A stretch of DNA of 64,000 nucleotides from Candidatus Nanoarchaeia archaeon. Its GTDB lineage: Archaea; Nanobdellota; Nanobdellia; Woesearchaeales; JANQNE01. This document shows positions 1-64,000 of the stretch, one piece after another (position 1 is the first letter of the stretch; each line of letters begins with the position of its first letter). The position numbers and the translations under genes were made by a program. The stretch spans positions 86,836 through 150,835 of the forward strand of contig JANQNE010000002.1 of the NCBI GenBank assembly GCA_028279725.1, in the 5' to 3' direction. The notes under the pieces are model-generated. The model worked only from the letters and a program-made list of their open reading frames with translations. It was not told where the DNA came from and made no database searches.

Positions 1-1071
1 TCCTGAGATGGATGTTCCGCTCCAGATATCATTGGGATTGGCATCACCGAACTTGAAGAAGCTGACTCCGACAGCGTTTGCCACGTTATCTCCGAGCACT
101 AGATAAGAGATACCATGGTTTAGGTATTCATCATCCTGGTCGTTAACAGGCCAGCGGAAAGCAGTTTTCTTAAGCTCTTCTGCTTTTTTTCTTTCAGCAT
201 CGATGCTGTCTTTCCTTGCCTTATGGACGGCGGCTACCGCATCCCTTATCTTTTTCATATCCATGACGTCAAACAAAGAATCGTTGAGATTCTTGGTCTT
301 GGTAAGGAATGCGATAAAGTTCTCCACCAGAAAATATGAGCGCTGGGCCTGGTTGAGCATAGGCTTAAGCTTCCGGTCGTCTATGGCACGGTCCCTTGCA
401 TAATTTTTTGTTACAGGCTCGCCATTGTAGTTTCTTTCTTCTGAAAGAACTCCGAACTCTTCTATGATGTTCTCTTTTTCACAATGCTGGTTTGCGATGT
501 ACCGGAGATCCACATTGGTTATGCAAAGGTCGTATACCTTGACCGGGTCTTTGTGCATCCTGATCCTGCTCTCGAAGTTCTCGGTCGTGGTAAGCGAGAT
601 GCTGTTGCCAGTCTTTTTGTTGGCGGCGAACAGCTTGTAATATACATTACCTCCTTTCTTGTAATCGCCTTCTTCATAGGTCAGGTCCCAATCTTTGGCG
701 TCGTTATTGAGATCAAGAAACCTAAAAACACCGGCGTTGAATGTGGCGTCTTTTTTGGGAACAGCTTCTTTCTTTTCAGCTGTTTTTTTGCTTGTCTTGA
801 GGATCTGGCCAGGTTCGAGCTTGTCGACAAGGCCATCTTTTACACCTTTCTTGTATTTGCCGTTGACAACTGCGCCGACATCTCCAGATAACGGAAGTTT
901 GTTGATTGCTTGGAGCATTTCGGTCTCTTTTCTGACCTCCTGTTCTGTCGGCATCAGGCGTTCAAGTGCGATGATCCACAGGCTTTCACCAGGCTCCACG
1001 ACATGGACTGAATCGTTGGCATAGATTGCACAGATGCCGATGATCAGCAGGATAGGGAAAAAGTATTTCAC
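1..1071 (-). CDS. Secreted LysM-like protein, C-terminus beyond window edge, GTG start
   Basis: Not in ORF track. Reverse strand reads (GTG)KYFFPILLIIGICAIYANDSVHVVEPGESLWIIALERL...; SD GGAGGAAAAAA just upstream; signal peptide then LysM-like PGESLWIIA motif. Confidence 0.75.
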   Translation of the reverse strand, partial: MKYFFPILLIIGICAIYANDSVHVVEPGESLWIIALERLMPTEQEVRKETEMLQAINKLPLSGDVGAVVNGKYKKGVKDGLVDKLEPGQILKTSKKTAEKKEAVPKKDATFNAGVFRFLDLNNDAKDWDLTYEEGDYKKGGNVYYKLFAANKKTGNSISLTTTENFESRIRMHKDPVKVYDLCITNVDLRYIANQHCEKENIIEEFGVLSEERNYNGEPVTKNYARDRAIDDRKLKPMLNQAQRSYFLVENFIAFLTKTKNLNDSLFDVMDMKKIRDAVAAVHKARKDSIDAERKKAEELKKTAFRWPVNDQDDEYLNHGISYLVLGDNVANAVGVSFFKFGDANPNDIWSGTSISG

Positions 1072-1128
1072 TTTTTTCCTCCTTTGGTTAGGGTTAAGAG
1101 TTGATTGAGAAGAAACTCTTTTTCTTTT

Positions 1129-1350
1129 CTATAGGTCCTCCTTTTTTGAATAAGGGCTTTTGGTTATTTGTTTTAACTTGAGAGCCAAGATAATCGAAAG
1201 AACACCAAATATGAGGCATCCGGCACCAAGCATAAGTGTGATGATTGTGATGTTGATTTTCCCAGAGGTTTCGATAACACAGAAAACAGAAATGATAGTC
1301 AGCAGAATGAACACGGTCTTGCTAATCAGATCATATTTACTCATTATCAT
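1129..1350 (-). CDS. Small two-TM membrane protein
   Basis: ORF with hydrophobic segments, in array context. Confidence 0.6.
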   Translation of the reverse strand: MIMSKYDLISKTVFILLTIISVFCVIETSGKINITIITLMLGAGCLIFGVLSIILALKLKQITKSPYSKKEDL

Positions 1351-1362
1351 CCTCTTTTTAGC

Positions 1363-1749
1363 TTAATTGTTTATAGAGGCCAGTTCTGTAAACACGATGT
1401 CTGTTATTTTTATCACCTCCTCATGATTTTTTACAAAAGTTACTGTTACATTATCGCCGTATCTTCCAAGACATGCTTTTGGGTATTCATCAGCGTCGCA
1501 CACAAGCAGGTAAGGGAAGCGTTTCAACATGATCATGGTCTGATCTTGAGAAGATCCGATCCTTTCGATCTCATCGTTGATCATTACGTTCCTTCCTTCT
1601 GGTGTACTGTGGAAATGACTCAGGATTGCATTTTTTCTGCGGGTTTCTTCTTTGCGATGATTCATGATAGGCCTTATGATAAAGAGCCACAGAAAGAGCG
1701 CAATCGGTATCAGGAAGATTGCATCATACGCCTGGAAGTAGTTAGACAT
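1363..1749 (-). CDS. Membrane-anchored hypothetical protein
   Basis: ORF with N-terminal TM and upstream SD (AAAGGAGG). Confidence 0.65.
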   Translation of the reverse strand: MSNYFQAYDAIFLIPIALFLWLFIIRPIMNHRKEETRRKNAILSHFHSTPEGRNVMINDEIERIGSSQDQTMIMLKRFPYLLVCDADEYPKACLGRYGDNVTVTFVKNHEEVIKITDIVFTELASINN

Positions 1750-1804
1750 AAAGTATAACCTCCTTTAGAGAGTTTAAGGTTTTTATTTTAGTTGATTGAT
1801 TACG

Positions 1805-1852
1805 AAAGGAAAGCTGGGCTCCCACAAGGGAAAGTTATGAGAGCCCAGGTTA
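1805..1852 (-). terminator. Rho-independent-type terminator (GCTGGGCTC...GAGCCCAG)
   Basis: GC-rich inverted repeat directly after stop of 1857-2411. Confidence 0.65.
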
Positions 1853-1856
1853 AGGG

Positions 1857-2411
1857 TTAGGATTCGATATATTCTAAAAAAGGCCTGGAGATATTCTTCA
1901 AAACTCTTAGAGGGTTTGGTCTTTTTTCTCTCACCTTAAGATTAGCTATCTCCACCTTTGAATCTTCTGCCTTTAATCTTACTGTTACGTTATCATGATT
2001 GTTAATCATTTCGCCCTCTATCATCTCACTGCTACATATGAATTCAAGAGGACAGCCGAAAAGCCTTATCTTAACTTCAATATCTTCAGATCTTCTGATA
2101 ATGCCGATGTTTGAGATCTGAGAGTCGAAGCACTCTTCTTCAGTTTTTATTTCTCCATTCCTAAGCTTCATAATACTCGTGTTGAGAAGTGCACTGTGTA
2201 TAATTTTGTTAAAAGCGATAAAAAGGTTAAACACTGCCATTAACCCAAAGAAGAGAACAGCAAAGGACATGGCTAAGGCCGTATTCTTCCTATCATCGAC
2301 ATTTTCTTCTTTTATCTCATCTAAATTTTCTTCTTTTATCTCATCTAAATTTTCTTTTGATATGGATATGCAGATAGCACATATCAAGACGAGGATGAGT
2401 AAGTTTTTCAC
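1857..2411 (-). CDS. Secreted/membrane hypothetical protein
   Basis: ORF with signal peptide, short ENLDEIKEENLDEIKEEN repeat and TM. Confidence 0.6.
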   Translation of the reverse strand: MKNLLILVLICAICISISKENLDEIKEENLDEIKEENVDDRKNTALAMSFAVLFFGLMAVFNLFIAFNKIIHSALLNTSIMKLRNGEIKTEEECFDSQISNIGIIRRSEDIEVKIRLFGCPLEFICSSEMIEGEMINNHDNVTVRLKAEDSKVEIANLKVREKRPNPLRVLKNISRPFLEYIES

Positions 2412-2587
2412 TTTATCATCTCCTTATCTTATGGATATTTTTATTTCCACCAGTTTGAGAGTCTCCAGTTCTCAAAAGGTCCAAAATGATATTTATATTG
2501 ATCTATATTTCATTTGTTATTTTCAAATCTAAAGGACTCTTGATTTACCATAATTTCTCTCCACTGGAAGAGTCCGTTTTTTAGGAA

Positions 2588-2800
2588 TTACTTCTTTTTG
2601 AAGTGTTTTTTCATTACCTCAATGATTATTATGAGTAAACAAACAACCAAGGAAGCACCTAGAATTGTGATACTAATCACCAAATGATACTCTGAATTAG
2701 CTAGGGAGCCCTTGATTCCTCCGATCAAAACACAACCTAGAAGAATTACAAAAAGGCATAATCCAATCGTGACACTTATTCTTATTATTTTATCTTTCAC
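2588..2800 (-). CDS. Small membrane protein, paralog of 3721-3933
   Basis: ORF; shares ANSEYH and C-terminal HFKKK with 3721-3933. Confidence 0.65.
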   Translation of the reverse strand: MKDKIIRISVTIGLCLFVILLGCVLIGGIKGSLANSEYHLVISITILGASLVVCLLIIIIEVMKKHFKKK

Positions 2801-3021
2801 TTCTCCTCCTTTCTTTTATTAGTGTCTTGTCTATTTTTATGAACATCCCATGCACTTATCTTATACATAATGACAAAGCAAATCAACATCATTCCTGATC
2901 CAATTATGAGTATAGTCTTTCCTGAAACTTCTACCATCATAAGGATTAATGCTAGGAGAAATAAGATAAGCAATCCGATCATGCTGTACTTGAAGTATCG
3001 ATAAAATTCTTTATCTTTCAT
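2797..3021 (-). CDS. Small membrane protein
   Basis: Overlaps downstream start by 4 nt (translational coupling); two TMs. Confidence 0.65.
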   Translation of the reverse strand: MKDKEFYRYFKYSMIGLLILFLLALILMMVEVSGKTILIIGSGMMLICFVIMYKISAWDVHKNRQDTNKRKEEK

Positions 3022-3083
3022 TTTAACTCCTTTCTTGTTAAAGACCCTACCCCCCCAATTGACTGCTGTTCAACTGATCTTTC

Positions 3084-3590
3084 TTATATTTTTGAATTTG
3101 TTTTTTTCTTAGGTTTGGGATCAGTTATATTAAAGTAAATGCCCCCAACTGTTTGTGATGCTTCCTTGTCTATCAGGAAAATCCCTCTTACAGAATCGCC
3201 TTTTTCGATCGGAGTGATAAGAAGCCCTCTTTTGTCTCCATCAGCATATCTTCCGATCTCAAAATCTTCCAGGCCAGTGTCATGAGAAAATCCAGAGCAG
3301 TTGCGATAATCTATCATAGTTGCATAAACTTTTTTTATTCCAAACCATTCGATGACATAGATGCTGCCAATCTTAAGGGTGACAGTATCTCCTGATTTGA
3401 TGTTGCAACTCTTCCAGCTTTCTGGCAGTTGTTTCTTGGTGACATCATAGTTGCCCTTTCCAAGATTGGGGATGTCTTTTTCACTGATCTCTTCTTTGCC
3501 GTTAAAGATATACAGCTGCACTCCTGTCGCGCACAATCCAAGCGATATGATAAGCAGGACAGCTGCGATAAATAAAACAGATGTTTTCAT
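3084..3590 (-). CDS. Secreted/membrane-anchored hypothetical protein
   Basis: ORF with N-terminal signal/TM. Confidence 0.65.
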   Translation of the reverse strand: MKTSVLFIAAVLLIISLGLCATGVQLYIFNGKEEISEKDIPNLGKGNYDVTKKQLPESWKSCNIKSGDTVTLKIGSIYVIEWFGIKKVYATMIDYRNCSGFSHDTGLEDFEIGRYADGDKRGLLITPIEKGDSVRGIFLIDKEASQTVGGIYFNITDPKPKKKTNSKI

Positions 3591-3720
3591 TTTAACTCCT
3601 TTTTTAATTATTCTTTTTGAAATCTATATTTCACTCGCTTTCGCGATGCTTATTTTCAAATCTAAAGGACTCTCGATTTACCATAATTTCTCTCCACTGG
3701 AAGAGTCCGTTTTTTAGGAA

Positions 3721-3933
3721 TTACTTCTTTTTGAAGTGTGTTTTTATCATGGCATAAATCACCATGGCTATTGAGACAACCGCAGATGCGAACAGAAGTA
3801 TGAGCATGAATGCCATATGATACTCTGAATTAGCCAGAGCGTCTTTAGTCATATTTATCGCATATCCGACTAAAGAAACTACGAAGGAACACAATCCAAA
3901 TAAAACAACTATTCGGGTTATCTTGTTTTTCAC
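3721..3933 (-). CDS. Small membrane protein, paralog of 2588-2800
   Basis: ORF; similarity to 2588-2800 and shared 3' flank. Confidence 0.65.
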   Translation of the reverse strand: MKNKITRIVVLFGLCSFVVSLVGYAINMTKDALANSEYHMAFMLILLFASAVVSIAMVIYAMIKTHFKKK

Positions 3934-3947
3934 TTCACCTCCTTTCT

Positions 3948-4145
3948 TTATTCATCTAAAAGATTGTTTTCTTTCAGAACATCTCTGATGATTCCTAGAT
4001 TTCTAAAGAAGATTATCATGCAAGCTATCGTTAGAACTACGTTCGTTATGGACAAAGTATTGATCCTTGAGTCTGCCCCTAAAAAGAAAGACATTAGGCA
4101 GCATCCTAGCAAACTGAGAATAATCTTTTCTAGTACTCTTTTCAT
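3948..4145 (-). CDS. Small membrane protein
   Basis: ORF; SD AAAGGAGGTGAA upstream; coupled to 4142-4630. Confidence 0.65.
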   Translation of the reverse strand: MKRVLEKIILSLLGCCLMSFFLGADSRINTLSITNVVLTIACMIIFFRNLGIIRDVLKENNLLDE

Positions 4146-4630
4146 TTCACCTCCTTTCCTTTATCTTTAAGAAGAACCTCCAGCTTTGTATCCAGTTCTC
4201 CGGTTTTATTATAGAAAATACTGAATGAGAATATAAGGAAGATAAAAAGTGCTGAGAGACCCACAACTCCAACGAATAGGACCAGAGTCTCTGAGATAGC
4301 CATTATGAATATAATTCCTGCGCCAAAAGAAATAAACAACGACCAAATAGCTTGATGACCTATATTATCGATTAGCTTTACCAATTCCTTGTCTTCTCCT
4401 TCTTTATCCTTCAAAAGACCCTTATCTTCTAGGTCTCTTTGTAGAAATGAAAGCTTCTCAGAGAATGTTCCCATAGCCATTGAAAGACCGAGGCCTGTCG
4501 GAAGCATAAATATAACTATCCAAGGTTCTGCCACTTTAAAGAAGATTAATGTTCCGATCATAGCTACAATAAAGGAAAATATAGAGATAAAGCAATTCGA
4601 AATACTTAGAGATTTTATCTTTTCTTTCAT
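4142..4630 (-). CDS. Multi-TM membrane protein
   Basis: ORF; SD AAAGGAGGTGAA; 4-nt overlaps with both neighbours. Confidence 0.7.
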   Translation of the reverse strand: MKEKIKSLSISNCFISIFSFIVAMIGTLIFFKVAEPWIVIFMLPTGLGLSMAMGTFSEKLSFLQRDLEDKGLLKDKEGEDKELVKLIDNIGHQAIWSLFISFGAGIIFIMAISETLVLFVGVVGLSALFIFLIFSFSIFYNKTGELDTKLEVLLKDKGKEVK

Positions 4631-4998
4631 TTCACCTCCTTTCTTTTTTCTTTAATTTTTTTCATATGATGCTTTAGTATTGCGATGAACACAAGTATCG
4701 AATAAAATACGGTAAGTCCAGATACTATGATAAGGCTTATTGCGTATTTGTAATCTGACTCATCTATTTTGCTGATGATTATATCAGTTACAGTATAGGT
4801 AAGCCAAATAATGATAATAAAAATACTGATCATACATATTATTCTAAATACTTTTTCGTTCATTTTAACATTCTTGCGAATCATCTTTTCTATACCACTT
4901 CGATCAATTATCTTTTTCACGAGATCTATTAAGAAAAGTACTCCAACTACAAGAAAGATGCTTATGATAAACCAAACTAACAGTTTAGGATCCATCAA
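4627..4998 (-). CDS. Multi-TM membrane protein
   Basis: ORF with several hydrophobic segments; coupled downstream. Confidence 0.7.
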   Translation of the reverse strand: MMDPKLLVWFIISIFLVVGVLFLIDLVKKIIDRSGIEKMIRKNVKMNEKVFRIICMISIFIIIIWLTYTVTDIIISKIDESDYKYAISLIIVSGLTVFYSILVFIAILKHHMKKIKEKRKEVK

Positions 4999-5023
4999 TC
5001 TCCTTTCATCAAAGTTAAAAACA

Positions 5024-5071
5024 AAGCTGGGCTCTCAAGTGAGATCAGTCAGCAAGAGAGCCCAGCTTTTG
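5024..5071 (-). terminator. Hairpin terminator (GCTGGGCTCTC...GAGAGCCCAGC)
   Basis: Long GC-rich inverted repeat flanked by A/T tracts. Confidence 0.6.
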
Positions 5072-5112
5072 TAAGAAGGTTAGATTGGGTAGGAGTATCT
5101 AACCTTCAGATG

Positions 5113-5631
5113 TTAGCTGTGGATGGTCTCGGGCCTCCAGAAGTTCGCCGGATTGTTCTGCGCATTGGCCGAGATTGTCACACAGTTATCGGATCGTTCG
5201 CCGGACCAGAACTGTGAGGGAAGAGTGTTAACGGATTGCCGATTGTTTGCCGCCGAATTCGTCATGGTACTGGAATGCAATTCATTGCACCGGAGTTCCA
5301 TGTTATTTTCGAAATTGGCGTTTGCATAACGCACATCGTGCAAGACCATGTAAAGGTAGGTGGTCTGATGAACCCCCAATTCTTGCGCCGGTTTTGCGTT
5401 ATTCTGACATTCCGAGTTTTCCGCCTTATTCTTTACAGCCGCCTGATATGCGTTCAATCGCGTCAGGATCAGTTCGGTATTGGCCTTTTTGTTCATAAGA
5501 CGATGGCCGGTTTTCGAGGTTAACGTGTTTTCGGTCTGGACGGCAACGGTTTCGATGCCATCGGTCGGGATCGCTTCGGCAGACATAAACATGAATGCCA
5601 GGGCGACCAGAAGGAGAAAGTATTTCATCAT
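5113..5631 (-). CDS. Secreted hypothetical protein
   Basis: Clear signal peptide MMKYFLLLVALAFMFMSAEA. Confidence 0.65.
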   Translation of the reverse strand: MMKYFLLLVALAFMFMSAEAIPTDGIETVAVQTENTLTSKTGHRLMNKKANTELILTRLNAYQAAVKNKAENSECQNNAKPAQELGVHQTTYLYMVLHDVRYANANFENNMELRCNELHSSTMTNSAANNRQSVNTLPSQFWSGERSDNCVTISANAQNNPANFWRPETIHS

Positions 5632-5663
5632 ACTCCTTTGTTAAGGTTTAAAGTTAAAAGGTA

Positions 5664-5706
5664 TTAATCACTAGCAGGTTTTTTGAATAGGTTATCACCT
5701 CCTTTC
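5664..5706. repeat. 43-bp exact direct repeat, copy 1
   Basis: ttaatcactagcaggttttttgaataggttatcacctcctttc, identical to 7607-7649. Confidence 0.9.
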
Positions 5707-5739
5707 AAAAACAAGCTAAAGCTTAAGGATAACTTTAGG

Positions 5740-6531
5740 TTAATGGTTAATCTTTTTTGATTCAAACTTCTTGGTCCGGTCGTGCACTTCTTGTGCATAG
5801 TCCTGAGTCATACCTAGGCTGACCAGGTTTTTCACGCTGTAATCATAGTTAACCAGGATGTTCTTGCAGAACCTTTCTTCGTCGCCAAAGAAGTAATCTG
5901 CGTCTTCATCTGCGAGAAACATCTTGAGGTCACTACGGATAAGCTTGATCGGACCGACGGCCTTGTTCAGTGCCCTTGCAGTCCCCCATTCTTTTTTCTT
6001 GATGAGCTCGATGTAAGTGCTGTATGCATCGCTGGCCTTAACTGTGTATTTCTTGAATATCTTTGAATCTTTTCTGACCTTGAATACACTCAGCACATCA
6101 ACAGTCCGGACCTTTTTCCCACTAAGCTCTGAAAGCCTGGAGATCTCATCCTCGTTTACTCCAAACTTCTTGAGGAGAGACCTGAGCTTCTTGTGGATGT
6201 CCTTACTGCTGCTTTCTTTGGAAAGACCGAACTCAGCCAGGGGATCAACCTCCTCTTCCTCGATCGTTTCGTCTTCCATATCACCTGGGTCTTCTTCCAC
6301 CTCTTCTATGATTGTCAGTTCAGGATCATGGCTGACGGGTTCCTCTGGGGTTTTTACTGTGACAGGAACCGTATCCTGCGAGGAATCAGAGACTTGCTCG
6401 GTTTTTGCCTGAGCATCTCCTTCAGCAATGCGGGATGTATACCAGCTTACAAATTCTGAAAGCGAGAAAATTGCAATTGCCATAAGGAGTGCAATCGGGA
6501 ACAGTATCCCAAATTTTTCCTTAAACATCAA
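5740..6531 (-). CDS. Single-TM protein with acidic linker
   Basis: N-terminal TM, Glu/Asp-rich linker, C-terminal globular region. Confidence 0.7.
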   Translation of the reverse strand: MMFKEKFGILFPIALLMAIAIFSLSEFVSWYTSRIAEGDAQAKTEQVSDSSQDTVPVTVKTPEEPVSHDPELTIIEEVEEDPGDMEDETIEEEEVDPLAEFGLSKESSSKDIHKKLRSLLKKFGVNEDEISRLSELSGKKVRTVDVLSVFKVRKDSKIFKKYTVKASDAYSTYIELIKKKEWGTARALNKAVGPIKLIRSDLKMFLADEDADYFFGDEERFCKNILVNYDYSVKNLVSLGMTQDYAQEVHDRTKKFESKKINH

Positions 6532-6551
6532 TCACCTCCTTTCTTTTAGGA

Positions 6552-6602
6552 AAGACCCGGCTCTCGCGGGTTAGTCTAGCTAAGATCATGAGAGCCAGGT
6601 TT
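6552..6602 (-). terminator. Hairpin terminator
   Basis: CCCGGCTCTCGCGGG / GAGAGCCAGG inverted repeat. Confidence 0.45.
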
Positions 6603-6614
6603 TGTTTAAGGATT

Positions 6615-7565
6615 TTAGGACTGCTGTTCTTCTGCGCCGGAGGCAACCGGTTCTTTGGCACCAGGCTGGGCTTTGCTGGCTTTTGTCGCTGCCATCATCT
6701 GGGTCATGATGTCGTTCATCCCACCAGGACCTGGATTCAGGAAGATGGCGGTTGAGCCGGAGTGTGAGCCGATCTCTTTCATGGTGTCATAATGCTGGGT
6801 CAGCATGATAGTGTTCATCACAGTCTGGGCATCAGCACCTTCGACAGCACCTTTCAGATCCTCGACGGATTTCTTCAGGCCTTTGGCGATGGCTTCCCTC
6901 TGACCTGCAATACCTTGGCCTTGGAGAATCTTGGATTCTTTTTCAGCCTCAGCTTCCAGCACCATCTTGATCTTTTTGCCTTCACCTTCTTCCCTGGCAG
7001 CGTCCTTAAGCCTTTTCTGGGCGTTGATCTCGTTCATCGCATCGACCACTTTTTCATCTGGCCTTACATTGTTGATAAGCGAATTTACGATATCATACCC
7101 ATAATCTGACATGGTGTTTGTCAAGGTCTCTTTTATGGACTTTGCGATGTCGTCCTTTTCTGTGAAGACCTTATCCAGCTCAAGTTTCGGGACCTTGGCC
7201 AGAACCACATCAAAGACATAGGATTTGATCTGGCCGGCAGGATCAGTAAATTTATAGTGCGCTTCCATGATCTTGTCTTCTTTGATCAGAAACTGGATCG
7301 CTACCAGGATCTCAACAAAGACATTGTCCTGTGTTTTTGTCTGTACCGGAACTTCCAGTTCCTGAAGCCGCAGGGAGATCGGTTCAGAAGCCCATTCTAT
7401 CCAGGGTGTTTTCCAGTTAAGGCCTGGTTTCATGATCTTCTTGAATTCACCGAAACGTTCAACAACAAGTGCGGTCTTTTGGTTGACTACATTGATGGCA
7501 AGGATCAGTGAAATCAGCGCGAAAAGACCGATTACTGAAAAGATGACGATGAGGGTAGTACTCAT
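6615..7565 (-). CDS. SPFH/Band 7 (stomatin/HIR-like) membrane protein
   Basis: N-terminal TM; VVERFGEFKKIMKPGLNWKTPWIEW and EAEAEKESKILQGQGIAGQREAIAKGL typical of SPFH proteins. Confidence 0.85.
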   Translation of the reverse strand: MSTTLIVIFSVIGLFALISLILAINVVNQKTALVVERFGEFKKIMKPGLNWKTPWIEWASEPISLRLQELEVPVQTKTQDNVFVEILVAIQFLIKEDKIMEAHYKFTDPAGQIKSYVFDVVLAKVPKLELDKVFTEKDDIAKSIKETLTNTMSDYGYDIVNSLINNVRPDEKVVDAMNEINAQKRLKDAAREEGEGKKIKMVLEAEAEKESKILQGQGIAGQREAIAKGLKKSVEDLKGAVEGADAQTVMNTIMLTQHYDTMKEIGSHSGSTAIFLNPGPGGMNDIMTQMMAATKASKAQPGAKEPVASGAEEQQS

Positions 7566-7606
7566 ACGCTGTACTCCTTCCTTTAAGTTAAAATGATAAG
7601 GGATTG

Positions 7607-7649
7607 TTAATCACTAGCAGGTTTTTTGAATAGGTTATCACCTCCTTTC
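7607..7649. repeat. 43-bp exact direct repeat, copy 2
   Basis: Identical to 5664-5706; upstream of the SPFH gene. Confidence 0.9.
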
Positions 7650-7864
7650 GAGGGTCTGCCGAAGTATCGTTCGCTGATAGTGCGGCATTTTAATTTGAAG
7701 TTTGTTGGTTTGTTGGAAAGTGTCAGTTTTTCAGGCGAAGGGGAATTTGGGAACATTATTTCTGAGTATATTTTCCAGGCTTTGTTCTGTGTATGTTTTT
7801 CCCCTTTCATTTTAAGTTAGAATTCCTTTCGGTTTAACTAGACGCTTTGATCGATGAAAAATAC

Positions 7865-8062
7865 CTAAGTATCGTCACCTCCTTTCGGATACGGCTGATA
7901 GTCTTTCAAGTCTTTCGGGATTTTTGGCGGTTGTTTTTTTCTCATGATGATTATTGAGGAAATGAAGAACATCAGCCCAGCTGCGATGATAGCTACTGCA
8001 ATTGAAATAAGCCTGACTTCGAAAACAACATCGATAATCCAGGCGATAGCCATCGCAATCAC
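7865..8062 (-). CDS. Small membrane protein
   Basis: Two hydrophobic segments. Confidence 0.55.
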   Translation of the reverse strand: MIAMAIAWIIDVVFEVRLISIAVAIIAAGLMFFISSIIIMRKKQPPKIPKDLKDYQPYPKGGDDT

Positions 8063-8127
8063 AGCAGGGATGATGAATAAGGATACGATTCTTTCCAGTA
8101 TTATATTACACCTCCTTTTTGAAAAAA

Positions 8128-8170
8128 GCCGGACCCTTAATGGGAAGTTAAGAGTCCAGCTTTGGGTTTA
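8128..8170 (-). terminator. Terminator (GCCGGACCCTTAATGGG...GAGTCCAGC family)
   Basis: GC stem directly after stop of 8175-9086, T-tract on minus strand. Confidence 0.75.
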
Positions 8171-8174
8171 GGAT

Positions 8175-9086
8175 TTACTTCTTTTTTGTCTTTTCTCCTT
8201 TCTTTGCTTTTGGTTTTTCGCCTTTCATTTTCTGCAGGCAGCCGAGATAGTCGAAGCGGAACGCTTTCTTCTTTGCCGCGGCCCTGAGCTTTCTTTCGAC
8301 ACTGCTGACATGCTCCTTAAATAGGTGATCCAGACCATGGTAGTCAAAGGTCATCAGGGCGAAGAACTGGCAGACTGCCTGTACGCGATGAGGCCTGCGT
8401 GAGAACCATTCGATCGCCCAGCCTCGCCGAGGGAATGCAAGCTTAAGACCTTCAGAGCAGATGAACTTTCCGGGGTCCCGGATAAAAAGGCCTCTTGCAT
8501 GCTCGATATGCTTTGCCTCTTCGGTGTGCGCTTTTGCGATCGCCCAAGCCCAGACAATATGTATCGCCTCTTCTTCAACCTGGATCGGCTTCAAGCGCGG
8601 CCGGTAGATTGATGAGTAGCTGGGTTCGGCTCCGTGTTTCACGATGTCCTCGAATGCATCTTCGAGCTGGCCGATCGCTGGTCCACCTCTTCTGCTGTAA
8701 TAGAAAAAGTCGTCATCGCTCTTGTGTTTCTTGAAGAGCGGCTGGACATCCTTTTCGACACAGAAGCCTAGCCTGCGTTCAGCGATTTCATATTCTGCTT
8801 TGTCCAAGGCGCTGATTCCGTTTCTGAAATTGTCTGAGAACCTGCAGTTCTTTGTGAATGGCATATAATTTTTGGCCAGGTAGTCGATCGGAGTCGGATA
8901 TGTCGGCTCGGTATTTTTCTTGACCTTTTCCACATCCTGCTGGATAAGAACGATCTGGATGAAGGTGCTGTCAAGCTGGTTTTCGATCCGATGGTTGGCA
9001 CCACGATTTGATAGGCTGATAAGAATTAGGGATGCGCATACTGCAATAAGCAGAACGATGCCCGTGATCTTGAGAAATGTTTTCAA
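8175..9086 (-). CDS. Membrane-anchored hypothetical protein with basic tail
   Basis: N-terminal TM, long globular ORF, Lys-rich C-terminus; SD present. Confidence 0.7.
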   Translation of the reverse strand: MKTFLKITGIVLLIAVCASLILISLSNRGANHRIENQLDSTFIQIVLIQQDVEKVKKNTEPTYPTPIDYLAKNYMPFTKNCRFSDNFRNGISALDKAEYEIAERRLGFCVEKDVQPLFKKHKSDDDFFYYSRRGGPAIGQLEDAFEDIVKHGAEPSYSSIYRPRLKPIQVEEEAIHIVWAWAIAKAHTEEAKHIEHARGLFIRDPGKFICSEGLKLAFPRRGWAIEWFSRRPHRVQAVCQFFALMTFDYHGLDHLFKEHVSSVERKLRAAAKKKAFRFDYLGCLQKMKGEKPKAKKGEKTKKK

Positions 9087-9108
9087 GAAAACCTCCTTTA
9101 TTTAAGAG

Positions 9109-9537
9109 TTATATGGATGAATTGAGTTTTGCGACCGGTTCCTGGTCATCAATGCTAATGCCGTTGTTCCGAAAGATTATGATATCTGTTGTTATCACGA
9201 ACACGGATGCATCGGTAGCTTCGAGAACCTTTTCCTTATCTTCTAGGTTTGATTCCACCTCCTTTTCACCTGCCTGGGTTGATGGTTCGCCTGTCTTTTC
9301 TCCGCCGATCGTATAGGTCTCGATCGTCATCAGGATAAAGCCCTCGGGATTCTGTTTTTTTGTCCCGATGAGGTCTGTGGTAAAGCCAGCCTGGATGGCT
9401 TCATCATAAGGCATGGGCACAGTGTGGATGATCTGCATGGTTACGACTGTGGTGCCTTTGAATTCTTCTGCACTTCCCTGGGCGTTACTGAGAGTGAAGC
9501 AGGATAATAAGATGGTGAGGAAGATGAGAGCTTTCAT
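9109..9537 (-). CDS. Secreted hypothetical protein
   Basis: Signal peptide MKALIFLTILLSCFTLSNAQ. Confidence 0.65.
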   Translation of the reverse strand: MKALIFLTILLSCFTLSNAQGSAEEFKGTTVVTMQIIHTVPMPYDEAIQAGFTTDLIGTKKQNPEGFILMTIETYTIGGEKTGEPSTQAGEKEVESNLEDKEKVLEATDASVFVITTDIIIFRNNGISIDDQEPVAKLNSSI

Positions 9538-9650
9538 TTTAAAATCTCCTTTTGGGTTAATGTTTAATGATTACTACTTTTTTTATCTCCTTTCTGTTCT
9601 TGTATTTTGGTTTTTGATCTTTTATGCTACGTTTTGATTCCTTGGGAATT

Positions 9651-9878
9651 TCATCCTTCTTCAACAACAACTCCTTTCTTTGGTTTGAGTTTCCAGTATG
9701 AGATGTAAGTTGGGATTAGAGGGAGTATTGTGATCAGCAGTCCAATCCTTGGCTCCATCTCAGGCGGAACGTTTATTCTGGCAGTATTTTCGATAAGGTA
9801 AGTGAAGGCCATGAATGGGATTGACCACATCATATATATGAAATAGATGACCATGCATTCTCCTCTGTTATCGTTCAA
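9651..9878 (-). CDS. Small membrane protein
   Basis: ORF coupled to upstream 9875-10321 (4-nt overlap). Confidence 0.55.
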   Translation of the reverse strand: MNDNRGECMVIYFIYMMWSIPFMAFTYLIENTARINVPPEMEPRIGLLITILPLIPTYISYWKLKPKKGVVVEEG

Positions 9879-10321
9879 TTTTCCTCCTTTTTTAGTTTTG
9901 TTTCTTCTGTTTCTGGGATCTTTTGTTTTTCCTCCTTTAGTTTTTGAAAGTATTCTAGCATATATGGCTTAAGTGAATTGAGATAATCAACGTGATTTTC
10001 TCCAAGACTCCTTTTTGACTCATATGGTTCTAAGCCTGGCGTCTCTTCCCTTAATGAAAGGATATTGAAGTTCTTGTCAAGGGTGTATCTAATCTCTATA
10101 CCATCTTTTGTTTTGGTGGTAAAGATGAAGTTGAAGTGGACAGTCATATCCCTTGTGGAATCTTTGATCGCGACTGAATCTCCGATATAGTCGCAGCGGT
10201 CAATCTTCGGGATAGTTTCTGGTTTCTCTTCATCGGTTAAGGTAAGCGTGATGAAAAGAGTCATAAAGGAAGTCAGTGCCATAGCAATGATTACTCTCCA
10301 AAGCGGAATGGGTCTATTCAT
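9875..10321 (-). CDS. Membrane-anchored hypothetical protein
   Basis: N-terminal TM. Confidence 0.65.
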   Translation of the reverse strand: MNRPIPLWRVIIAMALTSFMTLFITLTLTDEEKPETIPKIDRCDYIGDSVAIKDSTRDMTVHFNFIFTTKTKDGIEIRYTLDKNFNILSLREETPGLEPYESKRSLGENHVDYLNSLKPYMLEYFQKLKEEKQKIPETEETKLKKEEN

Positions 10322-10350
10322 AAGAACTCCTTTGTTAAGTTATTATTTAG

Positions 10351-10581
10351 TTACGATTTATCTGACAGTGCTTCGGTTATAGTCAGGATCACGAATATGG
10401 AGGATGCTACAAATGTTATTATTCCAAGTATTATCTGGATGATTGAGGTTTCTTTGATACCTGAAGTGTAATTATCCTTCAAAGACTGTAAGTTATATAA
10501 GCCTCCTGCGATCATGATGATTAGAGATCCACATATCAGGACAGGAAGACAGAATCTTAGAAATAATATTAACATAGACAC
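10351..10581 (-). CDS. Small membrane protein
   Basis: Two TM segments. Confidence 0.6.
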   Translation of the reverse strand: MSMLILFLRFCLPVLICGSLIIMIAGGLYNLQSLKDNYTSGIKETSIIQIILGIITFVASSIFVILTITEALSDKS

Positions 10582-10609
10582 CTCTTTGAGAGATGGTTAA
10601 AAATATGGT

Positions 10610-10774
10610 TTAATTAGTCTTTGTTGAATCAACTTGTTCTTTTTTTGCTTTGAGCCTTTTGATCTCTTTATCTTTCTTATGCAACTCACAATTGAATATC
10701 ATCATTATTGCTGAAAACATAATTACGATGAGAAGCATCAAAAACTGGTAAAATGAGTTTCTATTATTTTGCAT
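10610..10774 (-). CDS. Small single-TM protein, 54 aa
   Basis: Below ORF-track cutoff: MQNNRNSFYQFLMLLIVIMFSAIMMIFNCELHKKDKEIKRLKAKKEQVDSTKTN; SD AAGGAGA upstream. Confidence 0.6.
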   Translation of the reverse strand: MQNNRNSFYQFLMLLIVIMFSAIMMIFNCELHKKDKEIKRLKAKKEQVDSTKTN

Positions 10775-10812
10775 ATGGTCTCCTTCTTTGGGGTTGAAAA
10801 TAAATCTATTTG

Positions 10813-10858
10813 AAAAGAAGCCAGACCCTTAATGGGTGTGGATAAGGGTCTGGCTTTG
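10813..10858 (-). terminator. Terminator (AGCCAGACCCTTAATGGGTGTGGATAAGGGTCTGGCT)
   Basis: Near-perfect inverted repeat after stop of 10874-11170; copy of recurrent family. Confidence 0.8.
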
Positions 10859-10873
10859 AAAAAGATACTTTGG

Positions 10874-11170
10874 TTATTTTTCTTCCTTTTTGGGTTTTGG
10901 GAATATGCGTCTCCAGAGGTAGGTTGTCCCTTCCTCCAAACCTACTATGCTAATTACTAATATTACAATAAATTTAATGGGTATTTTAGTTATTAATGCT
11001 AATTTAATTGACATCAGTCCGTCTAAGTTTTCAACTGACATCATCCCATTTAATATCCAGTCAGGCAGGACATAAAGAGTAAAGATGATTAGATAAATCC
11101 CCCCCATCACAGCACTACTTGTGATTATAAGAAAAAGCAAGAGAGCGACAATTACTTTGTCCTTATTCAT
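10874..11170 (-). CDS. Small membrane protein
   Basis: Several TMs; terminator follows. Confidence 0.65.
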   Translation of the reverse strand: MNKDKVIVALLLFLIITSSAVMGGIYLIIFTLYVLPDWILNGMMSVENLDGLMSIKLALITKIPIKFIVILVISIVGLEEGTTYLWRRIFPKPKKEEK

Positions 11171-11182
11171 AAGAACTCCTTT

Positions 11183-11797
11183 TTATGAGTTAAGTTTTCT
11201 TTTTCTATTGATAAAAGCATATAGAACAAACGGCATTGAGATCAATTGTTGTACAGCTAGTATGTTGTAGGTAAATTCTCCGTTGTTTATGGCTAGCTGT
11301 CTCATAAGCAGAGCACAAGATGGATGCATTAGAATCAGGAAGAGCAAATATCCTTTGATGTTATAAGTTTTCTTTGCGAGAAGAATCGTTCCCCCTAAGA
11401 ATCCTGTTGCGATTCCTACTTCAAACCATTGTGTTATTTCGGAAAAGCCCCTGTTGCTGTATACGCTTATACAAATACCAATCAATGTTGTTGCAATCGC
11501 AATGTAAAGCAGAAGTTTTGGTTCTTCTTTTTCTTTTTTCTGAATTGCATTAACCAATCCAAGTATCATAGAAGGAAGGCCAGCAAGTTCTACAAAGAAA
11601 GCTATCCAGTTGCTGTTGTAGACGAAATGGATTTCCCAGGCAGGAAGACCGATCATGTAAAAGATCCAACAGGCTATTCTTGAGCGGCGTTGCTTTTCTT
11701 CATCAGAGCTTCTTTCAGTGATCCAGAAAAAGATCTTGTTGAGCAAGTAGAAGGTGCCTGCCCAGAAAGCTAATATTTTAAGAAAATAAAGTTCCAT
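11183..11797 (-). CDS. Polytopic membrane protein
   Basis: ~6 hydrophobic segments. Confidence 0.7.
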   Translation of the reverse strand: MELYFLKILAFWAGTFYLLNKIFFWITERSSDEEKQRRSRIACWIFYMIGLPAWEIHFVYNSNWIAFFVELAGLPSMILGLVNAIQKKEKEEPKLLLYIAIATTLIGICISVYSNRGFSEITQWFEVGIATGFLGGTILLAKKTYNIKGYLLFLILMHPSCALLMRQLAINNGEFTYNILAVQQLISMPFVLYAFINRKRKLNS

Positions 11798-11859
11798 ATA
11801 TAACTCCTTGCTAAGTTTATGATTTATTGATTTATATTCAGTTATTATTTTCGAAAGAA

Positions 11860-11901
11860 AGAAGCCAGACCCTTATGGGTGTGGATAAGGGCCTGGCTTT
11901 G
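11860..11901 (-). terminator. Terminator, recurrent family
   Basis: AGCCAGACCCTTATGGGTGTGGATAAGGGCCTGGCT. Confidence 0.8.
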
Positions 11902-11912
11902 AAAGGAGGATG

Positions 11913-12416
11913 TTAAAGGTCTAAGAGAGTGTACTTTTCGAATTCCCTGATCTTTTTTGCTTTTGGGAACAAGCTCAAAAGGTTATTATAGACAAGAGTT
12001 TGACCTTCAAGCTTTTCCTTTTTCAGAAGCATTGCCAGAAGTCCGAGCGCTGCTTTGGTGGGTCTTGGATTGCTTATGTAGTTGAAGCGGTATATGATCT
12101 TTTCTTTCCCGTTTATTATGACCCAGCAGAAGTCGAATCCAGTCAGCATGTTGTAGCTGCCTTTAATATTAAAGTCTTCGGCCATTCCTGGAATGTATTC
12201 TCTTTCAAAGTGCCTTTTGGTGTTCCATTTTTCCCGGTAGATCTTTACCTTTGCGTCTGCGACCCCATCACTGTCAGAGTCTACAAGTTTGATTGCTGAC
12301 TCTCTTTCTGTGTGGCGGTCGTTTTCTGCTTTTGTACATCCCCATGGGAACTGGATAAAGCCTGAGATGGCTATGATGGGGTATAGAAGAATAATTAACA
12401 GGAGCGTTGTTTTCAT
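11913..12416 (-). CDS. Secreted protein, paralog of 15267-15779
   Basis: Signal peptide; shares FDFxW...NYxxNP...EGQTxxYxxxLxxFPxAK with 15267-15779. Confidence 0.7.
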   Translation of the reverse strand: MKTTLLLIILLYPIIAISGFIQFPWGCTKAENDRHTERESAIKLVDSDSDGVADAKVKIYREKWNTKRHFEREYIPGMAEDFNIKGSYNMLTGFDFCWVIINGKEKIIYRFNYISNPRPTKAALGLLAMLLKKEKLEGQTLVYNNLLSLFPKAKKIREFEKYTLLDL

Positions 12417-12459
12417 CTATTTTCCTTTCTTCCTTCTGTTTGTTTTGGATTTGTTTCCG

Positions 12460-12966
12460 TTATTCTTTCCCTGCTTGTACTTCATCTTGTGTTTCTGTTT
12501 TCTCTTCTGCATTGCCATAGGCATCTCCTTTGTTTTGGTTTGGGGTTTTCTTTCCATATATTGCGAGTATGATTATTAGCAAAGCTATGATTCCAATCAT
12601 TATCAAGAATCTCTTCCAGTCAGCTGATTCCCATTTCTTTACTGCTCTGAACAACTTATCTATTTTGAATGGGAATGGATAGGAATGATATCCTGAATAG
12701 TTTGATCTTTCTTTTTCTTTGCTGGCTGGGTTCTCGATAAGCTTTATGAGGCTGTCGAATTCTCTTTTTTGTTTTTCGAGCTTTCTTTTTAGGCTGTCCA
12801 CCTTTAGATTTACAGCTTTATGTTCTGATGCAACCTTTTCAAGCTTTTTATTCACTGAATCAAGACTTCGTAATAGTGAGCTTAAGCTGTCTTCAATATA
12901 AGCTGGACATGAAAAGGTCAGGACCATGATGATAAGAATCAGCATATTAATGTTAGTCTTATACAT
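12460..12966 (-). CDS. Secreted/coiled-coil protein with C-terminal TM
   Basis: Signal peptide, coiled coil, TM FLIMIGIIALLIIILAIYG. Confidence 0.65.
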   Translation of the reverse strand: MYKTNINMLILIIMVLTFSCPAYIEDSLSSLLRSLDSVNKKLEKVASEHKAVNLKVDSLKRKLEKQKREFDSLIKLIENPASKEKERSNYSGYHSYPFPFKIDKLFRAVKKWESADWKRFLIMIGIIALLIIILAIYGKKTPNQNKGDAYGNAEEKTETQDEVQAGKE

Positions 12967-13027
12967 GCAGGCTCCTTTTGTTAAATTTGGTCTATATTAA
13001 ACTCGCATATGCGATGATTGATTTCGG

Positions 13028-13076
13028 AACAAAAAGCCAGACCCTTAATGGGTGTGTTAAGGGCCTGGCTTTGAAA
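13028..13076 (-). terminator. Terminator, recurrent family
   Basis: AAAAAGCCAGACCCTTAATGGGTGTGTTAAGGGCCTGGCTTT. Confidence 0.85.
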
Positions 13077-13081
13077 GGAGG

Positions 13082-13954
13082 TTAGGCAGCGGTTGCTGAT
13101 TTGTTGGAAGGTTGGAACATTTTCATGAATTCCACCGGTATCGGGAGGATCATGGTCGTCGTCTTTTCCGCGGAGACATCGGTGATCATCTGCATGAAGC
13201 GAAGAAGCATGGAGTTGGAATCGCCTGCCATCTTCTTACTTGCTTCGGAGAGCTTTTCTGCTGCTTCGAGCTCGCCGTCGGCCAGAATCTTTCTTGATTT
13301 TCTTTCTTTTTCAGATTCTGCTTCCTTGGCCATGGCCCGTTTCATGCCTTCATCGGGTTCGATGTCCTTGAGCTCGATGTTTTCGATCTTGATGCCCCAC
13401 TCTTTTGTGTCTTTTTCAACCTTGTTCTGGATGTTGTTTGCAGATTCCTCTCTCTTTTTCAGGGCGTCATCAAGGGTCGATTCTCCGATCACGTTTTTTA
13501 TCGTGGTCTGTGCGAGATTAGCGACAGAAACGTCCACTTTTTCTACGTTGTTGATGGCTTTTCCTGCGTCAACTATCTTGTAGAAGACAACGCCGCTGAC
13601 TCTTAACGGAACACCATCACTTGTGATTGCGTTCTGATCCGGAATCTCATAACTTTTTACCCTGACATCAATCTCTATGGCAGATTGTATGATGGGGAAG
13701 TAATGCCTTAGACCAGGATCCATTATACTCGAGAATTTTCCCAGAGTATATTTGACGCCGCGATCCGTCTGATGGATAATGGTGAAGCCGGCCAGGATAT
13801 ATAAGGCTATGGCCCCTATGCAGACCCATTTAATCACGCCGAACAGTGTTATGCTGTTGAAAAATTCTTTGACTGCATCACCTTCTTCTCCTGCGAAAGC
13901 GACTGAGACAAACATCAGAACGATGATTGCCAGGAAAGGTAGTAATTTTTTCAT
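13082..13954 (-). CDS. SPFH/Band 7 stomatin/slipin-like protein
   Basis: Signal/TM, GVKYTLGKFSSIMDPGLRHYFPIIQSAIEIDVRVKSYEIP, ERKSRKILADGELEAAEKLSEA. Confidence 0.88.
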   Translation of the reverse strand: MKKLLPFLAIIVLMFVSVAFAGEEGDAVKEFFNSITLFGVIKWVCIGAIALYILAGFTIIHQTDRGVKYTLGKFSSIMDPGLRHYFPIIQSAIEIDVRVKSYEIPDQNAITSDGVPLRVSGVVFYKIVDAGKAINNVEKVDVSVANLAQTTIKNVIGESTLDDALKKREESANNIQNKVEKDTKEWGIKIENIELKDIEPDEGMKRAMAKEAESEKERKSRKILADGELEAAEKLSEASKKMAGDSNSMLLRFMQMITDVSAEKTTTMILPIPVEFMKMFQPSNKSATAA

Positions 13955-14062
13955 AATAACTCCTTTAAAGTTAATGGTTGATGTGTTCTGAGAAAAGTTT
14001 TTTTGTCTCCTTTTTGTTAAGGGTTTTAGTTTTAACTTGTATATTAAGTTGGTTGATTTAGA

Positions 14063-14106
14063 AACAGCCAGACCCTTATCAGGTTAGGACAAGAGTCCGG
14101 CTCGCG
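14063..14106 (-). terminator. Terminator, recurrent family
   Basis: GCCAGACCCTTATCAGGTTAGGACAAGAGTCCGGC. Confidence 0.65.
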
Positions 14107-14108
14107 GG

Positions 14109-14267
14109 TTAAACGCCGAAAGCGAAGCAGTTGTAGCAGGCTGATTTCCGTTTTCTGTTGCTTTCTTTGAGTGCAGATTCTCTTTTTTTCATGCAGGCTT
14201 TTTTGCCGGGAACACAATTACAGGTAGCGGGTCTGCCGGGGAATTTTTTCTTCTTTTTATTTTTCAT
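14109..14267 (-). CDS. Small Cys-rich basic protein, 52 aa
   Basis: Below ORF-track cutoff: MKNKKKKKFPGRPATCNCVPGKKACMKKRESALKESNRKRKSACYNCFAFGV; followed by terminator. Confidence 0.6.
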   Translation of the reverse strand: MKNKKKKKFPGRPATCNCVPGKKACMKKRESALKESNRKRKSACYNCFAFGV

Positions 14268-14377
14268 GGATGCTCACTCCTACTGCTTATTTTGGACCTT
14301 TCTGGTTCTTTTCCAATGTAGAGAATGCTGGACAACAGAACCAAAGTAATTGCCGTGAGAAGTCTGAACAGTTTCAA
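14264..14377 (-). CDS. 37-aa signal/TM peptide, TTG start
   Basis: SD AAAGGAGG then TTG; (M)KLFRLLTAITLVLLSSILYIGKEPERSKISSRSEHP; overlaps next gene start by 4 nt. Confidence 0.55.
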   Translation of the reverse strand: MKLFRLLTAITLVLLSSILYIGKEPERSKISSRSEHP

Positions 14378-14406
14378 AATACCTCCTTTTAGTTAAAAGC
14401 TTGTAA

Positions 14407-14859
14407 CTAATGTTTTCTTAGAACCTCGATTACAGTTGAATTTAACTCACCCATATCGTCTGTGAGGATCAGGCTTTTTTTAATCCTATCTTCCTTAACC
14501 CCTTTTTTGATCAGGTAAGCGGTGCATCTGTGTAACCTTTCCTTGCTTTTGAAGCTTATGCTTTCAGACCTCACTTCAAACAGCTTTAGGAAAAGGTTTC
14601 CCTTATCTTTTTTCTTGAAAAAATTAGCAACTTTGTCAAGTCTTCTTCTATTTTCTTCATTAGGGGAAATTTTGTCTTTTTCGAACCATATGGTCTCTCT
14701 CATAACACCCATTACTGTGCCTTTGGGAATGAATTCCTGTACGCTTGTCACTTCGGAATTTTGGTCTGTGTTAGGGGATTTATTTTTGAAATTGGAAAAT
14801 GCTATGACCAACATTGTAACTGTGACGAGAATAAAGGCAAAAAGGGAAATTTTATACAT
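14407..14859 (-). CDS. Membrane-anchored protein, possibly OmpA-like C-terminal fold
   Basis: N-terminal TM; pattern TIWFEKDK...RRRLDKVANFF...KERLHRCTAYLIKKGVKEDRI resembles OmpA-like layout. Confidence 0.5.
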   Translation of the reverse strand: MYKISLFAFILVTVTMLVIAFSNFKNKSPNTDQNSEVTSVQEFIPKGTVMGVMRETIWFEKDKISPNEENRRRLDKVANFFKKKDKGNLFLKLFEVRSESISFKSKERLHRCTAYLIKKGVKEDRIKKSLILTDDMGELNSTVIEVLRKH

Positions 14860-14877
14860 AAGGTTTCTCCTTTTTAG

Positions 14878-15117
14878 TTAATGTTTTAACATAATGAAAG
14901 CCTGGATGATCCAGTAGATTATCAGGCTGACTAAGATTAAATGATATGCACCCCAGAAGAATGCGTGCTTTTTGCTCTTGAACCAGATCCTCTTTTCCTT
15001 TCCGAGTTTTTTTGGGATTATGACGAAGAACATAGCTGCATTGAAAATATGGAATGCAAGGATAAGGAACCCCAGCAGGATATAGTTCATGATCATCTTG
15101 TTGATTAATTCTTCCAA
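14878..15117 (-). CDS. Small membrane protein
   Basis: Two TM segments. Confidence 0.6.
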   Translation of the reverse strand: MEELINKMIMNYILLGFLILAFHIFNAAMFFVIIPKKLGKEKRIWFKSKKHAFFWGAYHLILVSLIIYWIIQAFIMLKH

Positions 15118-15131
15118 ATTTTTCCTCCTTT

Positions 15132-15251
15132 TTAAAAGATTAATTTAAGGATACCTTTGATTACAAAGTACCAGAAAAGTATACAGGCAATGACAGCTGC
15201 GATCAGCCTTTTCTTGTAATTTTTGATCAATTTTTCGATCCATTCCATCAT
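15132..15251 (-). CDS. 39-aa single-TM peptide
   Basis: MMEWIEKLIKNYKKRLIAAVIACILFWYFVIKGILKLIF; fits array spacing. Confidence 0.45.
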   Translation of the reverse strand: MMEWIEKLIKNYKKRLIAAVIACILFWYFVIKGILKLIF

Positions 15252-15266
15252 AACATTACTCTAGGT

Positions 15267-15779
15267 TTAGTTTGTATCAATCAACAGGTTATATTCTCCT
15301 TTCCTGATGACCTTTGCTCCTGGGAATGCCTTGAGGAATTTCTTGTAGATGATTGTCTGTCCTTCTATTTCCATATGTTTTACCATCCACTGAAGTATTG
15401 CCACTTCCATGTCATCAATCGTTTTTTTAGGGTTACAGTAGTTGATCCAGCATTCCCTGTTTGTCTTGAAGTTCATGACATTCCAGGCAAAGTCAAAGGG
15501 AAAGACGAAATGACAGTCTTTTTTTGCCTTCAGTTCAGCAAGATCTTTATCTCTGCAGTCATCTATGAAGAAATCACCTTTGCCTTTTTCTTTTATTTTC
15601 CTTTCAAAGAAAAGTGCAGGACCGATGAGGCTGTCACCTTTGTAGATATTCATCTTTCCTGCATAGCTGGCAGCGTCAGGTCCGATGAAAGAATCTGCGT
15701 CGGTCGAATCTATGGTGATGGTGTAGGCGAAGGCCTGCCAGAAAGCGAGACAGAGGATTGTGAGAATAACGTTTTTCAT
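15267..15779 (-). CDS. Secreted protein, paralog of 11913-12416
   Basis: Signal peptide; shared C-terminal motif. Confidence 0.7.
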   Translation of the reverse strand: MKNVILTILCLAFWQAFAYTITIDSTDADSFIGPDAASYAGKMNIYKGDSLIGPALFFERKIKEKGKGDFFIDDCRDKDLAELKAKKDCHFVFPFDFAWNVMNFKTNRECWINYCNPKKTIDDMEVAILQWMVKHMEIEGQTIIYKKFLKAFPGAKVIRKGEYNLLIDTN

Positions 15780-15798
15780 AAAATTTCTCCTTATTAAG

Positions 15799-16476
15799 TT
15801 ATATGTTTATTTCTTTTTCCGGTTTTTTCTGTTCCTGCTGTTTCCTGAACTCTTCTTCAAGGCCTTTTTCCAGATCCCTGAAGAAATCATTTAGGAGCTC
15901 CAAGGTTTCATTTTCAATCTGCTGTCTCTGAACTTCCCTTTCTATGAGTTCCTTGTTATGGTTGAGGACTTTTATGACCTTATCCTGGAGCTGAACATGT
16001 CTTTCATAGAGGTTCTTGTAGTCTTTCAGTGTCTGGGTCAGATCTTTTGCCATCTTTATGGTTTTGTTCTCTGCGCTGACTGTCCTTTCACCGAAGCTTT
16101 TGTATCCTTCCATGAGCTTGTCGATTACTTCTTTGAATCCAATGACAGATTGGGTCAGCTGGATGTTTTCTTCCTTTACAATCAGGAACTCTTTGCCGAA
16201 ATCTCTATCTTTGATCCTTATATCTATGCTGTCTTCCAGATTCTTCAGGCTTTTTTTGACTTCAACATCAATCTGTCTGTTTTCTTCTGCTAGCTGATAG
16301 ATCCTTGTTTCAGAATTATGGTAGAGGGAGATTCCAGATATCAAGGCGGTGATTAATAAGATTATTGCCCTGACTTTTAATCTTTTCTCCACCACTATAA
16401 TGATGAAGGAACTCAAGGTAAAGAATACGCAGAACATGAACAAGGTATTACTAAGTGTAAGTCCAAACATTGTCAC
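15799..16476 (-). CDS. Membrane-anchored coiled-coil protein
   Basis: N-terminal TMs then long heptad-rich region. Confidence 0.7.
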   Translation of the reverse strand: MTMFGLTLSNTLFMFCVFFTLSSFIIIVVEKRLKVRAIILLITALISGISLYHNSETRIYQLAEENRQIDVEVKKSLKNLEDSIDIRIKDRDFGKEFLIVKEENIQLTQSVIGFKEVIDKLMEGYKSFGERTVSAENKTIKMAKDLTQTLKDYKNLYERHVQLQDKVIKVLNHNKELIEREVQRQQIENETLELLNDFFRDLEKGLEEEFRKQQEQKKPEKEINI

Positions 16477-16527
16477 TCCTTTGTTAAATTATTTTTTTCT
16501 ATATGTAAAGTTGTTATTTCTGAAATA

Positions 16528-16572
16528 AAAACCCCTGCTGGATGATTTCAATGAAGTGAGGGGTTTGTAATG
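16528..16572 (-). terminator. Hairpin terminator (AACCCCT...AGGGGTT)
   Basis: Inverted repeat after stop of 16580-16831. Confidence 0.5.
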
Positions 16573-16579
16573 GAAGGGA

Positions 16580-16831
16580 TTATTTTTTTCTTTTAAGGAT
16601 CTTTGAGAATGAAAGTATGCTTCCCATGACTAAGATGTAGATACAGAAAATCCATGTAAATAAAGGGAGTTTGCTTACTGCTCTTCCGGTGACGTTGCTT
16701 ACTGCTGTCTGGAACGAGGTGTCGTTATACATCATATCTGATCCGATTGCGATAAAGGCAAGGACAGTCCATGTTAATATGATGGCTACTGTTGAGATTA
16801 TAGCGAGATGCACTTTTGTTGAGATCTTCAT
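16580..16831 (-). CDS. Small membrane protein
   Basis: Two TMs. Confidence 0.6.
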   Translation of the reverse strand: MKISTKVHLAIISTVAIILTWTVLAFIAIGSDMMYNDTSFQTAVSNVTGRAVSKLPLFTWIFCIYILVMGSILSFSKILKRKK

Positions 16832-16895
16832 CTTCAGTCCTTTTTCAAGTTAAATGATTTTTCCCTGTGTTACTCCTTTCGTTTACAGGGAGATG

Positions 16896-17399
16896 TTATT
16901 CAACTGTGTAAACTCCTTTTTCATTCCTGATCATTGTCGTGGAATCTCCGTCGTGCTTTTCTATGAATTCTTTGGCCTTGATATTGTCTATCTTTGCAAT
17001 GATCATTCCCAGAACGATCACAGTGAAGAGGCTCCAGTCTCCGATAAGGATCAGGGCGAAGGTTGTAATGAGATTTGTGATAAAGCTGAACTTCTTTTTG
17101 ATTATTTTTAGTACCGAGTTTGGCTTTGCGATATACTTTCTGGCAGACTTTATCCTGCTTTCAGTGTCTTTGCTGTCTTTTGGCTCTGTGGTGAAAGTTA
17201 TGAACAGAGAGAAAAAGATAACAACTCCTATCCACATTATTACCTCGAAGATAATGAGAAGGTTGTTTGCGTATGAGGCAAAGTCTTCATAATGGGGAAC
17301 TGGATGGTGGTTTTTGATAACAGTCAGTACGATCCATGCCCTGCATGCATAGATGAAGATAGAACCCAGGGTGCCGATGAGAAACCTTTTTAGTTTCAT
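16896..17399 (-). CDS. Polytopic membrane protein
   Basis: Several TM segments. Confidence 0.65.
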   Translation of the reverse strand: MKLKRFLIGTLGSIFIYACRAWIVLTVIKNHHPVPHYEDFASYANNLLIIFEVIMWIGVVIFFSLFITFTTEPKDSKDTESRIKSARKYIAKPNSVLKIIKKKFSFITNLITTFALILIGDWSLFTVIVLGMIIAKIDNIKAKEFIEKHDGDSTTMIRNEKGVYTVE

Positions 17400-17459
17400 G
17401 AAATTTCCTTTCGTTAAAAATGATTTTTTGTTTTATATAAATAGTTATTATTTCCGAAA

Positions 17460-17507
17460 GAAAACTCCTGTGTGTCATTTGTACTGCGCAAGTTGAGGAG
17501 TTGTAAA
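17460..17507 (-). terminator. Hairpin terminator (AACTCCT...AGGAGTT)
   Basis: Inverted repeat downstream of 17514-17945. Confidence 0.45.
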
Positions 17508-17513
17508 GTGGTT

Positions 17514-17945
17514 TTAGATGCCTGTCCCTTCATCCTTGTATTTTTCTTTTGATCTGTCAATCGCAGGTATTGTGGGATAAGGGACCACATAGAAGAAAGC
17601 TATGATGGCCATAACTGTCTTCATTTTTCTGATATCGAGATTGTTCCAGATAAAGAGAGTTATCATGATCGTAAAGATCATCAAGAAGAGTGAAGCTTTG
17701 AATCTGACCAAAAAAGTTAGTATTTCACTGTGACTTTTTGAGAGATTTTTCTTCTTTCTCTCTTCTTCTTCATTCCAGCTGTTAAGTCTGAAGTAAACAG
17801 CAAGGGCCATTGTTCCACTGAGGAAGATTATCATGGAAGTCCAACCGACAATCTGTCCGGTGGCACCTTTGATGAAATTTCCGGTTATGCCACAAACAAC
17901 AGCTATGAGGATAATGATAACATATACTTTTGTCATCTTTTTCAT
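17514..17945 (-). CDS. Polytopic membrane protein
   Basis: Several TMs; SD AAAAGGAGTT. Confidence 0.65.
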   Translation of the reverse strand: MKKMTKVYVIIILIAVVCGITGNFIKGATGQIVGWTSMIIFLSGTMALAVYFRLNSWNEEEERKKKNLSKSHSEILTFLVRFKASLFLMIFTIMITLFIWNNLDIRKMKTVMAIIAFFYVVPYPTIPAIDRSKEKYKDEGTGI

Positions 17946-17959
17946 CTAACTCCTTTTCA

Positions 17960-18016
17960 TTAAAGATCAAACAAGAAACTGAGAAATAAAGCTAAAACTA
18001 AAATCCATCCTACCAT
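17960..18016 (-). CDS. 18-aa hydrophobic micropeptide MVGWILVLALFLSFLFDL
   Basis: SD AAAAGGAG 4 nt before ATG; a frameshifted near-copy lies at ~18293-18374. Confidence 0.35.
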   Translation of the reverse strand: MVGWILVLALFLSFLFDL

Positions 18017-18041
18017 AAAACTCCTTTTGTTAAAAGATGGT

Positions 18042-18284
18042 TTATATGCCTGTCTCTTGGTTTTCTTCTTTTTTTGGTTTTGGTATCTGTCTTAGGATGA
18101 AGATGCTCCCTGGGATGATGAGTGCTAAGCTGATCAGAAGCCCCATAAACAAAAGAGGCAAGGGTACTTGTTCAGTGGGTTCAAGTGCGCCTGCATAGAT
18201 CATGTGCATATAGATGAGTTGTATGCCCATACTACCTGCTATGATGCAAAAAATTATCATCCCTACTTTTTTTCTTTTACTCAT
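18042..18284 (-). CDS. Small membrane protein
   Basis: Two TMs. Confidence 0.6.
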   Translation of the reverse strand: MSKRKKVGMIIFCIIAGSMGIQLIYMHMIYAGALEPTEQVPLPLLFMGLLISLALIIPGSIFILRQIPKPKKEENQETGI

Positions 18285-18410
18285 AAGTATTCCTTTTCAT
18301 TAAATGTCAAACAGGAAACTGAGAAATAAAGTTAAAACCAAATCCATTCTACCATAAAACTCCTTTTGTTAAATTAATCATCAACCTATATATTAAGTTG
18401 TTATTTCCGA

Positions 18411-18456
18411 AACAAAAAGCCGGACCCATATTGGGCTAGAACATGAGTCCGGCTTG
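18411..18456 (-). terminator. Terminator, recurrent family
   Basis: AAAGCCGGACCCATATTGGGCTAGAACATGAGTCCGGCTT. Confidence 0.75.
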
Positions 18457-18463
18457 GGGCGAG

Positions 18464-19507
18464 TTAGACTGTTGCTGTTTGCTGCTGTTCTTCGATCTCT
18501 TTGATTTCCTGCAGCCTTTTCTGGAGCTTTTCTTTTTCCTTCTGAAGCTTTGACTTCTTTGCTTCTTCTCTTTCTCTTGCTTCTGCTTCGTTGATGTCCT
18601 GCAGTTTTTTTCCGATCGATTCCGAAAGTGTTTCCTTTAATATAACGCCCTTTTTCCTGGCATCTCCTTTTATTAAGCCAAGTTTTGTTATCTCTACCAT
18701 AACCAAAAGTGCTGCAAATGTTACTATGATTACCCAAAAGAATAAGGGGGTGGAAAGTACCAGGACAATGCAGAAAACTACTGTAATGATGGAGATGATC
18801 GGTGATCGGTTAATCATCTCTGAAAGGATCCTGAACGGAATCTTGAATATTGCTTTTAGTTTTTTTAGTAAGTTCTTTGGCATGATCAGGATCAGAGCAG
18901 TTTCCAGAATGATCTTTTCTATAGACCTCACCATCATCATGGTCTCTCTCCATTCCCTCTTTAGGTTCTTCCTGATGCTGTTTTTTGTTTTAGGATCCAT
19001 TGATAATCCGTCAGAGAACCTTCTGAGCATATTCAGGATCTTGTTGATGCACAGCATTAGAGTCAACAGGTAAATCAGAGGGAAGAGAGCTACCAGCGCT
19101 TTTTCAATCGGATTTTTCATGGAGTAGTAAAAGCTAATGTATGATTCCTTGTAGCTGATTATCCGGTTCCTGAACCTGAGCCATGAAATATACAGCCCAT
19201 CATTTTTTCTTTTACTCCATTCCTTTCTTAGCTGCTTTCTGACTGTCTTGTTAAGCTCAAAGTCTTTGTCCCTTAGAGAATAACATTCTCTGCTTCTTTT
19301 AATGCGCTCAGCTTTCAATGAGTCGATCTTTTTAAGGTTAAGAGCGCGTTTTGCTTTTTTGAGCTGTGGATCGTATTCATCTTTAGTCCATTTTTCAAAA
19401 GCAAGACAACGTTCAACGGTTTCTTGGACATCTGCTTCGGTGAAATTTATTTTTCCGAACACAAGTGTACTGCTTATGAGAATGGTAAGGATGATGAAAA
19501 GTTTCAT
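18464..19507 (-). CDS. Secreted/membrane protein with coiled coils
   Basis: Signal peptide, TM pairs, C-terminal coiled coil. Confidence 0.7.
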   Translation of the reverse strand: MKLFIILTILISSTLVFGKINFTEADVQETVERCLAFEKWTKDEYDPQLKKAKRALNLKKIDSLKAERIKRSRECYSLRDKDFELNKTVRKQLRKEWSKRKNDGLYISWLRFRNRIISYKESYISFYYSMKNPIEKALVALFPLIYLLTLMLCINKILNMLRRFSDGLSMDPKTKNSIRKNLKREWRETMMMVRSIEKIILETALILIMPKNLLKKLKAIFKIPFRILSEMINRSPIISIITVVFCIVLVLSTPLFFWVIIVTFAALLVMVEITKLGLIKGDARKKGVILKETLSESIGKKLQDINEAEAREREEAKKSKLQKEKEKLQKRLQEIKEIEEQQQTATV

Positions 19508-19552
19508 TATGAAACTCCCTGGTTTAAATTTATGGTTTGTCTTTGAATGAAT

Positions 19553-20104
19553 TTACCGATTTATCTTTGCGAGGGCCTGCAGGATCCTTTCTTTTTTCCA
19601 AGGGTTAATAATGACTGCAGATTTTAGTTCTTCTGTGATAGAAGAAATAACTTGTTTTGTCAGTTCCTCTTTCTTGTGCATCCTGTCGATCCTTCGCTTT
19701 GCTGAGCTGAACAGAAGTCCTAATTTGTCTAGACTGTCTGAGAGTGATTTTTCTGACTCCTCAAGGCTGCATTTTGAATTACGTAATTCATTTTCTATAC
19801 GTTTTGCTCTCAGAAGAACCAATGCCCAGATTATGTTACTTAAAATAAAGACCATCATTGAAACAGCTATGGTCTTCTCTAATGTGTTTCCTGAAATTAT
19901 GAACCAAGTAGGTGTACCAAAACCAAATAATAGGATCATCCAGATGATGTCTTTATCAGTAGTTCTTATAGTTACAAGAAACAAGATCACTCTTGCGATC
20001 CACAAAGTTGTTTTTCCAATTCTGATGTGATCTGTGAAGATGAAAGAAAGGCACAGGATAATTGTGCAGATGACAGAGATGAGATATTTCTTTTCAGATC
20101 TCAT
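19553..20104 (-). CDS. Polytopic membrane protein with C-terminal coiled coil
   Basis: TM segments then heptad region. Confidence 0.65.
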   Translation of the reverse strand: MRSEKKYLISVICTIILCLSFIFTDHIRIGKTTLWIARVILFLVTIRTTDKDIIWMILLFGFGTPTWFIISGNTLEKTIAVSMMVFILSNIIWALVLLRAKRIENELRNSKCSLEESEKSLSDSLDKLGLLFSSAKRRIDRMHKKEELTKQVISSITEELKSAVIINPWKKERILQALAKINR

Positions 20105-20131
20105 TGAAAACTCCTTAATGAGTCTGGTTAA

Positions 20132-20178
20132 AAAGAAGCCGGACCCTTATTGGGTTAGGACAAGAGTCCGGCTTTTAC
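20132..20178 (-). terminator. Terminator, recurrent family
   Basis: AAGCCGGACCCTTATTGGGTTAGGACAAGAGTCCGGCTTTT. Confidence 0.8.
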
Positions 20179-20196
20179 CCCGAACAGAAAAGCAGG

Positions 20197-20460
20197 TTAG
20201 AGTACAGACTTGAGCAACGAACCGAAAAGGTCAATGATCGCTGATACTATCCATCTTCCAGCACCTAATGCTATCTCTAATACATCATCAAATGTGATGA
20301 TCTCAAAGAAGATGAGAGCACCTGCAATGACGATGGCCAGGATGATGAGACCTATAAGAGCGTATAATACGTTCTTAAAAGTCTTTACAAGGACAACCAA
20401 CACGATAATCCCTACAACAATGCCGACTAGAATAAGTATGGCAGTTCCAGCATCCATCAT
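20197..20460 (-). CDS. Small membrane protein
   Basis: Highly hydrophobic; SD AAAGGAGG; 4-nt overlap upstream. Confidence 0.6.
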   Translation of the reverse strand: MMDAGTAILILVGIVVGIIVLVVLVKTFKNVLYALIGLIILAIVIAGALIFFEIITFDDVLEIALGAGRWIVSAIIDLFGSLLKSVL

Positions 20461-20669
20461 ATACCTCCTTTTTTGTTATTATCTTTGTTTTTGTAGAGCC
20501 AGAGAACACCAACTCCGAAAGCGACGAAGGAAGCAACAGCAGTCATTACACATGCTATTGTAGCAACTTCGCCGAGTTCGAAGAACCGAGATCTTGGCAG
20601 AGAACCCATGATCACGAAAAGAACAAGGTTCAATGCGCAGAGAATCTCTACGAATTTTGTTGTTTTCAT
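20457..20669 (-). CDS. Small membrane protein
   Basis: Two TMs; SD AAAGGAGG. Confidence 0.6.
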   Translation of the reverse strand: MKTTKFVEILCALNLVLFVIMGSLPRSRFFELGEVATIACVMTAVASFVAFGVGVLWLYKNKDNNKKGGI

Positions 20670-20680
20670 ATATACCTCCT

Positions 20681-20977
20681 TTATAATATACGTTTGAATA
20701 AAAATATCAAAGCTAAGATCGAAAGCAGAGTTGCTAATCCAAGCGGACCAAGAAATGCATCTTTCTGGGTCTTGTGCCGGAAAGTGAAAACTCCGATCCA
20801 GATACCAAGAAAACCACCAAGAAAACCAAGTATGTAAAAGGTTTTTTCAGGGATGCGGGGAAGTTTCGCTTTTGCAAAGATCTTGTCAAAAGCCATGAGA
20901 GTGAGACCGATCAGATTTGCAATAACAAAGTAAGCGATGACCTGGTGAGCTGTGATTAGCTGAATTAATGTATCCAT
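20681..20977 (-). CDS. DUF1294-like membrane protein
   Basis: KAKLPRIPEKTFYILGFLGGFLGIWIGVFTFRHKTQKDAFLGPLG resembles DUF1294. Confidence 0.75.
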   Translation of the reverse strand: MDTLIQLITAHQVIAYFVIANLIGLTLMAFDKIFAKAKLPRIPEKTFYILGFLGGFLGIWIGVFTFRHKTQKDAFLGPLGLATLLSILALIFLFKRIL

Positions 20978-21465
20978 GTTAATCTCCTTTTTTATTAAGT
21001 TAAAATTAGTTTTTCCATTATATACAAACTTTTTCCGTTAAGAATCAGTGTTTTTTCATCAAATCTATTATAGATGTCTCTATATCAAACTCTTCTTTTC
21101 CGACGAGAAAAGCATTCAATTCTGGCTTTTCCCTTGCTGTCCGAGGCTTTTACGCTTTTTTTAGGAAACGTGTTTTTCGTGACATTGAGTCCGATCTTTC
21201 CTAAAAATAGCTATGCCCTGCAACCAAAAACAACAACACAATCAAAGTCAAATTTTGATCAATGGTGTGCTATGCAAAAGTTGCGCAGCTGAAATTTTTC
21301 CGCAAAAATACGGTGTGGAAAAATTTGGTTAAGTTCTTTCTAAATGAATTGATGAATATGAATATGTGAATAAGTTGTGAAACTGGGATAAGTGAATCTA
21401 AAAGAAACTAAATCATTGGGGATTGATTTTTGAAATGACATCTGTAATTCTCTCAAATGTGTTTA

Positions 21466-21488
21466 TTATTACCTACTAGTAGTAATAA
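21466..21488. repeat. Near-perfect 23-nt palindrome TTATTAC-C-TACTAGTA-GTAATAA
   Basis: Palindrome with single-base bulge, in the A/B junction region. Confidence 0.6.
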
Positions 21489-21677
21489 CTTATATATAAA
21501 GCTTTCGGTTTTGTTGTCTCTATTAGGTGGTTACTAAAAAGAAATCGCTTTTTACAGCCTATATGAGCTAAAATAAAGGGCAAAAGAAGGGAGATTTTAA
21601 TCAGCGAAACATTTATATAGCTTTGATTGTTTAAATGGCTTATACTACTTATAAACAAAAAAAGATGGTGATGGTCT

Positions 21678-22379
21678 ATGGATAATGATGAATATGAGTT
21701 GATGCCGCATAAAGCATTAGCAGGTATGAAAAAAGAGCTAGCAGAGTTAAGGACACATGCAGCAAGTATTGAGCCTAAGACTGGGCTTCCGAAAGAGACT
21801 TCAACTTCTATCGATAACTTAACAAAATCAATCAATTCTATGATGGGTTTGTTTAAAAAGGCAAGTGAAGAGATGAAGCTGGAAGAAAGAGATGAACAAT
21901 TACTGGGAAAGCAGATCAAGCCTTTGATGGAAAAGATTGATATGCTTCTGGACCAGAATAAGAAGATAGCAAAAGGAATAGTCGCAGTTGCGGATCTTGT
22001 AAAGGAAAAGATACCTGAGATAGAGAAAAAGGTGGATGAAGAAGAAGAGTATATGAAAAAGGAAGTTGAAAGGCATGAGGAGAAGAAGGTTAAGATGCCT
22101 CCACCAGGAATGGATATGGGTCCACCACCAGGAGCTATGCCTCCTTCAGGTATGCCACCTCCACCAGGCGGAATGCCTCCACCACCGGGAGTTCCTTCAG
22201 AGATGCCAGAGCATCTGCCTCCATTAGGAGCTGAAGCACCAGGAGGAATACCACCTCCACCAGGCGGAATGCCTCCACCACCAGGAGGACCAGTGCCTCC
22301 GGGATCAGCGCCAGGACCTATGCCTGGACTAGAAGAGAAGCCAAAGAAAGGATTATTAGGTGGATTGTTCAAGAAATAA
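21678..22379 (+). CDS. Coiled-coil protein with Pro/Gly-rich repeat tail
   Basis: Heptad-rich body, then GMPPPPGGMPPPPG repeats and LLGGLFKK end. Confidence 0.75.
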   Translation: MDNDEYELMPHKALAGMKKELAELRTHAASIEPKTGLPKETSTSIDNLTKSINSMMGLFKKASEEMKLEERDEQLLGKQIKPLMEKIDMLLDQNKKIAKGIVAVADLVKEKIPEIEKKVDEEEEYMKKEVERHEEKKVKMPPPGMDMGPPPGAMPPSGMPPPPGGMPPPPGVPSEMPEHLPPLGAEAPGGIPPPPGGMPPPPGGPVPPGSAPGPMPGLEEKPKKGLLGGLFKK

Positions 22380-22380
22380 A

Positions 22381-23022
22381 ATGAGCGGTCACTTCACTGT
22401 TAGTTCTGAAGAAGTTGAGAATCTAAGTGAGAGATCTCTTAAGAATTTTATGAAGCATGTTCTTACAGTTACGAAGAAAGAAGAAGACAGAGCTAAAGCT
22501 AGAGATGCTTTAGCAAAGCACTTACAGAAGATAAAAAAAGAAGCTAAAACAACGAAGAAAAGCAAAGATACATTGAATAAACACTTAGTAGAACTGGAGA
22601 ATAAAGTTCAGGATCTTCTGGAGAAAGAAGCTAAATTATTACGTGGACAAGAGTATGAGAACAAGACTATCCAGGAATTGAGGAAGAAAATTGAAGATCT
22701 GGAAGAGCAGCTTATACAGAAGGATGCTGAGAACAGGAACCTATTGAACATAAACAGAGAGAATATCCAGACAATGCAAATATCAATCAATGCTTTGAGA
22801 GCTAAGCTTAAGGAATATATCGAAGAGAGGACAGAAAGAGAGAGAAAGATGTTGGAGCTGGAGAACAAGATCAATCTTAAAGTCAGATATAAAGAGCCTG
22901 CTGCTTTAAAGAAATTAGAGCAGAAATATATCGATCTGAAGAATAAGGAGAAGTCTGATGAAGAGACCTTGAATAAGCTGAGAGAAAGGATAAATCTTCT
23001 GAGAGAGAAAGCAAGGAATTAG
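22381..23022 (+). CDS. Coiled-coil protein
   Basis: Long heptad pattern; start at MSGHFTVSS preferred over track start. Confidence 0.7.
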   Translation: MSGHFTVSSEEVENLSERSLKNFMKHVLTVTKKEEDRAKARDALAKHLQKIKKEAKTTKKSKDTLNKHLVELENKVQDLLEKEAKLLRGQEYENKTIQELRKKIEDLEEQLIQKDAENRNLLNINRENIQTMQISINALRAKLKEYIEERTERERKMLELENKINLKVRYKEPAALKKLEQKYIDLKNKEKSDEETLNKLRERINLLREKARN

Positions 23023-23585
23023 ATCTCTTCAAGTATATTTTTTCTAGAGTAGTCAACCTTATTTGACTTTAATATATCTTCAAAGACAGCAGAATTTTCT
23101 ATCGGTATCTTGACAGCACCATTGACTATCCTTTTACCATCTAATTCTTCAATCATGCCTTTTGTCCCTCTTCCTGCAAGGATATAATTGAACCTTACCT
23201 TATCGGAATGATCTAAATCTTTTAGATTGTACCAAAAAAGCGTGAATGACTTAAATCCGAGAACTTCGCAGAATTTCTTATTCTTGAATATGCTGACTCC
23301 TTCTAGTAAAATCCCTGTTCTTGCTAGAAATTCAGAGGAGAACAGATCTTTAATATGTATCTGTTTTATGTCGATGTTCTTGTCTGTTATTCTGCTTCTT
23401 AGCTTATTTTTTATCTCCTGAACCTTATCAAGCCTTTCTCTTAATGATCCCTGCAAGAAGATAACTAAGATGTCTATGTCTCCTGCAGATATTTTACCCT
23501 TTACAAGGGAACCATAAATAACAATGTCAAATACCTTTTTATCTTTCTTTTCAGATTCCAAGTGTTTTTTTAATGTTTTCAGCAT
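23019..23585 (-). CDS. MNT-type nucleotidyltransferase (putative antitoxin)
   Basis: VIYGSLVKGKISAGDIDILVIF matches GSxxxGxxxxxDIDxxV nucleotidyltransferase motif. Confidence 0.8.
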   Translation of the reverse strand: MLKTLKKHLESEKKDKKVFDIVIYGSLVKGKISAGDIDILVIFLQGSLRERLDKVQEIKNKLRSRITDKNIDIKQIHIKDLFSSEFLARTGILLEGVSIFKNKKFCEVLGFKSFTLFWYNLKDLDHSDKVRFNYILAGRGTKGMIEELDGKRIVNGAVKIPIENSAVFEDILKSNKVDYSRKNILEEI

Positions 23586-23889
23586 CTTCTCTAAGTAATT
23601 CAGCAGATTCTTTGTCCATCTTTTTTGTATAGCTTTCCTGATAGAATGGGAAATCTCTATCTACAATCTTGTATATTTCAGGATGTTTTTCTTCAAGAAT
23701 CCTGAACCTATTCGTGTGCGATGAAGGGATTAATCCTTCTTTTTTTAATATGTACAGATCACATAATGCTACAAGTGCCTTGAAGAACAGAGTAGTAGCG
23801 CTGTTGTATTTTCCTTTATCTAATGCTTCCATGCCTAAGCTAAAGTATTCGTTGAAATTTTCAGTCAGGATCTCTTTTTTATCACTCAT
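23551..23889 (-). CDS. HEPN-like protein (putative toxin partner)
   Basis: Helical HEPN-like sequence, overlaps the MNT gene; start MSDKKEIL preferred. Confidence 0.65.
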   Translation of the reverse strand: MSDKKEILTENFNEYFSLGMEALDKGKYNSATTLFFKALVALCDLYILKKEGLIPSSHTNRFRILEEKHPEIYKIVDRDFPFYQESYTKKMDKESAELLREDAENIKKTLGI

Positions 23890-24002
23890 GTTGTAATATA
23901 CAACAGTATACAAGTATTTAAACTTTTCTGTTGTATAGTACATCTTTGTTGTATTATACAACATAAATCATGTCTTCATGAGTATTGGTTGTATAGTACA
24001 AC
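23890..24002. promoter_or_regulatory. Cluster of four GTTGTA-N3-TACAAC palindromes (one degenerate)
   Basis: 23890-23904, 23930-23944 (degenerate), 23948-23962, 23988-24002. Confidence 0.75.
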
Positions 24003-24093
24003 AATATGTCTTCTGAGAGAGAACGCTAGACATTGAATAGCATGCTTTGTTCTGATTTAAATTAAAAAATAAAAAAGAAAAAGTTAATAGAAA

Positions 24094-24264
24094 TTACAAA
24101 TCCTTAGCCATAACAGTTCTTCTTCCGTTACCTTCTGCTCTTGCGCAAGCATCTTTTACAAGCTGCTCAATCTTTACGTTCAGAGCATCTGCAAGATCTC
24201 CTGCAACGTTATAACCTTTTGCTACGTCTTTTATTTTTGCTTTTACAACTAAATTTTCTGCCAT
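24094..24264 (-). CDS. Short histone-fold protein, 56 aa
   Basis: Below ORF-track cutoff: MAENLVVKAKIKDVAKGYNVAGDLADALNVKIEQLVKDACARAEGNGRRTVMAKDL, one short histone fold. Confidence 0.75.
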   Translation of the reverse strand: MAENLVVKAKIKDVAKGYNVAGDLADALNVKIEQLVKDACARAEGNGRRTVMAKDL

Positions 24265-24361
24265 TTTGTTTCACCCCTACAATTGTTTATGAAAATAAAA
24301 ACAAAGTCTATTTATAAACTTTTTGGTAAATTCTTGGGTTTCAGGCTGTTTAGAGCTTGAA

Positions 24362-24505
24362 TTAGAAAGCTGCAATCAGGCCTAAAATACCAGCAATCAC
24401 TAAATACCAGCCGATCAATAACCTCAATAACTTTGGGTATGATAATATAAGAAGACCCATAACTAAAGTCAGTACTGCCGGTGCTGCTAAAAAAACATTT
24501 GCCAT
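24362..24505 (-). CDS. DUF3096-like small membrane protein, 47 aa
   Basis: MANVFLAAPAVLTLVMGLLILSYPKLLRLLIGWYLVIAGILGLIAAF. Confidence 0.65.
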   Translation of the reverse strand: MANVFLAAPAVLTLVMGLLILSYPKLLRLLIGWYLVIAGILGLIAAF

Positions 24506-24565
24506 AGATATCACCAAAAGAACTAAAATTGTTATCGTTAATAAATTTTTAGGAAATCTTTATTA

Positions 24566-25897
24566 ATGGATATTCTTTTAATTGAGCAAAAGATGGTGAA
24601 AGAAGAGCTAAAGCGATTGTCAAGGACTGAAAGGATACAGAATGCTGCAAAGCAGTACAGATGGCTGATAAATGAGGCTTTTGGCAGGAAGGTTTCTTTA
24701 GATACTCTCAAGCACGATCTTGAGAGATGGAAACAGGATGATAATTTTATGGATCTATTAGGAGAGGGTGATCTTAAGTTTCTGATCTACTGTAAGGATA
24801 ATCTTGTAAGGAAAGATCCACAGCATCCTATCCTTTATTTTATGAGGGGCCTGGAGAATGAATATGAAAGAATCCATGGAAAGATCCAAGGTCCAGAAGC
24901 TCCTGCTGAGTTTAAGAAATATTTTGATTATTTTTGTGATTTTGCGATAAATTACAGATATATCGGTGATGATTCGAGACATACTATCAACATATTGGAT
25001 TCAAATCTTGCATCTCAGGTATATACAGAGGAGAATGACAAAGACAGAGAAGGAAACCCGATATACTATTCTCCATGTCCGCAGAACCTTAAGACATTAT
25101 TCTTAAAGAGAAACCAGAGGCTGATAACTTATATGGCTTATATAGAGATGACTGTGCAGGACTGGCAAAAGAGAAAGATAGAAAGCCTTATACCTGGTTC
25201 ACAATATAATGCAGTTGAAAGAAGAATCCTCAATAATAATCTCATAGCTACACCAAGAGATGATCTTACAAGATACAGAAATAAGTTCGGAAGGATGAAA
25301 TCTTTATGCTTTGATATCCTTACAGACAGAAAATATACAGGTTTTTTTGTCAAAGAGATAAACAAGCTAATGACAGATATGATAAGGGTGTATGATCATC
25401 TTGGAATAAAAAATATTGATGGAGGAGATCTTTCTGACAGTGATGTTAGTGCAAAAGGAGGACCTATAGAAGCTTTCAGGAGGATAACCATAAGGCTTTA
25501 TGCTGTAATGCTGCATTATCTTGTGTCTATAAATGGGCATTATTTTGATATAGCTGAAGAGATCAGGAGGAGGAAAGGAGGGCATGACAAGAATTTTGCA
25601 GGGAATATCATGGCTGACCTTCAGATGTGGGTTGTCAGGGCTGTGATAGGAACTCTTTATCCTCATAAGAAAGTTAAGCTGTATACGATGGATATGGATT
25701 TTGATGCAGTTGTAGCTGTTATAGAAAAAAAGATAGATGATGAGAATGCATTTCCAACATTCTCATGGATGGATGAAGTGAGAGAAGATATACTGATGAA
25801 AGCTTTAGACCTGTTATGGATGCAGAGAGAAAAAGATCTTATCTATAGGGACAGCAGGCTTATGGCAAGCAAGTGTAAAGAACTCTTGGCAGCTTAA
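24566..25897 (+). CDS. Hypothetical protein
   Basis: Long ORF, no recognised domain. Confidence 0.75.
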   Translation: MDILLIEQKMVKEELKRLSRTERIQNAAKQYRWLINEAFGRKVSLDTLKHDLERWKQDDNFMDLLGEGDLKFLIYCKDNLVRKDPQHPILYFMRGLENEYERIHGKIQGPEAPAEFKKYFDYFCDFAINYRYIGDDSRHTINILDSNLASQVYTEENDKDREGNPIYYSPCPQNLKTLFLKRNQRLITYMAYIEMTVQDWQKRKIESLIPGSQYNAVERRILNNNLIATPRDDLTRYRNKFGRMKSLCFDILTDRKYTGFFVKEINKLMTDMIRVYDHLGIKNIDGGDLSDSDVSAKGGPIEAFRRITIRLYAVMLHYLVSINGHYFDIAEEIRRRKGGHDKNFAGNIMADLQMWVVRAVIGTLYPHKKVKLYTMDMDFDAVVAVIEKKIDDENAFPTFSWMDEVREDILMKALDLLWMQREKDLIYRDSRLMASKCKELLAA

Positions 25898-26388
25898 TCC
25901 AGGGATCTTAATTCTAATCCATATAATATAGGAGATTTGTATATGCTTTCTGCCTTATGAGAAAGTTCTCTTAAGGTGTCTTTTGATATTCTTTCATGTG
26001 TGAACAATCCCTGCAATAGAGAATAAACACAGGCTTCTTCAACCATTGTTCTTGAATGGATGATTATGCCTTCTGTGTGGTCTTGATTTTCTATAGGGAA
26101 ATTATCATCGGTCTGTGCGAATATATCATCGATGAACCTGTCCTGTTCTCTAAGGTGTTTCCAAAGATCATAGCTTCTTCCTAATGAGCGTAGTGTTGTA
26201 AGTTTGAAATCTTTTGGAAGGTATTGTGCCAGCTCTTCTCTGATCACTTCTTCGAAAGAAATATTTTCTGAGTCTGCTATATCTTTGTACTCTTTCAGAT
26301 AAAGAAAAGCGTCCTCACTATCTGAGAACCTGATATTGTCGATAAGGCTGCGTGGATATGTCTCTGATAGTCGAATAATCTGTCCCAT
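25894..26388 (-). CDS. Hypothetical protein
   Basis: ORF convergent with 24566-25897. Confidence 0.65.
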   Translation of the reverse strand: MGQIIRLSETYPRSLIDNIRFSDSEDAFLYLKEYKDIADSENISFEEVIREELAQYLPKDFKLTTLRSLGRSYDLWKHLREQDRFIDDIFAQTDDNFPIENQDHTEGIIIHSRTMVEEACVYSLLQGLFTHERISKDTLRELSHKAESIYKSPILYGLELRSLD

Positions 26389-26464
26389 AAGTCCCCCGTT
26401 ATCTGTATGTTCTTAGGAGTTAGTCATATATAAATCTTTTGGTTTTTTTGCCACTTTTTAGTGG

Positions 26465-28135
26465 TTACTTATGACAAAACCAGAACTTGTATTTTTTATC
26501 TTTTGAGTCTAATCTTACGAATCCGAACCTTTCGAACTGAATTATCTGTCCTTCTTTTACTGATTTAAGGTTGGATTCTGCCAGTCCTTCTATGATTGTG
26601 TTATCTGGCATTAGAATCTCTACATCGATTAATTTATCTTCTTTTGGAAGCCAGTGGATGATCTTTGATCCTGAGTTCTTGAAAGTCTTGTAATCTTTAG
26701 ATTCAAAGACTAGTTTGTCTCCTTTTTTTATGAAGTTTAGACAGTCCATCAGCCTGATCAGTTCTTCATCTTTGAAAGAATCGTAATCCTGCTGAGTTAA
26801 GTAGAATGAGTCTGTTGTCTTGAATTTTCTTCCTCCTTTTTTATGTTCTGGGTGAAGATCAAGTTCTATCTTCTGTTCTTCTGCGTTTTCTATAATGACT
26901 TCTTTTGGGAAAGGTATGAAGAAGTATCTGTTTGATTTTGAATCAATGATATCTTTGTTGAAAGCGTTTATTGTCTTGAAGAATTCATCTATCTCTACAG
27001 ATTTGTCGTTTCTTGTCACTCCTATCTCTGTTGCGAATTTTCTCAAAGCTTCTGGCTGATATCCTCTTCTTCTTAGTGCTGGGAGGAAAGGTATTCTGAT
27101 GTCATCCCATCCTGTGAACTTTTTTTCATCTATCTTTTCTTTTGTTTTTGTGCAGGAGACTTCAAAGCCTTCGAAGTTGATCCTTCCAACTGAAATAGCG
27201 ATTGGTGTTGGTTTTTTTAGTGCTTTGTGGATCATCTCCTGCCTTTTTGCGTTATCAGCATGATCTTTTCCTCTTAATGCATGAGTTATCCCTAATTCCA
27301 TGTCGTCGATTGCTACAGAGAAGTTCATCAATGGCCATACTCTGTATTTTTTCTTTGTTCTTGGATGTTCTGCATCGTTGATTCTTAGAAGGGGAAAGTC
27401 TCTCATCGCAGGATTTTTGTGTTTTATGTCTGATTTAAATCTTACAACAGCTTCTCCCATCTCATAGCCTTTGAACATCTTCCTGAATCTTTCCTGATTT
27501 TGTTTTGGAGAGAGATCCCTGCAAGGGCATGGAACTGATTTAGAGATCATCTCTTTATATTTTAGAGGATCACATTCACAAACATATAAATGACCTTCTG
27601 CTAACAGTTTTTCTGCGTAGAGGTAGTATGTATCCATCCTGTCTGACTGGATTATTATTTCGCTTACTTTATTTTCACATAGCCAGTTTGCATCTTCTGG
27701 AATAAGATCATATGCTGGCGGGTAAATCTTGTCTGGGTTAGTGTCTTCTATACGGATAATAAATTTTCCTTTGTATTTTTTTGTGTATTCATAGTTTAAT
27801 CCGATAATATACGCATGACCTATATGCAATGGGCCTGATGGAGAAGGAGCAACTCTCATTATAACTTTCTTTTTTACATCAGGAAGCTCTTTTAGTCCTT
27901 CCTGTTTTTCTCTTTTAGTTTCTTCTACACCACCAAGATCATTTAACCTGTCTTTCTGGTCTTCTGGATCCATCATATTGACTTCTTTTATTATTTCATT
28001 TACTTCTTTAGCTATCTCTTTTGGATCCTTGTCTTTGAATTTGCTGAGCATCTTTCCGATGACAGCACCAGGATTAGCTTTTCCGTTGAATTTTACTGCA
28101 TTTGCTAATGCTTGTTTAAGGATTTCTTCCTTCAT
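26465..28135 (-). CDS. gltX: Glutamyl-tRNA synthetase, archaeal type
   Basis: APSPSGPLHIGHAYI HIGH motif; archaeal N-terminal extension and anticodon-binding region. Confidence 0.93.
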   Translation of the reverse strand: MKEEILKQALANAVKFNGKANPGAVIGKMLSKFKDKDPKEIAKEVNEIIKEVNMMDPEDQKDRLNDLGGVEETKREKQEGLKELPDVKKKVIMRVAPSPSGPLHIGHAYIIGLNYEYTKKYKGKFIIRIEDTNPDKIYPPAYDLIPEDANWLCENKVSEIIIQSDRMDTYYLYAEKLLAEGHLYVCECDPLKYKEMISKSVPCPCRDLSPKQNQERFRKMFKGYEMGEAVVRFKSDIKHKNPAMRDFPLLRINDAEHPRTKKKYRVWPLMNFSVAIDDMELGITHALRGKDHADNAKRQEMIHKALKKPTPIAISVGRINFEGFEVSCTKTKEKIDEKKFTGWDDIRIPFLPALRRRGYQPEALRKFATEIGVTRNDKSVEIDEFFKTINAFNKDIIDSKSNRYFFIPFPKEVIIENAEEQKIELDLHPEHKKGGRKFKTTDSFYLTQQDYDSFKDEELIRLMDCLNFIKKGDKLVFESKDYKTFKNSGSKIIHWLPKEDKLIDVEILMPDNTIIEGLAESNLKSVKEGQIIQFERFGFVRLDSKDKKYKFWFCHK

Positions 28136-28311
28136 AGCTGAAAATATTCGAGCTTTGTATAAAAAGATTGCTGTTACGATGTTCTTATTGTTTAGTGGTA
28201 AATTATAGAAAGGTTTATATATGATGAATTGTTAAAAGCTGTATATTTGATACATCAAAGTGGGGTTGGATGACCTCTAGGAGTCTTCTTAGAGCATTAT
28301 TTGATTTAGAA

Positions 28312-28461
28312 ATGAAAAGTTACACTTTAGTCAAAAGAATAGCGAAGCATGGAAGACAGAATGTAATAGTTATACCTTCAATATTACAAGATAAACTTAA
28401 TCATGGGGCTATTGTCCAATTGAAGATAGATGTGTTGGGGAAAGATGAAGATAAATCCTGA
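28312..28461 (+). CDS. AbrB/MazE-like small DNA-binding protein
   Basis: MKSYTLVKRIAKHGRQNVIVIPSILQDKLNHGAIVQLKIDVL swapped-hairpin pattern; start at internal Met. Confidence 0.5.
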   Translation: MKSYTLVKRIAKHGRQNVIVIPSILQDKLNHGAIVQLKIDVLGKDEDKS

Positions 28462-28491
28462 TTTATTTGGGGTTATCTAAACTATTGAAAG

Positions 28492-30822
28492 ATGTCAGAA
28501 GAAAAAGAATCTCTAGAAAGAGCGAAAGACTTGATAGCTGAAGAAGTTAATCTTTTTACGCTTTTTACTGCTGTATCTGAAGAAGAGTATTCTTTGTTAG
28601 AAAAAGAAGATTCTTTGACAGAAAAAGATGATTGTGGTTTAGTAGTGCATCTCAATCCATATAAAGTTAAAAAAGTACATCCTCATGAAATTATATCCAT
28701 AGTTCATAGAAATAATAGGGTGGTGGAATCTTTAGGGACAAAAGGGTATTCATGCAAACTTAATTTTGATAAAGATGATCAAATTGGGATACGGATTAAC
28801 CTCCCCAGGGATAAATTTGAGCGATTACAGTCTTCTGTTAACTCAAGATGCCTTGAGTTCCCAGAGGGTCTTAAGTCAGACATAATGGAGGCGTTAAAAT
28901 TCCCTACTTTTGTGAAAGAAAAGGAAGAGTTGAAAGATAACCAATTAGACGGACATTTACCTGGATTAGTGTATGAGTATTTTTTGTTATCCAATTATCA
29001 GGATATAGTTGAGTTTTCTGAGGGAGGCATGAGAAAAGTATACAAGGCAAATATAGGGGGTACTGATAGTGAAATTGCAATTAAAGTTGATAAATTTCCT
29101 TCTACTGAGAAAACAAAAAAACTCTTTGGAAAAGGATACACTAATTATAATGAATTAGAAATTCTTAAAAGCATTAAAGATCCGTCCGGGCATAATCTTA
29201 CTGGATTATATAACTTTGTTAATCTTGAGAAATTCGGTTATAGTGGAGTCATAACTATTGAAAATTTTTTCAAAGGATCTGAAAATCTAGAGACTCGTAT
29301 CAAAGGAAAAGAAACTATGAATATTAAATTCTCTGATAAAGAGATTGGTTCAATATTCTCTCAATTAGTCAATGCTGTGAAATATTTGAACAGTGATGCA
29401 GGAATATATCATAGAGATATAAAACCTTCAAACGTGTTAATAAAAGGTGAAGGAAAAAATCTTGAATTACGAGTTACTGATTTTGCTAATTCAAGGAAAG
29501 TTGAGGATGTCAAAAAAGAAGGTAAAAAATTTGATTCTACAGAAGGGGGAAGAGACACATTAGACCCTTTCTTGCATTTTAGTGAAGAACCAGCACAATA
29601 TGATCATAAATCTGAGATCTATTCTATTGGAGCAACCATGTATTATGCAATAACTGGAAAGCATTTATTCAGATCAGAACCACATGAAAGAAAAGCATAT
29701 TTGCGTGAAGGGAGTAAAAGTATTCTAGATAAGAATAAAGGAACGATAAATGAAGAATATTATGAAAAAATATTGAAAAATGAACTAAAACGAGTTCCTG
29801 ATAAATATAGATTTATAATTCATAGATGTGTGGCTAGTAGAGATAAAAGATATTCCAGTTTGAGTGAGCTTGAAGGGGATTTGCAGTATGTGATGAATCT
29901 TGGTTCTTTTGTAAAAAAAGCGATAGCTACTGTGGCTGGAATTATTATTATTGGTGGATTAACGTGGTATGGTGTATCAAAGAATTATGAACTGGATTCT
30001 GCGAAATGGGAGTTGAAATCAGCAAAAAATGAATTACACTCAACAAAAAATGAGTTGAATACTGTGAATGGTAACTTGCAGTCAACAGAGGAAGATTTAC
30101 GTTCAAAAAACCAGGAATTATGGTTGAATAGATCTAAGTTACGTTCAAAAAACCAGGAATTATGGTTGAATAAACATGAATTAGATTTAAAAGAATGGGA
30201 ATTAGGTTTTGTGAGTGATAGATTATATGGAGTGGAAGAGAAGCTATATTCAAAGGAACACGAATTACATATGAATAATTCTGAGTTACGCTCAAAAGCC
30301 ACTATAGAAAAAGAAAAATTTAGAAGAAGAAACAATGAACTGAAATCTGAAAATGAACATTTGAAAGAGAAAATAAAATCAGCGAGGGACTTATTTATTA
30401 GTGATTATGGTTCAGTAGGTTTATTGTCTATGAAAAATATAAATTGCATTAGACGTCATGTATCTGTGCTATTAGATGAATTCTCAAATGACACCCTCAC
30501 CACTTTATCCTATCTTTATGACCCTAAGACGACTAGAAGAATTATAGGTAAAGTTGGCTCCCTATATTTTGGAGATATAGCTGATGAACTAAAGGATGAA
30601 GATCCATTTCTTTACGAACATATATTGGGAACTTTTAGAAGTTTTACATTTAATCATACACTACATGCTACTAACAAATTTGACCAAGAGGAAGTCAGAA
30701 ACTTGTTTCTTAAGGAGATAATTCCTATTGTTGATCGTGCGAAATCATCTCCAGCTAAATATAGGTATCATGTCACTTTTGATAGGGAATTGATGAAATG
30801 GGAGGCTAATAGTCAAAAATGA
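28492..30822 (+). CDS. Eukaryote-like Ser/Thr protein kinase with TM and coiled-coil repeat region
   Basis: AIKVDKF, HRDIKPSNVL, DFAN, SEIYSIGATMYYAITG; TM AIATVAGIIIIGGLTWYGV; SKNQELWLN repeats. Confidence 0.88.
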   Translation: MSEEKESLERAKDLIAEEVNLFTLFTAVSEEEYSLLEKEDSLTEKDDCGLVVHLNPYKVKKVHPHEIISIVHRNNRVVESLGTKGYSCKLNFDKDDQIGIRINLPRDKFERLQSSVNSRCLEFPEGLKSDIMEALKFPTFVKEKEELKDNQLDGHLPGLVYEYFLLSNYQDIVEFSEGGMRKVYKANIGGTDSEIAIKVDKFPSTEKTKKLFGKGYTNYNELEILKSIKDPSGHNLTGLYNFVNLEKFGYSGVITIENFFKGSENLETRIKGKETMNIKFSDKEIGSIFSQLVNAVKYLNSDAGIYHRDIKPSNVLIKGEGKNLELRVTDFANSRKVEDVKKEGKKFDSTEGGRDTLDPFLHFSEEPAQYDHKSEIYSIGATMYYAITGKHLFRSEPHERKAYLREGSKSILDKNKGTINEEYYEKILKNELKRVPDKYRFIIHRCVASRDKRYSSLSELEGDLQYVMNLGSFVKKAIATVAGIIIIGGLTWYGVSKNYELDSAKWELKSAKNELHSTKNELNTVNGNLQSTEEDLRSKNQELWLNRSKLRSKNQELWLNKHELDLKEWELGFVSDRLYGVEEKLYSKEHELHMNNSELRSKATIEKEKFRRRNNELKSENEHLKEKIKSARDLFISDYGSVGLLSMKNINCIRRHVSVLLDEFSNDTLTTLSYLYDPKTTRRIIGKVGSLYFGDIADELKDEDPFLYEHILGTFRSFTFNHTLHATNKFDQEEVRNLFLKEIIPIVDRAKSSPAKYRYHVTFDRELMKWEANSQK
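30098..30172 (+). repeat. Intragenic tandem repeat (ttacgttcaaaaaaccaggaattatggttgaata x2)
   Basis: Two exact copies inside the kinase coiled-coil region. Confidence 0.85.
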
Positions 30823-30857
30823 GGGGCGCAAAGTAATCATATCGTCGAACGGGAATT

Positions 30858-31763
30858 CTATCTAATCAATATCCCCATCAACGGACTTGTCGAAAGATGG
30901 GTGTTTCTGATCATATCTAGTATGCTATATAGAAGAATAGATTCTTGAGGTCTTTTTTTAAGCAGAGCATATCCTTTTTCGTATATCAATCTATGTTCTT
31001 TAACATGTATCTCTCCAATGAGTTTTAAATCTCTTTTAAGGTATGTTTCTTTTAATAAATTAAAGAATTCTTTAGCGTTTTCTAATAGTGAGGTTAATTC
31101 CTTAGAAGCTTTAATATCTGTTTTTTCAAGATCTTTATTGAATTGGTAGATCTTCCTGTCGACATGAATTATTGTTGAGAAAAAAGCCCAATAGAAAATT
31201 GCCTTGCTTTCTGCGATTCTTTTTTTGCTTATAGCCCTCCTACAGAAATTATCATATTCAATGGCTTTTTGAGCTAGTTCTTTGTTTTTCTTAAGATCTA
31301 CTTCTCCTTTCTTTGTGTATTCTATTGTGTTATCAAGATGAATAGAAACTATCTGTAAGATTTTTATAAATATGGAATTAAAATCATCAGTATTTGGTTC
31401 TGCAACACTTTCTACAATACAAAGATTTTCCTTTGTTTCTAGAATCTCAAAACCAAGCAACATGTTTGATACAGTTTCATTTATTAGGTTAAGTTGTTTT
31501 TGGGTCTTGAATTTAATCCTTAAGACATCATATCCTGCTCTGTAAGCATTTGCGAGCATAGTTCTAATTGTAGTCATCAATTCATGGCTTATGTCGAGAT
31601 TTACTGAATTTTTATCTCCCTTAGCTTCTGTAGATAGAATAAGCTTACCTTCTACTTCATCAACTTCAATCTCTTCTTTTCCTTCAAGACCTTTATCCTT
31701 AATCCATTTCTTTGGTAAAGTTACAGTATAGGAATCTTTTTGCTTGATGATTTTTCTCTTCAT
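30858..31763 (-). CDS. AbrB-PhoU-type regulator
   Basis: N-terminal SYTVTLPKKWIKDKGLEGKEEIEVDEVEGKLIL (AbrB-like) plus PhoU-like helical domain. Confidence 0.8.
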   Translation of the reverse strand: MKRKIIKQKDSYTVTLPKKWIKDKGLEGKEEIEVDEVEGKLILSTEAKGDKNSVNLDISHELMTTIRTMLANAYRAGYDVLRIKFKTQKQLNLINETVSNMLLGFEILETKENLCIVESVAEPNTDDFNSIFIKILQIVSIHLDNTIEYTKKGEVDLKKNKELAQKAIEYDNFCRRAISKKRIAESKAIFYWAFFSTIIHVDRKIYQFNKDLEKTDIKASKELTSLLENAKEFFNLLKETYLKRDLKLIGEIHVKEHRLIYEKGYALLKKRPQESILLYSILDMIRNTHLSTSPLMGILIR

Positions 31764-31890
31764 AGATGATTGTTAAGACACTCTCTTATTTAAATGTTTC
31801 TAAACCGTACGAAACATACGAAAAATATGGGAAACGTATATATATTTATTGTACTAACTAAGAGTGGTAATACATTTTGGGGGATATGGG

Positions 31891-33636
31891 ATGCAAGAAT
31901 CAATAATAAATAATTCACGTAACAACTCTAATTCACTCGGTGATTTGGAGGCAAGATTATCAGAAGCTAGAAACAAACTTAATGAGAATTCTGAGCTTGC
32001 TAGGGAATTATACCAAGATGATGTGGCTGAGGCAGATTCCGCATATGTGGATGATGTTTATAATCTATTTAGTAGCGTCTCTGCCAGAGTAATGAGTGAA
32101 CTTGATGCAAGAAATTCTATGCTGGAGGTTGGAGATTCTAAGAAAGTTTCAGATGCAGAGCTTGTGGTAAAGAACAATGAAAGATGGTATAAAAAACTAT
32201 TGAAAAACGTAAAGCGCGGAAAACCAGTAGATTCATTGTCAATAAAACTAAAGGAAGACTACGAAACAGCGGAAAAAATAGTCAAAGAAAATCAAAAAAG
32301 ACTGGACAATAAAGAAAACGTAAACAAATATGAGCTAACGATACCTGTGCATATAATCGCAGGAAATAATTGCACATTGGTGAATTTTCCATATGTTCCA
32401 GGAAAAAACGGCTTTGTTAAGGAGTTGGGGGATGTAGTTATCGGAGCTTGCCATGGATATGGGGGACAAGAGATAGAGCCTTATAGACTTAAAATTAATG
32501 AGAGTGTAGATGCAGAAACAATAAAACAGATGATTATGTCTGAGTTTGATTCTTCAGAACTTCGAAAGGCTGGAATAAGGTTAGGAACACGGACTGAAAA
32601 ACTAAATAGTGATTTCAACATGAAATCAACTGCAGAAGAGGGTTCTGAGTCCTTACAAAAACTGGATGATGTCGTAGAGAAGCTTCCTGTCTCTGAGGAA
32701 GGCACACAAAAAAATTTAAATGAATGTTTTTATATGCCTAGAAAGCCAAACTTGAATCCAAGAGATATGAAAAAATTGGAGAATATGATCCTATATTGCA
32801 AGTCTAATGATGAGATTTCTGAAGAATTTGATGTTGAAAGACATGTTGTTAACAGATGGAGAAGCTATAATTGCAATTTAAGTACATATTTCATAAAGGA
32901 ACATCTTTCTGATTTGAATGCTGTAAAAAATGTTAATTTAACTCAAAGGAGGTCCTTCAATACAAGGGGAAAAAACCATGTGAGGGAGAATATGATCTTA
33001 GGGGCAGTAGATATTGTCAAAGGAGATAAAAATGGAGACGTTAAAATAAAATATCTAGGGCTTGAAGGATCTAATTTTGGTTCTTACATAGACATATCAC
33101 AACTCTGTAGAATCAATGCTCATAATTCCTTAGTTGCTGAGAATGATATAAGGGAGTATTTTGCGATGAGATCTACAATCAAAAGTTATTATTTGATTAA
33201 GGGGGGAGAAATCTTCAAGGGATTAAATCATTATTATGGGGATATAGGTTCTGCCTTGGATTTTTGGAAGCATAAGGATAAGACATTCAATCTCGTGAAT
33301 CTGGATTTTATGGGACCTATTAATGGGCCAAAAATTAAGACGATTGAAAAGTTGTTCAGTCAGGACAGACTGGAGGATAATTCAGTGCTCTATATAACGT
33401 TGAACAATCATCCTTTATGCCTCTCAAGGCTTGAGAAAGGAAGTCCTTCACTTGGTAAAGAATATTGTGATGGGTTTGGCACAAAAGATCAAGCTAAAAT
33501 TGTAAGAGATTATATTTCTGAATTTGCCAAATCAAATGATTACAGCTATAGGGGTCTTACCTGTGATACGTATGATGGCATAAACGGAACCCAGATGCTT
33601 TATATGAGCTTTAGGATAAATAAGATGGAGGGATAA
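31891..33636 (+). CDS. Unknown multidomain protein: HTH-like segment plus possible Rossmann methyltransferase-like C-terminus
   Basis: SNDEISEEFDVERHVVNRWRSY (HTH-like); FNLVNLDFMGPINGPKIKTIEKLF...NSVLYITLN (Rossmann-like). Confidence 0.6.
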   Translation: MQESIINNSRNNSNSLGDLEARLSEARNKLNENSELARELYQDDVAEADSAYVDDVYNLFSSVSARVMSELDARNSMLEVGDSKKVSDAELVVKNNERWYKKLLKNVKRGKPVDSLSIKLKEDYETAEKIVKENQKRLDNKENVNKYELTIPVHIIAGNNCTLVNFPYVPGKNGFVKELGDVVIGACHGYGGQEIEPYRLKINESVDAETIKQMIMSEFDSSELRKAGIRLGTRTEKLNSDFNMKSTAEEGSESLQKLDDVVEKLPVSEEGTQKNLNECFYMPRKPNLNPRDMKKLENMILYCKSNDEISEEFDVERHVVNRWRSYNCNLSTYFIKEHLSDLNAVKNVNLTQRRSFNTRGKNHVRENMILGAVDIVKGDKNGDVKIKYLGLEGSNFGSYIDISQLCRINAHNSLVAENDIREYFAMRSTIKSYYLIKGGEIFKGLNHYYGDIGSALDFWKHKDKTFNLVNLDFMGPINGPKIKTIEKLFSQDRLEDNSVLYITLNNHPLCLSRLEKGSPSLGKEYCDGFGTKDQAKIVRDYISEFAKSNDYSYRGLTCDTYDGINGTQMLYMSFRINKMEG

Positions 33637-33638
33637 GG

Positions 33639-34319
33639 ATGAGCTTATACAGTGAGAATCAAAGAAATCAAAAACAGACAGCTTCTAAGTATTTAGGTAA
33701 GTATAATAGGAAGATTAGAAGACTCGATAGCAAAATGAAGGTTTCAGATGGTTATTCTGGTCTTGAAAAAGCCTTAACAGAGACTGATAAAAAATATTTA
33801 AAGGATATGTTGAAGGAAGAAATACGGGAAAAAAAGTCGCAGATAGATTATGAAAGTCCGCAAATTGAAGTAATTCTTAACAATGGAAGTGATTTTGTGC
33901 TTCCTGTAACAAAGTCAAATATAAAAAGTAGAGATTCATTTGCTTATATGTTATACACTTATTTTCAAGATTCTAGCAGAAAAGAAGATAAATTTGGGAA
34001 TTATATCATAGTCAAGGCTTCTGAAAAGGATGTATACAGATTGACTGGGAATATTTCAAAAATACAGGCACTCCGAAACGTGACAGTTGCTAATGGTTTC
34101 AGTTTTGATTATTCTAGATTCCCTAAAAATGGCGGGGGCGGAAAAAAACCGAACAATAAATTAAGAGAGCTTTCTGAAGAAGACAAGCAGAGAATATGTG
34201 AGCTACGTGAAAAAGGAGTGATAGATTCTGAGAAGATAAAAGAGGAGCTTGGATTAAAATGTGGAAAAATGCAGATTGCTGGAGTTATTGCAGCATATGC
34301 TAGGAAGAAGGAGGTATGA
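33639..34319 (+). CDS. Unknown protein with C-terminal HTH-like segment
   Basis: ELSEEDKQRICELREKGVIDSEKIKEELGLKCGKMQIAGVIAAYARK. Confidence 0.65.
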   Translation: MSLYSENQRNQKQTASKYLGKYNRKIRRLDSKMKVSDGYSGLEKALTETDKKYLKDMLKEEIREKKSQIDYESPQIEVILNNGSDFVLPVTKSNIKSRDSFAYMLYTYFQDSSRKEDKFGNYIIVKASEKDVYRLTGNISKIQALRNVTVANGFSFDYSRFPKNGGGGKKPNNKLRELSEEDKQRICELREKGVIDSEKIKEELGLKCGKMQIAGVIAAYARKKEV

Positions 34320-34636
34320 AAATGAAAGGAAATATGAAAGAGATAGAAAAGGACGTAAAGCCGTTGGATTTAATCCTCTTAGAGCTGCCTTCTTATGTGC
34401 AGGCACATTGTGGTTCAGCTAGTGGAATGGATTATGCAGTTGGTTTTTTTGAGAAATTTGAAGAGGGTAGGATATTCCTGAACCAAAATCAAAAATCAGC
34501 ATATGACCTAAGAGATGCTGTTGCTTATCCTCTGAAAGATATTGGTTCATATGAGGTATTAAGAAGATTCAAGCCAAACCCAGAAGATCAGATTGACATG
34601 CAATTAGTGGCTATATTAGATATGCAATCTGAATGA
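34316..34636 (+). CDS. Hypothetical protein
   Basis: 4-nt overlap with upstream gene. Confidence 0.6.
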   Translation: MKMKGNMKEIEKDVKPLDLILLELPSYVQAHCGSASGMDYAVGFFEKFEEGRIFLNQNQKSAYDLRDAVAYPLKDIGSYEVLRRFKPNPEDQIDMQLVAILDMQSE

Positions 34637-34840
34637 TGATAAAGTGAAGGATAAACTCAAAAGATATGGGATCTAGTGTTAACTTAGCAGGTAGAGAGAC
34701 AAAAAGTTACTTGATAGTTTAGAACTGGAATTTTACAATCTTTTGAGGCTTATCAGAAAAACTAGATTTTTTCTGTTACTTTCTTTTAGTAGTTAAGAAT
34801 AGAAATGTTTATAAATTGCCTGACTATAACAACTACTAAT

Positions 34841-36196
34841 ATGGGGGATGAAAAAGAACAGATTCCGGGAATACAGCAGTTCTTTACTGCTCTAGTGTAT
34901 CAGACTAGAGATGATTCTTTGGAGGATAGTAGAGATGTGTTTCAGGCTGATGTTCCTTCTTTGTATGCTGAAGCAAGGATGGGTGTTGCTTCTTATTCTG
35001 AGGTTAAGAAAGAGCTGGCTAAGGCAGTTGAAAAAGTGAAGAGAGGAAGATATAACGGAAAGCTTCCGTATTTTGAGAAATGGATTAAAGAGAATAAAGG
35101 GAAATTAGAGATTTCTGATCTTGAAGAATTATTGATAAAAGAGAACAAAAGCTCTGCTATGATAAGGGAAAGAGCTGTTGATAAAGCTGGAGAGTCTGAG
35201 CTTGGAACATTAGTTGCAAGGGTGAAAGGAAGGACTACTGGTGTTGACAAAAATACTCTAAAATACTGGGATGTTGAACTGTCTAATTATGTTTTGGATG
35301 AGGATTTCAATCCTACTTTTAGGAGAAATTGCCAGTGCGGTTTTAAGGGAAAGCATACTAACAAGAGAAAATTATGGGACCAGTCAAAGGAGAATGAAAG
35401 ACACTTCTTAGATGATCTTTTGGGAGAAAGATTAACAACTAAAAAAGAGCTTGGTAAAGAGCTGCATATCGCTTGTTATCATGAGGCTGCTGCGATAACA
35501 GAGATGGAACTGCAGAATAACAGAGGAAAAGCAAGAACAATAAGGAATCTGCAGAGTCCGACAACTATAGCTTTTGATTTTATAGACAGATGGGATCTTG
35601 TTTTTGAAAGCTTTGCAAGAAGGTATAAGTATAAACAGTTGTATGGACAGATTGATGAGTTCTTGTTTAAGCATGATATTGTAAGCCCTTATTTTAAGAA
35701 GCTGATGTCAGAAGGAAAGGTAAGCAAAGAAGTTGTAAAGAAATCAAGGCATTTTGAGACAATGCCTGGAAGGATAATAAGAGGACTGCATAAGGTGTTA
35801 TTGAAAAATGGATTTAAGTATAATGGATTTGCGTGGGATTTCAAAGATGTGGGGAATAGGAACAAGAATTATGAAACTATGGGGATAGTGTATGACAATC
35901 CATCCAAAGATACAAGCTATCATGTTGTGTATGATAAGACATTCTTCCTGCCATTTATAGTAAAAAAAGAATTTTTACATTTTGGTAAAGACAGGAAACC
36001 AACAAGATATCAGCTTAATCCTTTGAATCTTCTTTTCAATAAAGACAGAAGAGATCACATATATGAGATAGATGACAGGACTGGAAAGTTGGCTAAAGTA
36101 TCTATAGTAGAACCTGATCAAGTTGCAAGGAAAGTATATGGTGCGAGGAACCAGTATAGGAAATACAGAGAAGGATTCTTAAGAGCTCAAAAGTAG
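34841..36196 (+). CDS. Hypothetical protein
   Basis: Long ORF; start MGDEKEQIPG preferred. Confidence 0.75.
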   Translation: MGDEKEQIPGIQQFFTALVYQTRDDSLEDSRDVFQADVPSLYAEARMGVASYSEVKKELAKAVEKVKRGRYNGKLPYFEKWIKENKGKLEISDLEELLIKENKSSAMIRERAVDKAGESELGTLVARVKGRTTGVDKNTLKYWDVELSNYVLDEDFNPTFRRNCQCGFKGKHTNKRKLWDQSKENERHFLDDLLGERLTTKKELGKELHIACYHEAAAITEMELQNNRGKARTIRNLQSPTTIAFDFIDRWDLVFESFARRYKYKQLYGQIDEFLFKHDIVSPYFKKLMSEGKVSKEVVKKSRHFETMPGRIIRGLHKVLLKNGFKYNGFAWDFKDVGNRNKNYETMGIVYDNPSKDTSYHVVYDKTFFLPFIVKKEFLHFGKDRKPTRYQLNPLNLLFNKDRRDHIYEIDDRTGKLAKVSIVEPDQVARKVYGARNQYRKYREGFLRAQK

Positions 36197-36201
36197 AATG
36201 T

Positions 36202-36289
36202 ATAGTGCGCTTCGTACTGCTTCTTATATGGATGTTTTTCAGATTCTAGTGTTATTGAGATTATCATCAAGTACTCCGCTTGGCACTAT
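36202..36289. ncRNA. Candidate structured element, copy 1
   Basis: ATAGTGCGCTTCGTACT...AGTACTCCGCTTGGCACTAT; ends shared with 58811-58957. Confidence 0.5.
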
Positions 36290-36354
36290 GTCTAAAAGTA
36301 GAAACCTTTATAAACAGCATTCTATTTTATTATAAATATTAGAGGGTGATACTA

Positions 36355-36573
36355 ATGGCAGAAAAAAGATCAAATGCAGTTCCAAAAGCACCATGTGCTA
36401 GGATACTTATGAATGCTGGGGCAAAGAGAGTTTCAGCTGATGCTGTGAACACTTTTTCAGAACTTCTACAGGACAAAGCTTTGAAGATTGCAGAACAAGC
36501 TGTAAGGATAGCAAAGCATTCCGGCAGAAAGACTGTTCATGATGGAGACATCAAGATATCAGCAAAAGTATAA
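36355..36573 (+). CDS. Archaeal histone (HMf-like)
   Basis: APCARILMNAGAKRVSADAVNTFSELLQDKALKIAEQAVRIAKHSGRKTVHDGDIKIS. Confidence 0.95.
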   Translation: MAEKRSNAVPKAPCARILMNAGAKRVSADAVNTFSELLQDKALKIAEQAVRIAKHSGRKTVHDGDIKISAKV

Positions 36574-36578
36574 TTTTT

Positions 36579-37625
36579 TTATAATTTTAACATATTTTCT
36601 TTCTTATGTGCATATATTATATGGTCTGCCTGATTGTGGTTTCTGAAATGGTTTCCGATTTTTCTGAGAAGCTTAACATTATAGCCTGCTTCCTGGAGCT
36701 GGTTGCATGCTCCTAAATTAACAAGAAGTTTAAGGCCTCCTGAAAATGCTTTCTGTCCTGCGTCTTCATAATCATATTTGCTTCCTTTCTTCTTAGCATC
36801 ATGATCAAGCAAAAGATGGATGTATTTGCTAAATTCATTCTGGGTGAAAAGATTACCTACATTCTTTTTTGTATGGTATATGTTATATTCTCCGCAATGG
36901 CTTGTCTCAAGACCAGTCAATGTAGTGCATACTGCTTCAGCATTATGGTATCTTGCTTCATCATGGGTAAGAAATCCAAGGCTTGCAGGATTTTTCCAGC
37001 CGTAGAATATGACTCTTTTCCCTTCAAGGTCTGATTTTATCTGAGGAAGATTAGTTGTGAATGTCTGGACCAGCCCTTTATCGATGTAAGTTATGTTTTT
37101 GAATCCATTTGCATCAAGAAGACGGTTCATTGTGTCTTCTACACTATCACTGTAATCAACCTTTACTTCAAAAGCTTCTGATTCAGGGACAGATTTGAAT
37201 ACATGAGGATTTTTTAGTGTTTCAATGTCAAAAGTATCCACCATATAGATCTTTACATTTGGATGTTTACGTGCAAAAGGCCTTGTGAAGTATCTTCCTA
37301 AGTTTGATCCAATATCTACCAGTACAAATTCAGAACTGTCTGGTATATTTATTATCTTCTTTCTGAATTCTTCATCGCTTGTGTGTTCTAATGACCCATT
37401 TACATGATCAAATTCTCTTTCTACAGTGTTCTTATAGATTACAGGTTCACCCATCATAGCATACATAACTTCAAAGTCATTTTCAAAACGCATTCTCATA
37501 CCCTGAGGGTCATACCTGTGGATGGCTTTTGTCTCGCCAAAATCCGGCTCTAAATAAGGATGCTCAAATCTACCAAATTTTTTTAGAAATTCAACAGTCT
37601 TTTTAGTTATCGTCTCAAGCTGCAT
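36579..37625 (-). CDS. SAM-dependent methyltransferase-like protein
   Basis: FVLVDIGSNLGRYFTRPFARKHPNVKIYMVDTFD (GxG motif I plus acidic motif II). Confidence 0.6.
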   Translation of the reverse strand: MQLETITKKTVEFLKKFGRFEHPYLEPDFGETKAIHRYDPQGMRMRFENDFEVMYAMMGEPVIYKNTVEREFDHVNGSLEHTSDEEFRKKIINIPDSSEFVLVDIGSNLGRYFTRPFARKHPNVKIYMVDTFDIETLKNPHVFKSVPESEAFEVKVDYSDSVEDTMNRLLDANGFKNITYIDKGLVQTFTTNLPQIKSDLEGKRVIFYGWKNPASLGFLTHDEARYHNAEAVCTTLTGLETSHCGEYNIYHTKKNVGNLFTQNEFSKYIHLLLDHDAKKKGSKYDYEDAGQKAFSGGLKLLVNLGACNQLQEAGYNVKLLRKIGNHFRNHNQADHIIYAHKKENMLKL

Positions 37626-37728
37626 ATAAAAGGAATGTAAGAACTAGTATATAAATCTTTCGGTATGTAGTCCCTGTATAGTAGTTACAAATAGAAAGGT
37701 TTATAAACTTAGGATACTTATTATATGT

Positions 37729-38433
37729 ATGGGGCTAGAGGAAAAGGTTAGGATTGTGGAAGGAATGGAGCTAGATATAGCTCCGAAAAAGAACCTTATA
37801 TTGATGTTAGCAGGGCAAAAACCTAACTGTGAGATCGATGTCAGGCATGTTGAGATGCCTTATTATAATGAAGAAAAAGGCCTGTACAACCTTAACCCTC
37901 TTTTTTATCAGAGTATTGTAAATGATATCCAGAAGCTAGGGTTTAATTATGAGCATGGGGAGATCAGGAAATCTGAGCATACAAGATTAGATAAGGAGAC
38001 CAGAGAGCCAAGAAGGGTTGCGATCGAACTAAGACAATTGTTTGTAGGAGATGATGCTAAGGAATTAAAAGATGTATTCTATAAAGATCCTAAGGAAAAA
38101 GAAGACCATAGAAAATACGGAAGGCTGATGGGATTTCCTGAAACTGCGGTGGATGCTTACTGCAATGACAGGAGCAAACTATATGAAGAAGGAGATACCT
38201 TTTTACTATTTAACAACCCAATGGATAGAACCTTAGATGTGTTAAGGTTTCTTTCATTCAGGCCAACACAGAATCATTTTGATGATGAGGTTAAAGTTGC
38301 GAGGAGATGGCATGATACAGTCAAAGAGTTAAGTCCAACAATATATGAAAAGGTCGTAAGATATCATGAAAGACTTAGAAGTGAAGAACCCATGGAGGAG
38401 ATGGGTAAGTTCTTGTATACTACGTTAAATTAA
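37729..38433 (+). CDS. Hypothetical protein
   Basis: ORF with archaeal TATA-like upstream. Confidence 0.7.
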   Translation: MGLEEKVRIVEGMELDIAPKKNLILMLAGQKPNCEIDVRHVEMPYYNEEKGLYNLNPLFYQSIVNDIQKLGFNYEHGEIRKSEHTRLDKETREPRRVAIELRQLFVGDDAKELKDVFYKDPKEKEDHRKYGRLMGFPETAVDAYCNDRSKLYEEGDTFLLFNNPMDRTLDVLRFLSFRPTQNHFDDEVKVARRWHDTVKELSPTIYEKVVRYHERLRSEEPMEEMGKFLYTTLN

Positions 38434-38489
38434 GATGAAAGATTATTTTGTAGCGGAATAAACCATGTATCTATAAACTAGAAGAAAAA

Positions 38490-38873
38490 TTACCTTAATT
38501 CTTTGAGCCACATAAGGCCTATCTTAATCATAAGTTTATTGAACTTATCAGAAAGCTTGTAAGTTTTCTTGTATAAGTCATAATCAATAACACCCATGCT
38601 TTTCATCGGTGTGAGAATTCTATCATAGAACTGTCTTTTGTTGTAGGATATCTTTACTTTCTTTCCTGTATAAGGTGGTTTTTCTATAACAGTTACATAG
38701 TTTCCTTCGTGTAATTGAGTTGCGAACAGAGACATCTCTGTCTTTCCGATCTCTCCGTTGTTGTCTTTTATGTGTTTTACAAGAAGTCTGCCCACTATCT
38801 CCTGCTGCTCTGTTGCGAACAATACCTTAAAGATATCATCCGGCATGTTGAACTGATCAAATAATATTACCAT
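38490..38873 (-). CDS. Winged-helix-like regulator
   Basis: wHTH-like pattern; start MVILFDQ preferred over track start 38900. Confidence 0.5.
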   Translation of the reverse strand: MVILFDQFNMPDDIFKVLFATEQQEIVGRLLVKHIKDNNGEIGKTEMSLFATQLHEGNYVTVIEKPPYTGKKVKISYNKRQFYDRILTPMKSMGVIDYDLYKKTYKLSDKFNKLMIKIGLMWLKELR

Positions 38874-39112
38874 ATTCGTTCCCCAACGTGTATAGTGCAT
38901 TAATATATATTCTATTATATAAATGTTACTATTTAGTATATTAGTTGCTTAATAGGGAAATGTCTGAATTTTCCATTTTAGGTGATTTGGTAATATTTAA
39001 ATAATGGATAATAATCTGATTTTTCAAGGGCTGGTAGTTTAGCCGTGGCAATCTTTTCAAAGCTGGACCAAAGGTGTGGAATCCCTCACTTCGTTCGGAA
39101 TGCCACGATTAC

Positions 39113-39186
39113 GGGCTGGTAGTTTAGTCTGGTAGAATCCTCGGTTGGCAATCGGGTGATCTCGGGTTCAAATCCCGACCAGTCCA
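39113..39186 (+). tRNA. tRNA-Ala(GGC)
   Basis: GGGCTGG/CCAGTCC acceptor, anticodon loop TTGGCAA, T arm CTCGGGTTCAAATCCCGA. Confidence 0.88.
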
Positions 39187-39686
39187 TGAGAAAGATGACA
39201 GACAAATCAAAAAGAGATAAGATAATACCCTGTATTTTAGCTGCAGTTGTAAAGGATGGAAAGATACTTCTAATACGCAGGACTAAAGATCCTTACAAAG
39301 GACACTGGTCTATGCCTGGAGGAAAGATAGAATTTGGAGAACATGTTGAAGAGGCTGCTATCAGAGAAGTTATCGAGGAAACTGGGATAAAATGCGAAGT
39401 TGAATGTTTAAGAGGGATCGCTAACGAGATAATACATGGTGAAGATGGAGAAGAGATGCAGTTTATCTTCTTCATAGTACAGCTTAAGCCAGAAAAGACA
39501 GAGTTTGTTGAAAGTGATGAAGGAAAATTAAAGTGGCATGCTTTGGATACGATAAATAATGTAGGGATGCCACCGAGTGATATATTTATGATCAATGAAT
39601 TTGTACTTAAGAAAAGGGAGCTTAAAGTCCATAGGATAAAAGTTAAAAGAGATGGAGACAGCTATGATGTGGAGGAATTCTTATGA
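39186..39686 (+). CDS. Nudix hydrolase
   Basis: GGKIEFGEHVEEAAIREVIEETG Nudix box; start codon shares the tRNA discriminator base. Confidence 0.9.
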   Translation: MRKMTDKSKRDKIIPCILAAVVKDGKILLIRRTKDPYKGHWSMPGGKIEFGEHVEEAAIREVIEETGIKCEVECLRGIANEIIHGEDGEEMQFIFFIVQLKPEKTEFVESDEGKLKWHALDTINNVGMPPSDIFMINEFVLKKRELKVHRIKVKRDGDSYDVEEFL

Positions 39687-40066
39687 AAGAATCATATCAT
39701 GAGCTTGTTGAAGCTATCAAGAAGAGCAGAGAGAAATGCCCGTGGGCAAAAGAGCTGGAAGTAGAAAAGATGGCTAATGAACTTCATGATGAAGTGAATG
39801 AGATAATAAAGGCAGTGGAGAACAAAGACAATGATAATCTTAAAGAAGAGATAGGAGATCTTATCATGGATGCAACACATCTTGCTTTGCTTTGCGAAGA
39901 AAAAGGCTTGTTCAAGGCAAAAGAGGTGTTAGTTGGTGTTAAGGAAAAATTAGTCAGAAGAAAACCATGGGTTTTTGGAGATATGAAAGTTGAATCAACA
40001 GAAGAAGCAGTCAAAGTTTGGAATGAGATAAAAAAGAAAGAAAAGGAGTTGAATAAAAATGGATGA
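39683..40066 (+). CDS. MazG-like nucleotide pyrophosphohydrolase
   Basis: KCPWAKELEVEKMANELHDEVNEIIKAVENKDNDNLKEEIGDLIMDATHLALLCEEKG. Confidence 0.85.
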   Translation: MKESYHELVEAIKKSREKCPWAKELEVEKMANELHDEVNEIIKAVENKDNDNLKEEIGDLIMDATHLALLCEEKGLFKAKEVLVGVKEKLVRRKPWVFGDMKVESTEEAVKVWNEIKKKEKELNKNG

Positions 40067-40469
40067 ATGCATATTTTGCAAGATTGTAAAAGGAGAGATA
40101 CCATCAACAAAGCTTTATGAGGATGATGATGTTCTGGCTTTTTTGGACATAAATCCTGCTAATGAAGGACACAGTCTAATAATACCAAAGAAGCATCATG
40201 AAAAACTGAATGATATCCCAGTTGAAACACTTAAGAAGATGATAGAAGTTGTGCAGAAAGTGTCAAAAGCTATAGAGAAAGAGATGAAGCCGCAGGGATA
40301 TAATCTTCTGATGAGCAACGGAGAGTGTGCTGAACAGGTTATACCTCATGCGCATATACATATCATACCAAGGTATAATACTGACAAGTTCAAGTTTACA
40401 TGGACACATGAAGTTTATGGAGACGGCGAAGCAGATAAGATTAAGGAGAAAATAACAAAATCTTTATAA
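40059..40469 (+). CDS. HIT family hydrolase (intact HAHIH triad)
   Basis: FCKIVKGEIPSTKLYEDDDVLAFLDINPANEGHSLIIPKKH...QVIPHAHIHIIPR. Confidence 0.93.
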   Translation: MDECIFCKIVKGEIPSTKLYEDDDVLAFLDINPANEGHSLIIPKKHHEKLNDIPVETLKKMIEVVQKVSKAIEKEMKPQGYNLLMSNGECAEQVIPHAHIHIIPRYNTDKFKFTWTHEVYGDGEADKIKEKITKSL

Positions 40470-40495
40470 ATCAACGAGAAGTCCTTGATTCTTAA

Positions 40496-40673
40496 GGCGG
40501 TGTAACTCAGTCTGGTTAGAGTGCCACACTACGAAAGTAGGGCAAGGCTCATAAGGAGTTGAGCGATGATCCGAAAGGAAATGATTAACCTCAACTTAAC
40601 CACTGAGGGACGTGGAACCTGATATGGAAGAAGTCAGGCACGAATGTCCCGAGTTCAAATCTCGGCACCGCCA
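40496..40673 (+). tRNA. tRNA gene with long insertion(s); anticodon not assigned
   Basis: GGCGGTG/CACCGCC acceptor, D arm ACTCAGTCTGGTTAGAGT, T arm CCGAGTTCAAATCTCGG; 178 nt overall. Confidence 0.75.
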
Positions 40674-41296
40674 TTTTTCTTCCATTTTTCATATTTCTTC
40701 TTGTGTTTTGGGTTGGTAAATCCTATTTTCTCTATAAATTTCTCTAAGTTATTTTTGCCATTAAACTGGATTCTGTATAGATTGTTCCAGTTATTCTCAT
40801 ACTTATGGCTTACATATAAACTACCCTGAATACCTTCTTTCTTTAAATAATCCAATACTTGTTTCAGTAAAACTTTAGATATGCTGGAAAATTCTATTCT
40901 AGGGTATATAATTCCATTATTATTTGTCAGAACTAAACAACCATCAGTTGCAAAGTATCCTTTTATGATTTCCCTATAATATTTTTCTCCAAAAAAAGAA
41001 GAAATCTTTAGTTTTTTACCTTTTTTTCCTACCGGAAATCCTATGTTTTTGAACAATAGAAACATCTTCTTATCGCAAAATCCCATCTCAAGTTTACCCT
41101 GTGAGGGTCTCTTTTTTATCCTCACTTTCTTACTTCTAATTCTTTCTACAATGGGTTTTATATTATTTAGGAATGGTAAATCATCTTCTAAATGTCCGCA
41201 AATCTCAACAAAATGGTGATTCTTTCCTACCTTACTAATACATCCATCTCCAAGTAAAATTCCATATAAGAGAGCAAGGTCTTTGTCAACATCCAT
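40655..41296 (-). CDS. LAGLIDADG-type homing endonuclease
   Basis: LALLYGILLGDGCISKVGKNHHFVEI and IIKGYFATDGCLVLTNNNGIIYPRIEFSS: two LAGLIDADG-like motifs. Confidence 0.88.
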   Translation of the reverse strand: MDVDKDLALLYGILLGDGCISKVGKNHHFVEICGHLEDDLPFLNNIKPIVERIRSKKVRIKKRPSQGKLEMGFCDKKMFLLFKNIGFPVGKKGKKLKISSFFGEKYYREIIKGYFATDGCLVLTNNNGIIYPRIEFSSISKVLLKQVLDYLKKEGIQGSLYVSHKYENNWNNLYRIQFNGKNNLEKFIEKIGFTNPKHKKKYEKWKKNGGAEI

Positions 41297-41356
41297 ATCA
41301 TTTTTAACGCAAGAAATCTATATAAATTCTGGCTCGGAATGTCCAGTGTCCAGTGC

Positions 41357-41680
41357 TTATATCCACAAATAATTCCGACCAATGTCTATACTTTTCTGTC
41401 TTCTATCATAACAGGTTAGAGGTGTGTAATTCTCCGGAAGGTTTTTTTCAATCCTCGCAATAAGGGTTCTTGCTTCTGCTTCAGTATCAACCTTAAGAGG
41501 GATACCTACTCCCATCTTAGTCTTGTGGTGTCTGTAGTCAAAGACATCGGCGATGTCACTAAAGCTGACAGAGCCATTTAGTCTTAAACCATTAGAAGCC
41601 TTTTTTTTAAGATGCTCCCTTATAAGAGGAGAATCATCCCTCTCACTGTCTTTTACATGAGCTACTACTAGTGTATACAT
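41357..41680 (-). CDS. Hypothetical protein, possibly related to 41746-42027
   Basis: Shared VPLKV...EAR pattern. Confidence 0.6.
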   Translation of the reverse strand: MYTLVVAHVKDSERDDSPLIREHLKKKASNGLRLNGSVSFSDIADVFDYRHHKTKMGVGIPLKVDTEAEARTLIARIEKNLPENYTPLTCYDRRQKSIDIGRNYLWI

Positions 41681-41745
41681 CCTAAAAAAATATAAAGGCA
41701 GAAAGAAGTATTTAAAGATTGTTGTTCACAAACATGTACTTTTAA

Positions 41746-42027
41746 TCACTCAACTGGCTTTCCGTCTTTGTAAATTTCTACAGAATAACCAACATGAAAA
41801 GATTCGCAGTACATCTGTGTCTTTATTTTTCTGGCATCTTCTATGTTATTGACTTTCAGAGGAACTCTGATGTCACAGTTAGAATCTATAATTCCGTCAA
41901 GATCAACACTTTCTAAGAACTTATGGTTTTCGTTCCTCATTCTCCATAACCCCATCAATTTAGAAACAGGATCTTCAAACTTTTTTGCTTTTTTCTCATC
42001 AGTTATCTTTAAAATCGCTTCATACAT
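41746..42027 (-). CDS. Hypothetical protein
   Basis: RVPLKVNNIEDARKIKTQM resembles GIPLKVDTEAEARTLIARI of 41357-41680. Confidence 0.6.
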   Translation of the reverse strand: MYEAILKITDEKKAKKFEDPVSKLMGLWRMRNENHKFLESVDLDGIIDSNCDIRVPLKVNNIEDARKIKTQMYCESFHVGYSVEIYKDGKPVE

Positions 42028-42049
42028 TTTATATACCTCATATATTGAA

Positions 42050-42148
42050 CGCCACAGCCAGGATTTGAACCTGGAAAGCCCGAAGGCAACGGTTTTCTTT
42101 ATCTAAGATATTCGAGACCGTCGGAGTACCGGATTGTCCCACTGTGGC
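42050..42148 (-). tRNA. tRNA-Ser(CGA) with ~16-nt intron at 37/38
   Basis: GCCACAG/CTGTGGC acceptor, ACGGT/ACCGT anticodon stem, loop CT-CGA-A, variable arm GCCTTCGGGC. Confidence 0.85.
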
Positions 42149-42181
42149 AACAGTAAATCCTTCTAAAAATTTGTGTAATAA

Positions 42182-42256
42182 TGCCCCAGCCGAGATTCGA
42201 ACTCGGGTCGTTGCCTCGAGAGGGCAACATGATTGGCCGGACTACACCACTGGGGC
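42182..42256 (-). tRNA. tRNA-Glu(CTC)
   Basis: GCCCCAG/CTGGGGC acceptor, anticodon stem-loop TTGCC-CTCTCGA-GGCAA. Confidence 0.85.
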
Positions 42257-42261
42257 ATAAA

Positions 42262-42382
42262 CGCCAGCGCCCGGATTTGAACCGGGATATCCGTGAGGAA
42301 ACAACCTGTCTTCACTTGCGTTCAGGATTTGCCTAACGTCAAGTTTCCAGGGTTGCGCAGTACCAGATTGTGCCACGCTGGC
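42262..42382 (-). tRNA. tRNA-Ser(GGA) with ~37-nt intron at 37/38
   Basis: GCCAGCG/CGCTGGC acceptor, CAACC/GGTTG stem, CT-GGA-A then intron forming ACTTGACGTT...AACGCAAGT hairpin. Confidence 0.85.
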
Positions 42383-42450
42383 ATAAATTAGGGATAATAG
42401 GTTGTTTTATAAAGGTTTCGTGCTTAACACCTTTTTATTTTGGGGGTAAA

Positions 42451-43026
42451 ATGGACAAAATAAGAAGAATAGAGCTAAAGACAAACCCAAAGCCAGTGAA
42501 TGGTTTTAGGCTTCCTTTCAATCATGATAAGGTAGAGATATCGCAAGGATACAAATCTCCTTATAGCCATAACTCTTTTGTTTTGGGAAGGGAAGATCTT
42601 TTGATAGATGACAGATATTGTGTGGATTTCAAACTTCCTTTCGGGACTGAAGTGGTCGCTGCAAAAGATGGTGTAGTGTATGGTGCTGTGAATTGTAATG
42701 ATTCTTCTTACAGAGGATTAGACTTGAAAAAAGGTTTGAACACTCCGGCTAATTTCATAATAATAGAACATGATGATCTTTTTACGATATGTTCTCAATT
42801 AGAAAAAGGAAGCATTAATCTAGAAAAAGGAGATGGTGTAGAAGAAGGACAGATTATAGCAAGGACAGGAGAGTCTGGTTGGGTCGGCAGTTATCCTCAC
42901 CTACATTTTGGAGTTTATAATCTTCCAAGAAAAGGAAGAATAGCTAGATTGAGTGTTCCTGTCATATTTGATGGTTATCAAGGAAATCTGTACCATCCAA
43001 ATCCTAAGTTAGAAGAGATCATTTAA
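42451..43026 (+). CDS. M23-like peptidase domain protein
   Basis: DFKLPFGTEVVAAKDGVVYG...FIIIEHDD...YPHLHFGVY. Confidence 0.8.
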   Translation: MDKIRRIELKTNPKPVNGFRLPFNHDKVEISQGYKSPYSHNSFVLGREDLLIDDRYCVDFKLPFGTEVVAAKDGVVYGAVNCNDSSYRGLDLKKGLNTPANFIIIEHDDLFTICSQLEKGSINLEKGDGVEEGQIIARTGESGWVGSYPHLHFGVYNLPRKGRIARLSVPVIFDGYQGNLYHPNPKLEEII

Positions 43027-43342
43027 GGCCGTTCATCGCCTTATAAGTTCCGTCTTTTTGCTGAAGGAAATAATGGTTTTTTCTGCATAATCTTATCTCA
43101 GCCATGCTTGTTCCTATGTCTCTTATGCCTATCCTGCCTATAAGGTCTTTGTTTTTGCTGTTGATTATCCTTTCCATAGCTGTCCTCGCTGGAGCAATGT
43201 AGTCTCTTGAGCTATTCAGCAAATTTAGAAGATAATCTCTGGGGTTTTCAGCATTCTCGATTTCTTTCACTATCTGTCCAATATCTATAACATCTGTTTC
43301 CATCTTAACTCCATGGCCATTTAACGCACTCTTTGAAATCAA
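43019..43342 (-). CDS. Hypothetical protein
   Basis: ORF overlapping the PRT gene start region. Confidence 0.5.
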   Translation of the reverse strand: MISKSALNGHGVKMETDVIDIGQIVKEIENAENPRDYLLNLLNSSRDYIAPARTAMERIINSKNKDLIGRIGIRDIGTSMAEIRLCRKNHYFLQQKDGTYKAMNGLK

Positions 43343-43697
43343 AAAGAGAATAATCTGCTTTTCCGCTCATGACCAATGTAGTTATCTTGTTGCCTTTAAG
43401 GATCTTTTTTGCTTTTTCTAATGTCTTTCCTGTTCTTGAAACGTCGTCGACAAGAAGGATGTTCTTATTCTTTAAGTCTAAAGATAATTTATCAATAAGT
43501 TTTGGAGAATTGAACTTAACATTGTTCTTAGCATCTCTGAAATTAATCTTTACAATATCAACATCTAAGTCAAGATGATCTGCAATAAGAGCAGCTGGAA
43601 CAACACCACCATCTCCAATACCAACTACAATATCAAAATCCTCAAAACTAGTCAGCCTTATCTTTTTATTGATATCTTCTGCTGAGACAGATCTCAT
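43305..43697 (-). CDS. Phosphoribosyltransferase family protein
   Basis: NILLVDDVSRTGKTLEKAKKIL PRPP-binding loop. Confidence 0.88.
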   Translation of the reverse strand: MRSVSAEDINKKIRLTSFEDFDIVVGIGDGGVVPAALIADHLDLDVDIVKINFRDAKNNVKFNSPKLIDKLSLDLKNKNILLVDDVSRTGKTLEKAKKILKGNKITTLVMSGKADYSLFDFKECVKWPWS

Positions 43698-44164
43698 GAG
43701 AATCTTTTAGCTGTGATTCCAGCCAGTGCTCCAAAAATAATATTGCTGATCAATAATGAGAAAACTATCATCTTCACTGCGATTACAGGCATACCAATCA
43801 GATAGATGTCTGTTGGTATAAGCCAGATCAACTGTATTGCGAAAGCTGTCAGGACTGCTATTATTATGTTCCAGTCCATCTTGACAAATAATCCGACTAA
43901 AGTTCCTAAAATTATGTTTCCAACGATAATATAAGGATTATTTAAGGCAACTGCAACATAGACTGATCCTACTGCTCCTGAGATAAATCCTCCAAAAGGA
44001 CCATATAATATAGCTGCTAAGAAGATAGCATACTGGAAGAAATGTATTCTCAGACCAAAAACAGTCGTGTAATGCATCATCCCAAGAAGATTAGGGAGCA
44101 ATGCTAAAAAAGAAATTATCAGAAGATTCTTTGTATCAAACTCAAAGATGTTTTTGAATTCCAT
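43694..44164 (-). CDS. ECF-transporter S-component-like membrane protein
   Basis: Hydrophobic; GPFGGFISGAVGSVYVAVA and repeated TM architecture; coupled to PRT gene. Confidence 0.6.
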   Translation of the reverse strand: MEFKNIFEFDTKNLLIISFLALLPNLLGMMHYTTVFGLRIHFFQYAIFLAAILYGPFGGFISGAVGSVYVAVALNNPYIIVGNIILGTLVGLFVKMDWNIIIAVLTAFAIQLIWLIPTDIYLIGMPVIAVKMIVFSLLISNIIFGALAGITAKRFS

Positions 44165-44165
44165 C

Positions 44166-44474
44166 TTATTCGATCATTTCGATCTCGATGTTCAGTCCTT
44201 CTGGGATAGGCACTCTCATAACAAGCCTAAGAGCTCTTTCATCTATTCCTAGATCTATAAGCCTTTTATGGATACGCATCTCATATCTTTCCCAAGAAGC
44301 TTTTCCTTCACCGCAAGGAGACTTTCTAGTAGTTATCTTAAGTTTCTTTGTAGGAAGAGGTATTGGGCCACGCAGTTCAACTCCAGTCTTTGTAGAAATA
44401 TCTTTAATATCACTGCATACTTTATTGATCTTGTTAATGTCTGTACTTGCTAGTTTTATTCTTGCTTTTTGCAT
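44166..44474 (-). CDS. rps10: Ribosomal protein uS10
   Basis: ARIKLAST...[39 protein letters not shown]. Confidence 0.95.
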
Positions 44475-44557
44475 ATTTCAATCACTTTTTGGAGTTTACT
44501 TCATGATAAGACCCAGTTTCACCATGATCTTAATTAAAAGTTAAAAAAATAATGGGC

Positions 44558-45853
44558 TTAGCCCATACTTTTTTGCTTTATGTCTATACACATTCCAGCT
44601 GCTACAGTTGCTCCTGAATCTCTGATAGCGAACCTTGACATCTGAGGGATGTCTGTCTGCTTCTCGATTACCAGAGGCTGTACTGGTCTGATCTTAACAA
44701 TTGCAGCGTCTCCATTCTTGATGAAGTCTGGATTTTCAGCCAAAACTTCTCCACTTGCTGGATTAAGCTTTTTCTCAATTGCCACAACCTGACAAGCAAC
44801 CTGTGCTGTGTGTATGTGGAAAACTGGTGTGTAACCAACAGTTATGACGCTTGGATGGTTTAGAACAACCATCTGAGCTGTAAATTCTTCAGCTACACTT
44901 GGAACATTATCAGAGTGTCCGATGACGTCTCCTCTTGCAATGTCTTTCTTTCCGAACCCTCTTACGTTGAATCCGATGTTGTCTCCTGGTCCAGCCTGCT
45001 GCATCTGTTCGTGATGCATCTCTAGAGATTTCATCTCTCCAGCTACTCCTTTTCCTTCTCTTCCTGGAACAGCTGTAATCTTATCTCCAACCTTAACAAC
45101 TCCTGTTTCAACTCTTCCAACTGGAACTACACCGATACCTGTGATGTTATAAACATCCTGGATAGGCAGTCTTAGTGGCAGATCAGTTGGTTTTTCAGGT
45201 TCTTTCAGATCATTGATTGTATCAAGTAATGTTGGTCCGTCATACCATGACATCTTATCTGATTTTTTAGCAACATTGTCTCCTTGCAATGATGCAATCG
45301 GAACGAACGGAATCTCATCTGCTTTGTATCCAACAGAAGCCAATAGTGTCTGAACTTCTTTCTTTACTGCTTCATATTTTTCTTGTGAATAATCAACACC
45401 TGAGATATCCATCTTGTTAACTGCGATTATCATCTGGTTAACTCCCAGTGTCTTTGACAAGAAAACGTGTTCTTTTGTCTGTGCGTTTACTCCGTCGTTA
45501 GCAGCAACAACAAGAACTCCTGCATCAGCCTGTGATGCTCCTGTAATCATGTTCTTGATAAAGTCCCTGTGTCCTGGAGCGTCGATTATTGTGAAGTAAT
45601 ACTTGTCTGTCTCGAATTTCTTGTGAGCAAGATCGATTGTTACTCCTCTTTCTCTCTCTTCTTTTAGATTGTCCATTACGAAAGCGAACTCAAAACCGCC
45701 TTTTCCAAGCTCCTGAGCTTTCTCTTTCAGCTTTCTCATTGTCTGCTCATCGATATTTCCTGAGTCAAACAATAATCTTCCGACAGTTGTAGATTTACCG
45801 TGATCTACATGTCCGATGAATACCAAATTTATGTGTACTTTTTCCTTAGCCAT
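44558..45853 (-). CDS. tuf: Translation elongation factor EF-1 alpha
   Basis: [21 protein letters not shown] motifs; archaeal type. Confidence 0.98.
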
Positions 45854-45935
45854 TTATAATCCCTCCTCGTTATTAGGTTAGTATGATACCCCTACTTACA
45901 CGTGCAGGGGAATTTTTGTTTATTTATAAACCTTA

Positions 45936-48116
45936 CTATTTTACGCCCAGCATAGCGTCTGTAAGGCCTTTTCTCTCCTTTATCTGCTTCTGGATCTTGT
46001 CCTGAAGCTCACCAGGCAGTCTTTCGAACATCTGGTCAACTAAGCTGGAAGTTCCTCTTCCGCCTGTTGCAGATCTAAGATCTGAGGAAAAGCCAAACAT
46101 CTCTCCTACTGGCATCTTCGCTTTTGCTACTACTTGTGCAGTCTCCTGGTTCATATCCAATAGCTGCCCTCTCTTGTTTCCGATCAGCTTTGAAAGCTCT
46201 CCCATGAATTCAACTGGTGCTTCAAGCTGCATTATCTGCAATGGTTCTAATAATACAGGAGCTGCTGTGCTGATTGCTCCTCTTATAGATTCCCTTACAG
46301 CAGGATAGACCTGAGCTGGACCTCTGTGGATCGCATCTTCATGCAGTTTAACATCATTGAAGTTAACCCTTAGTTTTGTACATGGCTCTTTTGCCAAAGG
46401 ACCTCCGTTCATAACATCTTCAAACATGTCCAATACCATCTCCATGATCTCTCCGATGTGAACTTCTCCTTTAACATTGTTTACCATTATGTTTCCGTTG
46501 TAGATGTCAACAACATTTGCTGCTTCTTTTGAATCCATACCTAATTCAATGAACTGATCTCTTAAAGCGAAATCCTTTTTCTTTGTCCTCATCTCTGGGA
46601 CCTTCTTCTCTTTTATCGCCTTGTAGATATTGTCATCTAACGGTTCTACTGTGAAATAGAACTTGTTGTGCTTGTTTGGTGATTTTCCTTCAACTTCCTG
46701 AGAAACTTTAGTTGCTGTCTCCCTGTAAACAACAATCGGAGGAGAGGTTTTTACTTCAATGCCTTTTTCTGATTTGATCCTGTTCTCTATAACTTCTAAG
46801 TGAAGCTCCCCCATACCATGCATCAGCTGTTCTCCTGTCTCTTCGTTGATCTCTATAACTATGTTAGGATCCTCTTTCTGTACAGTCCTTAGAACTTCGA
46901 TCAGTTTTGGAAGGTCTGAAGGTTTTGTAGCTTCAATACCCTTTGTGATAACTGGCTCGAAGATATGTGTTATCTGTTCAAAAGGTTCTGATTTCTTTAA
47001 GGTTACAGTCTCTCCTGGGAAGCTTTTTAGTCCTGCAACTCCTATGATGTTTCCAGCTGGTGTGTTATCAACGATCTCTCTTTTAGCTCCGTTGTAGATA
47101 AATACTTGCTGGACTCTTCCTTCTGTGTTTGACCTGTTAAGGAATACTTCTGTTCCTTTGCTCATAGTTCCTGAGAATAATCTTCCTGCAGAGATCTCTC
47201 CTGCCTGAGGATCTACTACGATCTTTGTTATTACGAAGAACAATGGTCCGTTTGGATCACAAGCCTGAAGTGATTTTCCGTCTTCTGAATCCATCTCACC
47301 ATGCCATATCTTTGGAATCCTGTATGCCTGAGCATCAACAGGATTTGGAAGATGTTCTACAACCATGTCCAGGATAACTTCATGGATAGGAGCTTTTTTT
47401 GCAAGCTCTTTGTAAGCATCTCCGCCTTTTTCATAAGCATCTATTATGTCTTTGAATGTTATTCCTTTCTTCTTCATGTATGGAAGTGAAAGAGCCCAGT
47501 TGTGGAATGCTGAACCGAAAGCAACGCTTCCTCCAACAACATCTGTGTTCCATTTCTCTCCATATTCTTTTTCTCCGATCTCTGTAATCAGCTTGTTTAC
47601 ACTCTTAATGATGTTCATGAACTTTTCCTGCATAGCTTCTGGTGTAAGCTTAACTTCTTTGATCAATCTGTCAACTTTGTTGATGAAAAGAGTTGGCTTT
47701 ACTCTTTCTTTCAAAGCCTGCCTTAGAACAGTTTCAGTCTGCGGCATTATTCCTTCAACTGCACATGACAGTACTATAGCTCCGTCAACAGCTCTCATAG
47801 CTCTTGTTACGTCTCCACCAAAATCAACGTGACCAGGTGTATCGATCAAATTGATCAGATATTCTGTTTCATCAACAGTGTGAACCATTGAAACTGAAGC
47901 TGAATCAATAGTGATTCCTCTTTCTTGTTCATCGTCGTGGAAATCTAATGCGCATGCTTTTCCAGCAAGCTCTTCAGACATCATACCAGCTCCTGCCAGC
48001 AAATTGTCTGAGAATGTAGTCTTTCCGTGATCGATATGAGCACAAATCGCAATATTTCTAATCTGTTTAGGACTCTTCATGATCCTAACAACCTTTTCAG
48101 CCATCTTTTCTCCCAT
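45936..48116 (-). CDS. fusA: Translation elongation factor EF-2
   Basis: AHIDHGKTT, DTPGHVDF, NKVD; diphthamide-loop DAIHRG retained. Confidence 0.98.
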   Translation of the reverse strand: MGEKMAEKVVRIMKSPKQIRNIAICAHIDHGKTTFSDNLLAGAGMMSEELAGKACALDFHDDEQERGITIDSASVSMVHTVDETEYLINLIDTPGHVDFGGDVTRAMRAVDGAIVLSCAVEGIMPQTETVLRQALKERVKPTLFINKVDRLIKEVKLTPEAMQEKFMNIIKSVNKLITEIGEKEYGEKWNTDVVGGSVAFGSAFHNWALSLPYMKKKGITFKDIIDAYEKGGDAYKELAKKAPIHEVILDMVVEHLPNPVDAQAYRIPKIWHGEMDSEDGKSLQACDPNGPLFFVITKIVVDPQAGEISAGRLFSGTMSKGTEVFLNRSNTEGRVQQVFIYNGAKREIVDNTPAGNIIGVAGLKSFPGETVTLKKSEPFEQITHIFEPVITKGIEATKPSDLPKLIEVLRTVQKEDPNIVIEINEETGEQLMHGMGELHLEVIENRIKSEKGIEVKTSPPIVVYRETATKVSQEVEGKSPNKHNKFYFTVEPLDDNIYKAIKEKKVPEMRTKKKDFALRDQFIELGMDSKEAANVVDIYNGNIMVNNVKGEVHIGEIMEMVLDMFEDVMNGGPLAKEPCTKLRVNFNDVKLHEDAIHRGPAQVYPAVRESIRGAISTAAPVLLEPLQIMQLEAPVEFMGELSKLIGNKRGQLLDMNQETAQVVAKAKMPVGEMFGFSSDLRSATGGRGTSSLVDQMFERLPGELQDKIQKQIKERKGLTDAMLGVK

Positions 48117-48129
48117 TTTTAACTCACCT

Positions 48130-48645
48130 TTATTTCTTTAAATCTGATTTCCAGATATATTCTTTCTTTTTAACTTCTCTTTCGACTACCGGATAGATAG
48201 TGCTTACCAATTCAGTAGGCTTAAACCAAAGCTTTACTTCTCTTTCAGCCTCTTTTTTGTTTTCTGAAGCGTGAATTACGTTTTCGAATACACCTCCTGT
48301 GGTGATCCTTCCATATTTTCCTCTCATGGATTCAGGATGTGCTTCCTCTGGATTTGTCGATCCAGCGATATCTCGGATCTCTTTGACAGCGTCTTTTCCT
48401 TCATATACCAGTGCCATGATCCTTGGAGTGTGAAACTCACCCATTATGTATCTGATAAGCTCGTCGAAAAAAGGCTTATCCTTAAGATGCTTGTAATGCT
48501 CTTCAGCAAGCTCTTTTGTTACAGTTACGATCTTTGCTCCCATTATCTTTCTTTTAGGGCTTGATAGTTTTAGGATGATATCTCCTGTAAGTGATTTTAC
48601 CAGTCCGTCTGGTTTTACCAAAACTAAAGTTTGTTCGACTGCCAT
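48130..48645 (-). CDS. Nucleoside diphosphate kinase-like protein (second copy)
   Basis: MAVEQTLVLVKPDGLVKS...NVIHASENKKEAEREVKLWF; start at internal Met. Confidence 0.85.
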   Translation of the reverse strand: MAVEQTLVLVKPDGLVKSLTGDIILKLSSPKRKIMGAKIVTVTKELAEEHYKHLKDKPFFDELIRYIMGEFHTPRIMALVYEGKDAVKEIRDIAGSTNPEEAHPESMRGKYGRITTGGVFENVIHASENKKEAEREVKLWFKPTELVSTIYPVVEREVKKKEYIWKSDLKK

Positions 48646-48646
48646 T

Positions 48647-49126
48647 TTAAAAAGTGTGCACCTCCTGAGCTGTCTTGTAGCTATGTAGCTCCTCTTTTTT
48701 AAACCATAATTCAATTTCTGCTTCAGCTTCTTTATTGTTGCCTGAAGCATGGACAACATTTCTTATCGCTTTTCCTGCACCTGAAGTTGATTCGTAGCTG
48801 TGGTGTGTGTAGTCTCCTCTGATAGTTCCTGGCTGGGCTATTTTTGGTTCTGTGTCTCCAACCATCTTTCTGACTTGAGTTACTGCATGAATACCTTCAA
48901 CTGCTAAAGCAACAACCGGGCCTTCTGTGATCATGGCTTCAAGTCCTGGGTAAAATTCCTTTTCGACATGAGCTTTGTAATGCTCTTTTGAAAACTCCTT
49001 GTCTACCCATACCATACGCATACCTATGATCTTCAGGCCAACCTTTTCGAATCTTTGAGTGATCTCTCCGACCAGTCCTCTCTGTACTCCGTCTGGTTTG
49101 ATGAGGACTAAGGTTCTCTCGATCAT
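48647..49126 (-). CDS. ndk: Nucleoside diphosphate kinase
   Basis: ERTLVLIKPDGVQRGLVGEI...NVVHASGNNKEAEAEIELWF. Confidence 0.95.
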   Translation of the reverse strand: MIERTLVLIKPDGVQRGLVGEITQRFEKVGLKIIGMRMVWVDKEFSKEHYKAHVEKEFYPGLEAMITEGPVVALAVEGIHAVTQVRKMVGDTEPKIAQPGTIRGDYTHHSYESTSGAGKAIRNVVHASGNNKEAEAEIELWFKKEELHSYKTAQEVHTF

Positions 49127-49335
49127 TTAGATTCTCCACCTGCACTTTCTTCAGTTGATCCTCCTGCTTTCTTGTAAAGCTTGGACCATTTTGTTGTAAG
49201 TGGTTTTCTTTTCAGTTTTAGCAAGTTTTTCTCGCATTTGTTTGAACAAAAATGAATAAGTTTTCCGTCAGTCTTAACCAACAGTTTTCCAGTTCCTTTT
49301 TCGATGTCAGTTCCGCAGAATGTACATTTTACCAT
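49123..49335 (-). CDS. rpl24e: Ribosomal protein eL24
   Basis: CTFCGTDIEKGTGKLLVKTDGKLIHFCSNKCEKN. Confidence 0.95.
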   Translation of the reverse strand: MVKCTFCGTDIEKGTGKLLVKTDGKLIHFCSNKCEKNLLKLKRKPLTTKWSKLYKKAGGSTEESAGGESK

Positions 49336-49336
49336 T

Positions 49337-49633
49337 TTACATTCCTCCTCTTCCGCCTTTCTTTCCCATTGCTCTTGCTTCTATCTCTGTTTCTCTAAGC
49401 ATAAGGATATCTCCAGGTCTTACAGGACCTTTGACATTTCTTCTAAGGATCTTGTTTTCATCCCTACCTTCAAGGATCTTACATCTGACTTGGATAGCTT
49501 CCCCTCTAGTTCCTGTTCTTCCCATGACTTCTTCTACTCTAGCCTGGAAAGCTCTTGAGAACTGGACAGCTCCTTTGCCAGTATCCTGCTGTTGACCTTT
49601 TTTTTGTGGTCTTGGTGGTCTTGTGTCTGCCAT
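49337..49633 (-). CDS. rps28e: Ribosomal protein eS28 with N-terminal extension
   Basis: [51 protein letters not shown]. Confidence 0.93.
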
Positions 49634-49640
49634 TTTAGAT

Positions 49641-49988
49641 TCACTTCTTTAGCTCTTGGCTTACTTCTTTGATTAGTTTCTTAGCTTCTCCTTCTTCTGT
49701 TATTGCGACAGATGATGTTCCTAAGTCGATTCCTGCTGATGCTCCTAGCTCTTCTTTGCTTGAAACTTCAATTACAGGGATGTTCTTTTCTTTTCCGATC
49801 AAAGGCAAGTGCATAACGATTTCTGGTGGTGTAACATCTTTAGCGATTGCTACTAACTTAGCAGTTCCTTTTTCTAATGCTTTTGTGCACTCATTTGTTC
49901 CTTTCTTGATCTTTCCTGAGGTTTTAGCTACTTCGATAGCTTCAAAAACCTTATCCATTACTTCTTTTGAGACTTCTTCTCCAGCCAT
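49641..49988 (-). CDS. rpl7ae: Ribosomal protein L7Ae
   Basis: [46 protein letters not shown]. Confidence 0.95.
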
Positions 49989-50111
49989 TTTATTTCCCTC
50001 CATGAACGGTAATAAGAATTATTACCTCATATCCAGCTATATACTATAGCCTTCATTTAATCAACGGTAACCTGGAGGGGTTCGGGGTTATTTATAAAGG
50101 TTTCTGTGTAA

Positions 50112-50705
50112 TCATGCCTTATCCAACTTATCTAAGAATTCTTTGAATATCTTCTCATATGTGAACAGGAACTGCATCAGCTTCTCGATGATATGCTTCA
50201 TCTCTTCTTCTTTTTCTTCGAGCTTGTGCTTCAGTTCTTTGATTCTTGTTTCTTTTTCCTGGATTTCGAACAGATGCTCTGCTTTTAAGAACAGCTTTTT
50301 GATCTTTACAAGGGCTGCATGGATGTCTTTTATGATCTCTTCATCTACATCCTTCTCTTCTTCCAGCTTTTCTTTTACTTTTTTGATGTGTTTCAGCACC
50401 CATTCTTCTCCATGCCTTTCAGCAGATTTCTCTTTTCTGACTATGTGTATCTCTCCATGCTCAAGATCTCTAAGTTGAGCTTCTAGGTGCATTATTATCT
50501 CTCCAACTTCAGCGAAGAATTCTCCAAAGTCAGCAAGATCAGGATAATCAATCTCGATATGGGCAAAGACATTGTCGACAGCTTCAAGCTTTATACGGAA
50601 GTTATGTGTTGAATGTACTATATTTCTTCCAACATCTATGCCTGAATGCAGATCATCTAAGACTTCCTGTGCAATTTCTCCCATGTCTCCAGTTAGCTTG
50701 ACCAT
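50112..50705 (-). CDS. Coiled-coil hypothetical protein
   Basis: Heptad-rich Glu/Lys-rich ORF. Confidence 0.7.
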   Translation of the reverse strand: MVKLTGDMGEIAQEVLDDLHSGIDVGRNIVHSTHNFRIKLEAVDNVFAHIEIDYPDLADFGEFFAEVGEIIMHLEAQLRDLEHGEIHIVRKEKSAERHGEEWVLKHIKKVKEKLEEEKDVDEEIIKDIHAALVKIKKLFLKAEHLFEIQEKETRIKELKHKLEEKEEEMKHIIEKLMQFLFTYEKIFKEFLDKLDKA

Positions 50706-50846
50706 GCTGATTATAAGATATAATTACTATTTAAATCATGGCTTTTAGTATGTATGCACTAAGGATGTTTTACTGAGAACTTTGCAAGGTGCTATACACA
50801 TACACTTTTAGTAACATTTAAAAAGACAAAGAGTTCTGGTTGCATT

Positions 50847-53576
50847 ATGAAGGGGGATGTGAAGAATGCTTTAACATATACCATCATTGGGCTAGTGGTG
50901 GTATTCTTCATTTTCCTATCTAAAATTGTTACTCTTTTTACAGATTATTGGTGGTTTGATGCTCTTGGATTCAAGACTATATTCCTGATATCACTGCAGA
51001 CAAAGATTGCTCTGTTTTTTGCAGCAGCGATAATATTCTTTTTGTTCTTAATGTTAAATATATGGATAGCATCAAAGTTCCATAATCCCAAGATGAATAT
51101 TTTACCTATGAAGATAAAAGTATTAGTTGCATTGATATTATCAGTTGTTGTCGGAGCAGCTACGTCTACAAAATGGTTTGTGTTATTGCAATATCTGAAA
51201 CAGACTCCTTTTAATCTTGCTGATCCTATATTTATGAAAGATGTTGCATTCTATGTTTTCTCATTGCCTTTTATGTTAGCGGTCTGGAAGTTTGCAATGA
51301 CTACACTGATCATAACTACAATACTTGTTGCTTTAGATTATTTCCAGTCTATGATCGCTACAGTTTTTACAAAACCAAAGGTCAATTTTGATCCTACTGC
51401 AAAAGTTCAGACACAGGCTTATGATTTCAAAGGATTTTTTTCAAAACTAAAGAGAAAGGCATTGGTGCATATAACTATACTAGCTTCTTTTGTGTTTATA
51501 TTATTAGCAAGCAAGCATTATCTTACACAATTTTCAATAATGTATTCTGAACAGGGAATAGTTGTCGGAGCTGGTTATACTGATGTTGTTGTATTTTTGC
51601 CTATAATCAAATTATTGATGATATTTGCAGCTATTATTGTAGTTCTTTTCTATGTCTGGCTTTTCTTTATATCAAAGGAACCTAAGTTAAGGAAGAGACA
51701 TATTGTAGGAACAATCGTTGTATTGTATCTTATATTTGCTGTATTCGGGCCAACAGTTATTCCTGGAATAGTTCAGACATTAAGAGTTTCTCCAAATGAA
51801 CTAAATTTAGAAAAGCCTTATATCGAGAATAATATCAAATTTACAAAGATAGCTTATGGGTTAGATGGTGTTCAGGAAAAGGATTTCTCAGCAGCAAAGA
51901 AAGTAACAGCTGAATTATTAGAGAATGCATCTGAGACGTTAGATAATGTCAGGTTATTAGACTGGAGGCCGTTGAAGCAGACTTACAAACAAACACAAGA
52001 GATAAGGCTGTACTATGATCTTTCTGGAATAGATATAGATAGGTATACTATAGGAGACAAATATACGCAGGTTATGTTAGCTCCTAGAGAGATGGACCAG
52101 AGAGATATAACTGCTAATGCTCAGACATGGGTAAACTTACATGAAGTTTATACTCATGGGTTTGGAGCTGTAGTAAGCCCTGTAAATGAAGTTACTAAGG
52201 AAGGACTTCCAAATTTTTTAGTAAAAAATATCCCGCCAGTCTCTGAATATCCTGAGCTTGAGATAACACAGCCAAGAGTTTATTATGGAGAAAAGGACAA
52301 TAATTATGTTGTTGCCAATACAAAGACAGAGGAGTTTGATTATCCTCAGGGAACTACTAATCAATATGTGCATTATGACGGAAAAGGTGGTGTAAAATTA
52401 GATTCTTTTTTCAAGAAACTGATGATGGCTCTGAAATTTAAGGATATAAAGTTATTATTATCTTCAGATATTGAGCCAGAGAGCAAGATAATGTTCTCAA
52501 GACAAGTGCAAAAAAGGATAAAGAAGATAACTCCTTTCTTAGAGCTTGATGAAGATCCTTATCTTGTTATAGTTGACGGAAGGATGAAGTGGATACAGGA
52601 TGCATACACTGTAACAGGAAATTATCCTTATTCACATAAATTTGGAAGGATCAATTACATAAGAAATGCAGTTAAGATTGTTGTTGATGCTTATGATGGA
52701 AATGTTATATATTATATCGCTGATATGGATGATCCTCTGGTATACACTTATGCGAAGATATTCCCAAAACAGTTCAGATTATTGGAAGATATGCCTGCTG
52801 GATTAAAAGAACATATAAGATATCCTGAAGATCTTTTCAAAGTTCAGTCTAATATCTACAGTACTTATCATATGAATGATCCGACTGTATTCTATAATAA
52901 GGAGGATGCTTGGCAGATACCTCATGAGATATATGGAACTGGACAGCAGGTCAATGTTGAGCCATACTATATAATCATAAAATTACCTGGAGAAAGCAAA
53001 GAAGAGTTTGTGCTTATGACTTCATTCACTCCGATAAAGAAGGATAATATGATATCATGGTTTGCTGCAAGATCAGATAATGATCAGTATGGAAATCTTT
53101 TATTGTATAAATTCCCGAAAGATAAATTAGTCTATGGTCCTTTGCAGATAGAGGCTAAGTTTGATCAGGATTCTGAGATCTCACAGCAGTTAACTCTTTG
53201 GAGCCAGCAGGGATCAAGAGTTACAAGAGGAAATCTTTTGGTTATTCCTATTGAAGACAGCATACTTTACATAGAGCCATTATATCTTCAGGCTGAAAGC
53301 GGACAGCTTCCTCAATTAAAGAGGGTTTTAGTTTCTGACGGAGAAAGAGTTGTTATGGAAGAAAGTTTATCAGAAGCTTTAGAAGTTCTTTTTGGAAAAG
53401 TAAAGGTTGTTGAAGAGAAGAAGGAAACAGTTGTTATCAAAGAGAATCCATTAGAACAGGCTAATGAATATTACAATGCAATACAGGCTGCTATGAAAGA
53501 AGGAGACTGGTCAGAAATAGGAGATAATTTCGATAAGTTAGGAGAAATATTACAGTCTATAAATGTAAGTTCATAA
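50847..53576 (+). CDS. UPF0182 family membrane protein
   Basis: Multi-TM N-terminus and large extracytoplasmic domain with MFSRQVQKRIKKITPFLELDEDPYLVIVDGRMKWIQDAYTVT. Confidence 0.9.
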   Translation: MKGDVKNALTYTIIGLVVVFFIFLSKIVTLFTDYWWFDALGFKTIFLISLQTKIALFFAAAIIFFLFLMLNIWIASKFHNPKMNILPMKIKVLVALILSVVVGAATSTKWFVLLQYLKQTPFNLADPIFMKDVAFYVFSLPFMLAVWKFAMTTLIITTILVALDYFQSMIATVFTKPKVNFDPTAKVQTQAYDFKGFFSKLKRKALVHITILASFVFILLASKHYLTQFSIMYSEQGIVVGAGYTDVVVFLPIIKLLMIFAAIIVVLFYVWLFFISKEPKLRKRHIVGTIVVLYLIFAVFGPTVIPGIVQTLRVSPNELNLEKPYIENNIKFTKIAYGLDGVQEKDFSAAKKVTAELLENASETLDNVRLLDWRPLKQTYKQTQEIRLYYDLSGIDIDRYTIGDKYTQVMLAPREMDQRDITANAQTWVNLHEVYTHGFGAVVSPVNEVTKEGLPNFLVKNIPPVSEYPELEITQPRVYYGEKDNNYVVANTKTEEFDYPQGTTNQYVHYDGKGGVKLDSFFKKLMMALKFKDIKLLLSSDIEPESKIMFSRQVQKRIKKITPFLELDEDPYLVIVDGRMKWIQDAYTVTGNYPYSHKFGRINYIRNAVKIVVDAYDGNVIYYIADMDDPLVYTYAKIFPKQFRLLEDMPAGLKEHIRYPEDLFKVQSNIYSTYHMNDPTVFYNKEDAWQIPHEIYGTGQQVNVEPYYIIIKLPGESKEEFVLMTSFTPIKKDNMISWFAARSDNDQYGNLLLYKFPKDKLVYGPLQIEAKFDQDSEISQQLTLWSQQGSRVTRGNLLVIPIEDSILYIEPLYLQAESGQLPQLKRVLVSDGERVVMEESLSEALEVLFGKVKVVEEKKETVVIKENPLEQANEYYNAIQAAMKEGDWSEIGDNFDKLGEILQSINVSS

Positions 53577-55043
53577 TCTTAATTCTTTGATCTTAGTCAT
53601 AGTTTCTTCTACCTGTTCTTGGCTTAATTTCAGTTTTTTCTCTGTTTTTCCTGATTCATTTGCAATCTCTTCAATGTCAGGACTGCTGTTGATAGAATAT
53701 ATCCTTTCTTCAAGATCAGACTGCCTTTTGATTCCTTCTGGAACAGGAGGTGTAATTCCGATGGCCTTCTTTACGTGTGCAGAGAATTTTCCAGGATCTG
53801 CTGTCTCATAAGCAAGAGAAGGCTTTCCTCTGTCTCTCTTGTTTTCAGCAAGGTATGCTTCAAGAGTTCCCCAGCTGACAGAACCATGAGGGTCAAGCAT
53901 AATTCCATGCTTTTCATACACGTCTTTCATGATCTTGAAATGTTCTGGGTTAGTTATGCTGTGGACAAAGAAATCTTTTCTCATAGCTTCGATATCAGGC
54001 ATCTTTGTTATAAAACCTTCATGAACAACTTTTTTCCCTTCTCTTTTGTCATACATATGCCCTTTGTAGAAATCAAATAATCTTGCCAAGTTGCTTGGAT
54101 GTGACACTTTCATGGCTGATGAAGGTGTTTCGATTGAATTTAGAACCTTGTATTCTTCTGTGTTCATGAAATCCATAAATGGCCTGTTTGGATTTAATCC
54201 AACTAAGATCTTGCTTATCGGCAATCCCATCTCTTTTGCAAGCACTGTTCCCATCATATCTCCGAAATTTCCTGAAGGGATACTTGTGATCATCTTTTCT
54301 CCATCTGCGATTCTTGAATAACCAAAGAAAGGGTATACTGATTGAGGAAGTAATCTTCCTAAGCTAATGGAGTTAGCAGAAGTCATCCTGTTCCTGTCAT
54401 TGAAAGCTCTTTCAGCAAATTCTTTATCATCTAATAATGCTTTAGCTAATGCCTGGCATACATCAAAGTCTCCGTTAACCTCAAAGGCGTAGATATTTTT
54501 TCCTAATGTAGTCATCTGTCTTCTTTGTTCTGATGTTATATCTCCTTTAGGATAGAATACCACTACATCAACATTATCCAGCTCATAGAGAGCATCGCTA
54601 AGTGCTCCTCCTGTGTCTCCGCTTGTTGCGATAGCAACAACTCTTCTTAGATTTCTTTTTCCAAGAAAATGATCAAGCATCTGGCCGTAGAAACGAGCAG
54701 CATAATCTTTGAATGAGTAAGTAGGACCTTTTGTAAGCCATAATATGTTGCTATTTCCGGTTACATACTGGACATCAGCAGTTATCTTTCTAGGATCATA
54801 TGCTTTGTTAAGCAGAGCTTCAAGCTTATCTCCGGTAAATTCTTCTTTAAGATAAGGATTAAGGACTCTGAATGAGGTATCAGCGTAGTTCATCTCTCCC
54901 ATCTTTTTTATGGTTTTGATATTTATCTTAGGGACATCTTTTCTGTCTACTGTGTACAGTCCGTATTTTGGAGCTAATCCACGAAGAAGAGCTGTCTCAA
55001 AGGTTACTTTTTCAGAACGGTCGTTATGATTATGATACCTCAT
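53571..55043 (-). CDS. thrC: Threonine synthase
   Basis: TKGPTYSFKDYAARFYGQML, ATSGDTGGA, SGNFGDMMG. Confidence 0.95.
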   Translation of the reverse strand: MRYHNHNDRSEKVTFETALLRGLAPKYGLYTVDRKDVPKINIKTIKKMGEMNYADTSFRVLNPYLKEEFTGDKLEALLNKAYDPRKITADVQYVTGNSNILWLTKGPTYSFKDYAARFYGQMLDHFLGKRNLRRVVAIATSGDTGGALSDALYELDNVDVVVFYPKGDITSEQRRQMTTLGKNIYAFEVNGDFDVCQALAKALLDDKEFAERAFNDRNRMTSANSISLGRLLPQSVYPFFGYSRIADGEKMITSIPSGNFGDMMGTVLAKEMGLPISKILVGLNPNRPFMDFMNTEEYKVLNSIETPSSAMKVSHPSNLARLFDFYKGHMYDKREGKKVVHEGFITKMPDIEAMRKDFFVHSITNPEHFKIMKDVYEKHGIMLDPHGSVSWGTLEAYLAENKRDRGKPSLAYETADPGKFSAHVKKAIGITPPVPEGIKRQSDLEERIYSINSSPDIEEIANESGKTEKKLKLSQEQVEETMTKIKELRL

Positions 55044-55146
55044 AATATAAAAGAAAAATTAATATTTTATAAACATTTCTCTACTCCGGAATAAGGAATA
55101 AATTAGGAGTAAAATTTATAAATAACTACAATAATCCTGAATTCAG

Positions 55147-55389
55147 GTGATTATTATGGGTGGCAAAAAGAACAAGAAAAAAGAAAAGAAAGTCAGTGCA
55201 AAGAAAGCAAAGTATGCTAAATTCAAGAAAGAAAAGCCAGCTACTTTAGACATATCAATGCCTGATCTGACAGAAGACCAGCAGAAACAAAAGCAGTATG
55301 ATGAAGAAACAATTGCCAGACATCTAAGATTTAATAAAAACAAACCTCCTCATGAGATTGTCAGGAGAAGAGAGAAAGCTAAGAGATAA
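55147..55389 (+). CDS. Small Lys-rich protein
   Basis: ORF MGGKKNKKKEKKVSAKKAKYAKFKKEKP.... Confidence 0.6.
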   Translation: MIIMGGKKNKKKEKKVSAKKAKYAKFKKEKPATLDISMPDLTEDQQKQKQYDEETIARHLRFNKNKPPHEIVRRREKAKR

Positions 55390-56065
55390 ACTTTAATATT
55401 TCTTTAAAATTTTCTTTTTCTTGATTTATTGAATGTGTGCAGGCTTTCTGCAGTTCTTTATCTGCATTGAATGCTATGGATAATCCAACTGCTTTTGCAA
55501 AAGGAACATCATTTTTTCCATCTCCGACAAAAGCACATTCTTCTTTTTTCAATCCGTGCTCTTTCATTATGAGCTTCATAAAATCAACTTTTCCTTCATA
55601 ATCGCAGGGCAGAAGATTCCAGTGGATAAGATTTCCTTTTTTATCCCATAAGTATTCACAGGCAGCAAATGCATGGTCTATCTTAAGGTCTTTTACAGCC
55701 CTGTCAGCCTGTGCTTTGAATCCACCTGAGATCAGAGCTGTTCTTATGCCTCTTTTTTTAAGTTCTGCAAAGACTTCTTTTACACCAGGATGATATTCGA
55801 TAGAATCCATGACTTTGTCGAAGAATTTTTTGTCTAATCCATATTTTTTGTGGATCTTTATGGTGTCTTCCATCCATTCTACATAGCCTTTGTATTCTCT
55901 GTTGTTCCACTTATCTTTTGTTGCGTCTTCTTCTTTATGTGCTTCTGGGCCAAGATGTTCTGCTATCAAAGTCCATGCAGAAGGAGCAGTGTTTCCTTTG
56001 CTGGTTGTATGAGTTTTCCGGAATATTGTCCCTTCCATGTCGAAGAATATAAGTTTTATCGTCAT
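55379..56065 (-). CDS. HAD-superfamily phosphatase (SerB-like)
   Basis: FFDMEGTIF motif I and CAFVGDGKNDVPFAKAVG motif IV. Confidence 0.88.
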   Translation of the reverse strand: MTIKLIFFDMEGTIFRKTHTTSKGNTAPSAWTLIAEHLGPEAHKEEDATKDKWNNREYKGYVEWMEDTIKIHKKYGLDKKFFDKVMDSIEYHPGVKEVFAELKKRGIRTALISGGFKAQADRAVKDLKIDHAFAACEYLWDKKGNLIHWNLLPCDYEGKVDFMKLIMKEHGLKKEECAFVGDGKNDVPFAKAVGLSIAFNADKELQKACTHSINQEKENFKEILKFIS

Positions 56066-56069
56066 ATGA

Positions 56070-56246
56070 TCACTTCCTGAAAAATAATATCATCTCATAT
56101 AATATTGCAGCTGCTCCGGGGATAGCTCCCCATGGGCATATCGGTAGATATCTGTCTAAGTTCCATAATAAAAGAGAAAGCGCGATCAAAGATACTGAGA
56201 CTAATGCATGATTTTCCTTGATCCATTTTCTTTTTGATCTTTTCAA
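56070..56246 (-). CDS. Small membrane protein, TTG start, 58 aa
   Basis: (M)KRSKRKWIKENHALVSVSLIALSLLLWNLDRYLPICPWGAIPGAAAILYEMILFFRK; overlaps corA stop. Confidence 0.5.
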   Translation of the reverse strand: MKRSKRKWIKENHALVSVSLIALSLLLWNLDRYLPICPWGAIPGAAAILYEMILFFRK

Positions 56247-57163
56247 AAGAAATCCCTCTTGCTGAAGAATATTATACCCACTGTAAGGAAGAATGCTGAC
56301 ATCAGCATAGTTATTATGAATGCATATTCTGAGTTCTGGAACGGAAGATCAATGTTCATTCCGTAGACACTAGCGATAAGCGTAGGGATCATCAGGATGA
56401 TAGTTATTGAAGTCAGGAACTTCATTGTTTTATTTAATTTATTTGATATGACTGAAGCTGAAGTATTCATGACACTGTCTAAGATGTTTGTATAGATCTT
56501 AGTCATCTCAAATGCCTGCCTTGTCTCTATGATGACATCATCTAGCAGTTCTTTATCTTCTTCAAATGTTGTAAACAGCTTATTGCTGACGAGCTTTTCA
56601 GTCAGTATACCATTTGATCTTATGGATGTATTGAAGTAAATCAGAGATTTTTCCAGCTTCATCAGCTCTATAAGCTCTTCATTTCTCATATTCTTTTCAA
56701 GGTCTTTCTGGATCAATATACTTTTTCTGTTGATCCTTTTCAGGTTATCCAGGTAGTTTCTTGAAGTGATCAGAAATAACCTTAAGACTGTCTGGACTCT
56801 TTTGTTTGTGTTTATTCTCTGTTCTTTTAATTTCTTTATAACATAACTTTTTCCATAGGATATTGTTATGAAAAAGTCTCTTAGGATAAAGATCCCTACA
56901 GGTGTTGTCAGGAATTCTAATTCATCTCCTGGATTTTCTTTAGGAGCTCTCATGACGATGAAGATAACTCCTCTTTCTTTTTCAGATCTTGGCTGTTCAT
57001 CCGGATCTTTTATGTAATCTAGAAATTCATCAGGTATCTTGGCCATCTCTTTTATCCTGGCTATATCTTCTTCATCAGGAGATGTTACATTAACCCAGCA
57101 CCCTTTCTCTACTTTTTCTATTGAATGAAGGCCATCCCTCTTAGATTTGAAGATTTCTATCAT
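56243..57163 (-). CDS. corA: CorA-type Mg2+ transporter
   Basis: C-terminal YGMN motif and two TMs. Confidence 0.94.
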   Translation of the reverse strand: MIEIFKSKRDGLHSIEKVEKGCWVNVTSPDEEDIARIKEMAKIPDEFLDYIKDPDEQPRSEKERGVIFIVMRAPKENPGDELEFLTTPVGIFILRDFFITISYGKSYVIKKLKEQRINTNKRVQTVLRLFLITSRNYLDNLKRINRKSILIQKDLEKNMRNEELIELMKLEKSLIYFNTSIRSNGILTEKLVSNKLFTTFEEDKELLDDVIIETRQAFEMTKIYTNILDSVMNTSASVISNKLNKTMKFLTSITIILMIPTLIASVYGMNIDLPFQNSEYAFIITMLMSAFFLTVGIIFFSKRDFF

Positions 57164-57214
57164 ATAAGGGGTTATTCTTCATTCATTTATAAAGGTTTTT
57201 AGAACTACTTTACC

Positions 57215-57976
57215 GTGGTTGCTTCAGAAAATCTTATAAATGATCTAGGAGCAACAGCTTTAATGGAATTAGAAAAAGGAAATATAGATGATCTTGTAGG
57301 AAGAGTATGGATACATTGTCCAGGTGTTGAGAATTATGTAATGTGTGCAGCTAAACATGATCTTACTTTGGCTGTTGAACTGAGCGGTGTGATCGGATCA
57401 GAGAAGTCATTGAGTTTTGTCAAGAGATCAGATGAGAAGAAAATCAAATTTTTTTATATTCCTTTAACTTTAGAAAAGAAAACTCCTATGTATGAATCAG
57501 GTTCAGATATATTAACTATAGGAAATTATCCTATACATATAATGGAGGACAGGATGATGGATGTTTTCTGGGAGTATTTTAATGAGTATGACAGGCAGCA
57601 GGAAGAAAAATCCACGAATAAACCACGTATGTCGCATGCGGATTCTAAGAAATTCTATGATTCTAAAATATTCTTTAATGACCATATCTTCCATTATCGG
57701 AGAGCGATAGAAGGAGGAACAGAGAAAGTGCAGAAAGAGATAGCTGAAGATATAATAAAATATGCAGAGGGGAAGATATTCTCTAATATTATAGATGATA
57801 TGGTGGCAATATCCGGAGATAATTCAGTAGAGGCTGATAAAAGATTAAAAGCAGTTGAACTTTATTCCAGCTTAGTGCATTCTTTTATGACAGATGATTT
57901 TAAGGCTGCTGCAGAATATAAGAGACAGACAGAATCATTAAAAAAAGAGATCAGGCCTTTTTCTGATACTCGCTGA
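57215..57976 (+). CDS. Hypothetical protein
   Basis: ORF, no recognised domain. Confidence 0.7.
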   Translation: MVASENLINDLGATALMELEKGNIDDLVGRVWIHCPGVENYVMCAAKHDLTLAVELSGVIGSEKSLSFVKRSDEKKIKFFYIPLTLEKKTPMYESGSDILTIGNYPIHIMEDRMMDVFWEYFNEYDRQQEEKSTNKPRMSHADSKKFYDSKIFFNDHIFHYRRAIEGGTEKVQKEIAEDIIKYAEGKIFSNIIDDMVAISGDNSVEADKRLKAVELYSSLVHSFMTDDFKAAAEYKRQTESLKKEIRPFSDTR

Positions 57977-58679
57977 TTGCTTTCATCAGGTCAGATCTTT
58001 CGAATTTTGGGAACATCTTGTTTGAGAAATAGATGAAAGCATGTGGTGAATCCCATAACAGGAAAGAACTTTGCTCAATCTTAGCTCCATTCTTTATTAT
58101 AAGATTAGGGGGGATGAAGTATGATGAATAGATGTTGTCTTTTATTGTTGATTTTTTTATGCTGTCTGGGTCTAGCTTTTTTGCGGCAACCTGCTTTGCT
58201 ATAAGCTTGCATGCATCTACGATCTCTTCCTGCCCGTTATAGTTTACGCATAAGTTGAGGAAAAAGCTATCATAGTCTTTTGTCTCTTCTATCACAGCTT
58301 TTATATGGTCTACAGCTCTGCCAGGAAGATTGTACCATTTTCCTAGGATTGTAACTTTTATCTTATTTTTATTGATCAATTCTCCAAATGAGATTTTATC
58401 AAGGAACTGTACAAAAGCATCCAATAACACAGAGAACTGATGTGATTTTTTTGATGTTTCAGGCAGTATAAAGAACGTGAAGATCGGGATATTTAGCTTA
58501 ACCTGCTGTTTTATGAGCTCTTCTATAAGAGAGAAACTTCTCTTGAAAGCATCCAATAAAGGAATATTTTCTTTTTCAGCCCATTTTGTTATGCCGCCTA
58601 TGTTTATAGCAATATGTTTTGGAATCTTTGCATAGTTAAGAGCAGCATCTTCTTCTTTTTTCTTGAAAATGTTTAACAT
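57951..58679 (-). CDS. Cis-prenyltransferase (UPPS)-like protein with altered active-site motifs
   Basis: IPKHIAINIGGITKWAEKENIP aligns with PxHVAxIMDGNGRWA; NLCVNYNGQEEIVDACKLIA conserved. Confidence 0.82.
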   Translation of the reverse strand: MLNIFKKKEEDAALNYAKIPKHIAINIGGITKWAEKENIPLLDAFKRSFSLIEELIKQQVKLNIPIFTFFILPETSKKSHQFSVLLDAFVQFLDKISFGELINKNKIKVTILGKWYNLPGRAVDHIKAVIEETKDYDSFFLNLCVNYNGQEEIVDACKLIAKQVAAKKLDPDSIKKSTIKDNIYSSYFIPPNLIIKNGAKIEQSSFLLWDSPHAFIYFSNKMFPKFERSDLMKAISEYQKKA

Positions 58680-58810
58680 AACAACCCCCTATTCAATCAT
58701 GACAAGAAAATGATGGGTATCATTTTCAGTTTAGTAACAAACCATCTAACACCCCTTTTGTTTGTTACTAAATAACAGCAATCTTTATAAACTTTATTGT
58801 GATAATATGC

Positions 58811-58957
58811 ATAGTGCGCTTCGTATGATGTTTTAATTGAATGAGAAGCAGATTCACTCAGAATTCCTTTGGAATTCTGGTGTCCCAGAAACTGTTAAGC
58901 AGTTTCTTAGGATAATATAAGATAGATGGTATTTTAGAGGACTACGCTTGACACTAT
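58811..58957. ncRNA. Candidate structured element, copy 2
   Basis: ATAGTGCGCTTCGTA...ACTACGCTTGACACTAT, with internal perfect hairpins. Confidence 0.5.
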
Positions 58958-58971
58958 GCATGTGATGAAAA

Positions 58972-59820
58972 ATGATATATTTGATTCTACTGATAATAGC
59001 ACTTATTGCTTTGATTATAGGAAGCTATACTGATCTTAAGACAAGAGAAGTTCCTGACTGGATCAACTACTCTCTGATATTTTTAGGGATTGGATTAAGG
59101 TTATTGCATTCAGTGTTAACGAATGAATGGATGTTCTTGTTAGAAGGAATTGTTGGGTTGGGAGCATTTTTCCTTTTGGCTATGTTTATGTTCTATGCAG
59201 GGCAATGGGGAGGAGGAGACAGCAAGATGCTCATGGGAATCGGAGCTTTAGTTGGATTAGGGATTGATTTTAATCATATGCCTATGTTAGTCATATTCCT
59301 GGTAAATCTGCTTTTGATGGGAGCAGTGTATGGGCTGATATGGAGTTTTGTATTGGCTATAGTTAACTGGAAGAAATTCTATAAGAATTTCAAGAAGATA
59401 AATGCAGATGCTAAATTTGTGAGGAGAACTGTTATGGTATTGACTATTATCATATTGATTCTTGCGATATTTGTAAAAGGAATTCCTCTGAAAGTCAGTT
59501 TTTTAGGTTTAGCTTTAGTGACTTTGCTTTCTTATTATCTTTGGATAATAGCAAGAGCAGTAGAGAAAAGCTGCATGTACAGATTGGTTAATCCCCATAA
59601 GCTTACTGAAGGAGACTGGATAGCAAAAGAGATAAAGGTTAAAGGGAAGCTGATATGCGGACCAAAGGATCTTGGCATTGAGAAGAAACAGATAAAGCAA
59701 TTGATAAAAGCAAAAGTGAAGAAAGTTTTGGTGAAGGATGGAATTCCTTTTGTCCCTAGCTTTTTGATAGCGTTTATATTGACTCTATTATTGGGGAATT
59801 GGATGAAGTTTTTGTTTTAA
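58972..59820 (+). CDS. Prepilin peptidase (A24 family)
   Basis: YTDLKTREVPDWINY and GGGDSKMLMG catalytic Asp motifs; multi-TM. Confidence 0.9.
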   Translation: MIYLILLIIALIALIIGSYTDLKTREVPDWINYSLIFLGIGLRLLHSVLTNEWMFLLEGIVGLGAFFLLAMFMFYAGQWGGGDSKMLMGIGALVGLGIDFNHMPMLVIFLVNLLLMGAVYGLIWSFVLAIVNWKKFYKNFKKINADAKFVRRTVMVLTIIILILAIFVKGIPLKVSFLGLALVTLLSYYLWIIARAVEKSCMYRLVNPHKLTEGDWIAKEIKVKGKLICGPKDLGIEKKQIKQLIKAKVKKVLVKDGIPFVPSFLIAFILTLLLGNWMKFLF

Positions 59821-60503
59821 GGAGCTTTTTGATATGATGCTTCCATCTTTTCTATCTCTTGGCGTATACTTTCTTTCAGAAGATCATGGTCTTTTTTTCT
59901 GAAGAATCTGCTTACTACTTTTTCTCCGGGTATGACTTCCTGATCTCCCATATAATTTGGAGGGGTAAACTTTTCAGGATTAGGGTGTACAGTCATCAGC
60001 ATTATCCTGCTGTTGTAGTTTCCTTCAGTAAGAAAAGTTACGAGATCATATCCTGTTCCGCCTGGCATGTTTATATCACTCAGGACAAAAGCATATTGCC
60101 TGTTCTCTATCTTTCCCTGTTTAAGTATATCTTTGGCTTCTGGAACGCATGAAGCTGTCTGGATATTCTCTTCTTTAAATCCTAACATCTCAAACAAGTC
60201 AGCACACATAACTCTGATCGTATTTTCATCATCAACTATCAGGACATGCTTGTCCTTGCTTCCTGGATCATAGTTGCATCTGTGCTCTAAAAGTTCTTCT
60301 TCTCTCTGAGTTGAGTATTGCTGCCTTTCTCCGCATCTTATCGTCGGTTTAGAACAAGTATAATCTGAAGCATATGGACAGCCTATTCCAGCTCTTTTAA
60401 GCTCTCTGATATTTTTCTCTTTCCAGATCCTTTCTTCAAGCTCTCTTTGAAGACCTTCAGCTAATTCTTCAGGACTTCTTACTTTTCTTCCGATCAACAG
60501 CAT
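59817..60503 (-). CDS. Receiver-domain protein with Cys-rich N-terminus
   Basis: KHVLIVDDENTIRVM...FVLSDINMPGGTGYDLV REC core; upstream GCPYASDYTCSKPTIRC. Confidence 0.85.
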   Translation of the reverse strand: MLLIGRKVRSPEELAEGLQRELEERIWKEKNIRELKRAGIGCPYASDYTCSKPTIRCGERQQYSTQREEELLEHRCNYDPGSKDKHVLIVDDENTIRVMCADLFEMLGFKEENIQTASCVPEAKDILKQGKIENRQYAFVLSDINMPGGTGYDLVTFLTEGNYNSRIMLMTVHPNPEKFTPPNYMGDQEVIPGEKVVSRFFRKKDHDLLKESIRQEIEKMEASYQKAP

Positions 60504-60509
60504 ATCTCA

Positions 60510-61040
60510 CTAAGGAATCCTTCTCAAAGACTTGAGAAGATAGTTATCCTCCCCTTCTTTTTCCTTCAATGTCTCTGTATTATCGTCTTCCTTTATAATT
60601 TCTTTCTTTTTTTCACCGCCAACTGCTATAGTGTCTGTCTCCTGCTTAAGTGTCAGTTCGACAGTTGACATCTCTTCTTCTGACAGCTGTTTTGGCTGCC
60701 ATTGGAAATTAAGACCATCATTTTCTCTTCTTGGTATAATTTCTATAGTAAAATGAGGATGCATCTGGCCAGCACCAGACCCATTTTGAATGATTATGTT
60801 AGTTCCGCCACCACCTAATGATTCGAAGGCAGCAGTTGATAGTTTATTTGCAATGTTGAATATGTGAGCGATCTCTGTGTCAGGAACCTGTTCTAAAATA
60901 GTGTAATGTTTTTTTGTTGCGAGTATGATATGACCGAATGTGCATGGTTTTTCTTTAAGATAAGCCATCACTTTATCATCTTCAAAGATCTTCCTGATGT
61001 TTCCATTTCCCTGTCCGATCTCACATATTACACATGTCAT
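60510..61040 (-). CDS. HIT-domain protein with degenerate triad (HFTIE)
   Basis: CVICEIGQGNGNIRKIFEDDKVMAYLKEKPCTFGHIILATKKH...HPHFTIEIIPR. Confidence 0.85.
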   Translation of the reverse strand: MTCVICEIGQGNGNIRKIFEDDKVMAYLKEKPCTFGHIILATKKHYTILEQVPDTEIAHIFNIANKLSTAAFESLGGGGTNIIIQNGSGAGQMHPHFTIEIIPRRENDGLNFQWQPKQLSEEEMSTVELTLKQETDTIAVGGEKKKEIIKEDDNTETLKEKEGEDNYLLKSLRRIP

Positions 61041-61828
61041 ACTAATAGCCTTGCTATATCATCAAGATTTGGGTCTTTTTCTTCTTTCTCTTCATCCTCA
61101 TCTTCACTATCTTCTTGTTCTTCGTCATCTTCTTCCTCTTGATCTTCTTCGTCATCCTCTTCTGCTTCCTCAGCTGGCTGTTCTTTTTCTTCAGGCTGAG
61201 ATTCTTCGACTTTTGATTCTTCTTTAGGTGGTTCTGGTTCAGCTGATTTCTCTTCTTTTGCAACTTCTTTTAGATCTTCAATATGCTCTTCTGGCTCTTT
61301 AACTTCTTGTTGTATTCCAAAGACCTGATTAATCTTTTCAACAAGCCTTTTGTGGACTTCAACCATGTCATTTTCATTTACCTGTCTTTGAGGGATATTG
61401 AGAACATCTAAGCCGTCTCCTTCTTTTCTTGGGATAACATGTAGCATGAAGTGCTGAGCTTTCTGGCCAGCAGCTATTCCATTTGCTACAAATATTGTTG
61501 TTCCTGTAACTTTCAGTGTTTTCAGCATGATATTAGAAAGTGATTTTGCGATCATGAACATGTGGCCAATGACATCTTCAGGCATCTGAGGCATTATCGA
61601 ATAATGCTCTTTTGGCAATAGTAGTATGTGGCCTGGGTTGGATGGATTGATATCAAGAACAGCTAAACACTTAGGATCTTCGTAAATCTTCTTAGATTGG
61701 ACTTTTCCAGAAATAATCTGACAGAATATGCAGTTTTTCTTCTGAAACTCAGCTAACTCTTCTGGAGACATGTTTTTGAGCTTTTCCTGCATCGCTGCCT
61801 GCTCAGGAGATAGATTAGCTGTTTCCAT
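61037..61828 (-). CDS. HIT-domain protein with degenerate triad (HFMLH) and acidic tail
   Basis: FCQIISGKVQSKKIYEDPKCLAVLDINPSNPGHILLLPKEH...QHFMLHVIPR; poly-acidic C-terminus. Confidence 0.87.
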   Translation of the reverse strand: METANLSPEQAAMQEKLKNMSPEELAEFQKKNCIFCQIISGKVQSKKIYEDPKCLAVLDINPSNPGHILLLPKEHYSIMPQMPEDVIGHMFMIAKSLSNIMLKTLKVTGTTIFVANGIAAGQKAQHFMLHVIPRKEGDGLDVLNIPQRQVNENDMVEVHKRLVEKINQVFGIQQEVKEPEEHIEDLKEVAKEEKSAEPEPPKEESKVEESQPEEKEQPAEEAEEDDEEDQEEEDDEEQEDSEDEDEEKEEKDPNLDDIARLLV

Positions 61829-61977
61829 AACTAAGAACTTGCTTGTTTATTATTTAAATCTTATTGTTTTCAGGGGTTTCAGCTCTTATTTACTAACATT
61901 TATACAACAAAAATCAGAGATTTTTGAGTATAAACCTTGCTAAATGGCAAGGTTTATATATTATAATTATTATAATT

Positions 61978-62167
61978 CTTATAAACATTACAATTTTTGT
62001 AAATTTTGTAAATATTATAATAAAAAGGGAGTGGTGGCAGATAAGACCTGATCAGTCTTTTCTGTGAAAGAATCAATGAGGGGTCTAGATAAAAGAGGAG
62101 CTAGTTCTATGTATTATACCTATCTAGAGGTCTCTATGTTCAACTACTTCTACACGAGGTGAAAAAA
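61978..62167 (+). promoter_or_regulatory. Promoter (TTTATATA) and structured leader of RHH trio
   Basis: TATA-like box ~61988; inverted repeats AAGAC/GTCTT and TCTAGATA/TATCTAGA before first ATG. Confidence 0.5.
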
Positions 62168-62314
62168 ATGCAGAAGAAAAAGGCTTTTCCAGTGAGTCTG
62201 GAAGAGGAAATGATAGAGTGGGTTATGTCCCAGGTAGACAATGAGCGCTACAGAAACAGAAGCCATGTGGTAGAGCAGGCAATATTGGAATTTAAGAGGA
62301 GGTGGAAGGAATGA
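62168..62314 (+). CDS. RHH (CopG-like) protein 1, 48 aa
   Basis: MQKKKAFPVSLEEEMIEWVMSQVDNERYRNRSHVVEQAILEFKRRWKE; below ORF-track cutoff. Confidence 0.75.
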   Translation: MQKKKAFPVSLEEEMIEWVMSQVDNERYRNRSHVVEQAILEFKRRWKE

Positions 62315-62472
62315 AAAAACCAATGCCAGTAAGCATAGACAATGATATGGCTGATTGGATCAACTCAATAGTTGACAATGAGAAGTACAGGAACAAGAGC
62401 CATGTTGTGGAGAGAGCAATAATGGAATTTCAAAGGAAGGTGATGCAAAATGAAAATAGCGTTTCCAGTTAG
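62311..62472 (+). CDS. RHH (CopG-like) protein 2, 53 aa
   Basis: MKKPMPVSIDNDMADWINSIVDNEKYRNKSHVVERAIMEFQRKVMQNENSVSS; ATGA overlap. Confidence 0.72.
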   Translation: MKKPMPVSIDNDMADWINSIVDNEKYRNKSHVVERAIMEFQRKVMQNENSVSS

Positions 62473-62623
62473 TCTGGAAGAGAAGATGGTGGAATGGATA
62501 AAAGGGCAAGTAGATGCAGGAACGTTTAGGAACAGAAGCCATCTTGTTGAACAGGCTCTGAATGATTTCAAAGAGAAGATCGAGAAAAATGTCACGCTGA
62601 AGGACTTCATAAAGAAAGAATAA
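62450..62623 (+). CDS. RHH (CopG-like) protein 3, 57 aa
   Basis: MKIAFPVSLEEKMVEWIKGQVDAGTFRNRSHLVEQALNDFKEKIEKNVTLKDFIKKE. Confidence 0.75.
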   Translation: MKIAFPVSLEEKMVEWIKGQVDAGTFRNRSHLVEQALNDFKEKIEKNVTLKDFIKKE

Positions 62624-62629
62624 GCAGAG

Positions 62630-64000
62630 ATGACTTATAAAAAGAGGTCTGAAAGTCTTGTATTTATATTAGCAATCATGATTCTAGTAGTTGCTAATAT
62701 GGTCTATTTCTCAAATTATGACCTGACTGGGTTTACGATAGTAGAGAAAGAAAGCATTACAGTCAGCTATAACTTCTCTTCAGATGTTGATGAGCTTAAG
62801 AATATCTCGATATTGTATGGATCAGCTTTGTTGGAGCTAAATACTACAAGAGGAGAGATAATCTTAGAGAACAGAGTATTTAATGAATCGATGAATATTG
62901 TTGTAGGAAAGATCCCTGAAGATATTGAAGTGTTATATTCAAGGGATGATGGGGGAAGCTACAGCGATAGTGTTGACAATTTTACTCAGCTAAAGACAAA
63001 AGTGATTTTAGGAAGGAGCAGAAGCTTGCTGTTCCTGAACAGCATCGAGATAGAGCTAGAGAATGCAAAGAAACTAGAGAAAGTTACAAAAAAGAAAAAA
63101 GAAAAGCCAATAGGGATAACAGCATGGGAGAAAGAGAACATCAAGATAGAGATCAAAGAGAAGATAATGAATGAAAAGATAAAGATCAAAGAAGTTGACA
63201 GGAAAGGAAGCAGGTATGAGCTTGACATCGAGCTTAACAGCACAAAGAAAGGAAGTGTAAAGATAAGGGGATTAGCAGATTACAATGATGTGCAGCAGAT
63301 ACAGACAGGAAAGATACAGGAGAAGAAGATAAAGAGAGGAAGGATTACGACAGAAGTTTTTGCAGTTAATTCTGTTGAGATTGAGAATGCGACGATCACA
63401 TTACCAAAAGAAGAAGATGTAACAGTTATTTTAAGGTGTGATAACTGGGATTTTAATAACTTTAGCTGTTCAAATTGGGAGAGAACAAATATTGGATTTG
63501 ATCAGAATGAAAGTTTTGTGTGGTTTACAGTTGATCATTTCTCAGCTTATGTTGGAGGATTACAGGCAAACCTTACAATATGGGATGAAACTGATTCTGT
63601 AACTAAGTTTAAGGATGGACAGGTTAAGTTCTTTGCGAATTACACTAATTCCAGCGGAAGTTCATTGGATGGGGCGAATTACAGCTGTGAGATCTCATTT
63701 AATGAGAGTGGTGTATTTGAGAATGCAACAAATATGACCTTTAATGGAACTAATTTACTCTATGAACATAATAGAAGTTTTGGAAGTTGGGGACAGTATT
63801 GGTTTAATGTGAGCTGTTATGGAGATGAGAATCTAAGCTTGGTTGATGATATTTGGGTTAATAGTACAGCACCAAATCTTTTGACAGCTTTGCCAAATAT
63901 TACATGGCCAGAAGATATTGTGAACAATTCCTTGAACCTTTCTGAACATTTTTCAGATGATGATGGTGAAGATCTTAACTGGACGTCAACTCAACCTTTG
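62630..64000 (+). CDS. Large Asn/Ser/Thr-rich surface protein, truncated by window end
   Basis: MTYKKRSESLVFILAIMILVVANMVYFSNYDLTG...; N-terminal TM, many NxS/T sites, open to window end. Confidence 0.8.
   Translation, partial: MTYKKRSESLVFILAIMILVVANMVYFSNYDLTGFTIVEKESITVSYNFSSDVDELKNISILYGSALLELNTTRGEIILENRVFNESMNIVVGKIPEDIEVLYSRDDGGSYSDSVDNFTQLKTKVILGRSRSLLFLNSIEIELENAKKLEKVTKKKKEKPIGITAWEKENIKIEIKEKIMNEKIKIKEVDRKGSRYELDIELNSTKKGSVKIRGLADYNDVQQIQTGKIQEKKIKRGRITTEVFAVNSVEIENATITLPKEEDVTVILRCDNWDFNNFSCSNWERTNIGFDQNESFVWFTVDHFSAYVGGLQANLTIWDETDSVTKFKDGQVKFFANYTNSSGSSLDGANYSCEISFNESGVFENATNMTFNGTNLLYEHNRSFGSWGQYWFNVSCYGDENLSLVDDIWVNSTAPNLLTALPNITWPEDIVNNSLNLSEHFSDDDGEDLNWTSTQPL

Follow-up and report, generated by a model that had tools for sequence, protein, structure and literature searches.

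The 64,000-nucleotide window analysed here opens inside a long one-directional array of small membrane/secreted protein genes, which we interpret, tentatively, as the hypervariable cargo, written for bacterial expression, of a mobile DNA-transfer element carried by this archaeal order, whose logic may resemble that of the Agrobacterium T-DNA. Archaeal promoters stand before a conserved two-gene module beside the array and are almost absent from the cargo. The array is foreign in composition and inserted into an ancestrally joined archaeal locus, and the module recurs in many families together with genes bearing strong Shine-Dalgarno (SD) sites, the cargo differing each time. This two-style architecture and its recurrence suggest delivery to bacteria.

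The array extends well beyond the window. The earlier note had placed it on the minus strand at positions 1 to 20,977; the strand is right, but the array is cut off by the window and actually comprises about 55 small membrane/secreted protein genes, all on the minus strand, over 32 kb. Its compositional breakpoints (Markov log-odds) fall at contig (C1) positions 75,910 and 108,030, the latter being window position 21,195, and its left end lies at C1 ~75,850 (window about -10,985), ~11 kb left of the window; the island (C1 ~75,850-108,030) therefore occupies 1..21195 of the window on the minus strand. The one-direction small-gene array itself is real, with 41 minus-strand ORFs of at least 37 aa at 1129-20977 and a further one (458 aa) that runs across the left edge of the window. 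Also borne out were the claims that no core genes interrupt it, that its genes are coupled by 4-nt overlaps (five pairs) or have their own SD (the remaining ORFs), and that its products are membrane or secreted proteins: hydropathy predicts a transmembrane (TM) or signal segment in 91% of 53 array ORFs (native ORFs, 28-35%), and in 87% it falls among the first 20 residues (native ORFs, 12-16%).

All of the following ORFs lie on the minus strand. The 458-aa secreted protein (C-terminal part at 1..1071; full ORF C1:86530-87906) had been called LysM-like, but its LysM-like N terminus and barrel-like C terminus are seen by eye only, with no Pfam or NCBIfam match; AlphaFold models made without alignments were unusable for both cargo proteins predicted (pLDDT 31 for this one and 37 for the other). 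There follow proteins of 73 aa with two TM segments (1129..1350), 128 aa with one (1363..1749), 184 aa with a signal peptide and TM (1857..2411), 70 aa with two TM (2588..2800), 74 aa with two TM (2797..3021, a 4-nt overlap), 168 aa, secreted (3084..3590), 70 aa with two TM (3721..3933, a paralogue of 2588..2800 at 49% aa), 65 aa with two TM (3948..4145), 162 aa with three TM (4142..4630, a 4-nt overlap), 123 aa with three TM (4627..4998, a weak paralogue of 2588..2800), 172 aa, secreted (5113..5631), and 263 aa, acidic, with one TM (5740..6531). SPFH-1 (316 aa, 6615..7565) and SPFH-2 (290 aa, 13082..13954) both match Pfam PF01145 (Band_7; 3.9e-27 and 5.7e-39; 95.9 and 134.4 bits against a cut-off of 23.6), as the earlier note had recognised. 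Between them lie a possible ORF of 67 aa with a weak SD (7607..7810) and ORFs of 65 aa with TM (7865..8062), 303 aa with one TM and no relatives found in searches (8175..9086), 142 aa, secreted (9109..9537), 75 aa with TM (9651..9878), 148 aa with TM (9875..10321, a paralogue of C1:84250-84690, E 2e-5), 76 aa with two TM (10351..10581), 54 aa with TM (10610..10774), 98 aa with two TM (10874..11170), 204 aa with multiple TM (11183..11797), 167 aa, secreted (11913..12416, a paralogue of 15267..15779), and 168 aa with signal, coiled coil, and TM (12460..12966). Beyond SPFH-2 come ORFs of 37 aa (14264..14377) and 150 aa (14407..14859), the latter proposed to be OmpA-like, for which only a weak, sub-threshold C-terminal match was found (NCBIfam 0.0043, below cut-off); then 79 aa with two TM (14878..15117), 39 aa with TM (15132..15251), 170 aa, secreted (15267..15779), 225 aa with two TM and a coiled coil (15799..16476), 83 aa with two TM (16580..16831), 167 aa with three TM (16896..17399), 143 aa with four TM (17514..17945), 80 aa with two TM (18042..18284), 347 aa with multiple TM (18464..19507), 183 aa with three TM (19553..20104), 87 aa with two TM (20197..20460), 70 aa with two TM (20457..20669, a 4-nt overlap), and a 98-aa protein (20681..20977) whose DUF1294 assignment holds (Pfam 3.1e-18). 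An open C-terminal-like fragment (21074..21175), ending in AREKPELNAFLVGKEEFDIETSIIDLMKKH and a stop, has no database match and may be a gene cut short where the island ends.

Array genes have strong SD sites (GAAAGGAGG) and hairpin terminators. SD was among the criteria by which the array ORFs were selected, so SD comparisons on that set are biased; one SD criterion was applied to both sets in the genomic motif count, the SD-ORF densities, and the counts of loci against control windows. Of 18 copies of TTAAC-N(0-5)-AAAGGAG in the 1.42-Mb genome, 14 lie within the 32-kb array. Minus-strand terminator hairpins occur at 20130..20174 (AAGCCGGACTCTT..AAGGGTCCGGCTT plus a T-run), 18411..18455 (followed by a TTTCGGAAATAACAACTTAATATATAG leader), 14059..14103, 13028..13072, 11862..11899, 10818..10856, 8126..8162, 5027..5066, and 1814..1848. 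Only this genome shows a clear enrichment of terminators: other genomes gave single examples and no significant general enrichment under strict criteria, viral contigs lacked the pattern, and genome collections yielded three single matches (an Omnitrophica, a Psychrobacter, and a Halobacillus), of which the one inspected, the Omnitrophica, has no comparable array.

These signals bear on whether the archaeon itself might instead express the cargo, which would then be a mobile element's rapidly evolving locus for surface, defence, or symbiosis functions, dependent on strong SD sites and unrecognised promoters. A surface locus would suit the membrane content; the module is itself archaeal, and AAAGGAGG can also pair with the archaeal 16S as read from the gene. 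Against this, archaeal BRE/TATA motifs lie within 150 nt of 14/23 modules and 18/77 native genes but only 3/160 cargo genes (p 1.5e-12 and 2e-7), and the cargo carries hairpin terminators of an intrinsic type that archaeal RNA polymerase is not known to use. The cargo SD, moreover, extends to GAAAGGAG, with G in 47/116 sites against an 11% background (15/18 in one genome, G252); this extra G has no counterpart in the archaeal 16S genes, whose sequence there is CCTCC-TTTT or -TTTA. The same unmatched base, the one before AAAGGAG, weakens the hosts' own 16S as an explanation of the SD length as far as 16S gene sequences, as distinct from mature 3' ends, can show. Expression in the archaeon appears rather unlikely.

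The module (C1:72,902-75,628) lies left of the window, inside the insertion beside the array, and carries archaeal-style signals. Its first gene encodes a HerA/CedD-like DNA-translocase ATPase and its second a charged, coiled partner of ~150 aa. The invariant Walker A (GMSGSGKT) and DEAH Walker B (VDEAHNIF) motifs and the Pfam DUF87 match (2.6e-07 here, 2.2e-08 in the G046 copy) place the ATPase in the HerA/VirB4-like translocase superfamily; its NCBIfam matches to CedD (4e-20, 72 bits, cut-off 600) and CedB (2e-8, 33 bits, cut-off 700) are both below cut-off. The ATPase profile matches 34/353 genomes of the order. In 22/28 readable loci (18% of control windows) the ATPase gene has a small strong-SD gene downstream of it in the same orientation; 12/28 have at least two (3.2% of control windows) and 6/28 have none; downstream same-strand strong-SD ORFs reach 0.54/kb against 0.049/kb/strand in controls (48 against 4.3 expected). 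Long runs occur in G036 (29 genes, including an SPFH/flotillin-like protein), G252 (23), G157 (30), and G370 (16). The array is upstream of the module in this genome, downstream in most others, and on both sides in G157. A tRNA with a UCA anticodon is located in another locus's cargo.

Across loci, only the ATPase (15 families) and the partner (9) are conserved and the cargo is almost entirely unrelated; the conserved parts are the module and the expression style only. The array's gene order recurred nowhere among the searched data, while its expression style and neighbouring ATPase module did. The earlier note had read the two SPFH proteins as marking a membrane-microdomain or cell-surface assembly locus. 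That reading is at most partly supported: the membrane/surface character stands, but the SPFH proteins belong to the hypervariable cargo and do not form the heart of an assembly locus. Arrays found next to this ATPase elsewhere have hardly any genes in common with the present one. SPFH/flotillin microdomain operons likewise have Band-7 proteins, but here each SPFH gene stands singly in a variable cargo, with no conserved microdomain operon.

The ATPase belongs to the same HerA/VirB4-like class as the Ced system of Sulfolobales (CedA, CedA1, CedB, CedD), with CedD as its best family match, although it falls far below the family cut-off; neither a CedA pore nor a CedA1 pilin was found among the scanned cargo proteins. 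The Ced system imports chromosomal DNA, whereas the element here carries variable cargo. Saccharolobus requires CedD to import DNA, and CedB and CedD are importers (PMC11868833), so the direction may be inward: the island could be plasmid, phage, or chromosomal DNA from a bacterial partner or prey, integrated near the import locus and now passive, recently acquired, and decaying. Consistent with such capture, array codon use is unameliorated, the cargo varies between loci, the ORF at the right island edge is possibly truncated, and SPFH-1 (46.5% identical to a Legionella fallonii plasmid protein, and at most 29% identical to proteins of 194 same-phylum archaea) falls in a clade that resides on plasmids of bacteria and on viral contigs. 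Random uptake, however, accounts neither for the preponderance of membrane/secreted proteins and the almost complete lack of metabolic and replication genes, nor for the fixed strand of the cargo relative to the ATPase (0.54 against 0.07 ORFs/kb) or the purifying selection (dN/dS 0.33) between the paralogues 2588..2800 and 3721..3933, whose following terminators are 98.6% identical. We consider capture rather unlikely. Against delivery to bacteria, no bacterial recipient or bacterial copy of the cargo was found in a protein search that stopped short of whole bacterial genomes.

Phage early/host-takeover modules share short unidirectional genes, strong SD sites, and terminators with the array, SPFH proteins occur in jumbo phages, and the UCA-anticodon tRNA of another cargo would also suit an early region left behind by a large bacterial phage or plasmid and unconnected with the ATPase. 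This is improbable: the array is predominantly membrane/secreted and tied to an archaeal ATPase module, its style recurs beside orthologous ATPases in many families, and no phage hallmark and no structural, replication, or integrase gene was recognised among the proteins tested. PHROGs on 10 array proteins returned only SPFH (phrog_200) and weak matches, with no integrase near; viral contigs carrying SPFH relatives have no array around the SPFH gene, and non-SPFH cargo proteins had no phage or plasmid homologues. Archaeal and bacterial integrons and cassette arrays also have one-direction small genes of unknown function with hairpins between them, and cross-domain transfer (PMC9668308), but the hairpins here are terminators, attC sites (paired RYYYAAC ... 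GTTRRRY) number 1 per strand against 2.8 in shuffles, and Phage_integrase matches occur only on contig C4, none near the array; integron cassettes were rejected accordingly.

The contig carrying the array is archaeal, and the array sits in a 36.5-kb insertion whose flanking genes are neighbours in related genomes. The right-flank gene (21678..22379, plus strand; present in 48/60 order members) adjoins the thermosome gene where relatives lack the insertion, an empty site; in G005, G031, and G059 the L11..thermosome genes are followed by the right-flank region at a distance of 28 bp to a few kb, with order and orientation as here, and in this genome the same two genes stand 36.5 kb apart. Array codon use is unlike that of native genes (distance 0.085 against a null of 0.032 +/- 0.009), and the bacterial and mobile clade of SPFH-1 likewise marks the array as foreign. 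No att, target-site, or border repeats were found at the island ends. An assembly or binning chimera, which abrupt compositional junctions, the metagenomic origin of the genome, and the lack of att or target-site repeats might suggest, is very improbable: the flanks, each of them archaeal, adjoin one another in three other families, so that two independent misjoins at a single ancestral junction would be required, and the same arrangement recurs in independent genomes.

In the transfer element that we favour, the archaeal cell would express the translocase from the conserved two-gene module under archaeal signals; the translocase would move the element or the cargo strand into a contacting bacterial cell; and bacterial machinery would there express the membrane/secreted protein cassettes, with their long SD sites, short leaders, and hairpin terminators, whose products may remodel the partner's envelope. 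Cassettes would turn over by recombination at near-identical terminator repeats. In the Agrobacterium Ti plasmid, donor-style transfer genes lie beside T-DNA cargo genes in the style of another domain. Judged by its BRE/TATA distribution and GAAAGGAG SD, the present element would follow the same logic of donor-style transfer genes and recipient-style cargo, with an archaeal donor and a putative bacterial recipient; the likeness would be one of logic and not of descent, and there is no homology. Neither a relaxase nor border repeats were recognised, and the same holds for a pilus, a VirB6/CedA-like pore, and a complete type IV secretion system, although most cargo proteins have no family match. 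That symbiotic archaea of this order inject bacterial-style cassettes into bacteria through a CedD-like translocase, remodelling the envelope in a T-DNA-like manner, is a possibility that we advance more cautiously still.

For most lineages of small symbiotic archaea, both the partners and the means of acting on them are unknown. If the cargo is expressed in bacteria, bacteria would be identified as partners of these archaea, and the element would constitute a DNA-based effector system that reaches from one domain into another and would give genes a path from archaea to bacteria; the style of promoters and terminators allows the idea to be tested directly. Should DNA move the other way, the pairing of a conserved archaeal ATPase with hypervariable cargo in bacterial style, found in many families, would still represent a class of element undescribed in the literature searched.

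A recurrent element that very probably joins two genetic styles, an archaeal-style translocase module and a hypervariable, bacterial-style cargo, is inserted in the chromosome of this Woesearchaeales archaeon (genome G000, 1.42 Mb). In G005, G031, and G059, which represent three families other than that of G000, the right-flank region directly follows an L11-NusG-FKBP-kinase-thermosome run, with order and orientation as in G000 (the right-flank gene of G059 was identified through its neighbors). A gap of 28 bp separates the thermosome gene from the right-flank gene in G005; in G000 the two lie 36.5 kb apart, and the insertion comprises a small module (contig C1, 72,071-75,628) and the gene array. 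An assembly chimera is very unlikely, because the genes flanking the insertion adjoin in G005, G031, and G059. The left flank (thermosome, L11, and NusG) and the right flank (GluRS and elongation factors) are archaeal, an archaeal 16S rRNA gene is present in the genome, and taxonomic assignment places G000 in an order with many families, which we infer to be DPANN-type. Elsewhere, the window holds a tRNA gene cluster (42050-42382) and the gene of a 776-aa archaeal protein (28492-30822) whose protein kinase domain is eukaryote-like (Pfam Pkinase, 2.7e-24). Two of the tRNA genes, of 99 and 121 nt, escaped ARAGORN and probably contain introns.

The earlier note had described a one-direction array of ~45 genes at window positions 1-20977 (the window corresponds to C1:86836-150835). 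The array is real, with 41 minus-strand ORFs at 1129-20977 and one more across the left edge, five of those in the window being coupled by 4-nt overlaps; it is also larger than that note supposed, extending left to C1 ~75,850. On hydropathy, a membrane or signal segment is predicted in 91% of the 53 ORFs of the whole array versus 28-35% of native ORFs, the gene calls being heuristic and the genomes metagenome assemblies. Pfam matches bear out two SPFH proteins and one DUF1294 protein; the proposed LysM-like and OmpA-like proteins gain no support above cut-offs. The transcription units of the leftmost 5 kb encode very short peptides and have near-perfect Shine-Dalgarno sites (SDs). At C1:76,000-80,400 (L005:16000-20000 and L006:1-400), each tiny ORF, ~12-25 codons long, has a near-perfect SD upstream and is followed by a strong hairpin and a T-run; these ORFs may encode leader peptides or tiny secreted peptides.

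The composition of the island is foreign to its host. A fourth-order Markov contrast sets its edges at C1 75,910 and 108,030 (window 21,195), and the codon-use distance between array and native genes is 0.085 (null 0.032 ± 0.009, maximum 0.064). Fourteen of the 18 TTAAC-N-AAAGGAG leaders found genome-wide fall within its 32 kb, the hairpin family AAGCCRGACYCTT..AAGGGTCYGGCTT is confined to the array, and terminator-like hairpins on the coding strand number 4.0 per 10 kb there versus 0.3-1.65 in the flanks. SPFH-1 (window 6615-7565, minus strand, 316 aa) shares 46.5% identity with a Legionella plasmid protein and at most 29% with anything in 194 archaea of the same phylum. In six of six arrays, cargo GC exceeds native GC by 2 to 6 points.

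SPFH aside, three paralogue groups are detectable in the array. One pair (window 2588-2800 and 3721-3933) has a dS of 1.26 and a dN/dS of 0.33, and the 71-nt terminators behind its genes (2517-2587 and 3650-3720) are 98.6% identical despite saturation of the adjacent genes at synonymous sites. The proteins of this pair are therefore under constraint, and the terminator units appear to have been copied or recombined, a plausible route by which cassettes would turn over.

Of 353 genomes in the order, 34 carry a match to a profile of the module's ATPase built from four orthologues, and in ~27 of these the match is strong. Small genes with long SDs ("strong-SD" genes), many with transmembrane or signal segments, lie directly downstream on the same strand: 23 in G252, 16 in G370, and 29 in G036, including an SPFH/flotillin-like protein and, by sequence, a MacB-like exporter; in G157, 30 flank the ATPase on both sides. 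Under a single criterion, the same-strand DNA downstream of the ATPase holds 0.54 strong-SD ORFs per kb (48 observed versus 4.3 expected). The density is 0.07 per kb on the opposite strand, and control DNA (288 kb) has 0.049 per kb per strand. At least one falls within 4 kb downstream in 22 of 28 readable loci (18% of control windows) and at least two in 12 (3.2%); six of the 28 have none in that interval. When all locus proteins are clustered, only the ATPase (15 families) and its partner (9) are widely conserved, and the cargo is unrelated between loci except for SPFH and one kinase-like protein. The latter (G036:C17:20520-22385) sits at the distal array end, reads HGDLKPANI, and is related to proteins at the loci of G187 and G207. 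Another cargo array, in G046 (contig C88, L097:4566-4638), holds a UCA-anticodon tRNA that potentially reads UGA.

One main rival reading is that the cargo is expressed within the archaeon itself. Archaeal promoter boxes (GAAANNTTTAWA, at most one mismatch, within 150 nt upstream) precede 14 of 23 partner genes, 18 of 77 native genes, and 3 of 160 cargo genes (Fisher, module versus cargo 1.5e-12, native versus cargo 2e-7), a cargo deficit that would shrink, but persist, if only unit starts were compared. TATA-like hexamers in cargo leaders cluster at 20-30 nt before the SD (17 versus ~6 expected). This spacing is closer to bacterial -10 geometry than to that of an archaeal box, from which transcription would begin at the SD. 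A G precedes AAAGGAG in 47 of 116 cargo genes (15 of 18 in G252) versus 11% of background. A CCUCCUUUC tail, matched by GAAAGGAGG, is common in bacteria; the 16S genes of these archaea read CCTCC-TTTT or -TTTA. Because the mature rRNA end may differ from the gene sequence and G370 has only A before AAAGGAG, this base is supportive, not decisive, in pointing to a bacterial-type SD. Hairpin terminators, abundant in G000, occur as single examples in other genomes, whose arrays show no statistical enrichment.

The module encodes a DUF87/HerA-type ATPase (C1:72902-74899) and a charged partner of ~150 aa (C1:75176-75628). Saccharolobus DNA import requires CedD and CedB (PMC11868833). Within NCBIfam, the ATPase matches CedD best (4e-20) and an orthologue matches CedB (2e-8); both matches fall well under family cut-offs, so we regard the ATPase as a DNA-translocase relative rather than a proven Ced member. 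In G036, G187, G368, and G370, TTTTCCRY..TTTTCCRS repeats, perhaps a conserved regulator site, stand just upstream of the BRE/TATA box before the partner gene. In G000, a perfect 22-nt palindrome, TTATTTTCTATATAGAAAATAA (C1:75,753-75,774), the longest within the ~350 kb examined, lies between the last array terminator and the module's archaeal promoter.

The other main rival, inward capture of bacterial DNA, matches the known direction of Ced. Our literature search, which missed many journals, turned up no account of an element of this kind, and whole bacterial genomes were scanned once, by DNA pattern only. We tentatively favor outward delivery, a reading that as a whole is possible rather than probable: translocation would carry the cargo into bacterial cells, the intended site of its expression. 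It would resemble T-DNA as DNA destined for expression in another organism, plants for T-DNA and, putatively, bacteria for the cargo of these archaea.
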